A stretch of DNA of 64,000 nt from Neofusicoccum parvum. Lineage: Eukaryota > Ascomycota > Dothideomycetes > Botryosphaeriales > Botryosphaeriaceae. Made by a program: the position numbers and the translations under genes. This document shows positions 1 to 64,000 of the stretch, in pieces. The stretch spans positions 124,001 through 188,000 of the forward strand of contig CP087223.1 of the NCBI GenBank assembly GCA_020912385.1, given 5' to 3'. Every line of letters starts with the position of its first letter. Within the stretch, counting starts at the first letter, position 1. The notes beneath the pieces are model-generated. The model searched no databases. It saw nothing but the letters and a program-made list of their open reading frames with translations, and was not told where the DNA came from.

Positions 1-388
1 AGTCAGGATGCTGCGATCGGCTCCAGTGTAGTCTACCGTTGTATACAGGCCCGTCCGCAATCAGATGCAACAGCGCGCCGTGCATGTGCACTTTCTGAAG
101 CTCTTCGCAAAAGTCATTGAGGCGAGCCAGACCGAGTTCTTCGCCCAGATCAGGGTGAGGCCCAATGACTTTGTCCAAGTTTCTGTTCATCCATGGAAAA
201 GCCGGAAGGACAAGAACGGTGGGCTATTGCTTCTGTATGAATCTGTGGAGTTTCTCTTTGGTGGCATGGCCAAAGACTTCGGGCTCATGAGACGCATCGT
301 TGCCCACGTGCTTTGAGAATCTTTTGAGTACGGTGATGACATCTTCGATAGTATCGCCACTGGGCGCTTCGTACTGTATCACCGCCAT
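1..388 (-). pseudogene. Isocyanide synthase (DIT1/PvcA family), 5' part, cut by window edge
   Basis: Reading leftward from the ATG at 388, the frame gives about 54 residues, an in-frame TAG at 224-226, then a clear DIT1/PvcA core: VLPAFPW, then NLDKVIG, then [14 protein letters not shown]. In this family these residues form the conserved start of the catalytic domain, which makes an isonitrile from an amino acid and ribulose-5-phosphate. The rest lies beyond the window's left edge. The TAG could be a C-to-T change of CAG; I saw no intron that removes it, so I call a pseudogene, though an unseen splice is possible. It lies about 300 bp downstream, on the same strand, of the end of a second member (694-1239), so two paralogues once stood in tandem. 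Confidence 0.65.
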
Positions 389-693
389 CGCTGCTTAGGT
401 GAGGATTAATAACGGTGGTGAGCAGAAACCACGGTTGTCCGGTTCAGCTGGAGTATTTATTCCATGAGTGATGTGGCGTGCAAGGACGTTAAACTTTGGA
501 TACTAAAACTTGGACCACCACGAGCCAATTAAAGGTGCTACTCATCTCTAGTTGTACCAAATTAGACCGCCTACGTACGCCCTGTATGTCCAGTTGGCGT
601 GGCTATTAAATGTGTCACGCGTATTCATATGCGAATGCTTGCTCGGCTATTTTGTAACTGGAAGGTAGTTGAAGAGCTCTGCTATTCCCTGGG
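389..693. other. Spacer between two isocyanide synthase relics
   Basis: About 300 bp of unremarkable sequence between the end of one isocyanide synthase relic and the ATG of the next on the minus strand. It should have held the promoter of the downstream copy. No ORF or repeat of note. Confidence 0.5.
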
Positions 694-1239
694 TCAAATT
701 CCTTGCAGCTCGACCTTTTTGTGCAAGAGCGCCAGAGTAGCTAGCCGTTTGCGATCTCTCTCCCCGAGCTCCTGCTTGGCAGAGCTCGCGCCATTGGCTC
801 TGCGAATTACCAAAACACCGCCGTAGAAATACTCCATCTCCACCTCCGCGTCCCAGCGATAGAGCGGAGACCACTCCCTAAAGCAATAAGGCCGATCTTT
901 TTTAATGACAACATCGTATAAGCCGGTAAGGTCCGATATATGTGCTATTTTAAAAGTTCCATTAATGGAGACTACCACCGCGCAGTTTTAAGGAGACATT
1001 GAAAATCCAGACGGTTAGGGTATAAGCGGTATTAACAGCTTGGTCGCTCCGGATAAGGGATGAATTAAGAGCCGGACGTAGTCCGGATACACCTCCCGGA
1101 CCAGTTTCGCGTATACCTACCGGGTCCAACATCAGCTACGGTATTTAAAAACGCGAAGATGTCAACCTACAACGCTACCGGCAATCATCTCCTTCGTAAT
1201 GGCTTTGACCTTTGCTTTATATATCTTGCGATAACCGGA
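694..1239 (-). pseudogene. Isocyanide synthase, C-terminal part of a gene split by inversion
   Basis: On the minus strand the stretch encodes, with frame changes and stops, AKEMI-like helix residues (KAITKEMIAG), then [14 protein letters not shown], the family's signature Y-x2-Y-[IV]-R-L-x-I-H-P-S-x-G, then a stop-free 94-residue run 978-694 containing VVVSINGTF, KKDRPYCFREWSPLY and VEMEYFYGGVLVIR. This is the C-terminal half of a DIT1/PvcA isocyanide synthase; the N-terminal half is absent here. The segment starts exactly at the LTR at 1240. The missing front half is 16 kb away at 17177-17967 on the opposite strand, next to the partner LTR. Several stops look like C-to-T changes. Confidence 0.75.
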
Positions 1240-1447
1240 TGTCAACCACATTGGCCCGCAATCACGTGTCTCGTATTCCTCTTCTGATCACTACACCACC
1301 ATCACTCCACCCCGTACGCGTCAATTCTTAGTACCTAGCACAGCCTCTTTTGCTTACGCGTCCCCTTTGCGATCAGATATTTATGTAGCACTCGATAGCA
1401 TTAATCAAAGAAGACAGCGGTGTCATTCTTTCTCGCGCCGTTCAACA
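1240..1447 (+). mobile_element. Solo LTR 1 (208 bp), recombinant flanks
   Basis: Starts TGTCAACCACATTGG and ends GCGCCGTTCAACA, matching the LTRs at 16691, 18966 and 59532. It is a solo LTR: no internal retrotransposon region follows. Left flank 1235-1239 is CCGGA and right flank 1448-1452 is AGTAC, so it lacks its own target duplication. The near-identical inverted copy at 18966-19173 (2 differences in 208) carries the complementary pair of flanks, which marks an LTR-LTR recombination (see findings). Confidence 0.9.
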
Positions 1448-1959
1448 AGTACCGAGTGCTCTTTAGTGATCTATTGTCCAAAATATTTGGGCCTTGCATC
1501 TAATAATGGCTGGTCTCGCGGGTGACTACTTCTTGGTGATGCGTTCTGACATGTACCTTGCACCCTTGCTCTAGTAGACCTGGCAAGGCTGGCAAGATCT
1601 ACAGCCGGAGCCCTGGTATTATTAAAGGGAACGGATTCTGTCAAAATCACGTGTATTTAGCTTTCTTAGCGTAGTTTCAGCCTAGTAAGAGGATAAGAGA
1701 GGGTGCCTCCCTAACCCCCTCTCCTCTTCGCCAAGAATCTTATCACTTATTTAAGAACCATCAAATCTCAATAGATTCTTCCGAGTCTGCCTGGTACCCA
1801 CATCATCGCCGTAGCCTGCTAGCCTATCTTCATCCACTCCCGTCCTCCGCCTTCCTCGTGCTGTTATGTGGCCTTGGATTCGAAGGGCCAACGCGGTGCA
1901 CTAATTTATCCTTCCCAGCGCCGAGTTAATGCTAGACTTTAACGTTAAAAAGCCTGGAC
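1448..1959. other. AT-rich degraded DNA, no gene seen
   Basis: No ORF of note. This is the left end of the inverted segment. Stops in all frames and TA richness suggest RIP-type decay. Confidence 0.5.
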
Positions 1960-2106
1960 GAGTAGGATCTCCTTATAACCAGTCGCTTAAGAGACTACTA
2001 TTTCGTCTTTACTAATAAGTTCAAAATTCCAAAGCAACCTGAATTGATAGCCATGCGTACGCCGAGCTGCGGATTATTTGTCCATGTTACTGAGCGGCGC
2101 TGCGGC
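1960..2106 (-). pseudogene. Cytochrome P450 relic, C-terminal end
   Basis: Minus-strand translation gives fragments in several frames that resemble the end of a P450 just after the haem loop: SSAYAWLSIQ (compare N-L-A-Y-A-E-x-R-x-I) and LLWNFEL. The Cys loop itself is too decayed to read. The rest of the gene is at 6068-6690 on the same strand; a MITE with two nested LINEs (2107-6067) sits between the two parts. Confidence 0.5.
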
Positions 2107-2500
2107 AGGGCTCTGAATAGACAAGCGAATTTAGGCGGGCTTTAAAGCTCGCTTAGTAATTAGTAAACTAAGCGCTTGACTTGGCACGCCTGTTCTAAAA
2201 TCTACTTTATAAAATACCCGCTTAAGGTATAAGCGGGCACTAAGCGGTATAAATAAAGCCTTTCTCTTAAGTAATTCTAGCTGATAGGACGTATATAATA
2301 GTATATATTAAATCCTCTTAGCTAGAATAGTTGTATATATTACGTTAGAATTTTAGTATAAATCCGTAGCTAGAGGAGTATTTCCCTTCTATAGCTGTAA
2401 TTAGACCAAAACTTAAGTAGGGAATAAAGCAGATATAGAACGTATATTATATATGCTTGCCAAGCGGGCCTGAAAATAGTGCTTAATCAATCAATTACCT

Positions 2501-4015
2501 CGAGCAACCAAGACCTGCCTGGCCATAGGTAGACTGAGGCACCTCCGACCAAAACAGATGCGCCAGCTCTATCAAGCATGCGTGATTCCTCAACTAGACT
2601 ACGCCTCAACCGTCTGGCACTCCCCAAAGAGATGCAAATGGCAAGTGGCAGTGCTCTCCAGGATTCAGCGGCTGGCAACAACCAAGGCCATTTCAGCCTT
2701 CCAAACCGTTTCAACTGAAGCACTAGACTACGAGAACTTTCTCCTACCAACAAAGCTACGCCTACAGGCTAGGGCAGAGAGGGTCATCACTAACCTCAAA
2801 ACACTCCCCACCTCTCATCCATGCAAGACGCTTGTCAACAAAACAACATCAACAATCAATCTGGCAGTCAGCTTCCTGAGCCCACTGAATGCAACCCTCA
2901 AGTTACAAAGCCCAGGCCAGGCTGAGGAGACTGAAGTAATTGACACATGCCCCCTTCCACCATGGAAACCCCTGCTACTAGACAACATCCAACTGCAGCT
3001 ACCTAAATCTCAGACCCTAGAGGTTTTCAAGGAAGAGCTTGAACGAGACGGGGCCAAGAGGATCTTCACAGACGCATCTCAAGTAAAAGGACAACTTGGA
3101 GCAGCTGCGGTGATCCTCAACCAGGAGCAGAGAATCCATAGACAAGCCCAGAAAGGGGTTGGCTCCAGCAAGTTTTACAGCATCACGGCCGCTGAGCTTA
3201 TCGCTATTAACACCGGCATGGAGCTAGCAGTGGAGCAGAACCTCGAAGAAGGCAACTCAAATCCAGCAATATACACAATCTACAGCGACTCAAAGGCAGC
3301 CCTACAAGCACTAGCAGACCCACACAAGCGACGATCAGGTCAAGGCATAGTACGGTCAATTACAGAAACAGCCAAGCATATCAAGGATAGCCATCAAATC
3401 AGCTTCTCTCTCCAATGGGTGCCAAGCCACAGTGGGATCAGAGGGAATGATGAAGCGGACAGGCTCGCTAAAGCTGCAACCACACGCCTCAGAGAACACA
3501 GCTTTGGACCACTGGCATCACTTCAGGCCCAGGCAGCCAAGGAAACAGCACACGCAACCTGGACAGCACAATGGGAAATCTCAGACAAAGGCCAGCACCT
3601 CCGAGGCATCGACACAGCCCCACCAGGCCCTCACACCCGGCATCTATACGACAAGCTCCCACGGAGCCAGACAGGCCTTCTTGCCCAGCTGCGAACTGGA
3701 CACTGCTAGCTCAATCAGCACCGCACTCGAATGGGCCGCATCAACAATGAGCAGTGTGAATGTGGAGAAGTTGAATCAGTGTCACATGTCCTTCTTGACT
3801 GTTACCTGCTTCAGCAAGGCCGTCAGAAGATGCTTCAAGAAAGTGGCTTACAAAAGAACAGCCTATCAGCCTTGCTAGGTGGAAAGCCACCAAACAGCAC
3901 AGCAGCCACCCAAAGCAAAAACAAGTGGAGGATAACAGCATCGCAGCTACAGGCTGTACTCAGCTTTGCGCAAGACACACAGCGGTTTATAAACAGAGAT
4001 AAACCTATAGCGTAG
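2501..4015 (+). pseudogene. LINE A ORF2 C-terminus: RT thumb, RNase H, Cys-His tail
   Basis: The frame opens at the truncation point without a true start. First comes the end of the reverse transcriptase (LYQACVIPQLDYASTVW), then an RNase H domain with its acidic residues in order: IFTDAS, TAAELIAI, IYSDSKAAL and NDEADRLAK. A single in-frame TAG at 3707-3709 interrupts the frame. Translation then resumes in the same frame with the Tad/I-type C-terminal motif CECGEVESVSHVLLDC and ends at 4015. The RNase H looks intact, but the RT palm is missing, so it cannot move itself. Confidence 0.85.
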
Positions 4016-4190
4016 AACACTCTTTACACCACACACCTAACACCTCACTCTCCGCCTCCCTTTACCTTCTCCTTCTCTCAATTGACACACAACATGTATA
4101 CTAGCATTGAAATTCTTTGAATAGTCGTAGCCTGCATATCGCTCAGGGCGATGGGTCAGGGTAAATGAATTCAACTCAACTCAACTCAAC
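2501..4190 (+). mobile_element. LINE A, 5'-truncated non-LTR retrotransposon
   Basis: Flanked by a 14-bp target duplication TCAATCAATTACCT (2487-2500 and 4191-4204). The element begins inside ORF2 and ends in a 3' region with a (TCAAC)n-type tail, the usual result of incomplete target-primed reverse transcription. The same 3' region and tail end LINE B at 5985, so A and B are one family. It lies inside MITE 1. Confidence 0.9.
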
Positions 4191-4207
4191 TCAATCAATT
4201 ACCTATT

Positions 4208-5985
4208 AGACCACAATCGGCCACGAGTTTTGCACCCATAAGAAGTATACGCCCAGAAGGCCCGCGGGGTCAAGACCACCATCAAATAAAAGCGCACAGC
4301 GAGCTCTTTAATTTACTTAATCGACAAGCATTGCAGCGCCCGCGCTGGGCCACCGGTCAACGGGCTCTTTCCGCCTCACACCTGCCGTTCACCCGCTGAA
4401 ACTTTTCACTCCTGTGGCCAGAGCGCAGCCTTGGCGCTGTGTGTAACAATGGCACCAAGCCCAGCATCCCTATCACAGGAAGGTCGGCAACCCGAGACCC
4501 GGGCGCCTTCGACTAGCCAGAGGGTAACCAGGCAGCATTCCACCACAAGACCCCAAGCGGAAAGTGCCAATCAAGACACAATCCACGTCTAACCAGCACC
4601 GAAAGCACCTTCACCTAGAGTACGAGTGGCATTCAACGAAGCCCTCCGCAGCAAAATTTAGGACTACGAGAGCTAAATTAAGAGCTTACAAACATAAGAG
4701 GAGTTCTCACGCCAGGGATTCCTAAAATTAGAGGAGAAACTCGCACAACTAGCCGAGCAAAACTAAAAGTTGGAGGAAAGAGTCGTCCAGCTAAGCGAAT
4801 AGAACCAAGAGCTAGAAGAAAAAGTCGAGCAACTAATCGAAGGAAATGAGTTGGACAAGGCGATTGAACAATTACTCGTTGATGACGAGCACCTAGAAGA
4901 CCAAGCTCAGAAACCATAGGACAACGTTGAAGAATCAACCAGACAGGCCCAGACAGAGAACCTTACCAGACAAGTCCAACAGCTTACAGAAAGGCTAAAC
5001 ACGCTATCTTTAACTCCGCAAGTCAATAATCTAAGCTAGGCAGCAGTGGCAGCGCGCCCGACACCCAAGTTCCCGCCAACGTACAACACCCAGTCTGGAA
5101 ACAGCCCGACAACCCTAAGGATTACCACCGCGCTACCCTCTGGCCAGAACACCTTCTCGAGGTACATGCCAACCAAGACTGCAGCAGAGCACATCTCAGA
5201 GGCCCTCAAGAAGCACGATAGGACAAGAGACGCATCAGTTCTCGGTATAGGAACGATAAAGCTAGGATACCTCATCCGCTTTAAGGACGAGGAAGTAAAG
5301 AAACTTGCGACGAGCAATACCGAATGGACTAAGACGCTTGGAAACGACACAGCGATCACCCAACCCCAATTTGGCATTGTAGTCCATCGGACACCAACAT
5401 CGGAAGTCAACATCGAGAAGAAAAACGAGGCTATCCAAAAGATTCTCCGGGAGAACAGCCTCGTAGACGCACGAATTAAGAATATAGCCTAGATGAAGAA
5501 AAGAGACTCGCCGCTAGGACAGCATACCTCCCTAGGCATCTGGTTCAGCACGCAAGAAGCAGCCCAAAACGCCATCTAGAACGGACTTGTGTTCGGCCAG
5601 AGCTACACCAACCGTGTCGAGCCCTACCGAATAGAGAGGAAGAGATGCCACCGGTGCCTTCAGTTTAGTCATCTAGCATGGAATTGCAAAAAGACGGAAA
5701 GGTGTAGGCACTGCTTAGCGGAGCACAACAAGAGGGACTGCAGCTCAGACACCCCTCCGAAGTGCGCAGACTGCAATCAAGACCACCCGACAGGAGCAGC
5801 CTAATGCAAAGGAGCGATGCCTTATCCTCTTCTAAGGAGAGGATAACTGTGTGCTGCCTCCTAGTTTCCTTTGTTATCTCTTAGTGTACACTATCCAGTA
5901 GCACATTCCTTTGAATAGTCTGTAGCCTGCATATCGCTTAGGGCGATGGGTCGGGGTAAATGATATCAACTCAACTCAACTCAAC
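4208..5985 (+). mobile_element. LINE B, ORF1 joined to the 3' end (ORF2 deleted)
   Basis: Flanked by TCAATTACCTATT at 4195-4207 and 5986-5998. It has a 5' leader (4208-4448), ORF1 (4449-5804) and then directly the family 3' end (from about 5830) with a (TCAAC)n tail; ORF2 is missing. Its left target duplication overlaps the right one of LINE A, so the two inserted at the same short target inside MITE 1. Confidence 0.85.
4449..5804 (+). pseudogene. LINE B ORF1 (gag-like, coiled coil and zinc knuckles), decayed
   Basis: From ATG 4449 one frame can be followed to 5804 through several stops. The first third is charged; 4680-5030 encodes heptad-like runs (LEEKLAQLAE, LEEKVEQLIEG), a coiled coil. 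5046-5492 is an open ORF1 core. 5589-5804 encodes CCHC-type knuckles (CHRCLQFSHLAWNC, CRHCLAEHNKRDC, CADCNQDH), the RNA-binding end of LINE ORF1. Most interrupting stops are TAG where Gln (CAG) would fit, including those at 5490-5492 and about 5577, as RIP-type C-to-T mutation gives. Confidence 0.8.
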
Positions 5986-6067
5986 TCAATTACCTATTGA
6001 GGCCTCCGTTTGTCAAGCAGGTTTTGAGGTCCGCTTGGCTTGTCCATGCTTGCCAATTCAGAGCCCT

Positions 6068-6690
6068 ACGCGGCTGCGGTGGTTATGTTCCTCGTTACGA
6101 TAGAACTAAAACAGAGAATGATCTGCACGAGTGGATATAGTTACATCAGCTTTTCTGCCCTGCCTTCAGGGGGTGGATGGAACGTGGGTACAGCGTGTGT
6201 GGTTCTACTTACGCCAGTCGGTACGAAATTGTCAAAGATAACATCTCCTACAGCCGAAACTTGGCACGGCCGTGTCAGAGGCAGCAAGAGGACATATACG
6301 CATTACCTCGTCTACGATCGCACTCACGTATGTCATACTCTAAGCGCCGTTGATACTGATGTCCAGCTTGCTTGTGAATGTGGGGCGGATCTTGTCAACC
6401 ACCTTGGCCGTGATGTCGTCGGGACGCGTCGCCGAGAGGTACGTGATGCCAGATAGTTTGCCGTTGCGGCCATGTCGTATCCGGCCATCGTCAAGACGTG
6501 AGCGTTTGCTTTGATCTCTTTCAAGTGCAAAGCTTGGGAGGCCGTGTCACTACGATTTCGTGTTTGGGTTCTTATCAAATAATACTTGGGTGCCCCCACG
6601 CCCAGCCATTGCCTTGATGAAGCCGGACCAGTCAGACTCAGCCAACCGCTTTACAACCATCTGGCTCATCAATTCCACGTGTTGCTCATA
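6068..6690 (-). pseudogene. Cytochrome P450 relic, I-helix to K-helix region
   Basis: Minus-strand reading, with frame changes, gives ANAHVLTMAGYDMAATA (I-helix, A-G-x-[DE]-T-T region, with the Thr pair changed), then LSGITYLSATRPDDITAKVV and SKLDISING, then YRNEEH, all in P450 order. These fit a CYP of fungal secondary metabolism type. Breaks: at least one frameshift after the I-helix, stops, and MITE 1 inserted just after YRNEEH; the end of the gene is at 1960-2106. Non-functional. Confidence 0.65.
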
Positions 6691-7139
6691 CTTCTATCCG
6701 GGTTGAAGTCAACTTGATGCGGTATTTATGCCTCTACGGCAAGGTTCCTGTCCTACATCCTTGTGTACAAGTGTCTCGCGAAGGTCCTGCCTGGTTCATC
6801 CCAGCCCCCGCCCAGCATGCTCACGATAACCTTCGCAGAGACTCCTTGACGTAATTTTCTATTTGTGGCGATCATACAACACAACTCACCTGGCATAGCG
6901 GTCCAAGTTCATAAGTACCCAGTGCTTTTCGCCACCACCGACTTACCACCCGCCACCCACCGCCCTTCCTCACCATCGCCGTGCATCCAGCTACCTCCAG
7001 ACCCGCCTCCACACGCCCCCAGAAAGCGCTGTTACATCTCCCACGCTGCCGTCACCGAGCTCGCGCACATACTCGCCTTCAGACCCCGCCAGTCTAAGCG
7101 CCCACACCAAGCTATACCACCACGCCGTTGTGCAGCCCG
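6691..7139. other. No supported gene
   Basis: Mixed composition; the plus-strand ORF beginning at 6865 is proline/arginine-rich and looks like a shadow of the minus-strand gene to its right. Parts near 6700-6840 may be the N-terminal end of the P450 relic, too decayed to read. Confidence 0.4.
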
Positions 7140-7646
7140 TCATCGACACACAGCACGCGTGCGGGCGTCCCCTCGCGGGCGCCGGCGTCTTCCACGACAG
7201 CCTGATCCGCCGACGTCGCCCACGCCGATCTCCACCGTCGCCTCGTCCGCGACGCTCCGGCCTTCCTTTTCCTCCGTCGAGCTGGATGCGCCGGGGAGCG
7301 ATGCGACAAGCGGGTTGGGGCTGGTCTTGCCTGGTCCCAGGGGTGGTGCGTGGCTCCTTTTCGCCTCCAACGTGCTCCTCGTGGCAGCGAGGGGCGATAT
7401 ATGGACGCCGCTGACATGGCCGGGATCAATTAGGGCATAGACACAGCTGTGGATCGAATCCACTTGGAAGGGGACTCGTATACGGAAGACGGCCGTGTTC
7501 TTAGACGTGTCGATACCAAGGAACAGAGTCACCGGAGGGTCTGGACGTAAGAAGACAACGGAGGCATCATCGACATCACGCCAGCTTGGTACCACTGGCG
7601 CCTCCTCGATGAGATGTGGGCCGTTAGACCTCGGGCCAGCATCCAT
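7140..7646 (-). CDS. Hypothetical protein of a duplicated-leader family (copy A)
   Basis: A 168-residue ORF from ATG 7646. The first ~95 residues look like a real folded part (PPVTLFLGIDTSKN, then VFRIRVPFQVDSIHSCVYALIDP); the end turns Arg/Gly-rich and may be out of frame or past an unseen intron. No family recognised. The ~570 bp upstream closely match the DNA upstream of the gene starting at 40338, so the two are paralogues sharing a leader. The start was chosen because homology between the loci runs up to this ATG. Confidence 0.45.
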   Translation of the reverse strand: MDAGPRSNGPHLIEEAPVVPSWRDVDDASVVFLRPDPPVTLFLGIDTSKNTAVFRIRVPFQVDSIHSCVYALIDPGHVSGVHISPLAATRSTLEAKRSHAPPLGPGKTSPNPLVASLPGASSSTEEKEGRSVADEATVEIGVGDVGGSGCRGRRRRPRGDARTRAVCR

Positions 7647-8215
7647 TGCCTATCTAATCTAAGCATCTCAGTCAGTGGTTGCAAACATTCAAGCGGTGCC
7701 AAAGCAGGGGGAGAAAAATAAGGAATGCGATCCCCGTCTCGCATTTCAACGCGAGACGTTTCCCACCCGCCCAGGCTTTTCGATGTTGAGGTCTGGAGCA
7801 GCCTTGGCTCTGGCGCTAACGCCATCACTGGGCTGCAAGAGGGATGCGACGATAGAAGAAACGGCAGTCACCCATCCGGCAACACGGTCCCAACAGTCCG
7901 GTAGTGTTGCAGCGCCCTTGGCTCTCCAATTTGCGGGACTGCTCTTTGTCTCTGGGCGCGATCGGCAGGGTCTGCCCGCAGCCACGATGCGTGTTCCAGC
8001 AAGGCGGTGCGGATGGACGGTCTGAAGGCGCCGAGATAGAAGATACGGCAATCCGTCTGCCCGGAGTGGGTGCCCCTACAGACCCCTGGTGCTACCCAGG
8101 TGCACGAAGCATGGCCTGCTCTTTGTCTCTGAGGCGCCCGGCTTGCAGGCCCAGTGAGCCACTACCTACCCCTCCACCCAACCGGGCTTTGGAGTAGCCC
8201 TGACTCTGGGTGTTG
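7647..8215 (-). promoter_or_regulatory. Duplicated leader/promoter block, copy A
   Basis: Reading leftward, this block matches 40339-40880 over most of its length. Shared segments include AAGCCCGGT, CAGGCCATGCTTCG, TTGCCGTATCTTCTATC, CTGTTGGGACCG and AAGCCTGGGCGGGTG. It also has an internal repeat: an AAGGCTGCTC...AAGCC.GG.CGGGTG block occurs at both ends. Likely a promoter plus long 5' leader of the family; a spliced leader is possible. Several short ORFs cross it but none is conserved. Confidence 0.6.
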
Positions 8216-8865
8216 CAATGTAGTTTTGCAGGATCGTGCGTGACGTATGCAGAGCCTCAATGCGGTCGGCGATGAGGGCATACGGCGGCGTGAGGGCCGG
8301 CCTATCAGCAGTAGTCAGAACAGACTCCGAAGAGCAGGCTCGACGCACCCGTCTCACGCGCCTGTCGAGCGGCGGCAACCCCGGCAGGCCACTGGCGTCC
8401 GAGGCGGACACGGAGGCTGGAGGCCGGCTTGCATACCACTGTCCATCTCCACTCAACAGACCGCCGCGCGGTTTGGCGCCGATACATTGTGGAGGAGTTG
8501 GTAGTAGCTTCGCGCTCGCGAGGCACGCGACATTCACTGGTTGACGCGAGGCATGCGATATACACTGGTTGAGGTGGCGCAGCAGCCGCACGGACGCTAC
8601 AATGGAAACATGGACACGACGGGCATGGAAGGGCTCGGAACGAGAGAGCAAGTACGCGGGTGTAGGGTAGATGGAGCAGAGTGGAGTGGAGGATGGGAGC
8701 GAGATGGCGTCAGGCGCTGCGAAACGCGGAGGTGGCGAAGAGATGGATGGACCTGCGGAGCCTTGGCCAGCCAAGGTAATGACAGCTTTCAATCCTGAAT
8801 AGCAGAGCCAGCTCGTTAAGACCGCCGGTATAACAAGATAACTGCACACCAAAGCTGTCAATATC
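8216..8865. other. Gene-free, GC-rich spacer
   Basis: Overlapping ORFs on both strands, none with recognisable domain or sustained coding character. Separates the inverted leader copies A and C. Confidence 0.4.
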
Positions 8866-9020
8866 GGAGCCAGGGCTGCTCAAGAAGCCCGGTCGGGTAG
8901 AGGGGTGGGTGGTAGATTACTGGGCTTGCAAGCCAGTAGCGGCAGAGAAAAAGAGCAGGCCATGCTTCGTGCTCCTGGGGAATACTGGGGGCACAATCCT
9001 TCCATCGCCAGATGGATACG
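8866..9020 (+). repeat. Partial third leader copy (copy C), inverted
   Basis: In plus orientation, this repeats the outer ~145 bp of leader copy A: AAGCCCGGTCGGGT, TGGGCTTGCAAGCC and AGAGCAGGCCATGCTTCG occur in the same order. Similarity fades after about 9010. With copy A it forms an inverted repeat around 8216-8865. Confidence 0.6.
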
Positions 9021-9655
9021 GATGCAGAGTCCGCTAGAGCCTGCGCTGGGAAGATGCCCACGCACCCTTTCCGATACAGCGTCCTCAATGACCAGAGTCA
9101 TAGCGAGGCCTGAAGTAGGGAGAGCCAGGCACGTGCATCTTTTCTTCCCCATCCTCATGCCAGGTGACCACGACCCGCTCCTGAACCACGCATGTAAGGT
9201 CCCGCGGCCAACCACATGTTTCGATTTGTGCATCGACCGTTGTCAAGGACGGCATCGCGAAGGAAACGAGAGACGGATATGGTGATGCGTAAGCCTCAGG
9301 ACCCCGAAAAGTGCAACAAGAAATGCGCCACATAAAAGCGATGGCCCAGCACAAAGCAGTTAAACCCACCCACCTAGCTTTGCAAAGCACCCGAGCTTGA
9401 GAGCAGCCTCGACTCTGTGCTCCCGGTCGAAAATGTAGATGGTGTGAATGGAATCGAGCTTCCCTCTTTGCTGCCGGGGATCGCCACGGTAACTGAGCCG
9501 AGAGTCAACACTGCGGCGAGGCTGACAGGGCGCATCTAGGACACCGAGGCCGAGAAGCAAAAAGGCCAGCGCAGTAGCTGTTACTTCCAAAGCCAGAGGC
9601 GCCACCGTAGAAACGCCACGGCTGTCAACACGTCGCCGGGCTGACTGGGCTCAGG
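9021..9655. other. No supported gene
   Basis: Minus-strand ORFs at 9085-9390 and 9360-9605 exist; the second starts with a hydrophobic run (ALEVTATALAFLLLGLGVL) that could be a signal segment. I see no family match and do not call a gene. Confidence 0.35.
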
Positions 9656-11035
9656 CTAGGACAAAGCGGCAGCAGGAGAAGAGGTGCGGTCGAAGCAGGC
9701 CATACAGCCGACGCCGGTAAGCCGAGGGAGGCGAAGATGGGACGAAGGCACGTGGGTGGGTGGTGATGGAGAGGAGGGCACGTCAAGACCAACCAGGCCG
9801 TAGGCGCGTCGAGTTACTCTTGTCTTGAAATCGCCTGCACCCCAGGCGAAGATGGCTGCCAAGTCTTGGATCAACCGCGTGGAGTCGTTGCGGTCCGAGA
9901 CGCGGTAGAGGCCGAGCGGAGTGATCGAGATTTGTTGCGACTGGGGGTCTTCCGAGGTGTAGCAATGCTGCCAGAGGGAGGCGTAGATGCCTTCGGTGGT
10001 CAGCGAGTACGTCCGGAGACCGGAGTCCTCACCGTCGGCCGCGGCTCCATTTTCGAGGGAGCGTAGGATGGACAGCGCACACGAGCCTCCAACGGCAACC
10101 CGATTCTCGGCCTCAATCATAGCCCGCCCGGAGGACCTTAGCTCGGCCACGAAGAAGGGGAAGCGCATGCCGCTCGGTGCGGTCGTGCACGGGTCTGACA
10201 GGAGGTATGTGAATCCCGAGTCGGGCGGAGCTTCCTGCAGTTCCTTCAGAATGCTGTCGAGGGGACCGAGCCGGGCTGCATCCAGACCAACTGCAATATC
10301 TGGACGCGGTGTTCGGGGCTGGAGCGATGACGGGGCTTGCTCTAGGACCGGATCGGCAGGAGGGGCCATGTTTTCGGCCTGGGGGCGCTTCTGAGGAGCG
10401 GCCGGGTACCGATGAGTGTAGAGAATCGGTTTCAGCGCGGCTTGCCAGTCTGCACGCGTGTTAAGAATCCGCAGCCGGGACGGGCAAGACAACGCACCTC
10501 TTGCTTTCTGGCACTTCAGCTCGCCAAACCGGCCAACCAGCTCCTTGAGCGCGGCGTACCAGATATCGGTCCATTCCGGCTCCATGGTGGTGGCGCGATC
10601 GAGCGCGGCTGCAGCCGCCGCGCAGAGCTCGTCAGCCACAGCAACTGCTCCTTCATCGTCACGGTCCAGTGGGAGGTCCAGCGCGCCCTGGGCGGCGGCG
10701 AAGCAGATGCCGATTTTGTGTACGACTTGTGCTCGGTAGTTCATCGGCGATAGGCAGGATGCCGCGCTGGAGGCCCCCGAGGATGTGGAGGACACCATGG
10801 TCGCGGTATCGGTATTTACATCGGCGGTGACAGCAGCGGCGGCGGCGGCAGCTTCGGGAGGAGGGCTTGCAGGGACGGTGCGGATCCAATCGAGCACACG
10901 GTCGGTGAGGAGCGGCGCGAGCGGCTGGGCGACGGGCGGCTGGGCGACCGAGGACAGAGACGCAGACGTATCGGCGCGGATACGTTTGACGGGTGTGGCA
11001 GGGCAGTCCTCGGAAGCCGCGCGCGCGCGCTTCAT
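9656..11035 (-). CDS. Fungal PD-(D/E)XK nuclease-like protein (DUF7924-type)
   Basis: 459 residues in one open exon from ATG 11035; the ORF continues 39 codons upstream, but KRARAASED with its basic KRIRAD tract is the likelier start. Residues 1-95: basic, low complexity (poly-Ala), possible nuclear signal. 100-210: helical part. 243-250: TPRPDIAV, the PD motif. 292-300: FPFFVAELR, the E-x-K strand with Arg for Lys; then EAENRVAVGG, the family's following helix. C-terminal helices include IFAWG. In this fold Asp246 and Glu298 would bind metal; the K-to-R change makes catalysis doubtful. Divergent to the kinase at 11263, 227 bp apart. Paralogues at 54658, 56069 and 57385 are decayed. Such domains occur in crinkler-type effectors and transposon-derived proteins. 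Confidence 0.7.
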   Translation of the reverse strand: MKRARAASEDCPATPVKRIRADTSASLSSVAQPPVAQPLAPLLTDRVLDWIRTVPASPPPEAAAAAAAVTADVNTDTATMVSSTSSGASSAASCLSPMNYRAQVVHKIGICFAAAQGALDLPLDRDDEGAVAVADELCAAAAAALDRATTMEPEWTDIWYAALKELVGRFGELKCQKARGALSCPSRLRILNTRADWQAALKPILYTHRYPAAPQKRPQAENMAPPADPVLEQAPSSLQPRTPRPDIAVGLDAARLGPLDSILKELQEAPPDSGFTYLLSDPCTTAPSGMRFPFFVAELRSSGRAMIEAENRVAVGGSCALSILRSLENGAAADGEDSGLRTYSLTTEGIYASLWQHCYTSEDPQSQQISITPLGLYRVSDRNDSTRLIQDLAAIFAWGAGDFKTRVTRRAYGLVGLDVPSSPSPPTHVPSSHLRLPRLTGVGCMACFDRTSSPAAALS

Positions 11036-11262
11036 GCCGTGATGCACAAAGAGTAAAGAGAATGTGAGGGGAGTGGAAGCACGGCGGCCGCAGCGGAGGT
11101 GTTGGGTCGAGGTCGAGTCGGGCGGTCGGGCGTGGTCAAAGCGCCGACGCACGTGACAGCGCGACCCTGGTCTTAAACCAGAACCGTCCTACTGTCCGCC
11201 GCACAACAACCACCTCGTACCATCTCTATCTAACCCTTTCCTCACTAACCTCGACACCCACC
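11036..11262. promoter_or_regulatory. Bidirectional promoter, PD-(D/E)XK gene / kinase
   Basis: The 227-bp gap between two divergent ATGs is the only space for both promoters. A pyrimidine-rich stretch (TCTATCTAACCC, CTCACTAACC) precedes the kinase ATG, as is usual near fungal transcription starts. No clear operator. Confidence 0.5.
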
Positions 11263-12475
11263 ATGCGGCCCCTCCTCCGCCCAATTCTCACAGAGACCAA
11301 GACATCGTCAATATCCAGGGCCATGTCTCTGTCTCGTGGGCAGGTCCTTCCAGGCGCTCGGTGGGATTATTCCGTCATCGAGCCTCTTAAAGGAGACGGC
11401 ACGCATACCTCTACCGCCTTCAAAGCAAGGATCGTACCGAAGCGTCACGGCTTTGACGTACCTCAATGGTCTGCTCCTTGCATCAAGCATATTGGAATTC
11501 GAATGCTGATTCTGGCACTCAGGGCGGTCATCAAATACGCTCCATCAGACAAGCAAGTGGCCAGGGAGAACCTGAAGCGGGAATGGGAGACGTACTCCCA
11601 TCCCAGCATCACTTCCAGCGCATGCTTCCGGAAGCTTTACGACCTGATCGGCGATCCCACAGCTTTCGAGAATGACACGAGTGCATCACCCTGTCTGGCT
11701 CTTGAGTGGCTGGACAGCACCTTCGCGGACGCCCTGCCCGAGCTGAACAGGCGTACTTATATACTCATCACAGCTATCGTTGAATCGATCATGACCAGTT
11801 GCATCAGCTTTGGCGAAGTCGGACTTGTCAACACAGGTAGTTCATTTGCCCTCAACGACTGACCTGTACTAACAACATAGACACAAAACCTGCCAACATT
11901 CTGCTCTCGGGTATGGGCACTGACAATCCTGTTGTCAAGATAGCAGATCTCGGTCTTAGTAAGCAGACACAACTTGGCTTTGTACGGCCTGTGCTGACCT
12001 TTTCTCAGCATTCACCGATGGCTCGAGGTGTAAGGTCCAGCCTTACGCCATGCGCGCTCCCGAAGTTTTCCGAGGTCTGCCATTCATTGACCGGTCTCAG
12101 GTCTGGGCATGTGCTGCAATGCTGCTTTGCTGGCTAAAGCCAGGCATCTTAGGTGCCGCCGACATGGATGCTGACTTCCTCAAGAATACTTGGTGCATCG
12201 CAAAGCTCAGGCGGCTTTTTCCTGACTGGACCGATCCGCCGGTCGAAGATAATGTCCACTCGCTCGAATTTGAGCTCAGCGAAAGGTTTGCTGAAGAACC
12301 GGGGCTGATACGCATCTCATCTCTAGAGGATGAGATGCGAGGGATGCACCTACTACCTGTGCTGAAAGATTTGCTTAGTTTCATGTTGGTTGTCAACCCG
12401 GATAAAAGACCGTCTGCTGCACAAGTTCTGGCATCACAGCAGTTCCGATCATTGAAGGAATCTCTCGTGGTATGA
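11263..12475 (+). CDS. Protein kinase, four exons
   Basis: Exons 11263-11468, 11523-11836, 11881-11958, 12009-12475; 354 residues. Intron 1 (54 nt) has no stop and keeps frame, but splicing restores the VAIK-type strand WAVIKYA (Lys73). The glycine loop is LKGDGTHTS. The catalytic loop is VNTDTKPANIL: Asp174, Lys176 and Asn179 kept, with His of HRD replaced by Asn. DFG is DLG (196-198) and APE is MRAPE (216-218). The C-lobe ends with NPDKRPSA. Catalysis is plausible. It is a fungal family poorly related to known signalling kinases; no substrate can be named. Divergent to the PD-(D/E)XK gene. Branch sites such as TACTAAC and CTGAC support the introns. Confidence 0.8.
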
Positions 12476-12790
12476 AGTAGGAGACTGAGTCACTGGTTTG
12501 TACATAGAAAATTAATAACACTCTACTCTTTGCCAACTGAAGCTTTTCACCAAGCTTGCTACCAAGAAATCATATAGGCAGGTCTCGTATATGGCTTCGA
12601 GACAGTAGGATGTCTGGTCTCTTCTAGCGTTACTCTACTTGTCCCCCTCGGCCGCCAGCACCTACACGAGTACATCCGAGTAGTCCTTTACCCTCTACAG
12701 CTGCCCCATCTCCTGATCGATACCCAGCACCACTTAAAAGTGAACGAGCCCGCTATTAAACGGCTACTTGGCATATTAATTAGGTAATAA
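12476..12790. other. Spacer between convergent genes
   Basis: AT-rich 3' flank of the kinase and of the HET gene. Nothing else seen. Confidence 0.5.
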
Positions 12791-15192
12791 CTATATGATG
12801 GTAACTACAGCCGGAGTTGAAAATACTACCGTCTCTTTTGTGGATCTATATGTCCCCATTCGTCGAAACTCATCTTGCGACTGGCCAGTTGGTGTTATAA
12901 TAAGTCCCATACTTCCAGGAATGCTATGAAAATGGAGACAATATAGATTGGGCGGATTGATGTGGTCCGTCAAGATCCAACCAGCCTCTTTCGCTCTACG
13001 AGGTTGTTCATAATCAAACTTAGCATCAAGTGTGTTCCCCAGCTCATCGACTATCGCTCTAGTCTCTTCACAATCAGTGATAGTAGCTACTTTGTTCATG
13101 TATCCCCGTACTCCTATTACGCCTTGTATCTTCATCCCAAGCTCTGTAGGAACGCTTGTTATGGAAGTGTCAAGAATTGATACACAATGTGCATTGCAGG
13201 AATGCTTTTCCTCAAAGCAGTCGGCGTCTATGTAGGAGATACTGTAGGGTACCGACGCCCATGACCATGAAGGCACCATGCCGAATGGATCGCCGTTGCT
13301 TTTGCCATACGCTTGAATTTCCCATAGAAGGTCCCAGGACAGATGATTTGCCCACAGTCCAGCAACGTCCCGGTCTTGGGCCGCGCGTAAGCGGAGAAAG
13401 GAAGTGCGTAAACCAGCTAGCGCCACCAGCCTGTCCTCCGGCTTGGTAAGCTGCCTCTGACAATAGTCCTCGAGAAGGCGATGCCAATTAAAAAATGTGG
13501 GCGATGTCGGAAGCTTTTGCGCGACCTCCTCGTAGTAAGGCTCTATGGAGGCATTATCAAATTGCCGCCCATGTGCACACTCCCAAAGCATCCCGCCTAG
13601 CCCGAATGTGATGTACCGTGTGGACAGTAATTGTTCCTGAAACGTCCACGCACGAGTATGCAGTCTCGAGAAATAGCGTTCGCGTGCATCACAGTCTGGC
13701 CCGACGAACACTGGGCTATGAGATGGTGACGGTGACCATGTTGATGGAAGGAGGGCAAGTAGTTCGTGGCTAAATCCCGCAGCGTGCTGGATCCCTTGAT
13801 AAGCGTCCTCTGAAGTTCCCGCACCGATGGTGAGAATAGCGTTTTCGTACACACTGGCCATCTGTGATGATTGTTCTTTCCAGTCGTTGCGAGCCTTAGC
13901 ACAGTTTCCCTGGAGGATACATAGCGCATCGACCCAGAGGAAGCGGATGCCAAGCGAGCGGGTGATGTTGATAGCGTCACGGATTGTTTGCGGAAGACAT
14001 GTGTTGAACTGTGGGTGGACTTCAGGTCCTGAACTGTGTGAGGTCAGAAGAAAGAACTGAATTTCTGCCTGTCCTTCTCAGTGAAGGAAAAATGAGTGTC
14101 CTTAAATACATAAATCTGAGCTGACATAACCGAGGAAATGAGTGTATCCGAGGAAGTGATATCCGAGGGTATTGGGCATGAACAGTGGCAAATTGATGCC
14201 CTCCTCTTCTCCGGTAGAATCTTCGAGAGATTGTAGTAACTAAAACTAAACAACAAGTGCTGCCTGAGAAATAAGGGGATTCTGGTTGACAACATGCCAT
14301 GTCGATTCCCTCCACCATGCTGTGTTGGCTCTCTGGTGTTAGGGTCGTAAAGGTGCGAGTACCCCAGCAGTAGCTCAAGGCAGCATATCTTCCCTTGGGA
14401 CCCCGGTAATCTTTCTCCTCTTCTGTCCAGATTGGGTTCATCCAGAGACATACTGAGTCGTCCTCATCGTCCGGATGGCCCAAGTCGATAAGTCTTTTCG
14501 GAAGCTGAGATTCAGTTGCTTTTGGACACTCCTGATGGGTTGTGAAGCACTCCGATATCCAGTGTAATGCCAGACCTACGGCTTCAGTCCTGGTAAGGCA
14601 TGGAACGAAGAACTCTGTCAAACCGGTAGAGGGTGACCCTGTTTGAAGTTACCATCGCAAATAAGGGCTACCGGACAATCGATCTCTTACCATACGGTGT
14701 GTATATAGTCAACCATGGTGGGTCTCTATCCTCAGGCCCTGGAAATGGCGGATCCAGTATGAGGGCTATCGCAGCACTTTCCGACCCGAAGAGTGCAATA
14801 TTTTGGTTTCCGGTACTCAGGATCGTTGAGAATGTCGTCTCTGCCTCATCTCTGCTCATTCTTTTGGTCCCCCGGTTGACATGCTGGACCTGATGAAGAT
14901 ATTCCTTCTTGAGGGCGCTTCTGATGAGATTGCATAAACGACAGGGATTCATAGAGGAAGCCGATCGTTGCAAGACTTCACCGCTATGAGCAAAGCCACA
15001 TGGGCTCTCCAAAGCATCCAGCGTAATGCTCTTGCACAAATCACACAGAAAACTTGCACCTTTCAGTGAAGGTTGCGTAAGCTGCGAGGTGTGACCAGCA
15101 TCACCGCATGGCCATGGCAAAAGTGGAGGGCTTGGATGTCTGATCTTGTCGGAATCAAATATTCGGCTCGGCTGGAACAAGTTCTTGGACAT
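12791..15192 (-). pseudogene. HET-domain (heterokaryon incompatibility) protein, broken by a solo LTR
   Basis: Exon 1 15192-14691; intron 14690-14639 (GTAAGA...AACAG); exon 2 from 14638 to 12791, interrupted by the LTR at 14002-14291. Without the LTR and one copy of its 5-bp duplication the frame is unbroken: 684 codons. Exon 1 has the family's N-terminal Cys motifs (CDLCKSI, CRLCNLI). The HET domain shows RYAALSYCWG, then after the LTR LPQTIRDAINITRSLGIRFLW. RAWTFQEQLLS and PSWSWASV follow, as in full-length HET proteins. These proteins trigger cell death when incompatible hyphae fuse. As it stands translation stops inside the LTR, so only the front of the HET domain would be made. Confidence 0.85.
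14002..14291 (-). mobile_element. Solo LTR 5 (290 bp) inside the HET gene
   Basis: In minus orientation it starts TGTCAACCAGAATCC and ends CCCACAGTTCAACA. Both ends match the other LTRs here (TGTCAACC...GTTCAACA), but the interior differs, so it is a related family. A perfect 5-bp target duplication ACATG flanks it (13997-14001 and 14292-14296). Removing it restores the HET frame exactly. A TATTTAAG motif inside is TATA-like. Confidence 0.88.
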
Positions 15193-16690
15193 GATGTCGG
15201 AATAGCAAGGAAAGAAGCATATGGAGCGGCAGGTAATAACCCAAAAGTCGGCCAGGGCTCATGGGACTTGTGGGCTGAATTTTCAAGATGGGAATGGGAG
15301 AAGAAAAAGACGCATGAACAACTTTTCGCCGCGATGATGCCGAGGTATTAGAAGGCGACGGTGGTGAAGTGGGAGCGAAAGGGTTTTTCATCACCTCGAA
15401 TACCTAAGCTGCGCCGCAGCGGGGCACTAATCGATTGACTGCTGCCTGCGCTGCGCCCCACGCTGAATCATCGCTCGGACCTCCCGAATTCCGACATCAC
15501 ACCTGCAGTGAGTGCTGCCTCGCCGCTCACATACCTAATTGACCTCACGATCAAACCAGATGTCCACCCGATTGTAAAATTAAGCACACTCACGAGCCGC
15601 CCTGAAGCTCACGTCATTTGTGGAACACAGTCTCCACCACACATGCCTTTGCACTTCAACCTTCTTTCCTCACTGAAAAGCTACGGAATCAAACCTGACT
15701 CCCTATTCAAGCAAAATAAGTAACAAGGTGTTACGTAGGGCTGCAATGCTTACTACCACGGTTGCCGTGCGAGATGCGTGGTCAAAAATGAGCTTCGTAG
15801 TAGCAAATTCAGCATTGCTTACCAGATCGACATCGAGGCCGTATTGTGTGCGGTCAAGACTGTTTGCTTCCGTGCCACTCGCCCACAGACAGGTACCTTT
15901 ATGTCAGACAATATGAAGCTTATTGGTACGGACTAGTAATTGTGCCGCGTCACGCTTTTGCAGCTCGATACTTTAATTCTCCGATGCGGACACCTTCAGC
16001 GACGAGCTCGCCGCCTACCGCGCCGTCTCCGAAGCCAAGCAGCAGCCGGCCTGGACGACTATCTACGGCAAGGTGATACGCCCCGCAGTACGCGATAACA
16101 CTGCAACCTAAATACTGGACCGCACTCGTGATGAAGAACCAAGGTTCAAGGGGGGCGGCGGCTCAATGACGTGCGTGGTATGTGCGCGGGTTCCTGCAGC
16201 ATCGACCAGGATTCCGCATAACTTCGAACGTCTGAACATGATTTCGTCTATGGTTCCACAACATCAAGTCACGTGCGAGAGGGAGGACCGCGTAGTCACG
16301 CACGAACGCGTCTCGTTTCCCTGCAGCTGCGTCGACATCAGCAGTCCAGGAAATTACTTCGCCCGGCGGCAGCAATACCACCCCCGCCGCATGCCAAATC
16401 CTGGATGCCGCGTTGGGTGTGACACTGGCTTTTGCGTGAACCCTTTTATACAGGACGCGGCCGCCGGCGAAGCTGTTTCACGGCTGCTCGTCCCTCAAGA
16501 CCGCCGGTGACATGTCGGCTTATCTCCAGCCCAAATGCGTTGGTCTCTGCCTTGTTCGAGAGTGGGCTCACGTTTTTTTTGGCCTTTCGGGATTTTGCGC
16601 CTGTTTATCTTCTGTTATTTATAATTGACGGCTGGTCGGCGTCCTGGAAGCAAGAATTGTCCCCTGCTGAAGGTATTCGCCGTGCATAAT
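15193..16690. other. No intact gene; short coding-like relics
   Basis: Upstream DNA of the HET gene, then mixed relics. About 15975-16100 (+) has a 45-residue coherent run (DELAAYRAVSEAKQQPAWTT) and 16163-16381 (-) another 70 codons without stop, both without recognised family. Likely remains of genes lost to transposon activity. Confidence 0.4.
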
Positions 16691-16906
16691 TGTCAACCAC
16701 ATTGGCCCGCAATCACGTGTTTTACCTCCTTGTTCCACATGCGTTTTACTACTTGCCTTGTTACTACACCATACACCTACCCCTGCACAAGTCATTCACC
16801 CTAGTTATGCGTATTTCCGTAAATCCGATCATTACACCTATATAGCAAGATTCTGTAGCAACAATAAGAAAACCAGCGGTGTCTTACTTTCTCGCGCCGT
16901 TCGACA
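16691..16906 (+). mobile_element. Solo LTR 2 (216 bp), perfect 5-bp duplication
   Basis: Begins TGTCAACCACATTGGCCCGC and ends CGCGCCGTTCGACA; same family as LTRs 1, 3 and 4, but more diverged. ATAAT flanks it on both sides (16686-16690 and 16907-16911), showing that this family makes a 5-bp target duplication. It lies in the upstream region of the split isocyanide synthase relic. Confidence 0.92.
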
Positions 16907-17176
16907 ATAATTCCTTGTTCCACCGTGGTGTCACTACGTTGGACCGATATATGTACATCTCCGTCTCTGCCTTTCGGATTCTGTGGTCCAGCGTGTACTT
17001 GACGGCTTACTCGCGCGTCTAGAAGACGTCGCAGGCAGGTGAGCGTCTGGTTGATCTGGTCAAGATGAACTCGTAGGCAGAACTGTTTTTTCCCAATGGC
17101 GTGCCGGACCCAAAGACCTCGAGCCGACAGCGGCTACACGCTGTCTCTGTCAGATACAACTCTCTAGATCCTTAGC
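16907..17176. other. Upstream part of the isocyanide synthase relic
   Basis: Decayed sequence that should hold the promoter and N-terminus of the relic at 17177; no frame is readable with confidence. Confidence 0.4.
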
Positions 17177-17967
17177 GTGGTCGAAAGCTATAGCATGCAC
17201 GAGAAGAGCAAAGCCATACCTGGCCAGTCTGGCTGGCTTGGGCGAGCAAAGTTCGGACTCATTATCGAGAAACACGTAAAGGAGGGCCAGTTAACCCTAA
17301 TAGTGCTGCCATCATCCCCGTGGAAAGGTATTAACAGAGTTGACAAGGTCCTCGGCACCGAGCCTTATCTTGGGGAGGAGCTGGCGCTTGCAAGAATCAA
17401 TGACCTCTACTAGAGCATTCAGCGGGTGTACGCTCCAGGAGCCATGGTCGTTATCGCGACTAACAGTCTATGTTACAACAATAAGCTATGCGTAACAAAC
17501 TTTGCCTGTATACTAGCATGCGCAGACATCTTGGGCATATCCGACGAAGACGCCTGGAATTATGGCTCTGCCGTTTGAACTCTGGTAGCGGAACGTGGAT
17601 ATAGCTATATTAGGTTCATGCGCTTGATGAATCTACTAGGCTTCTACACCGACTCAAAGATAACTAATTAGAAATACCTAAGTCTCTGCCTGGTTGCTCG
17701 CGAAGCTTGCGTCTTCCTATGGAGACCTAAACTTCGATACCGCCGCCTTTTTAAGGACGGACGAGGATTACATGCTGTTGAAAATTGGCGCGGTGCAGAA
17801 TGTAGTACGATTCTTGGCATGCCGTGTGAGGGGGGGCAGGAGAGGTGCCCGACTTATCCTCAAACACGGTACTATACCTAATCTAGCAACTAACGTACAC
17901 GTGATTTCCAACACATGCGTACCTACTTAGGGTACTCCAAGTTTCTTACAATGGATCTTATATATAG
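17177..17967 (+). pseudogene. Isocyanide synthase, N-terminal/central part of the split gene
   Basis: Plus-strand fragments follow the DIT1/PvcA order: GLIIEKHVKEG, LIVLPSSPW, INRVDKVLGTEP, GEELALARINDLY, a [19 protein letters not shown], then [36 protein letters not shown] and GYSKFLTMDL. It ends at a LINE C insertion (17968) beside LTR 3. Stops at CAG-like positions suggest RIP. The remaining C-terminal part is at 694-1239 on the other strand, beside LTR 1. Dead. Confidence 0.8.
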
Positions 17968-18945
17968 ATAGATAAATTCATTTTCTTCCCGATATAGCTC
18001 CCTTTCGGGTCCATGCGGGGTAGGCTATCTGCGATATTTTACATGAGAGGGAAAACCTGGTCTCCCAGGTGAAAAACCCCTCCTTTCTTCTTGGGTTGGT
18101 TGCCCCTTCATATTCCGTTTTTCCTGCTTACCGGTAGAAGCTACTATAGCAGCCTTATATTAGCTAGGTGTTAACCTTAGCTCTCTCTTTCTCCCATGTC
18201 CTGGTGCTGGTCCTCCTGGTCAAGATCCTGGTTCTCCTGGTAGTTCTCCTGGTGGACCTCCTTGGCCTCCTGGTCCATCTCTCTTGCCAGACTAAATTGG
18301 TTTAGCAGCCCTAGGTGTAGAAACCACTTTGTTGCTGCTTGGACCCCTTTCTTTGTTGACAGAAGGGTGTGGTAGTCTGTGGTTTCTGCTAGTTGTAGCA
18401 TCTGTGCTCTGCCTTCTTGGAAGTGTGGGCAGAACAGGAGGATGTGCTTTGGTGTTTGTCTGTGCCAGCCACATGGGCAGGCTGGGCTGGGGTGGCCTGG
18501 TACCTTGCGCCTGGAGAGAAAGTCTTCAAGGCCAATGTGTTCAGTGCGCAGCAGGGTGAGGAGAGTGCTTTGTGGTTTGGTGAGTTCACTGTGGAGCTGC
18601 CTGATTTTTGGATTCCAGGATGCGCCCTGGGCCACTGGCTTGTTTCTCCTCTCCTGTCTAGTTTGCTTTGTCCACCTCTCCTTCCATAGCTCTCTGATTG
18701 CCGTACGAAGCCTGGTTTGCTCTGGGAATTTTTGACTTGCAGGGGGGCAGCTGCTGAGGAGGGAGTCCAGTTTTCTCCCTAGTAGTGTTCTCCTAGATGG
18801 GCCAGAAGCTCCCTTGGCATTCAGTGTGGCCCTAGCAATCATCTTGATGTCCCTGCATGTGTTCTCAACTATTGTGGCTACCGGTCCCTTTTTGCTTCTG
18901 ATTGTATGTGCCAGTGTAAGCTCATCCAAGTGGAGTGAGAGGGGG
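17968..18945 (-). mobile_element. LINE C, 5'-truncated, 15-bp target duplication
   Basis: GGATCTTATATATAG occurs at 17953-17967 and 18946-18960, a perfect 15-bp duplication. In minus orientation the element carries only the end of ORF2 and a 3' region, without the (TCAAC)n tail of LINEs A and B, so it is a different family. It inserted into the isocyanide synthase gene, five bases from the site used by the LTR element. Confidence 0.9.
18177..18929 (-). pseudogene. LINE C ORF2 C-terminal fragment
   Basis: 250 open codons on the minus strand. The part LLTLLRTEHIGLEDFL, then CPCGWHRQTPKHILLFCP, is the C-terminal Cys-His motif that follows RNase H in Tad-type LINEs. RT and RNase H are missing by 5' truncation. 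The tail is Gln/Glu/Asp-rich low complexity. No active element. Confidence 0.8.
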
Positions 18946-18965
18946 GGATCTTATATATAGTCCGG

Positions 18966-19173
18966 CGTTGAACGGCGCGAGAAAGAATGACACCGCTGTC
19001 CTCTTTGATTAATGCTATCGAGTGCTACATAAATATCTGATCGCAAAGGGGACGCGTAAGCAAAAGAGGCTGTGCTAGGTACTAAGAATTGACGCGTACG
19101 GGGTGGAGTGATGGTGGTGTAGTGATCAGAAGAGGAATACGAGACACGTGATTGCGGGCCAATGTGGTTGACA
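18966..19173 (-). mobile_element. Solo LTR 3 (208 bp), recombinant flanks, inverted partner of LTR 1
   Basis: The reverse complement matches LTR 1 at 206 of 208 positions; the two differences are transitions, one at the last base. Left flank 18961-18965 is TCCGG, the reverse complement of LTR 1's left flank CCGGA. Right flank 19174-19178 is GTACT, the reverse complement of LTR 1's right flank AGTAC. Confidence 0.9.
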
Positions 19174-19824
19174 GTACTATTACTCCAGCCTAGTCTATCG
19201 AAATGTCTTATACACTCCGCCGAAGAGGCCTTGTATTTGGACCTGGTTTAATTTTTAATGCACACTATAGGCCGCGAAGCACAGGCCTGCAGCATTTGTA
19301 AAGGTTCTTTTCTCGAGATAAGTGCTTATACGAAAGGGCAGGACACGTAGGGTTTTCACGTTACCAATCGTTACTCGTCGCGGTCTCCAGCCTCAATCAA
19401 CCCATAAAGAGATGGAACGGTAAATTCTTTCGACCGACGCCTGGATAGACGAGGAAATTTCCCGCAAGGCCTATATGTACGTAGACTGTGAATCTGAGAG
19501 CCTCGAACTTGTAGTGTTAAAGAGGGGAGACTAAGTGATGATGCGCGTTAAGAGTTTGAGTTCCGCAAAGTAGGTTGTTTGGCCGCCGCTTTCTCCACGT
19601 ATCAGGAGATTAAGAACAATAAGTCTAGAGGTAGCCGTGTCATTCACCCTACCGTCCTCTGCACGACTTGCATCACCCGGATCTCTAGAGAGCATGCTAA
19701 AAATATATAGATTGGATTGGATTGGTCTATTCAGATTATATCGTATTGGTTAGACACAACTAAGAAAAAAATTGCTTACGACCAAATTTAATTGACAAAG
19801 GTGAAGTAAATTTAGGAGTACTTC
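19174..19824. other. Degraded DNA between LTR 3 and the SDR gene
   Basis: AT-rich towards 19700-19820 with GATTGGATTGGATTGG short tandem repeats at about 19712. A short run around 19441-19550 (+) looks coding-like but is unassigned. No gene called. Confidence 0.45.
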
Positions 19825-20634
19825 TCAAGTACGACCGGTAGACGACGTGATTCCTCCATCTACCACAATTTTCTGGCCAGTTATATACTTCGCCTCATCC
19901 GAAACCAAAAACAATGCAGTATTGGCGACATCCCATGCGTCCCCCATAACTCCTGCAGGAACCTGGCCATCACGCATCCTCTTGAACTCATCGTATCCAC
20001 CCTCTTTTGCAAACCGGCTGGCAAGACTCTTCGTATAAGGCGTATCCATCAAGCCAGGAACAACTGCATTCAGCCTGACTCCCCTCTGAGCGTAAATGAC
20101 AGCAGTCGCCTTGACAAACTGCAAGATGGCAGCCTTGGTGGCAGAATAGCCGACCTGAGGTTTTCCGATATACCGCATGCCCGCTATGCTCGAGATGCAC
20201 ACAATCGACCCACCGGCCTCCTGCTTCTCCATGACCGGCAGGACGTAGTGGCAGCCCAAAAACACGCTTTTGAGGTTGATGTCGACCTGGGCGTCCCACG
20301 TTTCCTCGGACATGGTGGCCGGACAGCCCGGCTCCGAGCGCCCGACGTTGGCCAGGAAGATGTCGATGCGCCCGTGCTTCGCCATGCACGCGTCCACGAG
20401 GGCTTTCACCGACTTGGCAGACGTGGCGTCGGTTGCGACGATGTCGCACGTGCCGCCTTCGCCCTCGATCGCCCGCCTGGTTTTCGCGGTCGATTCGACG
20501 CTGCGGTTTCCCCCGAAGATGACGGCGCCCTGGCGCGCGAAGAGCACCGCGCATGCTGCGCCGATTCCCCACCCGTCTGTGCTGGTCTGGCCGAGCCCGA
20601 TGATGAGAGCGACTTTGCCTTTGAGGCTGAGCAT
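19825..20634 (-). CDS. Short-chain dehydrogenase/reductase (classical SDR)
   Basis: 269 residues. The ORF is open 108 codons further upstream, but that part is unlike an SDR and overlaps the shared promoter, so ATG 20634 (MLSLKGKVALII) is chosen. Rossmann glycine motif GLGQTSTDGWGIG, ANVG for NNAG, Ser in CISSIAG, and the catalytic pair in YSATK; C-terminus VVDGG. Length is typical. No introns. It would oxidise a hydroxyl with NAD(P). Divergent to the IlvD-type dehydratase (334 bp apart) and part of the cluster up to 27.7 kb, where it most simply acts as sugar or alditol dehydrogenase; that role is inferred from context. Confidence 0.88.
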   Translation of the reverse strand: MLSLKGKVALIIGLGQTSTDGWGIGAACAVLFARQGAVIFGGNRSVESTAKTRRAIEGEGGTCDIVATDATSAKSVKALVDACMAKHGRIDIFLANVGRSEPGCPATMSEETWDAQVDINLKSVFLGCHYVLPVMEKQEAGGSIVCISSIAGMRYIGKPQVGYSATKAAILQFVKATAVIYAQRGVRLNAVVPGLMDTPYTKSLASRFAKEGGYDEFKRMRDGQVPAGVMGDAWDVANTALFLVSDEAKYITGQKIVVDGGITSSTGRT

Positions 20635-20968
20635 GGCGAGTGCGTCGAGAGATGGCGATGTGGAACGGGTTGTGGGAGCTATTGAGGGTGACACAGTCTG
20701 GCAACAACATAATTTATATGATGCAAAGTCTTGGTGGTGATAGGCGGTACCAGTCCGAGAATAAGGGCGGGCGGGACGAGTGCGAGGTGGGCGGGGTAAG
20801 TCCGAAAACTCGAACGGGAGGAGTCCGAGAAGGCGGACGGGGTCGGCCCGGACTGAATCCATCCCACGGTCGAATGCCGCCCGCATTCGGACAAGGCCCG
20901 ATCTGCGAGCACCTTTTATTGCCATTGACCCCGCATATCTGACTTGGATGCATGTCAAAATTAAAACA
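20635..20968. promoter_or_regulatory. Bidirectional promoter SDR / dehydratase with GTCCGARAA repeats
   Basis: The 334-bp gap has three direct repeats: AGTCCGAGAA (20754), AAGTCCGAAAA (about 20800) and GAGTCCGAGAA (about 20821). A CGG-N7-CCG palindrome lies at 20838-20850, with the spacing of the four sites at 24777-24965. CGG-type half sites are what Zn2Cys6 proteins bind, so this is a candidate target of a cluster regulator. In GC-rich DNA one such site could be chance. Confidence 0.5.
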
Positions 20969-22926
20969 ATGGCCCAGCCTCAGCCCCATGAGTCCAATCA
21001 GCAGGCATCGGATTATGACCTGGCTGTGCCTCTGGAGTCGACCGTCGGCCTGCGGCAGGGCTTGACATCATACGGCGACGCCCACTTTTCTCTTTTTCTT
21101 CGCAAAGTCTTCATCAAAGCCTTGGGATACAGCGAAGACGCTCTGTCCAGGCCGATCATCGGCATCGTCAACACATACTCGAGCTTCAATCCCTGCCACG
21201 CCAACATCCCGCAGCTGATAGATGCTGTCAAGAGGGGCGTCCAGCTCAATGGGGGGCTGGCAATCGACTTTCCCACCATCAGCCTGCACGAGTCGTTCTC
21301 CTCGCCAAGCAGCATGTTTCTTCGCAACTTGATGAGCATGGACACCGAGGAGATGATCCGTGCCCAGCCAGTGGATTCAGTGATCCTGATAGGAGGTATG
21401 CCCGAATCTACGCGAACCTGTTTTGAATTTCAGCTCACAAATCCTAGGATGCGACAAGACGGTCCCGGCTCAGCTCATGGGTGCCCTGTCAGCAAACAAG
21501 CCCGTTGTGCATCTGGTGACGGGACCGATGATGCCCGGGAGCCACAAAGGGACCAGGATTGGTGCTTGTACCGACTGTCGAAACAACTGGGCAAAATTCA
21601 GAGCCGGCACAATCGACATTGAAGAGATATCCGCGATCAACGAGGAGTTGGCCCCAACAGTAAGCTTTGCGCTGTCGTGAAGTGCGATCTTGCGGCTAAC
21701 TGACGACCGCGCAGGCTGGCACGTGTGGAGTCATGGGAACAGCGAGCACAATGGCGTGCATCCTTGCTGCTTTGGGCATGATGCCTTTCAAGGGTGCAAC
21801 GGCGCCCGCCGTCTCGTCAGCGCGTCTGCGAGTCGCCGAGGAAACTGGTGCTCAAGCTGTCGTCCTCGCAAAGAAGCAGCTAAAGCCGCAGACAGTGCTT
21901 AGCAGAGGGTCATTCCTGAACGCAATCACAGTGCTTCAAGCAATTGGAGGCTCTACCAACGCAATCGTTCACCTGATGGCCATTATAAACCGCCATCCAG
22001 GCGTCACAGGCACCATCACCCTCTCTACCTTCGACGAAATTGGACGCCGTACTCCTTTGCTCGTGGACCTCAAGCCCAGCGGCGACAACTACATGACGGA
22101 CTTCCACAACGCAGGGGGCATGCTGGCACTGCTGCACACACTGAAGCCACTGCTTGATCTCAATGCGTTGACAGTGACAGGCAAGACGCTGGGTGAAGCC
22201 CTGGCTTCCAACAAATTCACCCCCCTCCCCCGCAACAGCCCAGCCAACTGCATCCACCCGCCGTCGGCCCCACTCTTCCCTTCCTCCTCCCTCGTCATCC
22301 TGAGGGGCAACCTCGCCCCGCACGGCGCGGTGATGAAGGCCAGCGCTTCAAAAGACCGCAGCCTGCTGTCGCACTCGGGCCCGGCCGTCGTGTTCGCCGG
22401 TTCCGCCGACCTGGCCGCTCGGATCGACAGTCCGGATCTGCGAGTCACGAAAGACAGCGTTCTGGTTCTGCAGGGAATCGGGCCTGTGGGCAACCCAGGC
22501 ATGCCCGAGGCTGGACTCATCCCCATTCCTCGGAAACTGGCGGCTCAGGGCGTCATGGACATGCTCAGGATTTCGGACGGGAGGATGAGCGGCACTGCCG
22601 GAGGCACCATCGCGTTGCATGTCTCTCCTGAAGCTGGGCATCCAGAGTCTGTGCTGGGCATCCTGCGGGATGGCGATGTGATCACGTGCAATGTCGAACA
22701 AAGGCTCTTGAAGGTTGAGCTTTCCGACGAAGAAATCTCCGCACGTTTGGAGCATCGTCGAAAGTTGCTCGAGGAGCAGAGAGCGGCTGGTGTCACGGCG
22801 GCAACAGATCCCTGGCTTGCAAGGGAAGGGATGAGAGGTTATCGTGGGTTGTACATGCGGACGGTTAACCAGGCAGAACGTGGCGCCGACTTTGACTTCC
22901 TGACTTGCTCGGGACCAACTGCATAG
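20969..22926 (+). CDS. IlvD/Edd-family dehydratase, sugar-acid (aldonate) type
   Basis: Exons 20969-21395, 21448-21659, 21715-22926; 616 residues, both introns GT-AG with clean frame. The Fe-S cysteines are in GGCDKTVPAQ (Cys144) and GTCGVMGTAST (Cys217), with IGACTDC (183-186) between. Later family blocks: AIGGSTNAIVHL, GPAVVFAGSADL, IGPVGNPGMPEAG, RISDGRMSGT (active-site Ser region) and LHVSPEAGHPES. The C-terminal pattern is closer to pentonate/hexonate dehydratases than to the branched-chain enzyme, so it probably turns an aldonate into a 2-keto-3-deoxy acid. No obvious mitochondrial presequence. ATG 20948 upstream is also possible. Confidence 0.88.
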
Positions 22927-23038
22927 ACCTCCAAGACGAGCTTCGGAATAAGCATGATTGAGTTTCCAGACAGATATAACATGTGCCGTGCCACAGCTAT
23001 GTAAAGCATCCTATAAGCAGAAGCAAGCCGCTGAGCTT

Positions 23039-24663
23039 CTAAATGATATATCTGTACAATGGGCTTTTGTCCGCATCTGCTCCCATATCAACACTGAGGT
23101 TTACTTCTGGCTTTCCGTACTTCTTGTCTCGAGATCTGTTCTCCTTATGCAGCAACAGAGACATTGTTCCGGCAGCCACTGCACTTGTGAACATCAAGCC
23201 ACTGGACACACTGTTCCCCATGGTGTATTGCGGCGCTTCATGCCGAGGGTAGATGTAAGAGGCTGCTATGCCAACAGCATGGCTTATGGCAATGACCACG
23301 CCAATACCGATGCCACTCTTCGTGTCGCCGCCGAAGGTGCTAGGGATCCAGGCGAGCACAATGGGAAAGGCTGCATATGTTCCCTGAGGGGAAGAGATCC
23401 ATAAGCATGTAGGCAGGCAAGGAAAGGGACACACTCACAATTACGGCGAGGAACGTACTCGCAAATCGGCCACGTTCGTCGTGCACGAGCCCAAGCAGGG
23501 CATAGCCCGTGCCGGCAATGCACCCACCAACAGCGATAGGGATGCCTCTCATGCGAATGCGATCCGAGAGCCACGCCGTGAGAAGAAGGCATCCGTACGC
23601 CGAAGCATAGACCGGAGCCGTCATCAAGTTGGCCTCCACCGATTTGTATCCGAGCGTGCCAACGATTGTGGGGAGGAAGACTGACGCAACAGCCAAGGAG
23701 AGCGACAGTCCCGAGTAGATGAGAATGAAGAGGTACAGACGGTAGTCGAGAAAGGCACTGGACTCGGTCAGCTGAAGCAGTGGGCGGACCGGTCGCGGAA
23801 CTCAGCAGACCCTTTGACTTGGCTCGTACTAATTCCGTTGTCCTCATTTCTCACGAATCGAGAACGGCGGTTGAGAATGATCTGGTGTTCCTCCTCGGTG
23901 AACCAATGCGACCTGCCGGATTCCGGCCGCCCTGGCAGGATCCAAAAGGTGCAGAGGCCGCATACAACCGTTGGAACCCCCTCGATGATGAAGACTGCTT
24001 GCCAGGATGTGACCAGTATGTTGCTCGCTGAACCGAGGCCGTATGCTATAAGGCCAGAGATGATTCCACTCAGCGCGCCCATGCCGGCGTAGGCTGCGAT
24101 CCGGAGAGAGAGCTCGGACTTTAGATACCAGAAGCTCAGGTACAGGGCGCAGCCGGGCGCGAATGAAGCTTCAAACACACCGAGGAAGAATCTGACAGCG
24201 ATCAACCCGGCTGCGTTTGTGCAACTTGCTTGCAGCGCACTCGTCGCTCCCCACCCCACGAGACAACCCGCCAGCCATGTGGACGGCCTCACAACCTTCA
24301 GCATCAAACCCCCGATTGTGCCGAAGATGACTGTGCCGAAGTAAAAGGCTGCCGATGCCCATTGATAAAGCGTTGAGCTGAGATGAAGGTCTTGCTCCAG
24401 GCCAATCTCGCGCACGTTTCCAAGATTACTCCTTTGCGGATAATCAGTGAATTTCCATGCTGTGCTGTTGCCAGGAAGGACGGAACAAACCTATCCATGT
24501 AAGACAGAAGATACATCAGCATCACCCACGGTAAGATTATGCGGTCAAGCTTGCGGACAAGCTGTTTTTCCTTCGCTGGACTAGGGATGAACGCGGTGTC
24601 GCTGCTCTCGTGGCCTGCATCTTCAAGCTGAAGTGTGGAATTATCTTTGGCGGCGAAACTCAT
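23039..24663 (-). CDS. MFS permease, anion:cation symporter (Dal5-like) family
   Basis: Exons 24663-24491, 24431-23819, 23771-23439, 23383-23039; 487 residues. Splicing across intron 1 gives LLSYMDRSNLGNVR, the family's TM1 signature. GRPESGRSHWFTEEE before the central loop is typical of allantoate/nicotinate/aldonate permeases. About twelve membrane segments can be placed. The second intron (23772-23818) has a weak donor, GTCAAA, so that boundary is less sure. The family moves organic anions, which suits uptake of a sugar acid. Convergent with the dehydratase (112 bp) and divergent to the lactonase. Confidence 0.85.
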
Positions 24664-25114
24664 ACTTGAGATAGATTCGAAGACGAAGCATAAAAGTACG
24701 TCAGAAGATAGATGTTCACCTAGACCAAAGCAAGTCTCTCATGGTGCGGAGTGTCCCTTTAGTAAGGTGTACCTATCGGAGCTTGTCCGCTACCCCTCCA
24801 GATAACCCGTGCGGGGATCGACCCGCCGGTAGTTCCGCTGCGGAGCCTGCCCGCCAACTCATGGGATCTCCGTGCGGGGTAGTTTACTTGTCACCTGCCC
24901 TTGGCTGTTGTTAGCGACATGCGGAGTCTGTCCGTCGCCGTTAATGCCGCCTCGGAGGCTGCCCGTCACCGGCGATGGCATATTTATTGTCAGGGGACAA
25001 CGGTACAAATCCAATACAGACACCACCGAGACCAGGGACAACGGTATACTTCCCACACAGACACTGAAACCAAGCACAACGGTATAGATCCAACAGACAC
25101 CCCCGAAACCAAGG
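24664..25114. promoter_or_regulatory. Permease/lactonase promoter with four CGG-N7-CCG palindromes
   Basis: CGGAGCTTGTCCG (24777-24789), CGGAGCCTGCCCG (24841-24853), CGGAGTCTGTCCG (24922-24934) and CGGAGGCTGCCCG (24953-24965) share CGGAG-N-CTG-Y-CCG apart from one base. All are in the same direction. Inverted CGG half sites 7 bp apart are the classic form of a Zn2Cys6 dimer operator. They lie between two divergent cluster genes. Candidate operator of the cluster's own regulator. Confidence 0.75.
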
Positions 25115-26035
25115 ATGACAAGCTTCACATGTGCCCCGCCGCCAAGAGAGGTGGTTGCTGAAGTATTCAGCAAGCTACCGGCCAATTTCCGCACCATGGG
25201 GCTCTCTGAACATTCAAAGAACCAGAAACGAGGACGTCCTCTCGATTCATTCCTCGAAGGCCCCGTGATTGTCGACAACAGGACATTGTATTTGACCGAC
25301 ATACCGTACGGCCGGATCTTCGCCCTCGATCTTGCACGCAAGAATTGGTCGCTGGTTCTCCAATACGACGGCGAACCAAACGGTCTGGCATGGCACCCTC
25401 ACCGCAAGCAACTCATCATCGCCGACTTCAAGCTCGGCATCCTCGGCCTCAACCCACAAACAAGGGAAATCACCCCTATCATGGAGCGTTTCAACGGCGA
25501 GCGGCTAAAGGGACCGAACGACGTGGTCGTCAGTCAGGACGGCAGCATCTTCTTCACCGACCAAGGCATGAGCGGCCTTCAGGATCCCTCGGGCCGCGTG
25601 TACCGCCTTCAACCAGATGGCCGCGTGGACATCCTGCTTCGCAACTGCCCATCGCCAAATGGACTTGTCCTGGACCGGACAGAAACGAGCCTGTTTGTTG
25701 CCATGACACGCGACAACAGCATCTGGCATGCGCCGTTATATCCCGATGGTAGCGTTCAGCGGACTGGGAGGTTCTCCAGCTACTATGGCTTGGGTGGACC
25801 CGACGGCATGACTACCGACGAGGAAGGGAATGTTTTTGTGGCACATTCGACGCTCGGTACGGTGTTTGTGCATACTAGAGATGGGCATCCTTTAGCGCGG
25901 ATTTCTTCAAAAGAAGCTGGCAGCAGCACCACGAATTTAACATGGGGTGGCCTGGAGTATAAAACGCTGTTTATAGTTGAAAGCGATAGCGGAACAGTTC
26001 TTTTTATTGAATGGCATTGTAAGGGTTGTATCTAA
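25115..26035 (+). CDS. SMP-30/gluconolactonase-family lactonase
   Basis: 306 residues, single exon. Six-blade propeller blocks are in order: FLEGPVIVDN (metal Glu), YLTDIPYGRIFALD, GEPNGLAWHP, GPNDVVVSQDGSIFFTDQG, CPSPNGLVLD (metal Asn) and GGPDGMTTDEEGNVFVAH (metal Asp). No signal peptide is evident, so probably cytosolic. It would hydrolyse a sugar lactone to the aldonate, the step between the SDR and the IlvD-type enzyme. The last ~20 bp and the downstream flank are repeated at 29999-30115. Confidence 0.88.
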   Translation: MTSFTCAPPPREVVAEVFSKLPANFRTMGLSEHSKNQKRGRPLDSFLEGPVIVDNRTLYLTDIPYGRIFALDLARKNWSLVLQYDGEPNGLAWHPHRKQLIIADFKLGILGLNPQTREITPIMERFNGERLKGPNDVVVSQDGSIFFTDQGMSGLQDPSGRVYRLQPDGRVDILLRNCPSPNGLVLDRTETSLFVAMTRDNSIWHAPLYPDGSVQRTGRFSSYYGLGGPDGMTTDEEGNVFVAHSTLGTVFVHTRDGHPLARISSKEAGSSTTNLTWGGLEYKTLFIVESDSGTVLFIEWHCKGCI

Positions 26036-26333
26036 GTCTATCTGGGATATAGAAAATCAATTAAATCAGTCACCGGCGCTCTTTACTACGACCTTCCACG
26101 TATACCTACTATAGTAATAGGCTCTCTACTACGTTCTTTCTTCTCCTTTTTCGTCGAGAAATACTATGCCGTCTAGTCTCGTTATGCATGGATTGAATTG
26201 TATACCGTCTTTAATATCCACACGACTTAATTCATAACTAGTATATCTTCCTTCAAAATAAAAAGCTATTTATAGATAGGGAATAATTAAAGAATTTTAG
26301 AACTTACGTAGTATTAAATAGAGCTAGGTATAG
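26036..26333. other. AT-rich spacer, RIP-like
   Basis: Downstream flank of the lactonase; strongly AT-rich. Its first 70 bp are a T-rich version of 30045-30115. Confidence 0.55.
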
Positions 26334-27727
26334 ATGGTAGTCGAGGTTTACAATTATAGCGCCGGGCGTAGCTTTACTGGTCTACACCTAATACCGCACC
26401 GCGATACCACCATGCACTTCGATACCACTATGCACTTCACTACCGCTGGTCTTGCCAAGGCAAATGCGGCCTCCGAAAACGACAGCGAGAACGGCAGCGA
26501 GGATAGCAAAAAATCCCAGCGAAAACGACAACGACAACGACATACTGCCCACTTGACTATGAAACATGTCAGAAAACCTCACCAAAAATCTCGCGACGGC
26601 TGCATACAGTGTAAGAGGCGGTGCGTCAAGGTTTGTTCCTGGCCCATTGTCCCTTGCCGCACGCGACACATCCATTTTGCGGGTTCGCCTCTGGAACCAT
26701 TGATAACATACTGCAGTGCGACAAGAAGGAGCCTCCATGCTCCAGTTTCTCCCTTCGCGAATTGAATTGCACCTATGCCAACACAAACAGGGGTCTGCCG
26801 CGGTCATCCGCAGCATCGTCACCCGGCACTGCTCTTGATCGACATGGAAATCATCCACCTCAGCCAGCCCTGCCTGCAGAACTTCACCAGCTAGAGCAGA
26901 GATCCCAGCCCCAAAACATCTCTCGTGCGTCCTGACTTCAGGAGTTGCAGCTGATGCACCACTATTCCACCGCCACCTACAAAACACTCATACGGGACCA
27001 AACGGACCTGGAAATCTGGAGAGACGCCGTCCCCGCGGACGCAGGCACGTACGAGTTCTTGATGGATGGGATTCTGGCCTTTGCGTCCCTGCACGTTGCA
27101 CTCGAGAACCCCGAGAAGAGGAAGCGGTTCACCGAGCGTGCGCTTTCCTACCACAACAGCGGCCTCCAGCAATTCTCAGACATCCTGCCTTTCATGAACC
27201 CAGACAACTGCGATGCGCTCTTCGTCTTTGCAGTCACCACGGCTCTCCTCACCCTGGTTGGCGACCATCACCGTTGGCTCAAGAGTGGAAAGCTCCGAGC
27301 GCTCTTCACGAAGATGCGCACAGCTTCGCCGGAGACCGCAGAGGAGACACGCGGAGATGCGATCGAGTCCGTTCGGCAGATCATCTTCGCACATGCTGCC
27401 GACATGGATGGAGAGGAGCGGGGGTTCTACGAAAGTGCGGTCGGAACGCTCGATGCGTGTTCCGGACTGGGCTTGGATGGTGTGAATATTGGAGCTCTGG
27501 TCGCCTTTCCTATCTTGATTGATGGGAGACTCATATCCCATCTATCGGAAAACAGATACGCTGCTCTCATGATGTTCCTCTACTACGGGACGTTGATGAG
27601 CCAGCTGGAGGACAGATGGTGGGCGCGCATGTTTGGGAGGCAGCTCGTTGAAGACGTGAATTCTCTCATCAATACTTTCCACGGCCAGTGTCGAACTTGC
27701 AATAGTACGACGTCGCACTATTACTAG
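26334..27727 (+). pseudogene. Zn2Cys6 transcription factor, probably broken
   Basis: Exon 1 26334 (or ATG 26412) to 26630; intron 26631-26716 (GTTTGT...CTGCAG); exon 2 26717-27727. The join gives the zinc cluster CIQCKRRCVKC, then DKKEPPCSSF and LRELNC: five Cys in the right places, but the fifth canonical Cys is Phe (TTC for TGC). A TGA at 26933-26935 interrupts an otherwise open frame, which resumes with LQELQLMHHYSTATYKTL, the usual start of the sterol-regulator-like (UPC2-type) fungal TF domain; about 260 residues follow. No splice of reasonable size removes the TGA. It closes the catabolic cluster and may have bound the CGG-N7-CCG sites. Confidence 0.75.
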
Positions 27728-28112
27728 TTCGTGCTATTATGCCTTATATGCTGACAGCCAGACTCTCGGCAGCCAGGATTTTTAGAAGATATTTATAATC
27801 AGCCAGGAATAGTTGGCGTGGAAGACGGGCACAAATGAAACACTCTCTTTACTATTCGATTTCAACATCTTAATATATTAACGACCATTTCAAAGTAAGA
27901 TAGAATGAACGGTTGCCGAGATAAAACATGACGGTATTATAAGTCTATCTTCTCCCGTCCCACCTTGTCTGAAGGGACGCTTACTCGCTTGCATTGGTCG
28001 TTATCATGTGGATGGTTTCTCTCATCGTGGGAAAAATGGGGGTTTTGATGGCGATAGGCATACGCGCAGCGTCTATTCTTCTCTGCTATATTGTACATCA
28101 GATTGGAAAGGC
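27728..28112. other. AT-rich spacer
   Basis: 3' flanks of the regulator and of the RTA1 gene. Nothing else seen. Confidence 0.5.
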
Positions 28113-29184
28113 TCAGTAAACGGGGTATATCAGTGCGAAATTCTCGACTGCCTTACTTCCTCTTCCCCTCAAGAACGCATTGATCTCACTCGGATGCTTC
28201 CAAGCAAACACCACCATGGTGGCTAACATCAATACCGCATCAAAAATGTACAAGAACACCTCGTGCGACACAAGATACCCATCGTTCCCCTGTGCATATT
28301 CGGCCAAGCGGAAGAGAGACCGGACGAGGATCAGAACACTGGCGACGTAGGGGATGTGCATATGTGCCTGCCAGGGCAGTACTTCCTGGGTGACCTTCAC
28401 GGTGGGCACCATGCGCATTTGGTAATGGAAAACGGTGCCTACAACGACGAAGACAGAGAAGAAAAGGACCTGAACCACCAAGCCGCCGATGACCATGTGC
28501 TCGCCCTTTTCGAGAGCTTCGACCGTGCCGCTGGCCATGATCCCACCACCTGTGCAGCCGGAGCAATGAGCATCTTGTGTATCCGGACCACATGGCATCG
28601 AGGTATGGCTTACCGGCGCCCTGCAGAACAAAGGAAACCACATCGCCGCACACGAATATTTTCGTAAGCCATTTCAGCCGGATCAGAGAGTGTGTTTCGC
28701 CGTCGGTGAGGAGGATGACTCGACCAAGTCCCATGTAGATGCTGGCGGCGAAGAGAGCGGGAGCAACGAGCAGCAAGAGTGTCTGCTGGATGTACGGGCC
28801 GACCGTCCAGTCTGGCGTCTGGTTGGCTGAGAGGATCCTCTGCGGAGGGAAGTCAGATTTATGAAAATCGCCTGAGCAGATGAGGATAGGCACTTACGCC
28901 AATATATCTAATCCATTTGACTGTGTTGAGGAAACAGGAGTCAGTATGGTGGTCAAAAGCAGAAGACCAAGAGCTAACTAAGACATCTCCGAAAAGCGCC
29001 AGGTGATGGTGAAGATACTGAAACCTCCAATGACGAAAGGCAAAAAATACCACGTCTTTGTAGGAACCATCTGGTACGTATGGATTGCCGTGACAGTGAA
29101 GAACAAGACGACGAAAATAGCCGCGGCGGCGGCAGAAGGATGATAACGGTATAGTTTGAAGAGGCTCTCCCCGGTGTCGGACAT
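28113..29184 (-). CDS. RTA1-family seven-TM membrane protein
   Basis: Exons 29184-29019, 28920-28898 (a 23-nt micro-exon), 28839-28614, 28549-28113; 283 residues. RTA1 signatures: LYRYHPSAAAAAIF, HTYQMVPTKTW, YIGRILS, TPDWTVGPYIQQ, LVAPALFAASIYM and GAGGGIMASG, the last formed by splicing. The micro-exon is needed to join GGF to YIGR in frame. Members are plasma-membrane proteins linked to lipid movement and resistance to toxic compounds in yeasts. Stop at 28113. Likely functional and not obviously part of the catabolic cluster. Confidence 0.87.
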
Positions 29185-29998
29185 TGTGACGATAAAGTGA
29201 GATTGGTTGACTACGATGAAGCGGGAAGAAGTATTTCAAAATGATAGATATGACACCTAAGTGGCGGTGCAGGTGAGAATATAAAGGTACGGCTGTGTTC
29301 TCGCTTCCGTTCCCGTACACGCTATCGTACACGTTGTCGCTTGACCCGTCGTATAAGCCGTCGAAGTCACGAGAAAGAGTCCTGGAATCAATTCTCCGAC
29401 GCCTCGCCGCTCTTTTCATCTCGTTCCAAGTCGTGCTACCCTAGTAGTAGGCTAGGTAAAGAAACAACATGTCCGTTCAAGTTGTTCGGCGGCTCCTCGT
29501 CTCCCTCCCAGCCACCTCGCTTCCCCCATCCGCCGCCACAACCACGCGTCTTTACATCTGCCTCTCATCAGGCTTCTGTTCCCTCCGAACACCCTTTTGC
29601 GCGTCCTGCCTCTACGCTCTACCACACTACACACTGCAGCCTCGGGCGCATCCGTACGCACCGCTCAGTGGGCCGCAACGAAAGTGCTGGATTCCGGCGG
29701 CTGCTGGACGCGCCGGGCCGTGTTTGGCTGAGGGCACATCATCGAGCCGAGGTTGCTCTGGAGCATGGTCTTCTATAAAACGTGCGTCGTGCGCTGGAAC
29801 TACTTTTGATTGATTTCAAGCCGCTTCCCAAGCTTGCTTCCTGCTGGCTGACTGCAGAGCAGTTTCTCCCTTAGTAGCCTGCCATAATGGCATCGTGTTC
29901 CGCTTCTAACGAGACTCTTGTCATCTCTGCGCTAGTGGTTGTGCAGTGGTACCGTCGTGATCGCCGTGCCGAGCACCTTGAATGCAATTCTCCCCCCG
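29185..29998. other. No supported gene
   Basis: ORFs at 29341-29813 are Ser/Pro/Arg-rich and overlap in different frames; no domain. Upstream region of the RTA1 gene is at its left. Confidence 0.4.
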
Positions 29999-30115
29999 CA
30001 ATAGTTCCGCTACAGATCTTTTATTGAATGGAATTGTAAGTGAATCTGGGATACAATTGAATTAATCCCCAGCGCCGTTTACCACGACCTGCCACGCATA
30101 CTCACCGTCCTGCTG
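29999..30115 (+). repeat. Second copy of the lactonase 3' end and flank
   Basis: TCTTTTATTGAATGG, ATTGTAAG, TCTGGGATA and TACCACGACCTGCCACG match 25990-26105 in order, with a ~15-bp gap. Where the two differ, the 26-kb copy mostly has T for C, as RIP would leave. Shows that this locus once held another copy of the lactonase or that the 3' end was copied here. Confidence 0.6.
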
Positions 30116-30321
30116 TAGCTGCATGGTGTGACAGACAAGTAGCACTGAACATGCGGATGTAGGAACATAATATATTGTGTCTGTGCCTGCCACCAATCGG
30201 GCGCGGGGAGAGAAAAGCCCGACAGGGCCCCGAGATGCGGGTTAGCGTTGGACCGAGGACGTCACCCGACGCTTTCACCCCGCGTTCAACCCCCAACAAC
30301 CACCGGAAATCGCATCTCCCG

Positions 30322-31113
30322 ATGCAATCGACATCTTGGTCTGGCAGCTGGTCTGGCAGCTTGCGTGGCCTGCCTCTCATCTCCACCGGTGTCTCTGGTC
30401 TTGTCTTCGCCGTCTCTGATGAAGCTGTGGTGAAAGCCCCTCGCTCTTCAACTCAACCCGCATGGGACCCTCAGGCAGCGCTGGACAAAGAACGTGCCAT
30501 CTACGGGAGATTAGGCTCCCACCCACACATCACCAGAGTGCTCTCTATTCAGAACAACCTTCTTGTCCTGGAACGCCACCAATACCCGCTTCGTCGCCGG
30601 CTCTGGGAACTGCGCGATGCCGGCCAGCTACCCTCACCCGGAGATGTTGTACGTTGGGCTCTTCAGATATCGCAAGCTCTGCAGCATGTACACTCTCACA
30701 ATGTGCGGCAGGTCGACATTGGCCCACACAACGTCCTGCTGGATCGTAACGAGAACGCCCAGCTCGCCGACTTTGCCGGTTCGTCAATCGATGGATCCGA
30801 ACCTCTAGTATACGCGAGCGAGCACGCCGAACACCCAGACATCCCGGTGGCAACATTGCAGTCTGAGGTTTTTGCCCTGGGTTCCACCCTTTACGAGATT
30901 GAGACAACCCACCAACCGTACCATGACCGCACATCGAAAGAGATCGAGCAACTTTTCCGGGCGAAAAGTTTCCCGGATACCAGCTCTCTATTGCTTGGGC
31001 CAGTGACAAAGAAATGCTGGAATGTTGAATATCAGTCCGTCAGCGAAGTAGTCGACGATCTTGAGAGAATTCAGGGAGAACTAAACGGAAAAAATAAAGC
31101 TAAGAGCTTTTAA
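30322..31113 (+). CDS. Protein kinase-like protein
   Basis: 263 residues from ATG 30322; the ORF is open upstream, but kinase similarity starts just after this Met. VFAVSDEAVVKAP is the Lys strand, and a conserved ERAIYGRLGSHPHI helix follows. The catalytic loop is NVRQVDIGPHNVLLD: Asp and Asn kept, His-Arg lost. DFG is DFA (ADFAG). No APE motif; the C-lobe is short (Glu-Tyr... FALGSTLYE is the helix F part). Length and motifs fit a small ascomycete-specific kinase family. Activity uncertain. No introns. Confidence 0.7.
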   Translation: MQSTSWSGSWSGSLRGLPLISTGVSGLVFAVSDEAVVKAPRSSTQPAWDPQAALDKERAIYGRLGSHPHITRVLSIQNNLLVLERHQYPLRRRLWELRDAGQLPSPGDVVRWALQISQALQHVHSHNVRQVDIGPHNVLLDRNENAQLADFAGSSIDGSEPLVYASEHAEHPDIPVATLQSEVFALGSTLYEIETTHQPYHDRTSKEIEQLFRAKSFPDTSSLLLGPVTKKCWNVEYQSVSEVVDDLERIQGELNGKNKAKSF

Positions 31114-32906
31114 GGTACGCCCAGCAACGAGTACTTATATAAAGGCTGATTTTAGAGAAGCTACATTACTCTGGCACTGGGGGCTATACTAATCGTAGCT
31201 GTTATCATGCATTGGAAGTATAAAGTCCTAAGGTAAATAAGCAAAGCCCCTCTCCTCGAGTATAGCGTTTACATCAACTATTATCAAGGCTCATCCATTC
31301 TATAGATGCAAATAACTCTCTCGGAATGATCCTACAAGGAATATCTAACGTTCACGAGTTAGGGAAGCATGTAGAGCAGCAAATTGATTAAAAATATTTG
31401 AGTTATTCCGTCCATGCCGTCGCAACTGACTTCAACCAAGTTGCGCAGGTCTCCGCAATAGAGAGACAACGGCAACGCTACAAGTTCAAGCCGGATCTCT
31501 AACAGTCAAAGAAAATTTCAGAATCAGCGTTGATCACGTCAAGAGGAGAAGTCCCATCTACATGATGCCTTGTCTCTCGGCACGTGCGAAGGTGTTGTAA
31601 CATCCGTAGGGTGACCACTACGTCCTGTTCTGTGCACGTCGGTCAGCCGCACTGTAATAATGGCCTGTGTACAATGCCGGGCCGTGCTTCATCGGGGGTG
31701 GCGTGTAGCGCACCTGGAGCCACGCTTCACTTGCCGCGCCGGATCTATCGGTCCTCACACCCGGGTATATAGGGCACTTGGCGCTCGGACAGATCCCACG
31801 AGGTCGGCTCTATCTGTTTTTGCTTCCTCCCTTTGGTAATCGGCGGCGCGGGAGAGCCCTGCAATGCACCAATCGTCGGGTGTGGGGGCGGCGGTGGGGG
31901 CGAGACAGTCCCGCAGTACCAGGCCTCGGCGTCGGGGTACCAAGACACCGGGCACGTCACGGCAGCCTCGCCAGCGCGCCGTCCTACCCCGCCAAACACA
32001 CCTGCGTCAAATCTTCATCCATCGTCGTGGTCGGTGCGACACCCTGGCCCATGGCTGACGCCGCACTGGAGGAACGCTACCTGGCGAAGCAAGGCCTCGG
32101 ACCCGATGCGACAGCCATTTTATCCGCCGTGGCGAAAAGGCTGGGGGAGGAGGTGGCGGGATGAGGGCGCCGGGGAATACAGATCGGCAGAGCGGGACGA
32201 CGCGGTGGTGCAGCAGATACTCAAGCTCAGGCAATTCAACCAAATAAGCGACAGCTCAATGCGGAGAGGAAAGACAAAAGCTAAGATGTGTTAGGTCTTC
32301 GAAGGGAAAGAGCTCGGCCTCGTCCAATTCAGTAGGTCCAACGCGCAATGTGTGACTAGAAGGCTTATCTACATCATTCCACTCAAAATCGAATCCGGCA
32401 TATGCTCCATATCGACAATTGCGTTGGACCATGGCTTGGTCCGAGCGTCTGACGAAACCGTCCAGCTCGGAGTTGGGGATATTGTTTACATTGCGAAGAG
32501 TGTGCTAATCGCCTCGCCGCTGGACGCTCTTTTATTAAGATAGTGATCAAGGGGCAATAGTACCTTCTACTATAAAACAGTTCATCACTACGTAAGGCCC
32601 ATGTAATATTGGAATCAGGATAGGATATTTTGCGTGGCAATATTTGAACTTAGCACTACAAAGACTACTTTTACATTCCATCACCGGCAAATGCACGTAA
32701 GCCCTGATCGGAGGTGGCCTTGAGATTTGTCGTGTCCGCGCCCTGGGGGCTTGTCTATTTATTTGCCAGTCTTCGTTGGCCCAAAAAACCCCGGTCGAAG
32801 CTCGCTCTCGTGGTTCTTTTCAGACATACAGTCCGGCCTGTCTCCAAACCGGTAACTGGCACTTGCCTAGTGCTGTGGTTTTGGCCTTGATGAAAGACAC
32901 GCCTGC
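31114..32906. other. Mostly non-coding; one small coding-like relic
   Basis: 31114-31500 is AT-rich. Around 32050-32293 (+) two frames together give a helical peptide (MADAALEERYLAKQGLGP, then ERDDAVVQQILKLRQFNQ) separated by a frameshift near 32160; no family. Otherwise nothing supported. Confidence 0.4.
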
Positions 32907-33360
32907 TGTTACGGCGCAGCCTTCACAGGGTCAGAAAAGTAGGGAAGAAGGATAAGCGGGGCATGAACAGACGCTGCGGAAGATTCCTCCAGGCAGTCGA
33001 GGATCACGTGACGCCCCACCAGTTCACCAGTTCATAAGGGCTTGGCAGAATGAACTGCTGAACTCCAGTTCAGACGGTTCAGAACACCCCACAGCATGAA
33101 CTCCATGAACTATAGATTGTATAGAACTCTCCTACGTATATAAACCACGCTCCTTAGTATAGCTTTAACCTTCGTGGTCAACTTCGATAATCAATCTACA
33201 CCATTGATTAGTAACACGGCCTTCGCACGCAGTGCTCAGTCACGTGTATTCGTCCATACTGGTTCTCACTCCCTCTCTTGTACCCACTCAAGGTAAACCC
33301 TACACGGCTTACCACCCTCTTTGGTGTTTGGATCCTTAGAGGCAGAGGCCCGCCGTTACA
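32907..33360 (+). mobile_element. Candidate solo LTR (~454 bp, copia-like)
   Basis: Starts TGTTACGGCG and ends CGCCGTTACA, a near-perfect 10-bp terminal inverted pair (12 bp if GC...GC is added). It contains GTATATAAACC, a good TATA box, about 230 bp in, and several GTTCA repeats. Flanks CCTGC and GCTAA do not match, so no target duplication supports it. No internal region follows. Confidence 0.5.
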
Positions 33361-33446
33361 GCTAAACCTTGTAAAGGAATGTGAAGTGCAAGGAGACCCA
33401 GTCAGTGTCTTGCTTGGGGAGACAAGGAAACAAGGAAAACGTTCAG

Positions 33447-33798
33447 CACAGCCGTAAGAAATTCATGAGACGTCAATGAGGAAGGGCAGGAGAAACTGTG
33501 TGCTAATGCCGGGGGAGTAACAACCATCCAACAGGCATCCACAACGTCGATTCCCAAGGCCCAACACTGCCGAAAGAAATTCATAAGACATCAATAAGAG
33601 ATGGGCAGGAGAAGCCGTGTGCTCACGCCGGGGGAGCACCAACCATCGAACAGGCATCCCCAACGTCGATTGAAAAGGAAAAAAACTGCCGTAAGAAAAT
33701 CCATAAGACGTCAATAAAGGACGGACAGGAGAAACTGGGTGCTCATGCAGGGGGAGTAAAAACCAACCAACAGGCATCCACAACCTTGATTCCCTTGT
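33447..33798. repeat. Three tandem ~119-bp units
   Basis: Units begin at 33447, 33565 and 33684. Each contains GCCG.AAGAAA, CATAAGACGTCAATA, GGGCAGGAGAA, GCCGGGGGAGTA and CAACAGGCATCCACAACGTCGATT with small changes. Minus-strand ORFs change frame between units, so it is not coding. Immediately downstream of the gene at 33866-34550. Confidence 0.85.
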
Positions 33799-33865
33799 CC
33801 ATCCGCAGGCGCCCTTTCCGACTCAGCCTGAGCGGTAAGCATGGCCACGGTCGTCCTCACTCGAC

Positions 33866-34550
33866 TCAAAACGAGACGTAAGCACCATCCCCATCCTCCT
33901 CCTGGCTGCTCGACCTATTGTCGGCATCGGAGCCTTCGAAAACGCTGGCCTGGCGGCTGTGCTCCGGAATGCGGCGCATGACCTCGCCGTGAAGCTGCTC
34001 GACGGTGTAATAGGCCAAGTACTTGACGGAGGGCGGGTGGTTGCTCGAGAAGGCAGAGGACTTGGAGCTGGACTTGGAGCGGACAGAGGAGCGGACCGAG
34101 GAGCGCGAGGCCTGGGGAGCCGGCGAGGAGAAAGACACGCTGCGAGCGTTGTTCTGGCGAGAAGGGCCGGCCGGCTGGTGGTACTGGCAGTAGTTGGTGT
34201 TGGCGATGGCCAGGCGGTGGCAGTCCGTGCCCCTCGAAGTACGGCCACTGCACAATTTCTTGGAGCGATTCGGCAGGTCGTTTGCAGGAACGCCCTTGCC
34301 CTTGCGGCTTTTGCTGACACGAGCCGGGTGGTGCACTTCGGGCGCCGGGGTGGCGGGCTTGGCCGGGCGCGAGCTGCTGGGCTGTGACGAGGCTTCGGGA
34401 GCTGGAGCAGTCAGAATGGTTGTCTCTTGCAGGTGCAGACACATACGCACCTTGGGTGATATGCGTGCTGCAGAACTTTTCGTTTCTCATCGCAGTCCTG
34501 CGGCAGCGCTCTTTTTGCTTAGTGGTTCCGTCGCACTGGTTGAAAGTCAT
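33866..34550 (-). CDS. Protein with two C-x9-C-x10-C-x2-H motifs
   Basis: Exons 34550-34451 and 34401-33866 (intron GTGCGT...CTGAC...CCAG, 49 nt); 211 residues. Motif 1: Cys6, then GTTKQKER, Cys, NEKF Cys-Ser-Thr-His. Motif 2 after a Ser/Pro-rich linker: LCSGRTSRGTDC, then NTNYCQYH. Both are C-x9-C-x10-C-x2-H, a likely small zinc-binding unit of the DUF5763 sort (G-T-T-x-K-G-x-x-C pattern). The rest is Ser-rich, with a C-terminal helix YYTVEQLHGEVMRRI and an acidic end. Function unknown. First of four genes with this motif within 12 kb. Confidence 0.65.
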
Positions 34551-35577
34551 GTTGGGTGGACTGAGTCAAGTAGATGTGGAAGGGGAAGGTGGTGTTGGAG
34601 ATGAAAAGGCAAAGGTTGCTCGGACGGGGAGCTGGTCTTTTATGGACGCCGACAACGAAACGGCTCCAGCTGAAGCGACGCCGATTTGCAAACGGGGAGT
34701 GCTGGAACAAGCTAGCGTAGTCGTTGCACGCTTCGACCCTCTTCTTCAGAGGCGCTCGCCTCTGGCAGCCAGCACCGTCTGCATTGCTATTTGTGCGTCT
34801 GCTTGGTGGTGCTACGTTGATTTGGTAGTTCTGTTTCTTTGGCAGTCGTGCATTTGCGGGATTGCGTCGGCTTGGCAATGTAGATATGGCCTGCCTTCCG
34901 CGGGACCAGTCACATGAATCACCACGCAATCTCTCAACCATCAAAGCTATTGACGGAGCTCTCCCTGAGGAGAGCAGCGAACGTGGGGGTGTCGCCTGCT
35001 GCTCAATCCACTGCTTGCTGCCTGTTCTCTCCTGCTTGACTGGTGGCTCTTCTCGGCTGCCTTGGCAGGCCAGCCACATTCTCACACCCAGCTCCGCTTC
35101 AGAGACAATGCAATCTCTGGCAGCACTGTTTCTTCACGTAAGCCTGACTCCGAATTCAAGCGGGCGATGGCACGTCCTGCCGCTGCTCCCTCTGCGCCCG
35201 CACCCACTCACCCAAGTCAAGTTCACGCAACGGCATGTCTTTCAGTGCACGGCAACGGAATGGGTCAAGCAATGCGATTTGTGTCTTTGCTAACGCGTAG
35301 CCAGCTTTGCTGGGTTTGCTGTGCGGTGCCACCATGGCATCAACCGCCGTCCACAAGACCGAAGAAACCACCCGTCCAAACCACCCACCAAACCACAACC
35401 TCCTCCAACCTTCTCGCGCGCGCACCTGCCGTCCACCGCGCAACCCTGCATATCATGTCAACCCCAGCCAAGACCTTGGACGGAACGTCGGAGTTGTTCT
35501 GGGCGGCCGCTTGTGCGTCGTCGAGTCCCGGGTTGGCCGTGTGGGTCTGCGGACGCCGCCGGAGAGGAGCGGGATGG
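34551..35577. other. No supported gene
   Basis: Several overlapping ORFs on both strands, none with a domain. Upstream region of the gene at 33866-34550 and downstream of the one ending near 35578. Confidence 0.4.
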
Positions 35578-36117
35578 CTACTGGCTCCGGGATTGATCAT
35601 GGTGGTCCACGCAGTAGGCGCCCTGCTGGCGGCGCTAGCATTGCTGGCCGGACCTGGTCATGCCCAGGCAGCGCTGGCAGCCTGGGGAACTGCTGGTCGG
35701 CGCGGGTGTGGCTGCTGGAGGGGGCGCGGGCGTGGCTGCTGGAGGGCGGGGGTTGGCAAAGAGGATGTACGCCACCACGAGGGAGATGAGGCAGATGCAG
35801 AAGAAGTTGTACATCATGCTGATGAAGATGGGGAGGAAGAGCTTTTCTGCGTGGGAGTGAGGACGATAAAACCCGGGAAGAGCTTCTCTGCGTGGGAGTG
35901 CGGTTGATAAAACCTGGGAGCCGGATGAGGGGATGCGAATGGGCAGGAAGAAAAGTTGGCGCCGCCGTCTGTTAAGTACTTGGTTCCCTTCCATGAGTTT
36001 CATCGCCTCTTTGGAGTTGTCTTTGTCACCGGCTGTCTTGTCGCTGTCGCTCATTCCAAGCACGGACAAGGCAAGAGAGACATCTTTTTTTTTTTCGGTT
36101 TCGTTTTGTGCAGACAT
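35578..36117 (-). pseudogene. Single-TM protein with a C-C-C-H motif cut by TAG
   Basis: From ATG 36117 (MSAQNETEKKK) a charged N-terminus leads to a membrane segment (MMYNFFCICLISLVVAYILF). A Pro/Ala repeat follows (PPAATPAP twice), then the Cys motif RCLGMTRSGQQC. A TAG at 35635-35637 comes directly after the second Cys; the same frame continues RRQQGAYCVDHH, which supplies the missing Cys and His, and ends at 35578. So the stop removes half of the motif. CAG-to-TAG would explain it. A 43-bp tandem duplication lies in the middle (35841-35915) and may reflect an unrecognised intron. Confidence 0.5.
35841..35915. repeat. 43-bp tandem duplication
   Basis: GGAAGAGCTT.TCTGCGTGGGAGTG then GATAAAACC.GGGA, two copies in a row, inside the coding part of the single-TM gene on the minus strand. 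Confidence 0.75.
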
Positions 36118-36426
36118 TGGGTTATGGGAGAGAAGGGGACAGAAAAAGGGAGAGGGAGCGAGAGCGTACGCCAATTCAACATTCCCGGGTACCGTCCGTA
36201 TCCAAATGTACGGCCTCTCTTCCCTTCAACCAGAAAACAGGAGCGCGTTGCTGTCCAGGCACAGCGCAAACAGAGCTGTTGATTATGTCGTGGCCGGCCG
36301 CGCTTCCAACGGGTTGGGTCAGGCATGTTCCCGATGGATCACATTTACCAAATCTCTCTCCAGCCGTTGCCTCTCCCGCTCCCGCCACTGCGATTGTCGC
36401 TCCGCGCGCCGAGCCGGGCATCCACC

Positions 36427-37404
36427 ATGTCTCTCGAGATCACCGCCGTCCCGGAGGCCCCGCGCAAGCCCCGTCCCTACGAGCGCCGCGCGCTGGTGTG
36501 CAAGGGCACCAGCAGCAAACGCAAAGATGACTGCAAGCAGCCCGTCTGGTCGAAGCGCCCAGAGTCCCGCCTGTGCTGGTACCACAACACGCATCAATCA
36601 GGCACAGCCTCCACCGGCCGCGGCTCCAGGCCTGGACAGCTGGGACGTGCTGCGAGGCCCAGCAGGGCCAGGGTTCGCGTTGGTTTGAACAATCAGCCAT
36701 GTAACATACCCCAGAGCTCCAGCAACACCCAAGATCAAACGAACGAGCAGCAGGCTGACATCTCATGTGCTCTTCCAGCAACCGCGCCCCCCAATCCGCT
36801 CCAATTCCCCGGCCTCAATCTGGTCAGCCAGTGGAACGCGGCCCAGAACTCCGGCAACATCCAAGGTCAAACGAACCGGCAGCAGCCCAGCATCTCATAT
36901 GCTCCTCCAGCTTCTGCGCCGCCTCCCAACCCGCTCCAGTTCCCCGGCCTCAATCTGGTCAGCCAGTGGAATATGGGCCAGAGCTCCAGCAACATCCAAG
37001 GTCAAACGAACCAGCAGCAGGCTGGCATCCCACGTGGTCTCCCAGCAATCGCGCCTCCCAATCCATGCCGGCTTTCCGAGTTCCACTTTGACGAAGGACG
37101 GCTGTGGGACATGCCCGAGAGCTCCGGCAACGCTGAAGATAAAAAGCGCAAGCATCCAGCAACCCCACGTGCTTCGTCCGCAGGTGTCTCCGCCGCCACG
37201 ATCAACAATACCACCGCTATCTTGGCCGCCATCGCCTTTACCCTCAAATACGAAGCGACGCCTCTGCACACGGGCAGGAAGCGCAAGAACACCGGTGGCG
37301 GCGACGGCGACGGCGACGGCGACAGCGACGACAGCGGCAACGACAACGACAGCAACTCGCCAGCGGCCATGGCACTGATTCGGAAGAAGCACAAGGCGGA
37401 GGAA

Positions 37405-37437
<33 letters not shown>

Positions 37438-38049
37438 GCGCTGGTGGATCCCGGCACCATCTTCCAGGTCAACACGGCCGCCTCAGGCCCGAGAGCCACC
37501 GCCGCCTCTTCGTCGGCCACCGCGCCGCCCAAGCTCGGCCCGGCCTTCCAAGCGCCATCGCCTCTAGCGTTACCGCCATTCCAGGCCGGTCGGGGTGAAG
37601 GCGAAGACCGTCAGGAGCAGGAGCACAACGATTTGGGGTACGACTTTTGGCGTCGTGGTGGTGACATCTTTGAGGACGGCGTTGATGACAACCACAAGGG
37701 CGGCGATGGTGACAATCCCGAGGGCGATGGTGACAACCTCGAGGGAGGCGTTGGTGACAGCCACGGCGACAACGCAGGCAACCCCAGCTCCAGCATCCAG
37801 GCCAGCCACGGCGACAACTCAGGCAGCTTCGGCTCCAGCTCCAGCGTCCAGGCCAGTCACGGCGACATCTTCGACGGCTCCAGCTACAGCCTCGACAGCA
37901 TCGACATCGACACCCTCGACACCCTCGACAACCTCGGCGTCGAATGGGGCGGCGGCCGCGCGCGCGACGAGCTCAACGAAATCAGTCTCAGGCTCGGCCT
38001 CTCGCCGCTGCCCTCCCGCCCCGCCTCTCCCCTTCCGGAGCATTACTGA
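36427..38049 (+). CDS. Repeat-rich protein with an N-terminal C-C-C-H motif
   Basis: 540 residues from ATG 36427 (MSLEITAVPEAP); the frame is open 34 codons upstream, but this Met has better context. N-terminus: LVCKGTSSKRKDDC, then RPESRLCWYH, a C-x10-C-x13-C-x2-H motif like those at 34.5 and 45.8 kb. Then three imperfect ~45-residue Gln/Pro repeats (NIQGQTN..QQ and PNPLQFPGLNLVSQWN), a basic KKRKH stretch, a Gly-Asp run, ten or more Ala from (GCG)n, acidic GDN repeats, and a C-terminal helix RARDELNEISLRLGL. Mostly disordered; possible nuclear protein. Divergent to the gene at 36117. Confidence 0.6.
36700..37110 (+). repeat. Three in-frame ~140-bp repeats within the 36427 gene
   Basis: Each unit has AGCTCC.GCAACA, CAAGGTCAAACGAACC and CCAATCCGCTCCA-like segments. 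They keep the reading frame, so expansion happened under coding constraint. Confidence 0.7.
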
Positions 38050-39113
38050 CGGCGCCGCTGTTGTGCCATTTGTGTGGAGATTGCATACCTTGTTTCTTTT
38101 GTTCGCCGCGGGCTCGGCGATGGACGGACGGTCGGACGGACGGTCGATCGGACGGAGGAAGGATTTTTGGCGTCGCGTGGTATGGCTGGCTTGACTGAAC
38201 GACGGTGATGAATTTTGCTCTTATCTCTCTCTCTTTCTTTCTTCCCTTTGTACTCAGCTAGCACATCAGACAATGGAATGTCTTACTGTCCGCTCATCAC
38301 GGCCATGCGTCTTCAGCGGCGGGTGCGCGACGTCGTTGGGGCTGATGGCCGGCGCCGTGCTTGTGGTGGTGGTGGGTGATGCGGAGCGGGGCGAAGCTGC
38401 TCGACGAGGGTGAAGTAGGTGGGGTTGGGGCGAGGGTGGCGGGCGGGTTGTACCCCCGAGCGCCACCAGCCCGCCGTCACGCGCGCGCCGTTTCATCCAT
38501 TTTCGGGCGTGTCCAGGTAGGTACACGTGCAGGTGGGACAGCGGTGGCTCTCGCGCTCGGACCGCGGCCGGCCAGCGCCTGGCGGGTGTGGCGCCGCACG
38601 TCGTTATGAACATCGGTCGGCTACCCGAATCGGCGCTCATTTAAACGTAGTCAACAATTGCACCTCAAAATAACTGGTCAACTGCTTCCCCACGCGGCAT
38701 CCTCTGGGCCTCATCGTGTCGGCGAGCTGAACATGCTTTGATTTACTACCAGGCGTGCCGCCCCAATCAGTATCATCCAGCGGTGATTGGCGGGGTTCGG
38801 TCATGAAGGTCACAATCGAGACACGAGGCGGAGATCCGACACAACGCAAGCCAACGTCAGAAGCAGCGGGGAAATGCGGGTGGATGGAGCCGCAGTGATC
38901 ATCGGCGGCCGCACTACGTATACAGGCCTTCTACAGCTCAAAGCACTTGGCTACTCTCTTCATCTCACGGCAGGAAGTCACCGCGCCAGGGCGACGGTGT
39001 GGCGCCATCTCTCAATCCGGCTTGGACGCGCATTGAGGCCACAGCAGAAGGGACATAACGGGCCGGCACAGCAGTCATGTACACAAGCACAGTCACAGAG
39101 GACAAGCAGCAGC
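38050..39113. other. No supported gene
   Basis: 3' flank with GGACGGTCGGACGGACGG short repeats at about 38120; then GC-rich ORFs on both strands without a domain. Confidence 0.4.
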
Positions 39114-40338
39114 TTACAGCAGGAGAGGAAAGTGCACGGTGCAAAACGGGTCAGCGTGCGGAGACGGGCACGCATGGGCCCTACAGTCTGCGCAGACCGG
39201 AGTTGGGGGATCCGGAGAAGATCCTGGTTTCCCAAGGCTCGGCCGCCTACGGCAGTCCAGCCACCATTCGACATGTGTTTGCAAAGACTCCAACACGCGG
39301 GGCAGCAGCGCATCAATCAGGCCCTCGCGGAACCATTCCATCTTGGCAGGTCTGTTTGCCAATTCTGCCTCGACGGCAGCGAGCCGTTTCTCAGTGGTGT
39401 TGGCCCCATCAATATTTTTGGCGGTCACTGACCTGTCTTCCGCTGCCTGCTCCTCGAGCGCAGAGTCTTCTCTCAACGGTATCGAAGCGGTCAAGAACGG
39501 AACCGTCTTCGATCGGACTGCCTGGCGCAGTGGGATGGTTCAGAATCTCGTGCCTGAGCTGGTCGGCAACGGCGGGGAGCTGTTCGATTTCAGAGGAAGA
39601 AGAGGTAAGGATGGCAACAGCCGCCTTCTTTGGCAAAGAAGCTACCGAGTTCTTACGGGGTGCGCGTCCTACCCTGATTAGTGGTGACTTAAAAGGCTTG
39701 GTCTTGGGGAATTACCAACTCTTCCTACGGCTGGAGGCACTGGGCAAGGCATGCGACAGTTTTGGGGGTTCACGCTGGATCTGATCATGTGCTGGAGGCT
39801 CTACGTCAACAGGCACCGCAAGATCGTCGGCCTCCCAAGGAGCCTGAGCCCTGGCTTCAGGATTGCGCGACGAGGAGAATGTGAATGTGAATAGACGGTC
39901 GCCAACATCCTTACCACCACTGCCTTGATAGAGACATTCCAGGCCGTAATCTGTGGTACTGGGTAACAAACCTGCATTTGGAACCTGAGCGTAGAAGGAA
40001 GACAGTAGGTCCATCCGAAGGCTGTCCCTGTTAGCAAAGACGACGAGGCTATGTGCGCTTACCATTAACTTGAGGCACGCCAGCAGGTCGTCGTTAGCTC
40101 TATGCCTGGAACGTAGGCGAGACGCGCGCGCCGGGCCCACGACAGTCGGCGGGTTCTGAAGGTGGAATTCCAGTATATTGGTCCGTTGCGCAGGGCCCAT
40201 GACGATAGGTGACTGCCACACGAACTCGGGGATTGTGAGGGTTCGGAGTTCGTGCTGAGATGACTCGTCGTGCCAACTTAGGGCGTCCTGGGTCTCGTTC
40301 GCAACATGGCGTTGGGGCACGGTCGAATCAGAGTCCAT
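39114..40338 (-). pseudogene. Hypothetical protein of the duplicated-leader family (copy B), with frame breaks
   Basis: From ATG 40338 (MDSDSTVPQ) the frame is open to 39712: FVWQSPIVMGPAQ, NILEFHLQNPPTVVG, then FAQVPNAGLLP-type sequence. An optional small intron (GTAAGC...AACAG near 40065) changes the frame. Further left, 39636-39410 and 39494-39114 give a coiled-coil-like C-terminus (RLAAVEAELANRPAKMEW) in two frames joined by a frameshift near 39490. I recognise no domain. The upstream 540 bp match those of the gene at 7646, its paralogue. Confidence 0.45.
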
Positions 40339-40880
40339 GGATGCCTGTAAAGACGTGAGAAAGCTGGTCAGCCTGCATAATGAATGGAAAGAGGACGATA
40401 AAATTGCTGGCCCGAAACGCGAGATCAATCTCACCCGCCCAGGCTTTTGGGTGTTGACGTCCGAGCAGCCTTGACTCGATGTGCGCAAGCATGTAGCAGG
40501 GTGCGAGGATAGAAGATCTGGCAGTGACCAACGGGAGCGAACGGTCCCAACAGCTGCCAGAAGCGGCTGCTCTTTGTCTCTCAATGCGGTTGTTGTTGAT
40601 GCGATGCATGTTCCAGCAAGACCAACAAGACAATTCGCACTGGATAGAAGATACGGCAACTCGTTCCGCTACCGGAGGTACCCCATACAGACCCCCGGTT
40701 TTACCCAGGTGCGCGAAGCATGGCCTGTTCTCGGTCTCTCCCGCGGCTCCGCCAGCACGCTTGGACAAAGAGCCACCCACCACTCCACCCGACCGGGCTT
40801 TGCGAGCAGCCTTGGCTCTTTGTTGTAATTGTAGATGTGTACCGGATAGCTTGGGGCGCATGAGGTTGCGGTGAAGGATG
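40339..40880 (-). promoter_or_regulatory. Duplicated leader/promoter block, copy B
   Basis: Matches 7647-8215 in the same orientation relative to the gene. Contains the same internal AAGGCTGCTC...GGGCGGGTG repeat at its two ends and ends with TCTCACGTCTTTACAG just before the ATG, a good 3' splice site. A spliced 5' leader is therefore possible. Confidence 0.6.
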
Positions 40881-40938
40881 GGACACGGACGGCGGTGTGG
40901 TGGAGTCCGCGTGCAGTTGTTTTGTGCATGGCGATCGC

Positions 40939-40967
40939 GGTGGTGGTGGTGGTGGTGGTGGTGGTCG
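40939..40967. repeat. (GGT)n microsatellite
   Basis: About nine GGT units in a row, on the upstream side of leader copy B. Confidence 0.9.
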
Positions 40968-41326
40968 CGGTCGCGGTTAAAGGATGCAGGCCCTCGAAAC
41001 GCGTAAAGGGAGGACGCACTGAGGTCAAGGCTTCAACGTGACTACTGCGAAAGATGAGGGCCACAGTTGGTAGCAAAGATAGACATGACGTGGAGGTGGT
41101 GTCGAGGTGAGGCGGCGAGGCGAGAGCAAATCGAGCGTGGTCAACGCACGGATTAACATGACCCCCGTCATCGCTCGCCTCATCAAAATTGTGCCGCTTA
41201 AATTGCTGCTACCGCCTCTTCTACCGCTTCCCGGGTTGGGGCTGCTTAGGCGAATCTTTGTCGACGAGTGTTATCTAAGTTCACGGTAGGCGACTGGCGG
41301 CTGAAGCGTGCGAAGCTAAAGGATCT

Positions 41327-41680
41327 AGGGCTCTGAATTGATAAGCACAGACAAGCCAAGCGGGTCTCAAAAGCCGCTTGCCGAGAAGAGGCATCAATAG
41401 GCGATCGGTTGATCAAGCTGACTTTTCAGGCTCGCTTGGTTCACGATGCTTAGCACGGTGTTGAGATCTTAGTTACCTGATGAGGCTTAGCGTGGCAAAA
41501 ATCGCGGCTTAGCCAGCGAGTCTCGCCCACCGCCGAATGTCGTGATACTTGGCGTGGTGTTGAGTTTTTTACCCGATCGGGTTTAACGCGCGAATCTGGC
41601 CCGCCGTCGCAGCTGCCGTCGCCGCCGGACCTCGCGATGCTTGGCATAGTGTTGAGTCGCCGCCGCCGCCGCCAAACCTC
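41327..41680. mobile_element. MITE-like element 2, left end only
   Basis: Begins AGGGCTCTGAATTGATAAGC, as the TIR of element 1, and has the AAGCGGG/AAGCCGCTTG subterminal repeats. A block CG.GAT.CTTGGC..GTGTTGAG is repeated three times at roughly 90-100-bp spacing (about 41448, 41548, 41631) and also occurs inside element 3. I found no matching right end. Confidence 0.5.
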
Positions 41681-41789
41681 TCACGACAACGAAAAGAATC
41701 ACACAAGGCCCCACTTGCTCGCTTGCCACCACGATCACTACGGTCACCATCTTCCACCGCAAACTCGTCTCTCAGCTCGCCATACCGCT

Positions 41790-42960
41790 GGAGCATCTAG
41801 CGCAACTCTTTCGCCAATGCTGCTCGGACTGCTCCCCGCGATCGACGGCTGCGTCGCCCCGGTGGCGGCGGGCGCCTGAAGCTGCGGGTGTTTGCCGTTA
41901 TCCTCGTGAGTGGCAGCGAGACGAGCGACAGGGAGTGAGGCTGAGGGCGGGAGAGCAGCAGACAGCGCGGGTGCACTAGCTGCTGTCCGCTGTCTCTCTG
42001 GCATCCCCTCCAAGCTGTCTCTCTGGAATCTCGCCCACGCTGTCTCTGTACAGCTTCGACGTGCCCTTGACTGCGCTGGCCACAGCACACCCGCCAGTCT
42101 CATGGTCGCGCACATCCACAGTATCTGCCGGCGGTGCTACTGATCACCCTTGCCCTCGCCATTCCTGTGGGCCAAGCCGCCGTGTGCTGGGTTGCACCAC
42201 CGAAACTGCTACTCCATGACCCGCAGCTCATCGTGCCCTGGGACCCGCTGGAGCCAGGCGCGAAGACGTAGCTCTCGATCGACGCCGCCAGCAAGCACGT
42301 AGACTCCATCTAAAGCTCCCGCGAGCCCTCGGACATCCGAAGCCTCAGCGCTGTCACCTCTGCGTTGACGTCCGCCTCCTCTGGCCCGAGCCTGCTACTG
42401 ACAGCGAGACCTCCCAGCTTCTGAGGGACCTTGCAGGAATCCACTCGCGCCTCATCCTCAGCAACCTCAAGGTAGCCGTCGCCGAAAGCACCGTCGGCGT
42501 CACGCTGAGCTCGGTAGCCACCGCAGGCAACGTCATCATGGTCCAGCTGGAGCTCATCGAGACCGACATCGCCGCCGAGGTCACAGCTTTTGACGACTTG
42601 CAATCGCTTCTGACGCTGCTCATAGCAATGGAGCAGGAAAGCACATCACCCGTGCCGCCGCGCTCAACAAGGAACTCAAGGAAGTCGTTGAGGCTTGGTC
42701 CCAGCATCCCGGCGGTGGGCCAGTGGATCTCGCCGCCGCCCGCATTACCTGACCTGCGACAAAAACCTCATCTTTTGGGTGGAAGGCTCCTTGCAGGAGT
42801 GCATCAAAACCCTGCCTTCCGAGTCTCAGCACAGCACTCTTGCCAGCACCCGAGGCAGCAAACTTCTCGCGCTGGATGCCCCATGACAACTTGGTGTTGA
42901 GACCTGCGCATCTGGGAAAGGAGAGGGTCGGCGGGCCTGTCTTAGACATCTGTGAAAGGT
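41790..42960 (+). pseudogene. Decayed helical-protein gene
   Basis: One plus-strand stretch reads as a coherent helix-rich protein: ETSQLLRDLAGIHSRLIL, then LELIETDIAAEVTAFDDL and QSLLTLLIAMEQ. It shifts frame near 42630 to continue AAALNKELKEVVEAW. Upstream there are in-frame stops (about 42271 and 42311). No family recognised. Likely a pseudogene with at least one frameshift. Confidence 0.4.
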
Positions 42961-45055
42961 GACAAAGGATGGAATAGCTTGGTGTCCGTAGCCCTCCGCT
43001 GAATCAATATCTCCCCTCTCAGACCCAATGCACCATGCCCATGCCTGTGAAATACACCTTGTCCGAAGCCAACGCGGCGGCGGAGGCTGCCATGGCGACG
43101 GCATTACCCATGCAAGTTGTGTCGACGCGAGTGCACGCGGTCTCTCGCACCCCGGCGTATTTTCTCGCGTATGACTGGCACGGAAAGTCCCTTCTCTCCC
43201 ATTTCCTTGCAAGTCCCATGTCCTCTTCTCCCACAATATACGATCCTTTTGTGACCGAATCAGCGTGCCCGGCAGGTGCAAGGCGGTGTAGGTTCTTGTG
43301 ATTGGGTGGATGAATTTCTCGTAGATCAAGACATTTTGCAAGGCATAGGCAGGATTATGGACTGCAACTGGTTATCGCTGCATGCACTGAGCTACGCAGA
43401 AATGCAAATTCACTTTACATTAGCCCGGTTGCTTTCTCTTGTCGAAGAAGAAGCTCGCTGACGCTCGTCACCCGTGGAGCAAAGCGACGTTATTCCGCCA
43501 ATGCCGCTCCTACCGCCCCCTTCCCTACCACAATGCCATGCACCCATTCGGCATCTCTCGCAATGCCTTGCTCTCCCTCGACCCCTCCCGCCACTTCCGT
43601 CATCATATCGTCACCGATTAGCTCCGGTTCAGCCTACGCTCCCACAACGCCATCACCTTTTCTCCCCTCCTCCTCTCCCTCTCCCGTCGCAGCATCGGAA
43701 CTAACAAAGATAGCAGCACCTCCGCCATCCCTTTCGTTATCGCACCCGAGCATCTAAAAACTTCGACTGCAGCGGGAGCAGCAACCTAAGGCCTCCCTCC
43801 TAGCTCCTCCAACTGTTGAGAATCACGTGTATCCTATTACGTGATAGTCACATACAACCTTTGCCCTTCTATATACAGACTTACTTGATGCCACTGTTAG
43901 TCAATTAACGGATCCTACTCAACTTCTACCTACCTTGCGTGACTGAATCTTAACAATAACGGTAGCACTTACGTAGGGATGCCCGCCGCCGCCGACCGCA
44001 TCTCCCGCGACTGGGCGGCACGTGCTTCCGTGCCGTGGAGCGTTGCCCAATTATGCGGCAAGGGGCGCTTGCGGCGTGGCGGTGCCGATGCTGGTGGGTG
44101 GTTGAGTTTTCAGTTGTTGGAGTTGCAAATCGGGGCTGCTTTTAAGGCTTGATGGTTGCGTTTTGCCTTTGGCGAGCGGTGGAGAGATTCAAAATTTTTC
44201 TTGTCTTTTACTCCATTATATTTGTTTTTAGTATTCCTATACATTAAAAGTTAAGGATAAAAAAAAAGACTGGGTTCCAGTCCGTTTAAATTTCAAATGT
44301 CTATTGAATATTTGATAAGAAGCCCATCAATTCTACAGAAAACTTGACTCTACAAGCACCTCATTACAAATTCAGGTACTGTAAATAGCATTCTCGGCAA
44401 GTATGGCTAAGAAATGTCCACGGGCCGCCTCCCCTCAGAACTGGAGCTGCGAGGAACAATGGAGAGAAGACTCAACAAGAGTAGAGAAGAGAGACATGGT
44501 CCAACCTATCCATCTATCATGACGCAGCTCCCTTGACGTACTACCAAGATGCGTAGTCGGTAATTTCGGGGCTGAGACACAATGATTCACAACGCAGTCG
44601 GCCGACAAAGCAAAGCAGAAAGACGCCACCGCTGCATCTCAGCAGATCGCACCAACAAACCAGCATCCCAGCCCGCAAACATGCCGAACGCCCACGCGCC
44701 AGACACCGCGCACCCCACACGCCCAATCCAACATCGCAAGCATCTCACAAACACCACCACCACCATGCTCCTCCTCCTTTGTCCTCCCCATCCCTCACAG
44801 CCGCCACCAGCCCACACCCGAGCCAAACCCGCCGCATCGCAAACCGGTACGCGGCGCGGCACCTGGCGTAGCAGGCAGTCGCCAACGCAGTGAACGCATC
44901 CGCAACGAGGCAGGGTGAGAGGCGTGGACGGGTGTGGGCGGCTGGCTGGGCGGCTTCGTGCAGACGGACGGCGGCGGAGGCAGCGGCGGCGACGATGAAG
45001 GAGCGTGCGAGGCTGAGGCGGGCGGGATGAAAGAAGAGCGGCCGGCTGGCGGACC
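42961..45055. other. No supported gene; possible old LTR at 43814-43955
   Basis: GC-rich to 43800 with short ORFs. 43814-43955 begins TGTTGAGAATCACGTG and ends ATCTTAACA with CTATATACAG inside, LTR-like, but its flanks (CCAAC, ATAAC) agree only in part. 44150-44400 is AT-rich. ORFs at 44582-45190 have no domain. Confidence 0.4.
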
Positions 45056-45428
45056 AGGCTCGCGCTTGGCAAGCCGACGAGGAGGCTTCGGCATGCTTGA
45101 TCAAGCTGATGGACGGCTTGGCTTGTTCAAGCTGCTTGGTAAGCCGCTTGATCTGCTTGGTTCGCGATATTTGGCATGGTGTCAAGTTTTGGCTTTCTAA
45201 TCAGGTTTAGCATAGCTGAAACTGGAGAGCATGATCTTACGATTCCTGGCATGGTGTTGAGAATATTCTCGCTTAGCTATCCCTTTCCGGTTAATATTAA
45301 TGTCGATATCGTACGGTATCTACGCGGTAAATCTATACTTAATAGATTCTTCCCGGAACCGATTTGGTGCCGCTTGGATACCAAGCGCTTGATCAAGCGC
45401 TTGAATCAGTTTGGCAATCGAGAGCCCT
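45056..45428. mobile_element. MITE-like TIR element 3 (373 bp)
   Basis: Left end AGGCTCGCGCTTGGCAAGCC; right end reverse complement AGGGCTCTCGATTGCC. Has AAGCGCTTGATCAAGCGCTTG near the right end and the CGCGAT..TTGGCATGGTGT block. Flanking 10-mers CTGGCGGACC and ATGGTAGACA agree at 6 of 10 with two further transitions. Confidence 0.6.
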
Positions 45429-45717
45429 ATGGTAGACAAGGAAGTAGATTTGGAAGCAGAGTGAGACAGCAGCTACAGGGCATCCTGAAGGCTTCTTCCG
45501 CTTCGCGGCGGATCCACAAGGTTCCCGCACCGTCTCTGTTTGCCGCGCAACGATTGACAATCAATGGAGAGGCGGCATGCTTCTTTTGTTTTCTGGCGAA
45601 AGAGTCAGACACGGCCTGCAGCACGGCAAAGAGAAGCGTAAGACACGTTTCTCATATACATACATAGATACACAAGCATCCTACCCCAGCTCTGAACCTT
45701 CATCCGACATTCCCATC

Positions 45718-46560
45718 ATGCCCAGGCACGCCGATGACCAGCGCCGCCGCCAATCCTCACGCAGGCCTCAGATCAAACCATCGCCAGCGCCATCGCAGCC
45801 GGAGCACTTCAGGTGCCAGGGCAGACACACCAAGCAGGGACAGATATTGGACACACGCTGCCATGGCCTGATCACTGCTGCGGACTGGAACGAGGGCAAG
45901 CGCTTCTGTCGCCATCACATACAGCAGGATCCAGACTACGTCAACCCGGGTACATCCAGCCGCATCTCTAGCAGTAGCAATCACGAACCAGCCATAGTGG
46001 ACCGTCGCCCGTCACCGCAAGTGGACTACTACCGCCACGACGACGAAAATCACCACGCCGGCAACCTCAACCTCAACCACCAGCTTGAACCAGCCACCAG
46101 GATGCAGGAACCACCACCACCACCACCACCACTATCCGTCGGTTCTGATGAGGCTGAGGAATGGTACAGGAGGGGTGGGTGTGCAAGAGAGGGAGAGCGA
46201 GAATACAAGGGCGGAAGAACAACGCGTCGTGGAAAATGTGACCGCGTAGTGTCACCAAGGTCTTGTCCTTCTTGCTCACCGCGTCCCCAGCCTCGATCTC
46301 AGCCACGCACTTGTCTCCCTTTGTCGCCCCTACACACACAGCCACCGCTCCACCAAAACAAAACGAGCACCATGTTTCTGTCCCGCCGTCGCCGCGCAGA
46401 GACGCAACGCAAGCTGGCCGCGCTCGAGCTCTGTATGCGTCCTGGGCATGTCTGCGTTGCGAACGGAGCCAGTCCAACTGACGAGAAGCCAGGCTCCCCC
46501 CTCGCACTCCCATGCCGATCCTTACCGTCGTTGCAGCCACCACCACCACCGTGTCGCTGA
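45718..46560 (+). CDS. Protein with a long C-C-C-H motif; 3' end uncertain
   Basis: From ATG 45718 (MPRHADDQRRR) a basic N-terminus leads to FRCQGRHTKQGQ, then TRCHGLITAADW and GKRFCRHH: C-x14-C-x15-C-x2-H, a stretched version of the motif at 34.5 and 36.4 kb. A disordered Ser/Asn/His region and a run of eight Pro follow. The ORF runs to 46560, but past about 46200 it overlaps the start of the C2H2 gene and looks non-coding, so an intron or earlier end is likely. Confidence 0.5.
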   Translation: MPRHADDQRRRQSSRRPQIKPSPAPSQPEHFRCQGRHTKQGQILDTRCHGLITAADWNEGKRFCRHHIQQDPDYVNPGTSSRISSSSNHEPAIVDRRPSPQVDYYRHDDENHHAGNLNLNHQLEPATRMQEPPPPPPPLSVGSDEAEEWYRRGGCAREGEREYKGGRTTRRGKCDRVVSPRSCPSCSPRPQPRSQPRTCLPLSPLHTQPPLHQNKTSTMFLSRRRRAETQRKLAALELCMRPGHVCVANGASPTDEKPGSPLALPCRSLPSLQPPPPPCR

Positions 46561-46765
46561 GCGCCAGCCGCCGGAGCTCGACAGCAGCAAAACCAACGGC
46601 AAAGACAACCGTAGGCAAACCGCAGGCAAGGCTGCCATCTGTTCCATTTGCCTCCGCACCATTCCGCGCAACTCCAGCCTCGAACGCCACGTCCGCACCG
46701 TCCACGTGTCCGAGCGCATGGCTGACGGCGTTGACCGCCCGACCTGTCGGCTGCGTCTGATCTAG
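46448..46765 (+). CDS. Small C2H2 zinc-finger protein
   Basis: 105 residues. Near the C-terminus: ICSICLRTIPRNSSLERH then VRTVH, a standard C-x2-C-x12-H-x4-H finger. The N-terminal half is His/Arg/Pro-rich, and its true start may be upstream through an unseen exon (a good ATG context with MFLSRRRRAE at 46372 lies in another frame). A single finger of this sort may bind RNA, protein or DNA. Lies directly after the C-C-C-H gene. Confidence 0.5.
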   Translation: MSALRTEPVQLTRSQAPPSHSHADPYRRCSHHHHRVAERQPPELDSSKTNGKDNRRQTAGKAAICSICLRTIPRNSSLERHVRTVHVSERMADGVDRPTCRLRLI

Positions 46766-47032
46766 GTGTGCGGGCCAGGCTGGAACGGAACGGAGCAATT
46801 GGGAAGGAGCATGCCAGATTGGACGATGGAAGACAAGAATCATGTCTACGGCTGGTGGTTGATGGGTTGATAATCTATCTGGGTGCGACATGACTCGGCG
46901 GCGGCGGTGGCGTTTCCGACGAGTCGATCACCTGTGCATGTGTTAGCCCACGCTGCCTGTCGTCGATCGAGTGAGACCGAACCTTGCTGCATCTCAGAAG
47001 CCGCAGAGCGCAGTACGCTGTGGAGGGGGATG

Positions 47033-47722
47033 TCAACTTGCCGACATGACCGCCGGTGAAGCCCGCTCGATCTGCCTCTTTGGTCTGCTACGGGTCGCCG
47101 AGGCCATGTCCGCTGCCCAAGCCTCGACGAGACCGGCGCTCACGAGGCTCTTGAACCTCCAATTTTCCTGGTCCCCTTCACCGTTCCAGCAGACATGGTA
47201 TGTGGCGTCGAGCTCCCCGGGCAGGCTATTCTGAGCTCGCGGCGATCGCAATGGCTTGGGGTAGGGGAACAGGTCACACGGTGCCTGCATCAATGGCTGT
47301 GCCTGCATCAATGGCTGTGCCTGCATCAATGGCGGTGTCTGCATCAATGGTGGTGCGTCCATCAACGGCGGTATCTGCATCGGCACGACGAGGCTCGGGG
47401 TCGGGCGGTGGTGCGGTGGTGCGGCGCGACGAGACGATGGGGCGAGACGTGTCAATTGGCGCTCGGGCGCGGGAAAGTCGTGGCCGCAGCGGCTGGCGGG
47501 ACAGGGGGATGCATCGCCGTCGCTCCGCCAGCCCATCGGGTATGCCAGCCGCCCCGCGCAAGGCCATTCATTGATGCTCGCTGGCGGCTGAGCGCCCGAC
47601 TTCCGGCGGAACGCGAGCCAGCCGGCACGCCCAGCCGCCCTTGACACATGGCGCCGATCGACCTGCCTGAAGACGTTAGCAACAAAGGCCTTGCTTCGAC
47701 GGCGCGGACGATTAACTTTCAC
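47033..47722 (-). CDS. Hypothetical protein with hexapeptide repeats
   Basis: Open frame of 229 codons. Residues about 113-146 are a Pro-Leu-Met-Gln repeat (PPLMQ/AQPLMQ), encoded by the 18-bp minisatellite at 47281-47386. The C-terminal ~75 residues look like a normal fold (CWNGEGDQENWRF, SAGLVEAWAADMAS). The N-terminus is Arg-rich and may not be coding; an intron could start the gene elsewhere. No family recognised. Confidence 0.4.
   Translation of the reverse strand: MKVNRPRRRSKAFVANVFRQVDRRHVSRAAGRAGWLAFRRKSGAQPPASINEWPCAGRLAYPMGWRSDGDASPCPASRCGHDFPAPERQLTRLAPSSRRAAPPHHRPTPSLVVPMQIPPLMDAPPLMQTPPLMQAQPLMQAQPLMQAPCDLFPYPKPLRSPRAQNSLPGELDATYHVCWNGEGDQENWRFKSLVSAGLVEAWAADMASATRSRPKRQIERASPAVMSAS
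47281..47386. repeat. 18-bp minisatellite, about six units
   Basis: GTGCCTGCATCAATGGCT repeated with drift toward the right. The unit is a multiple of 3 and is open on the minus strand. Confidence 0.9.
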
Positions 47723-48422
47723 TGTGCGGCCGGAGATATCCCGTCAGCGCTGGCAACATGGGTCGTAGCGTATTGACCTTCTTCATCGTAGAGCAGCTTT
47801 CACCGTTCCCACAGCGTAGCTGCATATTCTACCGGGCGGCGCTGGCCGGGTTTGCTCGCCTCTCGGGTGCGGGGGTGCCTTGTTGAAAATTGAATGTTCG
47901 CTGGCGAAGTACCCGAATATGTTCTTTTGGAGTGTCCAAATCGCCAGCAATGCCCATACGGGAGGATGCGTGAAAGGTGGCGTCTGTAGAGTACTGGCCA
48001 ATCTCCTCCGCCTTCGCCCCTCTTCCTCAGACCGCGCCCTTCGTTCCTTGGGTAGGAGCTCGGTCGTGTAACGGGGCGGTAGACGCCTGCATAAGCAAGG
48101 CTTGATGGCGTCGTGTGCGTTGCGGATCAAAGTGCTCGAAGAGGTTAGTGACAGATTAGAAGCGTGTACTCTATGTTGTGGTCATCCAATGAGGATGACG
48201 CGGCCATCTATCCATTGGCCGGGAAGTCAGCGAATATCAGCCGTGCGCCAAGGTGGGAAAATCACCTCAGTGCGAGAGCCCTTTGCTTCTTCCAACGGGA
48301 GAGGCCGGACGCAAGTATTATGTCTCCTTCGTCTTTGAAATCAAATATGACAGTGGACGAAGCGGTGTTCCTATGGTTGGGGCTTCGTTGCTCTAAAACC
48401 GTCCGGGAGATTGATGAGCGCC
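47723..48422. other. No supported gene
   Basis: A 115-codon minus-strand ORF (47783-48130) is the longest; basic, no domain. Left uncalled. Confidence 0.4.
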
Positions 48423-48851
48423 GGAGCTCTCGATTGGCAAGCCAAGCGGATTCAAGCGGGCATTCGGCCTGCTTGGCAAGCCGGGGCCTTTACGGTGGCT
48501 TGATAAGCGGCTTGATCTACTCAGTTCGCGATACTTGGTATATTGTCATGTAGAAATTATCCTGTTGGGCAAGGTCAAGAACTTTTTTTGAAGATGAAAA
48601 TTTCAACTACTCATATATTAATATATTTAGAGCGCTATATACATCGCCATTAGGGAAATCTATAGAAAGGTATATTTAGTATATATTTAGGCTTAGAAAT
48701 CAATCTTGAAGAGCACGTAAACAAGTTCCAAATTACGTATAAGTTACGTTTAAGTAGATTAAGCGCTTAGTATTTCGGTAGGACTTTAACACCCGCTTGG
48801 GCACTGTCCTCTTGATCAAGCGCTTGAATCGCCATGGCAATCGAGAGCTCT
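48423..48851. mobile_element. MITE-like TIR element 4 (429 bp)
   Basis: Left end GGAGCTCTCGATTGGCAAGCC; right end reverse complement AGAGCTCTCGATTGCC. Contains AAGCGGATTCAAGCGGGC and CTTGATCAAGCGCTTG repeats and an AT-rich middle. Flanking 10-mers GATGAGCGCC and GACCAGCGTC agree at 7 of 10, two of the three differences being C/T. Confidence 0.65.
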
Positions 48852-50130
48852 GACCAGCGTCTAGGACATATATCTGAAGAATCCGCACAGGCTCTCCATG
48901 AATGCCTCGGAGCCAACGTGTCCTTGCAACTATTTGAGCTGGCAGGACGGAAAGCCGCCGGCCAAGGCGCCACACTGCAGGAGATGATTGTGAGGACAGC
49001 GCTGGGGCAGGCGGTGTAACGGATGTAGATGGTTGGTGTGGACGGTGTGTCGCGCCGTGTTGCTATCTGCACCCGTCTCCTCCGCCCTTCAATTCGGCCC
49101 TCCATGCCACATATCCTTTATTTACTGTCCTCCCGCCTTTTCTGCGCCTCCGAAAGCCGTGCTATGCATGAGTATTCCTCTCCTCCAAGTTCTCCCCTGC
49201 GTTATCGTATGTGGTTGGCTGCATGAGACGCTGCTTCGTCGACAAAGACACATTCGACGAGCTGCATAATGGAGAGATGGGGGAGATGGGCCGAGCGTGG
49301 GCGGATATATAGTGCTGTAGTAGACGGCTGCATGTCCTCCTCCAACTTCATCAAGGAGTATTCACCGTAAGCGACACTCATCTTAGAATCTGCGGTGGTT
49401 TCTGGTTCCGCAAGCGTCATTGTCACAGCACGTCGTCAGCCGAACTCAACCGTCTTCCCGCGCCAATTACCATCGAGAAGACAATCTTCAAACGGCGATG
49501 TGCCACTGGACAGGGAGATCTCATCTGAAGCAGGTTGATTAGATTACATTACATCATGCACGTCAACAAAAAAAATGGGACAGAAGGTTTCACAGCGCTA
49601 AAGTTTTCCCGTCCATCACCAACACGACAACATTCTCTTGCAGCCCTCGTCGGCGACGGCCAGCTGGGCGCGCGGCAGCGGCGGGCAGCTCGAAGTCGGC
49701 GTCCAGCAGCGGGCGCAGCAGCCGCGTCACGGCGCCAAAATTGAAGCCGACGCACCGCGACCAGCTGAACACGTCGGGCCATCAGGAACGGGAGGAGGCG
49801 GAGGTGCTGGACGAGACGGGAGGGCGAGGCGGAGGCAGCGGTGAAGGTGGACAGGGCAGCGGGAGCCTGCAGCTGCGGTGGAACGTCTACGGCGGCATCG
49901 CGTTTGCTGCTTCTGCTGCCTTTCTTCCCCTGCTCCTCCTCGCCCGCCACTATTTGTACCGGACATCCGCCTGGCCGCCCTTTGACTTCCTCCGTCACAC
50001 TCCATCCGGCCATTTCCATCTGTTGCTGGACTGCTCCGTCCGCCGCCTGCAAAACCCGCTGGAATCCCGCGCCCGCCGCTGGACTCCCCCATCCTCCGCC
50101 AGTCTCCCCCATCTTCTGCTAATCGCCTCC
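48852..50130. other. No supported gene
   Basis: A 60-codon plus ORF beside the MITE (48834-49019, with LGANVSLQLFELAGRKAAG) may be an exon fragment. Otherwise short ORFs. 49741-50130 is upstream of the pseudokinase start and not kinase-like. Confidence 0.4.
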
Positions 50131-51535
50131 ATGTCGCAGCCTCCACCCGCCGAGCGCCTCGCCAGCTCGGGCAGCGCCGCAGCGGTACACGAGGTGGTCG
50201 TCGACGACGACGCCCGCTTCGAGCTGAAGATGGTTGCCCTCCCTCCCAAAGCCCGCGTCACGCTCTCCGCTCACACTCCCGCGCAGTTCCACGACCACCG
50301 CACCTTCGAGACCGAGAAGGCGGTCTACCAGTGCATCGCCCGCCTCAACGCTCGCACCGCCATCGGTCTCCGCGGCCGCGTCCCAGATTTCCTCCGCGCC
50401 TACGACGATCCCGAACTCCCTGCCCTCCTGCTCCAGCGCCCCCACGGCAGCTCCCTGGGACACGTCCTGCCAACGCTCTCCCCGCCCGCCTGTGACGAGC
50501 TGCTGAGCGAGCTCACCCTAACTCTAAGGTTCTTGCACGTCGCTGGAGTCTGCCACGGCACTGTCAGCGCAGACAACATCATCGTGCAGGACGACGGCGA
50601 GCCCAGCCTCGTAGATTTCAGTCTTGCCAAGCTGGAGCACCGCTACACCCCGCACGTCTGGGAGCAGGAAAAGCGCGCCGACCTCGTTGCCTTAGGGTTG
50701 ATCTTCCTGCGAGACACGTGGGCCAAGGTATTCCCGTCTCCATGCGCCCGCCGTGACACGCTGACAGTTCTTGCAGGCGAAGGAGGCGGCAGATGGCCTC
50801 CTTAACGATGCCGACGCGAGCGGTGCGCCTGTGGATCAAGACCAGCTGATCGGCGACCTTTGCGACATCCACGAGGTGAGCGAAGCTCTCCTCACCCGCA
50901 TCCAGCAGTGCGTGGCGGAGCCGTGTCCCCACATCGCCGTGGTGCTCGATCACCGCCTGTCACAGCGCTTCGGCCACGCAGCTGCCGCCCGAATGCTGTG
51001 CATCTGCATCTTGCGTTGCGAGACCTCGCGTCTCCTCTCCGTTATCCCTCCCTCATCGGGCCCGCTCCCTCCGGCTCCGGATCCGAGCTCCGCGCCCCTG
51101 TCGGACTGGCAGGCCTGGTTCCGCACCCTCCCTTCCACCGCCGACAGCCTGCCGCGCGGCGGCTCTGCAGCTGGCCAGGAGGTGGACCCCTACGCTATTG
51201 TGGAGCTGAAGATGCTTGCAGCCCGGCGTGCGGCGTGTTCCCAGGTCCCGAACGCCCTTCCGGCGTCCATAACGACGGAGCAGCTGTACAAAACGGCGAT
51301 CCGGGAGCTCACGGAGTACGTGGAGAGCCCGACGAACGAGCAGGTCTTGGAGCTGCGCTACGAGTTTGCTCGCCACCTTGAAAGCGAGCTGGATCTGGAC
51401 GGAGCGTTGCAGGAGTGCATGGGTGCCGTTCGGAGTATAGTGAATGGTGGTGATGATGGCGTTGAAGCCATGCGGTACGAAGTGACGGGTAAGCTCCGGA
51501 ACACTATTGATGAACTAGGTCGCAGGCTGTTGTGA
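50131..51535 (+). CDS. Pseudokinase with a helical C-terminal extension
   Basis: Exons 50131-50727 and 50777-51535 (intron GTATTC...TTGCAG); 451 residues. The first ~200 residues are kinase-like: FETEKAVYQCIARLN helix, LLLQRP hinge, then VCHGTVSADNIIV at 140-152. The catalytic Asp of HRD is Thr (HGT, 142-144), while the Asn is kept; DFG is DFS (162-164). With no Asp there it should not phosphorylate. The second half is helical, with no match; it contains ELKMLAARRAACSQ and RYEFARHLESELDLDGALQECMG. ATG 50131 is chosen since the ORF upstream is unrelated. Decayed PD-(D/E)XK paralogues start 3 kb downstream. Confidence 0.65.
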
Positions 51536-51814
51536 GGCGAGGGAGTTACGACGGTGGAAGGACAAGGCCATGAAGGGTGTGCCGACCCAAGCCATGAGGA
51601 CTGATTAGAACGAACGAACCCGTTTTCTAGCCGTTTTGAGCCTCATTAAATCTTCAATGCATCATTGTAATTCTTAGCCTTTGATTAGTGCGCACTACTA
51701 ACGAAGAAACTACCGCATTGAAGTGAGCATGAACCACATATGCCAGTGGCTTCTTCCGTGCTCGCAGCCGTTCTCCATGTTGATCCCTTTTTGGGCCACG
51801 ACATACTCATGACC

Positions 51815-52005
51815 AGGGCTCTCGATTACCAAGCCGATTCAAGCGCTTGGTGTCCAAGCAGGCCTGTGGCTCCGCTTGGTGCCTGATTTATAGCCAAGCG
51901 GACCTTCGAGGCCCGCTTAGTATCTCGAATTAAGCAGTTTAAACGGCTTGCCAAGCGGGTCTGAGGGCTCGCTTGAATCTACTTAGCTTACCAATCGCGA
52001 GTCCT
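51815..52005. mobile_element. MITE-like TIR element 5 (191 bp)
   Basis: Left end AGGGCTCTCGATTACCAAGC; right end reverse complement AGGACTCGCGATTGGTAAGC. Nearly all of it is AAGCGGG/AAGCGCTTGG subterminal repeats. Flanking 10-mers ACTCATGACC and ACTCATAACG agree at 8 of 10, the clearest duplication in the family. Confidence 0.7.
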
Positions 52006-52815
52006 ACTCATAACGCAGAGCCAACGGGCGGAATACGCCACCTAATATAGATTTTTCAAATATGAGACTATTTCCCGGTAGATCTACAGCACAGGCAGCG
52101 ATCTTGTAAATTCTTTTAAGATTTCCTGCCGTCATCACGGAAAGCAATATACTTCCTGATTAAGCATACCTACCATCCAACCCTGAAAGCGTCCCCGCAT
52201 ATAGAGTACCAACTGAGGAGCTAAGTATCTCCAGCTGCTGCGCACCAAGACTCATTTAGTAGAATTATTCCGCGGAGGAACAAACATTTGCTCAGCTCAT
52301 TCCGCTCTACCCCCAGAGGTCCCCGATAGGACAAAGGCTTTGTGAAAACACCTCTCCACCTCGAGAGTTCACTCAATTCTTCCAGATTTTAATATTCAAC
52401 AGTATATACAAGATGAAGCCATCTTTTAGTTTTTTTTTTAAGGTGATCTTAATGGAAAGCGGCTTTCCTTAGGCAAAAAATTAAACCCAGCCGTACCAAA
52501 CCAAGCGCCATCTCACAATCAAGCGACGGCTCAGACTGTAGCAGTAGTACGGCCTTCCTATCCTCTCGAGAGGCAGAGCCGGCCCCAACAACTCACCAAC
52601 TTCGGCTCCGCGCACATGAAGACAGGAGCGCGAGTAAACCCAGCCCGCCATGGTTGCAGAGCGCGGCGAAGGACGGATGGAAACAACACCCAGGGTTCTC
52701 GTTCCAAAATCGTAGACAAACCCCCTCCTACTTCTCTCCCACCCCTTCCCGCACTCAGCCCTCCCACGTCCCGCTGCAGCACGACCCGTGCAACCTCGCC
52801 GCCGCCGACCAAACC
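52006..52815. other. AT-rich then mixed; no gene
   Basis: 52020-52480 is AT-rich without ORFs. A 175-codon minus ORF at 52481-53008 has no domain. Confidence 0.45.
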
Positions 52816-53003
52816 ATGACGCGAGCTCTCCAGAAGAACCGAGCAGAGTGTTACTGCGTGGATGGACCTGTAGACAAGAAATACCGGATGCGGAGTTCAG
52901 AGACGAACACGAGACGGAGTGCACAGTACAGGTCAACATACCCTCGTACCACAAAGCCGCCACCGACGAAGCTCGCAATGGGGCGGCGGCGGCGGCGAGC
53001 TGA
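52816..53003 (+). pseudogene. Small acidic protein relic with one frameshift
   Basis: ATG 52816 gives MTRALQKNRAECYCVDGPV; a one-base loss near 52890 then moves the sensible frame to EFRDEHETECTVQVNIPSYH, ending at 53003. About 60 residues in all. No family. Weak call. Confidence 0.3.
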
Positions 53004-54657
53004 GTCAAGCGAGGCCTCGGAGGTTCAGCGCAAGAGGCCGCTGCGCCCGCCGTACTTTATACCCCGTGAAAAGGGCAACGCTACCGCTGACGCGACACGC
53101 CGAGACGAATCACAGTCGACGAGCTGATGGAATCAAGGGAATCGTGGGGAAAATGTCTTGTCACTGCAGGATTCCACGACTGGAATGTCCGAGCGTTGCT
53201 GGATATCTATCCGAGCTCTAAGCCTTTGTCTTTTTCCTTTCATTTCTGTTCCTGCGAACAATCACTGGTCCCGTCTGCCCTGGTTACTTCTATACCTTGT
53301 GACGTGAATTCACCGTCGGGGGCCAGGGTCAGCCACGCCAGTGCGGCAGTCAAATGCGCCAGGTAGCGCAGTAGTGCTGGAGGCGGCGAAGAGGCGGAAG
53401 AGGTTATCAAGGCACGCATGGCAGTTGAGTGGGCGGGAATGGTGGGGACGGCGACGGAACTGTGATTGGATGGGTGCGAGAAACCGTACAGTTCCCACAT
53501 ATCCGTATGATTTCGGCCCCGTTGCGAGCAAGCAGCCCCACAACGGACGAACCACTAATGCATCTTGTCAACCAGGCTGCTCGAACCTAAGCGAGATCGA
53601 GCCGCGTCCTGCGCCTATTTCAGCGGCTTGTCGTAAAACCTCAGACGCGCAATAAGAGCCCGGGTGCTCTGCTAGGGAAGACGTTAGACCCTACCCCATG
53701 CCTCCTACACAGAGTCCAGGCGCAACCTACAGCCATCCGCCACCGCAATCACATCAACTCGAAGCACGACCCCCACCTCCGCTTATCTCTTGCGCCTTTC
53801 CACAAACCCCGTTACAACCCCACCATCACCAGCTCCTCAGCCTGCTCAATTCAGCAAAGATGCTGCCCCTCGAAATCCCACCCCTCACACACCCAGCCAC
53901 AACCGCAGCCCCCCACCCACGCCCACGCGCACCGCCGAGCCATCTCCCACCGACATTAAACGAGCGCCAACAAACAGCACGGTCCCCGAGGCACGCGTGG
54001 CCCCGCTCTCAGGCCGGAAGAGCTCGCCTTTCCTGGCCGGCCGACGGGGTGGCGGTCGGTGCTCCTCGCGGTGCTCGATGCAGGCCACCCGCGCCCGTCC
54101 GTCAACTCGTCTCCGCGCATTCCGCTTCTGCCGCCGGGCGGTGCGGTTGGAGGCTAAGATGGCGGGGTCGACGACTCGCGGGACGTGCGTGGGCCGGGAG
54201 GGCGGGCGCGGGGATCGAGGAGTCACGGGCGCTGGTGGGTGTTAATGGCACCGCGGGAAGCAGCTGGCACTGGAGGGGTGAGTATAGAAGGGGGCCGAGG
54301 ACGATGTTAGCGTTTGTAGTGGTGGAGAGATAGATATGGCTAGTTAGCGAGCGGTGGTGGTGGTTTATCCTTGCGCCGGACGAGCCCAACCGGTGGCGAA
54401 GGGAGTTCGCGGGGAGGGCGTGATTGATCCGGGATGCTGTGTTCTTCTCTACGCTCTCTGGCCCGCACTCAACGCTGCACCTGTACAGACGGGAGCAGAT
54501 CATCGCTTCGGTAACTCCGTACCCACTTGGCGCACTCCGCGAGAGCTGGCATTTAAAAAGGTGGGACTACGGAGAGACCGACATTCGCAAACCCAAATCG
54601 CCCGCAACCTACAGAACCGGGCCCTTATAGCAATTCGACAAGTGGATCTACTCATCT
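53004..54657. other. GC-rich region, no supported gene
   Basis: Long ORFs at 53698-54333 (+) and 53885-54226 (-) overlap in three frames and are Pro/Arg/Ala-rich; I see no domain. Confidence 0.35.
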
Positions 54658-55912
54658 CTACTCCTGCACGGCTGAAAGAGCTGTCTCTGCGGCCTTCCCA
54701 AACTCCCTCAGCCGGTCTTCGAGCGCGTCGAGCGACCTCGACAACGCCCGCGCAAAGTCTGTCAAGCCCCAGTGAAGGATGGCGGTGGCGGCGCGCACAA
54801 GCTACCCGGCGCGCTCTCGGCCACATCTGCCACCGTTGTCGAACGCGGCCAGACGCGTCATCTGGAAGAACCCGGGCGACAAGCTGTCCCGCAGAGGGCT
54901 TCGGTCGGGCGAATAGAAGTGGGCCCAGATCTCGTGCAAGGGGCCCTGCGTGCACATGGAGGAGAACAACGGCTGGTCGGGCTCCTCGTTGGTGAGGTCC
55001 ACGAGACTGCGCTGGATGTTGAGGGCGCACGCTCCGCTCGTGACCGCCTGGTTCTGCCCTTCGAATATGTTGTCCAGCGTCGCCGGCGACTTGGCCTCGA
55101 CGACGAAGTGGGAAGCGCGCGCTCTGGCCCCGGGGATGCGGTCGCTGATCAGCGTGCCGGTGGCTTGCAGGGCCTTGAGGGTTCGCTGCGCGGGCGGGGC
55201 GAATGAGGTGTGGGCCGGCGCGATGCAGATGTCAGGTCGGGGGGAGTTGAGGCGGTAGGTGACGGTCGTAAGGGTGGGCTGCGAGGGGGATGGAGTGGGC
55301 AAGCCGCCGTCGGACGTCGCTCTGCGTTTCTGCGACACCAGCGCAGGCGCCGAGTAGACGCGCGTGGGAGTTTTGAGCTCGGCAACCCAGTCTGCGGAAA
55401 GCTGTCAGCGGAGTAGCGTCAGCGCCGAGGCGGCGGGAGACCCACCTCTGTCCGACACCTCTGTCCGACACCTCTATCCGATACCATGACCAATGTTTCC
55501 CAAGCACACGCGCGTATGATTTCCTTGACCATGAACTTGACCGCATCCCGCCAGTCGATTTCGCCAGCTGATCGGGCCTCAAGCTCCAGGGATGCGCGGT
55601 AGTATTCGGCAGCAGCGTCGACAAGGCGGGCGGCATCAATGGTGGAGGCGGTCAGAAGACGGTTGAGACAGGTCTGAAGCGGCTCGGGAACATCGTCTCA
55701 AGCGGTGGCGACGATGATGTTGGCGGCATCGAGGTTCTCGAGACGGTAGGCGCAGTCGGCGCGCGGCCGCGACGGGCTGGAGGAGCGCGAGCGCTGGGTG
55801 GGTGAGGCGCGGGAAGGCGATATGGCGGCGACGTTGTCGATCCAACAGGCGACCGAGGGAGACAGGGCAGTGGAGTGGTGTTGTTGCTGCTGCGACCGCG
55901 GTCGTAATGAGT
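54658..55912 (-). pseudogene. PD-(D/E)XK nuclease-like paralogue, two nonsense codons
   Basis: Exon 1 about 55912-55508, intron 55507-55392 (GTGCTT...CTGAC...CGCAG), exon 2 55391-54658. Exon 1: WIDNVAAISPSR, NLDAANIIVATA, then an in-frame TGA (near 55698), EPLQTCLNRLL, helix EYYRASLELEARSAGEIDW. Exon 2: SPRPDICIAP (PD), SHFVVEAKSPAT (E-x-K, intact), EGQNQAVTSGACALNIQRSL, then HEIWAHFY. A TAG at 54802-54804 precedes the C-terminal helix AILHWGLTDFARAL. Both stops are one C-to-T step from CGA and CAG. No in-frame ATG was found at the expected start. The catalytic strand is kept better than in the 9.7-kb member. Confidence 0.7.
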
Positions 55913-56068
55913 CATGATTGAGCAGACGAAGCTGGGTAAGAAAATGAGTTAAGAGTCGAGGAACGTTTCGAATTATGTTTTGCAGGCAATAGAAGCGACA
56001 ATGGCTTCAGCTGCATATGCACGTCGCGTTGCTGTAACAACATCACCAATGCAACCATTATCACAATG

Positions 56069-57252
56069 CACTCCGGTGCCGTCGCGCAGAGTCGCATTCC
56101 CCGCCCAGTCCAACGCGCGAAACTTCCCCCGCCCACCGACCCGACCGAGATTCGCCAGCTGTGGCGCTCCGTGATGGCCAGCGAGCAAGGACCGCCCGCC
56201 CAGCAGCCTCGGCAGCCCCGACTTGCGCATTCCCGGTAGCTGCGGCTCTCGCACTCCTCCAGACTCTACCACAGGCTCCGCCTCCTCCATTTCGGCCCGC
56301 ACGAAGACCGCAGCCGCGCTTTCCAACGCCCAGGTCCTCATGCCGCGCGGTATCATCATCTCGGAGTACCCGCCCTCACTACAGACGGCTTGGTCACACT
56401 TTGGCACCGCCGAGCCGCCGGCCAACTGCCCATCCGACTTCTACCGCAGCCTGCCCAGTCTTCACGACACCACCCTGTGGCTGGAAAGACATGATGCCTT
56501 CATAGAGGAGATGCTGCGCGAGTACCAGGCGATGCACGATTGGAAGAGAACGAGGCCGAGTATGCGGCATACGCAGTGGAGGCACTGCTGAAGCGCGAGC
56601 CGCGCAGCTCGCATCCGGGTGACAACCGGTCGTGGAAATGCGAGCGCAAGCTCGAGTTCACCATCAAGCCCGAACGGCTATGCATAACCCTGGTGCTCGT
56701 CCCTTCACCTTCCACACCCGCCCCGACTGCTCCTACTGGATATCCTTGCACGCCTTCAACCGCTTGTACCACTCCTTCCTCCCGGCCGTCGTCTCCATCC
56801 GCCAGGATCGCATCCTCTGTCCCTACCTGTCCGTCGACTTCAAGAAAAACGAAAAGACGACCTCGGAGGCCGTGTCCCAAGTGGCCGTGTCGTCGGCCAT
56901 CGCCGTGTACAACCGGTACAAGCTGAAGCAAAGGCGCATGCAGGGACAGGCGTCGGCGGCGGGCCAGTACGCCTTCCTGCGACACTACGGCCTCGTCATC
57001 GCCGGCGGATCCTACCAGTTCTGGTGCACGACGCCTCAGCTCGACGCCCAGCAGGCGTGGGCGGGCTGCCGCATGTCCCTGCTGTTCGAGGCCAAGTGCA
57101 AGACCGTGGCCAACGTACGCCACCTCGTCGACTGGATCAACGAGATTCAGCGCTGGGGCTTGATGGTGCACGGCCCCGAGTGTAAGGACGATGTTAGGCA
57201 TTGCTTGCAGCAGAGTGACGGAGGCCAGCGGACCGCCCTTGATGCCGCCTGA
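56069..57252 (+). pseudogene. PD-(D/E)XK nuclease-like paralogue, several frameshifts
   Basis: Homology moves through all frames: 56069-56220 (DPTEIRQLWRSVM), 56223-56535 (VLMPRGIIISEYP, DTTLWLERHDAFIEEML), 56540-56690 (ENEAEYAAYAVEALL, KLEFTIKP) and 56690-57252 (FTFHTRPDCSYWIS for PD, CPYLSVDFKKNEKTTSE for the (D/E)-x-K strand, AVSQVAVSSAIAVYNR). The shift near 56537 is explained by loss of one T. This is the PDDEXK type found in many ascomycetes. It stops at 57252. Dead as it stands. Confidence 0.7.
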
Positions 57253-57384
57253 TTGACTTTCGCCGTCGGTTTAGTGAGTAACAGCCTGAAAGATCGTTTC
57301 TTTCAAATCATTTCGGAAAGTGACACAATTTCGACATTTACCATTCCAGGAATCAGGCATGGCGCTATACATGGATTTGGAGCA

Positions 57385-57920
57385 GGATCTCGTTGGATCA
57401 CATTAAAGGCTGCCGCTCCGTTGATGCCGCCACCTGATCCTCCACGCCATGGGAGGGCACGCTTCGCCCTGTCCGCGCTCGCACCGCGTGGCATCGTCAT
57501 CGAGAGCAAGCCGGACACGGCGCAGACAGCATTCGCCTACTTCGGCAGCGCGGATCCGCCGCCAGCCACGTCCTCCCCCTCTCACTACCAGCGCAAACCC
57601 GCTCTCCGCCGCGCCGCCGTCTGGCTGGAGCCCAGCAACGCCGGAGCATGGCCCGCAACTACCAGCCCATGGTGTGCGACGGCGACCTCTCGGACGAGGA
57701 GTGAAAGCTCGAGGCGCTCAGCTCGCTGCTGGCCTCCGAGGGGCGCATCTACCCGGACCCGGACACCGACACCGACGCAGCGCAATGCCCGTTCCAGCTG
57801 CCCGTGCGCCTAAGCAGCTACAGGGACGAGCCGACAGTGAAGGTTGACCTTGGCGGCGGAGAACGGGCTCGGGTCGCATGGCGCAGGTTGGTCGTACTCA
57901 ACTGTCGGGATCGGTGAGGT
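57385..57920 (+). pseudogene. Truncated tandem copy of the 56069 paralogue
   Basis: APRGIVIESKPDTAQTAF, YFGSADPPPATSSPS and RAAVWLEPSNA align with PRGIIISEYPPSLQTAW and TTLWLERHDAF of the preceding copy. A frame change near 57640 continues MARNYQPMVCDGDLSDEE, a TGA, then KLEALSSLLASEG. No nuclease core is left. Same strand, 130 bp behind the first copy. Confidence 0.6.
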
Positions 57921-58325
57921 GATGGGCAACAGGAAAGGCCACGACGGCATGGTCAAAGGGCGAGACGAGGGCGGTGGTGGCTGCGATGGCGACTGCGTAC
58001 TGCATCGACTTGGCAGCACTACGCCGGATCTGCAGTGCCGCTTCTTTCTCTGTAGACACACAAGGAACACAGATCACCCTTATTGCTGCTCGTCCGGACA
58101 CGGCTTGACTTTGTTGCTGCTCGTCCGAACATGGGTTTTCTTTATTAACATTCGTCCAGATTCAGCTTATTATTGCTACTCGTTTAGCACCTTTGTTTCT
58201 CTTATCCTTAACGCTACTCGTTCATATTCTGCCCTTCGCCCTCAACAGGTCTCTACTTCAACCACAGTCCCAGCATAGAACTCCACCAACTCAGCCATAA
58301 GAAAATCAGCACTCACCGCACCAAA

Positions 58326-59144
58326 ATGGCATCCAAAAGCCTCGGCACTTTCAACCGGCGGCAGCTAGTGGAGCACCGTGACCTACTAAACCGCATGCTC
58401 AGCGAAGTTGACACCGATGCCGACACCGACGCCGACGCCAGCGCCAACAGGCCCACGCCGCCCGCCCGAGGCACCGGCTCCGCCGTCATCACAGTTCTCA
58501 TCAGCTTAGCCATCATATACCTCATTATGAGCCTCCCCGAACTCCTGGCGCCGCCCCCCGTCCAGTGGAAGCCCAAGCCCAAGCCCTCGTGGAACCCCGG
58601 CGCCCACCTCGAACACCGGCTCCGCGAGGCCCACGAGGAGGCCGTCAGCGCCTTTGAGCGCCCGGGCAAGCCTCTCTACACTCCATCGCTGTGGAAGAAC
58701 GGCACGACGGCGGCGTCGGAGCTCACGCAGCTGCTGTGGCAGATGGAGAGCATCGCGGGACAGCTGAGCGCGACCAAGACGCACTTCGAACACTTCGACG
58801 CCAAGCTCGCGCATCTGCAGGTGTTCCTCAACCCACTGTGCGAGAGCGCGGGGGCCATCGACCTGCCGTGCCTGTACGGCTGGCCCATCGTCGCCAGCTT
58901 GCGCACCTCGCTCGACGCCCCCTCCGGGCACGTGGGTCGCATTGCTGGGTTCTGGGACGGCTTTACCGACGTCATACGCGCATTCAACGAATCTATAGTC
59001 AATGGGGACCAGGGCACGAACGAAGCCTTGCGCGATGACTCTTGGCGGCTGATGGACAGGCTGTATGGACTGGAGCGCATGTGTGCTGATCAGAATAGGG
59101 AGATGAAATTGAACGCAAAGAGAGGGCTAAAACTATGGAAGTGA
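58326..59144 (+). CDS. Hypothetical single-TM protein
   Basis: 272 residues, one exon. Residues 1-50 are polar with an Asp/Ala repeat (DTDADTDADA); 53-70 form one membrane helix (AVITVLISLAIIYLIMSL). A Pro/Lys linker follows, then a helical body (ASELTQLLWQMESIAGQLS, HFDAKLAHLQVFL) and a C-terminal charged helix. Two Cys pairs (NPLCESAG, DLPCLYG) may bond. No family recognised. A CAACAG 60 bp upstream hints at a 5'-leader intron. Looks intact. Confidence 0.6.
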   Translation: MASKSLGTFNRRQLVEHRDLLNRMLSEVDTDADTDADASANRPTPPARGTGSAVITVLISLAIIYLIMSLPELLAPPPVQWKPKPKPSWNPGAHLEHRLREAHEEAVSAFERPGKPLYTPSLWKNGTTAASELTQLLWQMESIAGQLSATKTHFEHFDAKLAHLQVFLNPLCESAGAIDLPCLYGWPIVASLRTSLDAPSGHVGRIAGFWDGFTDVIRAFNESIVNGDQGTNEALRDDSWRLMDRLYGLERMCADQNREMKLNAKRGLKLWK

Positions 59145-59531
59145 GACGGGAAGAGTAAACCCTTCTCCTGGGACCGCTTGTGCCGTGTCCGGTCTGGTGC
59201 AACCACACCACGCTCAATAGAACATGATCACGCTTCTCTGGCAATACACTTCCCACACAGCACGTCCGGGCAGGGTTAAAGGGAGACTTGGCAAGGCGTT
59301 TACGGAGTCGACACTGCTTTTGTTTCCTGGAATATTCCACATTCGTTGTCTTGCTCCTCTTTTGCTTAATAGTTGTTGGGGCTTTGTTCGTAGAGGGATG
59401 CACGCTACCTTGTTCACGTAATATATCATCAATTTAATGCATCATATCATGTAGATGTTCGTTACGGGAAGAGAACTCTACACGCTATCTACCATCTTCT
59501 GCGTGGGTGAGTTTTTATTGGCATAGTAATT

Positions 59532-59757
59532 TGTTAACCACATTCGCCTCTCAAACACACGTCTCTTTACTGTTTTATCCATGTACCAGCACTACCTGTC
59601 TTACTGTTATGCAACGCACCTGCAACTACATGTAACACTTCCCCTTTATGCGCACGGATAGGTACACTTCCGAGTCTCGTTATGCACGCGTATATAAGAA
59701 GCCCAAGTAGCATGAATAAAGAAGGCAGCGGTGTCTACTTTCTCGCGCCGTTCAACA
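59532..59757 (+). mobile_element. Solo LTR 4 (226 bp), perfect 5-bp duplication
   Basis: Begins TGTTAACCACATTCG and ends TCTCGCGCCGTTCAACA; same family as LTRs 1-3. TAATT flanks both ends (59527-59531 and 59758-59762). More diverged in the middle, so older than LTRs 1 and 3. Confidence 0.92.
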
Positions 59758-62700
59758 TAATTGTATGACGCGAGATCTACGCCCAGCCTTTTCCAAGACC
59801 CCTCGCTCCCGGCCGAGCCTTGGCTTCCTTGCTCCTATCCGCGGAAGCCACTGACTCCTGGCAACTTTATAAACTATGATTTGAAAAATATCAGCCGAAA
59901 CTAAACACAGACTTCCCTCAAGCTACTCTGTAGATCCATAATACTTGATACCCGTGTATTGTTAAAGCCTGTCGTATTCGCAATTTTTTCTCTTCAGCGC
60001 AGAGTGAAGCGGTAAAGAAGTCACGAGTATTCAGTCACGTACTTCGGGGAAGGTAGGCTCCACCCCTAATAGATTCATCTCAGTATGTACATCATCAATC
60101 ATCGTACCACCTTGACCCCAGTTCCCCACGCTTTCACTCAATTCCCTTGATGAGCAGCCTTAGTTGGGAGAGGCGGTTTGAAAATACAAGTAGGTAGAGT
60201 GCCGAGGGAAGCGTACCCAACAACGCTGTGTTCGACGTAATCCAATAATAGATTCGGATTAAAGCGTACAGGTCTGGCTGGATGAAGCTACCTTTAATGA
60301 ACCAACCCCTCCTTAAAAAGGCGCACACGTTCCTCTCATTTTCCACAGGTTGGTCTTACTATTAGCGTGTAGTAGCTTACTATTGGCTCGTCTTGTTAAG
60401 CGTAATCCGAATGTATGTCTTAGGATTTACGTTGATGGAAACGGTGTTGATAGTAGCTGGAAGCTGCTACCGCACACCATCTTTTTCCGACGTTGCGCAC
60501 GGCGTGCTTTTTTAGCGTAGAACTACCTCCAGATAGTCTTCTCAACACTGGATGTAAGCGAATCAATATTCAAATGATCGCGCTTCAGGGAGTATCGAAA
60601 GATCAGACGCCGTACCAGCTCATTAACTGCTCGGGGATGGACGCTCGTTATGACCATAAATATGAGTAACGAGTTAAACAACATGATACGAGCGCATGCA
60701 AGATCAGCACCTACAGCTTAGCCACATATGGCGGAACGAAGATATATGGTGAGAGGAAATTCAGCTACTCTAAGTGTTATCTTAGGAGGTAAGCGAGGAA
60801 TACAAACAGTATACCGGCGTGTGGACCAATTTTTAGTGTGTTCTGTGGTAATTAGGTTTAAAGGCTGTTTATCTTACGATTCATGAATACCTGGAGTAAT
60901 AATTATACTAATCCATCTGCCTGGCGATCATAGTTCCCTTGCCAATAGTATACAGTATTAAGAGAACCACGTTGAGAATGATTTTAGAAGCCGACCCCGC
61001 ATGATTTAATTAGCCTTAGAGCTGGAGAAGGGAGCCGGTAGGAGTGGAGTCATTATAATTCTCCAATCCCCAGGTTCCTGGCTTTGATGGTGGTGATGTG
61101 GAATTTACTGTCTGGTATTTTTTTTTTTGATATTCTATATCAAGGTGCGGAATTGGCACAACAGCCATCTTAATTATATCGCGTGCTGGAAGAATGCATT
61201 CTGGAGCAGTAGCTATATGCTCCCAAGAATAATTCCAGTAGTAGATTACACGGAAGGCAATTCGCATCACAAATCCACCACAAAACCGATGAGGTAGGAT
61301 TCGCCTTTTACTTCAAAGGTAAGCCTACTTCGAGGCCTATCGACTACAAAATCATTAAAATTTCCTATATTCAGATCTTATACATGCCTTGGCGGTATCG
61401 AATTAAGTAGTTTTATCTTTTCAAAATCTCGCGGATCTCTTTCTATTAATATAATACTACAAAGCCTTTTATAAATCATCTATACAACCAATTATCATCA
61501 TACAGCCTTAATGGCGTAGCTCTAATACCGTCTGCACACCGTGGTCTCCAGGATCAGACTTCGGCTTGCTTATCTTGGACAGCGGGGGCCACTACGGGGT
61601 AGAGAGGCTGAGCATCTTGTATACACCCTAACGAACAAGCACGATTGAGTACATCTACAGCCCATACCTTTCTTCTTGCGGGAATCTTGTGAAGCGCCAC
61701 ATATATTGATCCAGACACCCGCGCTCTGCTGCCTTACCGGGTCACCCGCCCCCCTGTACCGCCGAGCTGGCTACCTTTCTCTAAGGTCTCCAACGTGAGT
61801 CAGTCTTGTCCGTCACCGTGATCGAGTACTACCGGAACGTCGGCAAGATGGGCCTTGTTAAGACGATGTCTGACTCTCGAGACTTCGACCACGAGATGAA
61901 GACGGAAGAAATGCTGGCCAGTGACGTCGAGGAGCGGTGGTGCCGCCACCCTTCGCGCATCCGCAGGCAACCTTCCTGGTCTGCTTTCTCAACCTGCATG
62001 CCCCGGCTACTGCGGAAACGCAGGGGCGGCAGCGGGACGTGGGCCAAGGTCTGCTTGGCAAGTGCGGCGAGCTCGCCAAGCTGACGGACGCAACCAGCGC
62101 CGTGAAGCTGCTGATTGATTGGCCGCGACGGTTCGAACCGTGCGGGTGAATCTCTGCATCGCACGCTTGGAAACCTCGTCTCCGGGCGCGGACAGTGCCG
62201 GGCCGGCTGGCGGAGCTGGCTCCTCCGGTCCAGCGGTGATGTCGGATATAGACAGTCTACAGCTCCAATGTCCTGACGCCGTGTGTCTGCTACGTCTCCT
62301 GGGCGAGCGTCAAATGGAAGGCGTATAAGAAGCCGCTCCTAAATGGTAGCGCTCTTGTTGGCCGGAGGAGGCATGCTGATGAAAGACGAGCTTTTAACTG
62401 ACGTCTTGATGGTACGCTCACCTTCCGATGTTTCAAACCCAGAAGCGCATATCTTATTTTACAAGGCGAAGATGGCTCTGAGAAACATTATTGGGATACT
62501 AGACATCGTAAACTCGACTCCTGAAATATCTCTGGGCAATGTAGATGGATCGTCGTCTACAAGCGCAATGAGAGAGGGGTGGATACTCAGTGTACCAGTA
62601 AATGACCTTCCCGGGGCTTTGGAGCCCCTTCGTCCAGATTCATAAGTTTCCACCAGGGCAATTAAGCTCCTGCTCGGAGCAATGTGGAGATGCTAAGACA

Positions 62701-64000
62701 CTTACATAATTGACGGCTCGTTTATGTCTCTTGACGTGATTGAGAAGTGTAAGAAAGTCATGTTGGGCAAAATGATCGGGCGATGCTACATCATGGGTCT
62801 CATTCATCACGCTGACCACTGGACTGTGGTACATATAGCGGTCAATCATTATAATTCGGTAACAATCATGAAGAAGCTCAAAGTCGGCTGCTAGAATGAT
62901 ATACCGTCTTTTTTATCTCGCAAAGCGTCTCCAAAAATAAAGTGGGATGGGATTTAAGCTTTACAAAAAAGGCCAAGCTAAATTCTCCTTTTATTAAAGA
63001 ATATACACGTAGCTATTTAAGGAGACTAGAGAGAAAACTAAGCTCCTCGGTTTATAACAAGAGCTATAACACCTCCTTACAATTCGTAGTGGTAGACGTG
63101 GAATTTCTACGGTAATTTTTATACATTATTAAGTGGCTCCTTGGATAATACGCCCTGAAGAATTATCAAAAACAAAACCACGGTAGAAAATGGACGTAGA
63201 TAGCTACAAACAATAATCTGATTCTTCTACCGTAGCACTGATAAAATGGCCAGAAAATCTCCTTTGTACCCTGGCTCGACATCGACTAAGCACTGGATCA
63301 AGCACCCCTTATTATACCCACCCAACGTAGAGAAAGCCTCAAAATCTCTGGTGATGTAGTGGAACCCAGCTGGTAGATCTTGGTGCGCATCTTAGGGGTG
63401 CCTGTCCGCCACTCTTGTATCATACATACATCGAATCAGATTGAATTGCGTGTCTACTTCCTGTAATTTCGGTGTGGCCTTCGCTGCTCGGGCTTAGAGC
63501 ACTCGCTGCTCCTCCAGAAACCGCAGTGCGGTATTACATTCGAAGACCATACTCACTAAAGCTAAGCTATCAGATCGCCTGAGCCAGGAGACGCGCAAGC
63601 ACCGCGCAAAGTTATTCCATGGAATGCATCAACTCCTCGTCCATTACCATCGTCGGAGCCTACGTAGCTCGCTCATCAGCCCCATTCCCGACCGCATCTT
63701 TGGCGGCGAGACGCCGGCTCGCGAGCGCAACAGGGTGACGCTCGGGGTCGAGATCTGCCCAATCCCAACCGCCGGGTGCTCCATGCAGCAACCAAGGAAT
63801 ACGTTGTCGTAGGCTGCTGGTGTTCTGGAGAGAAGTTGAAAAAGGTGGTCCAGTCGCGCTTTCCGCTCCGGGCGGCGTCTTCGGCTCCAGCAAAAGACCG
63901 ATGGTATCAGAGAGAACGTCGCCATGCCTCTCGTTATCTGTGAGCACTGGCGTTTCAATTTTATCTCGTGTGTCACTCTCGAGGTTTTGTGAGGTCCAGC
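59758..64000. other. AT-rich, RIP-like tract with coding relics
   Basis: Stops in all frames over most of it. 61806-62160 (+) reads in two frames as a helical segment (TFLVCFLNLHAPATAE, LLGKCGELAKLTDATSAV, KLLIDWPRRFEP), and 62343-62645 has 100 open codons (KMALRNIIGILDIVNS), together perhaps one decayed gene. 63620-63976 has further short ORFs. No family could be assigned. Confidence 0.45.

Follow-up and report, generated by a model that had tools for sequence, protein, structure and literature searches.

Mismatched duplications at the LTRs of endogenous retroviruses are taken as a sign of ectopic recombination. The same diagnostic logic applies to the locus described here, in a window of 64,000 nucleotides (the whole stretch of DNA that was analysed) from Neofusicoccum parvum, except that here a single chromosome retains the two reciprocal products of what was probably an ectopic crossover, inside a span of 18 kb.

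In the literature searched, exchanged target-site duplications are described for Drosophila inversions. In Drosophila buzzatii, inversion 2z3 is attributed to ectopic recombination between copies of Galileo (PMC2775673). As in that description (PMC2775673), opposite copies of an element lie at both breakpoints with exchanged target-site duplications, which for 2z3 are read as ectopic recombination. However, Galileo belongs to the DNA transposons and its duplications are 7 bp long (PMC2775673), while the present copies are 208-bp LTRs with 5-bp duplications. For 2z3, uninverted chromosomes were studied and the copies are chimeric (PMC2775673), whereas here it is a paralogous gene that indicates the old order. 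The locus is also comparable to Ty1-mediated rearrangements in yeast, which are described as recombination between dispersed LTR retrotransposon sequences (PMC3102749, PMC9879454). Those events, as presented there, were assayed or induced, while the present one would be a natural inversion, known from its footprint. The event is of a well-known, textbook type; this instance is unusually legible from one genome.

Two inverted LTRs and their flanks

The features at the two breakpoints are as follows.

1235-1239, plus strand: left target-site pentamer of LTR1, CCGGA (partner copy at 18961-18965)
1240-1447, plus strand: LTR1, 208 bp, TG...CA, of Ty1/copia type as judged from related complete elements
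1448-1452, plus strand: right pentamer of LTR1, AGTAC (partner copy at 19174-19178)
1448-18965, no strand assigned: 17.5-kb segment, probably inverted, from the exchanged pentamers and paralogue continuity
18961-18965, minus strand: CCGGA adjoining LTR3 (TCCGG on the plus strand), from pentamer comparison
18966-19173, minus strand: LTR3, 208 bp, identical to LTR1 at 206/208 positions, with terminal CG, not CA
19174-19178, minus strand: AGTAC adjoining LTR3 (GTACT on the plus strand), from pentamer comparison

Opposite-facing copies of one element sit at both breakpoints of 1448-18965. LTR1 reads CCGGA-LTR-AGTAC, while LTR3 in its own orientation reads AGTAC-LTR-CCGGA, an exact swap over 10/10 bases. 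Over the 208 bp compared, the two LTRs differ only at LTR positions 173 (A/G) and 208 (A/G). Both the reciprocal exchange and the count of 2/208 differences had been claimed in the initial annotation, and they are borne out to the base. For chimerism of the two LTRs there are just these two differing positions, and G at 173 is a common family variant.

The pentamers CCGGA and AGTAC each occur twice, placed crosswise, and a crossover between inverted insertions is the best mechanism. We suggest, with a probability of roughly 0.87, that 1448-18965 was inverted by a crossover between two opposite Ty1/copia-type LTR insertions. The old order would have been the 3' part of a gene, CCGGA-LTR-CCGGA, the 5' part of the same gene and the intervening DNA, then an opposite LTR between two AGTAC copies, followed by the sequence from 19174 onward. 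The two inverted, near-identical copies, 17.5 kb apart, would have paired within one chromatid or between sister chromatids, and resolution with a crossover would have flipped the segment between them. Each LTR would then be left with a pentamer from its own insertion on one side and a pentamer from the other insertion on the opposite side, which matches the arrangement observed. At 208 bp the LTR pair is a short substrate for recombination, which counts against this reading.

Both copies resemble solo LTRs in having TG...CA ends (the exception being the CG of LTR3), in belonging to a family with 5-bp duplications and in the absence of internal sequence alongside. Complete relatives indicate that the family is a Ty1/copia LTR retrotransposon. 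One of LTR2 type (C7:2461393-2466877, about 5.5 kb) scored 118.3 bits for RVT_2 in the domain search (cut-off 31.6) and 26.9 for gag_pre-integrs, below the cut-off of 28.4. Another (C5:315629-326612) is an element with LTR1-type LTRs and a nested LINE; three pieces of it align with the C7 interior, at 86-91% identity.

Three further copies in the window serve as family controls, the first two inside the segment.

14002-14291, minus strand: LTR5, CATGT/CATGT intact (ACATG on the plus strand)
16691-16906, plus strand: LTR2, related subfamily, intact duplication ATAAT/ATAAT
59532-59757, plus strand: LTR4, intact duplication TAATT/TAATT

All three duplications are intact, so the 5-bp rule previously drawn from them holds. 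It also holds for most of the copies tabulated in this genome: identical 5-bp flanks were found in 53/64 tabulated copies from three related LTR families, these 53 looking like solo LTRs with intact flanks, and 11/64 were unmatched. Among the 55 pairs that these 11 can form, one shows a reciprocal exchange, namely LTR1/LTR3, against an expectation of 0.002 (observed sharing of target-site duplications) or 0.0001 (composition); the 64 copies in the table yielded no second exchanged pair. In C8:2480019 and C3:3349679, both among the 11, the two flanks differ by a single base, and C3:3387568, also unmatched, could belong to a longer element as its first LTR. The table contains 33 inverted within-family pairs on the same contig. 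The exchanged pair lies closest together, its two starts being 17.7 kb apart; in 20 pairs the flanks of both copies are intact, and 12 include another unmatched copy, without exchange.

Scoring took the best 40 each of 94, 148 and 90 first-look LTR candidates. Twelve of the 76 copies considered do not appear in the table: ten whose inner flank suggests complete or part-complete elements (L021, L022, L033, L087, L088, L099, L100, L105, L107, L112), together with L108, whose end is ambiguous, and L028, a fragment. The partial matches L034, L035, L036, L038, L043 and L044 were not tabulated, while L037, L039-L042, L045 and L046 contain LTR2 or LTR4 copies that were. Several one-sided flank matches were rejected as candidates. 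L087/L088, L099/L100, L105/L112 and L021/L022 each represent the opposite ends of a complete element, and L097/L126 and L098/L100 have a single pentamer in common.

A divided pseudogene and its relative on contig C5

The sequence around the breakpoints includes the following pseudogene and LINE features.

20-247, minus strand: start of a second DIT1_PvcA-family pseudogene, which runs on upstream of the window; same order as on C5
694-1239, minus strand: 3' part of a DIT1_PvcA-family gene, decayed and severed at LTR1 (PF05141 match and C5 relative)
17096-17967, plus strand: 5' part of the same gene, about 16 kb from the 3' part (PF05141 and C5 relative)
17953-17967, plus strand: LINE target duplication, copy 1, GGATCTTATATATAG, of which the last few bases could be LINE tail instead
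17968-18945, minus strand: tail of a 5'-truncated non-LTR retrotransposon (LINE), 99.0-99.6% identical to each of seven copies compared
18946-18960, plus strand: LINE target duplication, copy 2, immediately adjoining the TCCGG of LTR3

The left breakpoint divides the DIT1_PvcA-family pseudogene; at the matching point its relative on contig C5 is uninterrupted. C18:124928-125227 (minus strand) corresponds to PF05141 positions 183-265 with five stops inside, and C18:141264-141695 (plus strand) to positions 1-130 with three. On C5 the PF05141 pieces, 1-71 and then 70-270, are consecutive and on one strand. Positions 4095-4764 and 4759-4804 of the C5 relative (L074) match window 17113-17775 and 17913-17958 (plus strand), on either side of a 138-bp repeat at 17776-17913 that interrupts the 5' part. 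Positions 4839-5269, beginning 34 bp beyond the preceding match, correspond to window 1230-794 (minus strand). The relative is only about 68% identical, and the 5-bp target site is not kept base by base.

The flanks are named A (up to 1239), B (from 1448), C (up to 18965) and D (from 19174). Flanks C and A were fused, each target duplication being represented once, and aligned to the C5 gene. The C+A join scored 115.5, compared with 52 for C alone and 76 for A alone; 115.5 is the sum of the C and A scores minus one 16-base gap, i.e., a side-by-side collinear alignment. The alternative joins C+B and C+D scored 52 and 53. In 300 shuffles of A the mean was 53.9 and the maximum 65, a weak control since A's own match (76) is also lost. 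Because the C5 relative is collinear with C+A, the un-inverted order is the old order at the left breakpoint, and judging from this paralogue the un-inverted arrangement appears to be the older one. The single exchanged pair among 55 and the contiguous C5 relative together support the inversion by LTR recombination proposed in the initial annotation.

The LINE target duplication was considered as a link between A and C and rejected. Both copies lie on the C side and end before TCCGG, so the duplication is uninformative on A.

The second junction joins the 1448 side and the 19174 side. The D flank (1 kb) matched only itself in the genome, giving no paralogue for the 1448/19174 join, and matches of the B flank (1 kb) were limited to repeats away from the breakpoint. 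Reading frames spanning the join are unremarkable (31, 43 and 48 aa). Here it is the AGTAC pentamer by itself that points to the former join.

Weighing other origins

One variant of the proposed crossover, compatible with it and no rival to it, is that one of the recombining copies, or both, was still a complete element of 5 to 6 kb, each later collapsing to a solo LTR by recombination of its own two LTRs. Longer homology is more prone to recombine, complete relatives are present in the genome (the C7 and C5 elements above), and the end state would be the same. However, extra deletion events are required, the 53/64 tabulated copies with intact flanks appear solo, and nothing in the window matches the internal region of the LTR2-type C7 element; we regard this course as possible, at well below even odds. 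It is unlikely that the assembler reversed the 17.5 kb of a true chromosome reading CCGGA-LTR-CCGGA and AGTAC-LTR-AGTAC. Such a flip predicts the same footprint, agreement with C5 included, so the paralogue test cannot separate the two, and the repeats are near-identical (206/208). Against it, telomere repeats stand at 6/6 contig ends checked (C1, C5, C18) and the window contains no N. This points to long reads, to which a 208-bp repeat would pose no difficulty. Further, 20 of the 33 tabulated inverted pairs were assembled with intact duplications, including 100% identical 216-bp LTR2 copies on C18.

Crosswise pentamers would likewise result if two cDNAs had been joined crosswise to two target sites, with insertion and inversion simultaneous, and PMC2775673 treats a comparable model, with hybrid elements, for a DNA transposon. 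At this locus, such an integration would need two coordinated half-integrations and the loss of both internal regions, and we consider it very improbable. The least credible origin is chance, by which mutation erased the duplications of two solo LTRs that have nothing to do with each other and the match is a coincidence. Nine of the 64 tabulated copies outside the LTR1/LTR3 pair are also unmatched, but at most 0.002 exchanged pairs are expected, and the paralogue test, which does not depend on the pentamers, is strong evidence against chance.

Returning to the proposed crossover between two LTR insertions, the paralogue indicates the older order, so one genome is enough to argue for both mechanism and direction. 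The screen, from unmatched LTR flanks to crosswise pairs and then to gene or paralogue continuity, is applicable to any telomere-to-telomere assembly, as a way of counting LTR-made inversions. The inversion breaks no gene shown to be intact. Since the LTRs remain 208-bp inverted repeats, 206/208 identical, it is conceivable, if distinctly improbable, that the segment could still flip both ways, with both orientations in the species, as a recurrently inverting segment made by a retrotransposon.

Base composition over 1-24000 gave nothing usable at the breakpoints, and Rfam gave no match at gathering threshold within the window. The 17.5-kb segment holds a predicted tRNA-Leu gene and HET-domain sequence.

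Flanking pentamers of LTR1 and LTR3 in the genome-wide survey

Two near-identical LTRs in opposite orientation bound a putatively inverted segment (1448-18965). Their positions, strands and exchanged pentamers, as first described in the initial annotation, are confirmed. The two copies are identical at 206/208 bases (2 differences), and the sites differing between them are too few to reveal any chimerism.

LTRs bounding the segment
1240-1447, +, LTR1, pentamers CCGGA/AGTAC
18966-19173, -, LTR3, pentamers AGTAC/CCGGA read in LTR orientation

The window is C18:124001-188000 of a genome whose HET-domain sequence and TTAGGG telomeres suggest a filamentous ascomycete. The whole genome (44 Mb, 18 contigs) was searched with the LTR1-type LTR and two related LTRs from the window; copies were fetched and their flanks read, with the best 40 candidates scored per search, so that the resulting table is not exhaustive. 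The survey took in 76 copies and left out 12 of them: 10 that resemble LTRs belonging to complete or partly complete elements, one whose end is ambiguous and one fragment. Among the 64 copies tabulated from these best 40 candidates per search, identical 5-bp flanks are found in 53 and unmatched flanks in 11, and reciprocal exchange is seen in only one of the 55 pairs of unmatched tabulated copies, LTR1/LTR3. The chance expectation of exchanged pairs is 0.002 from the observed duplication sharing among independent copies (9/1378 pairs), and 0.0001 when computed from base composition.

In six other tabulated copies the two flanks clearly differ, and the table contains no reciprocal partner for them: L026 (C3:3420260), L097 (C9:54519), L102 (C1:4340046), L109 (C16:69217), L126 (C1:4273737) and L128 (C7:109517). 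These are candidates for marking other rearrangements.

Complete relatives are present in the genome, of Ty1/copia type by RVT_2 together with a gag_pre-integrase match below its cut-off. At C5:315629-326612 (L076, L077) lies a complete LTR1-family element with the duplication GTATG and a LINE nested within it; this element is 86-91% identical to the interior of a C7 element. The copies that would have recombined may thus have been solo LTRs or complete elements.

A split DIT1_PvcA pseudogene and its relative on C5

The flanks A (left of LTR1), B (right of LTR1, inside the segment), C (LTR3 side, inside the segment) and D (right of LTR3) were each searched separately against the genome. For flank A a single diverged relative was found, on C5. 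Flank C starts with 19 bp followed by a 5'-truncated LINE with many near-identical genome copies; past the LINE it also matches C5, adjoining the match of A.

Window matches in L074 (C5:119500-129400)
L074 4095-4764, +, window 17113-17775, 68.5% identity
L074 4759-4804, +, window 17913-17958, 78% identity
L074 4839-5269, -, window 1230-794, 67.7% identity

The breakpoint falls within the 34 bp between L074 4804 and 4839, and in a translated comparison the A-side match runs leftward beyond the window start, reaching L074 6783. The C5 locus contains DIT1_PvcA (PF05141) exons in two tandem sets, and an open frame of 296 aa there spans profile positions 70-270, across the point where the window copy is split. 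In a whole-genome PF05141 scan the C5 pieces are in order and all on one strand, while on the contig of the window, C18, profile positions 1-130 lie at 17264-17695 (+, 3 internal stops) and 183-265 at 928-1227 (-, 5 internal stops). Of six open pieces taken from the split gene and scanned individually, three match PF05141 (E <= 2.1e-5), two of these just under the curated cut-off; two have no match, and the longest 3' piece matches only an unrelated family (E 0.24). A seventh piece, from the neighbouring pseudogene, gave no match.

A second DIT1_PvcA-family pseudogene, at 20-247 and upstream (C18:123344-124247), follows the split one in the order of C5, so a two-gene block is common to C18 and C5.

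Reconstruction of the old order and alternative explanations

For the empty site, the LINE duplication and the LTR pentamer were each reduced to a single copy, and the resulting sequence of 60 C-side plus 60 A-side bases was scored against C5. The C+A join scores 115.5, against 52 for C alone and 76 for A alone, i.e., the two scores summed minus one 16-base gap located just past the junction. The alternative joins score 52 (C+B) and 53 (C+D). The highest score among 300 shuffles of A was 65; this control is weak, since shuffling destroys A's own match. From the alignment of both flanks side by side to one gene it can be inferred that A and C were neighbours before the insertions. Because the C5 gene is unbroken and the window copy is split, the older arrangement is the uninverted one. 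The reconstruction is independent of pentamer identity, yet agrees with the pentamers.

Of the inversion proposed between LTR1 and LTR3, the A-C junction is thus backed by the continuous C5 relative. For the B-D junction neither a relative nor a notable reading frame across the join was found: the sole genome match of flank D is itself, and flank B matches only repeats distant from the breakpoint. A flip in the assembly would be expected to leave an identical footprint and an identical paralogue result. Arguing against it, although short of proof, all six contig ends examined are telomeric (TTAGGG) and the window contains no N. Moreover, 20 of the 33 same-contig inverted within-family pairs in the table (best 40 candidates per search) retain intact duplications at both copies. 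A further 12 contain some other unmatched copy and show no exchange, and LTR1/LTR3 is the most closely spaced pair of the 33.

Inversion 2z3 of Drosophila buzzatii, which lies between Galileo copies, is the nearest parallel found in the literature; the text consulted infers ectopic recombination there from the opposite orientation of the copies, their exchanged duplications and their chimeric nature (PMC2775673). In fungi, the examined text of one paper describes solo LTRs and a 71-kb inversion between Yarrowia assemblies (PMC5014426), and that of another Podospora solo LTRs formed through LTR-LTR recombination (PMC10787394); exchanged duplications are not mentioned in the examined text of either. 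The proposed LTR1/LTR3 inversion is itself new and well documented; the type of event is already known.

Other insertions and features

At 17953-18965 the LINE target duplication stops exactly where the TCCGG of the LTR starts; here two retroelements are inserted side by side within one pseudogene. Within the pseudogene's 5' part, the two C5-matching pieces are separated by a dispersed 138-bp repeat (17776-17913) with 28 other genome matches, several 98-100% identical. With its TG...CA ends and flanking CATGC (17771-17775 and 17914-17918), it resembles a very short LTR-like insertion.

The solo LTR5 (14002-14291) overlaps the ends of the ORFs 12791-14077 (-) and 14022-14648 (-). The larger of these aligns to the HET domain, starting at profile position 28, and looks like part of a HET-domain gene interrupted by the LTR5 insertion. 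Within the putatively inverted segment, a tRNA-Leu (TAA) is predicted at 11120-11213 (-), overlapping the end of a reading frame. Tandem direct repeats lie at 33479-33794 (period about 120 bp) and 36653-37054 (period about 135 bp).
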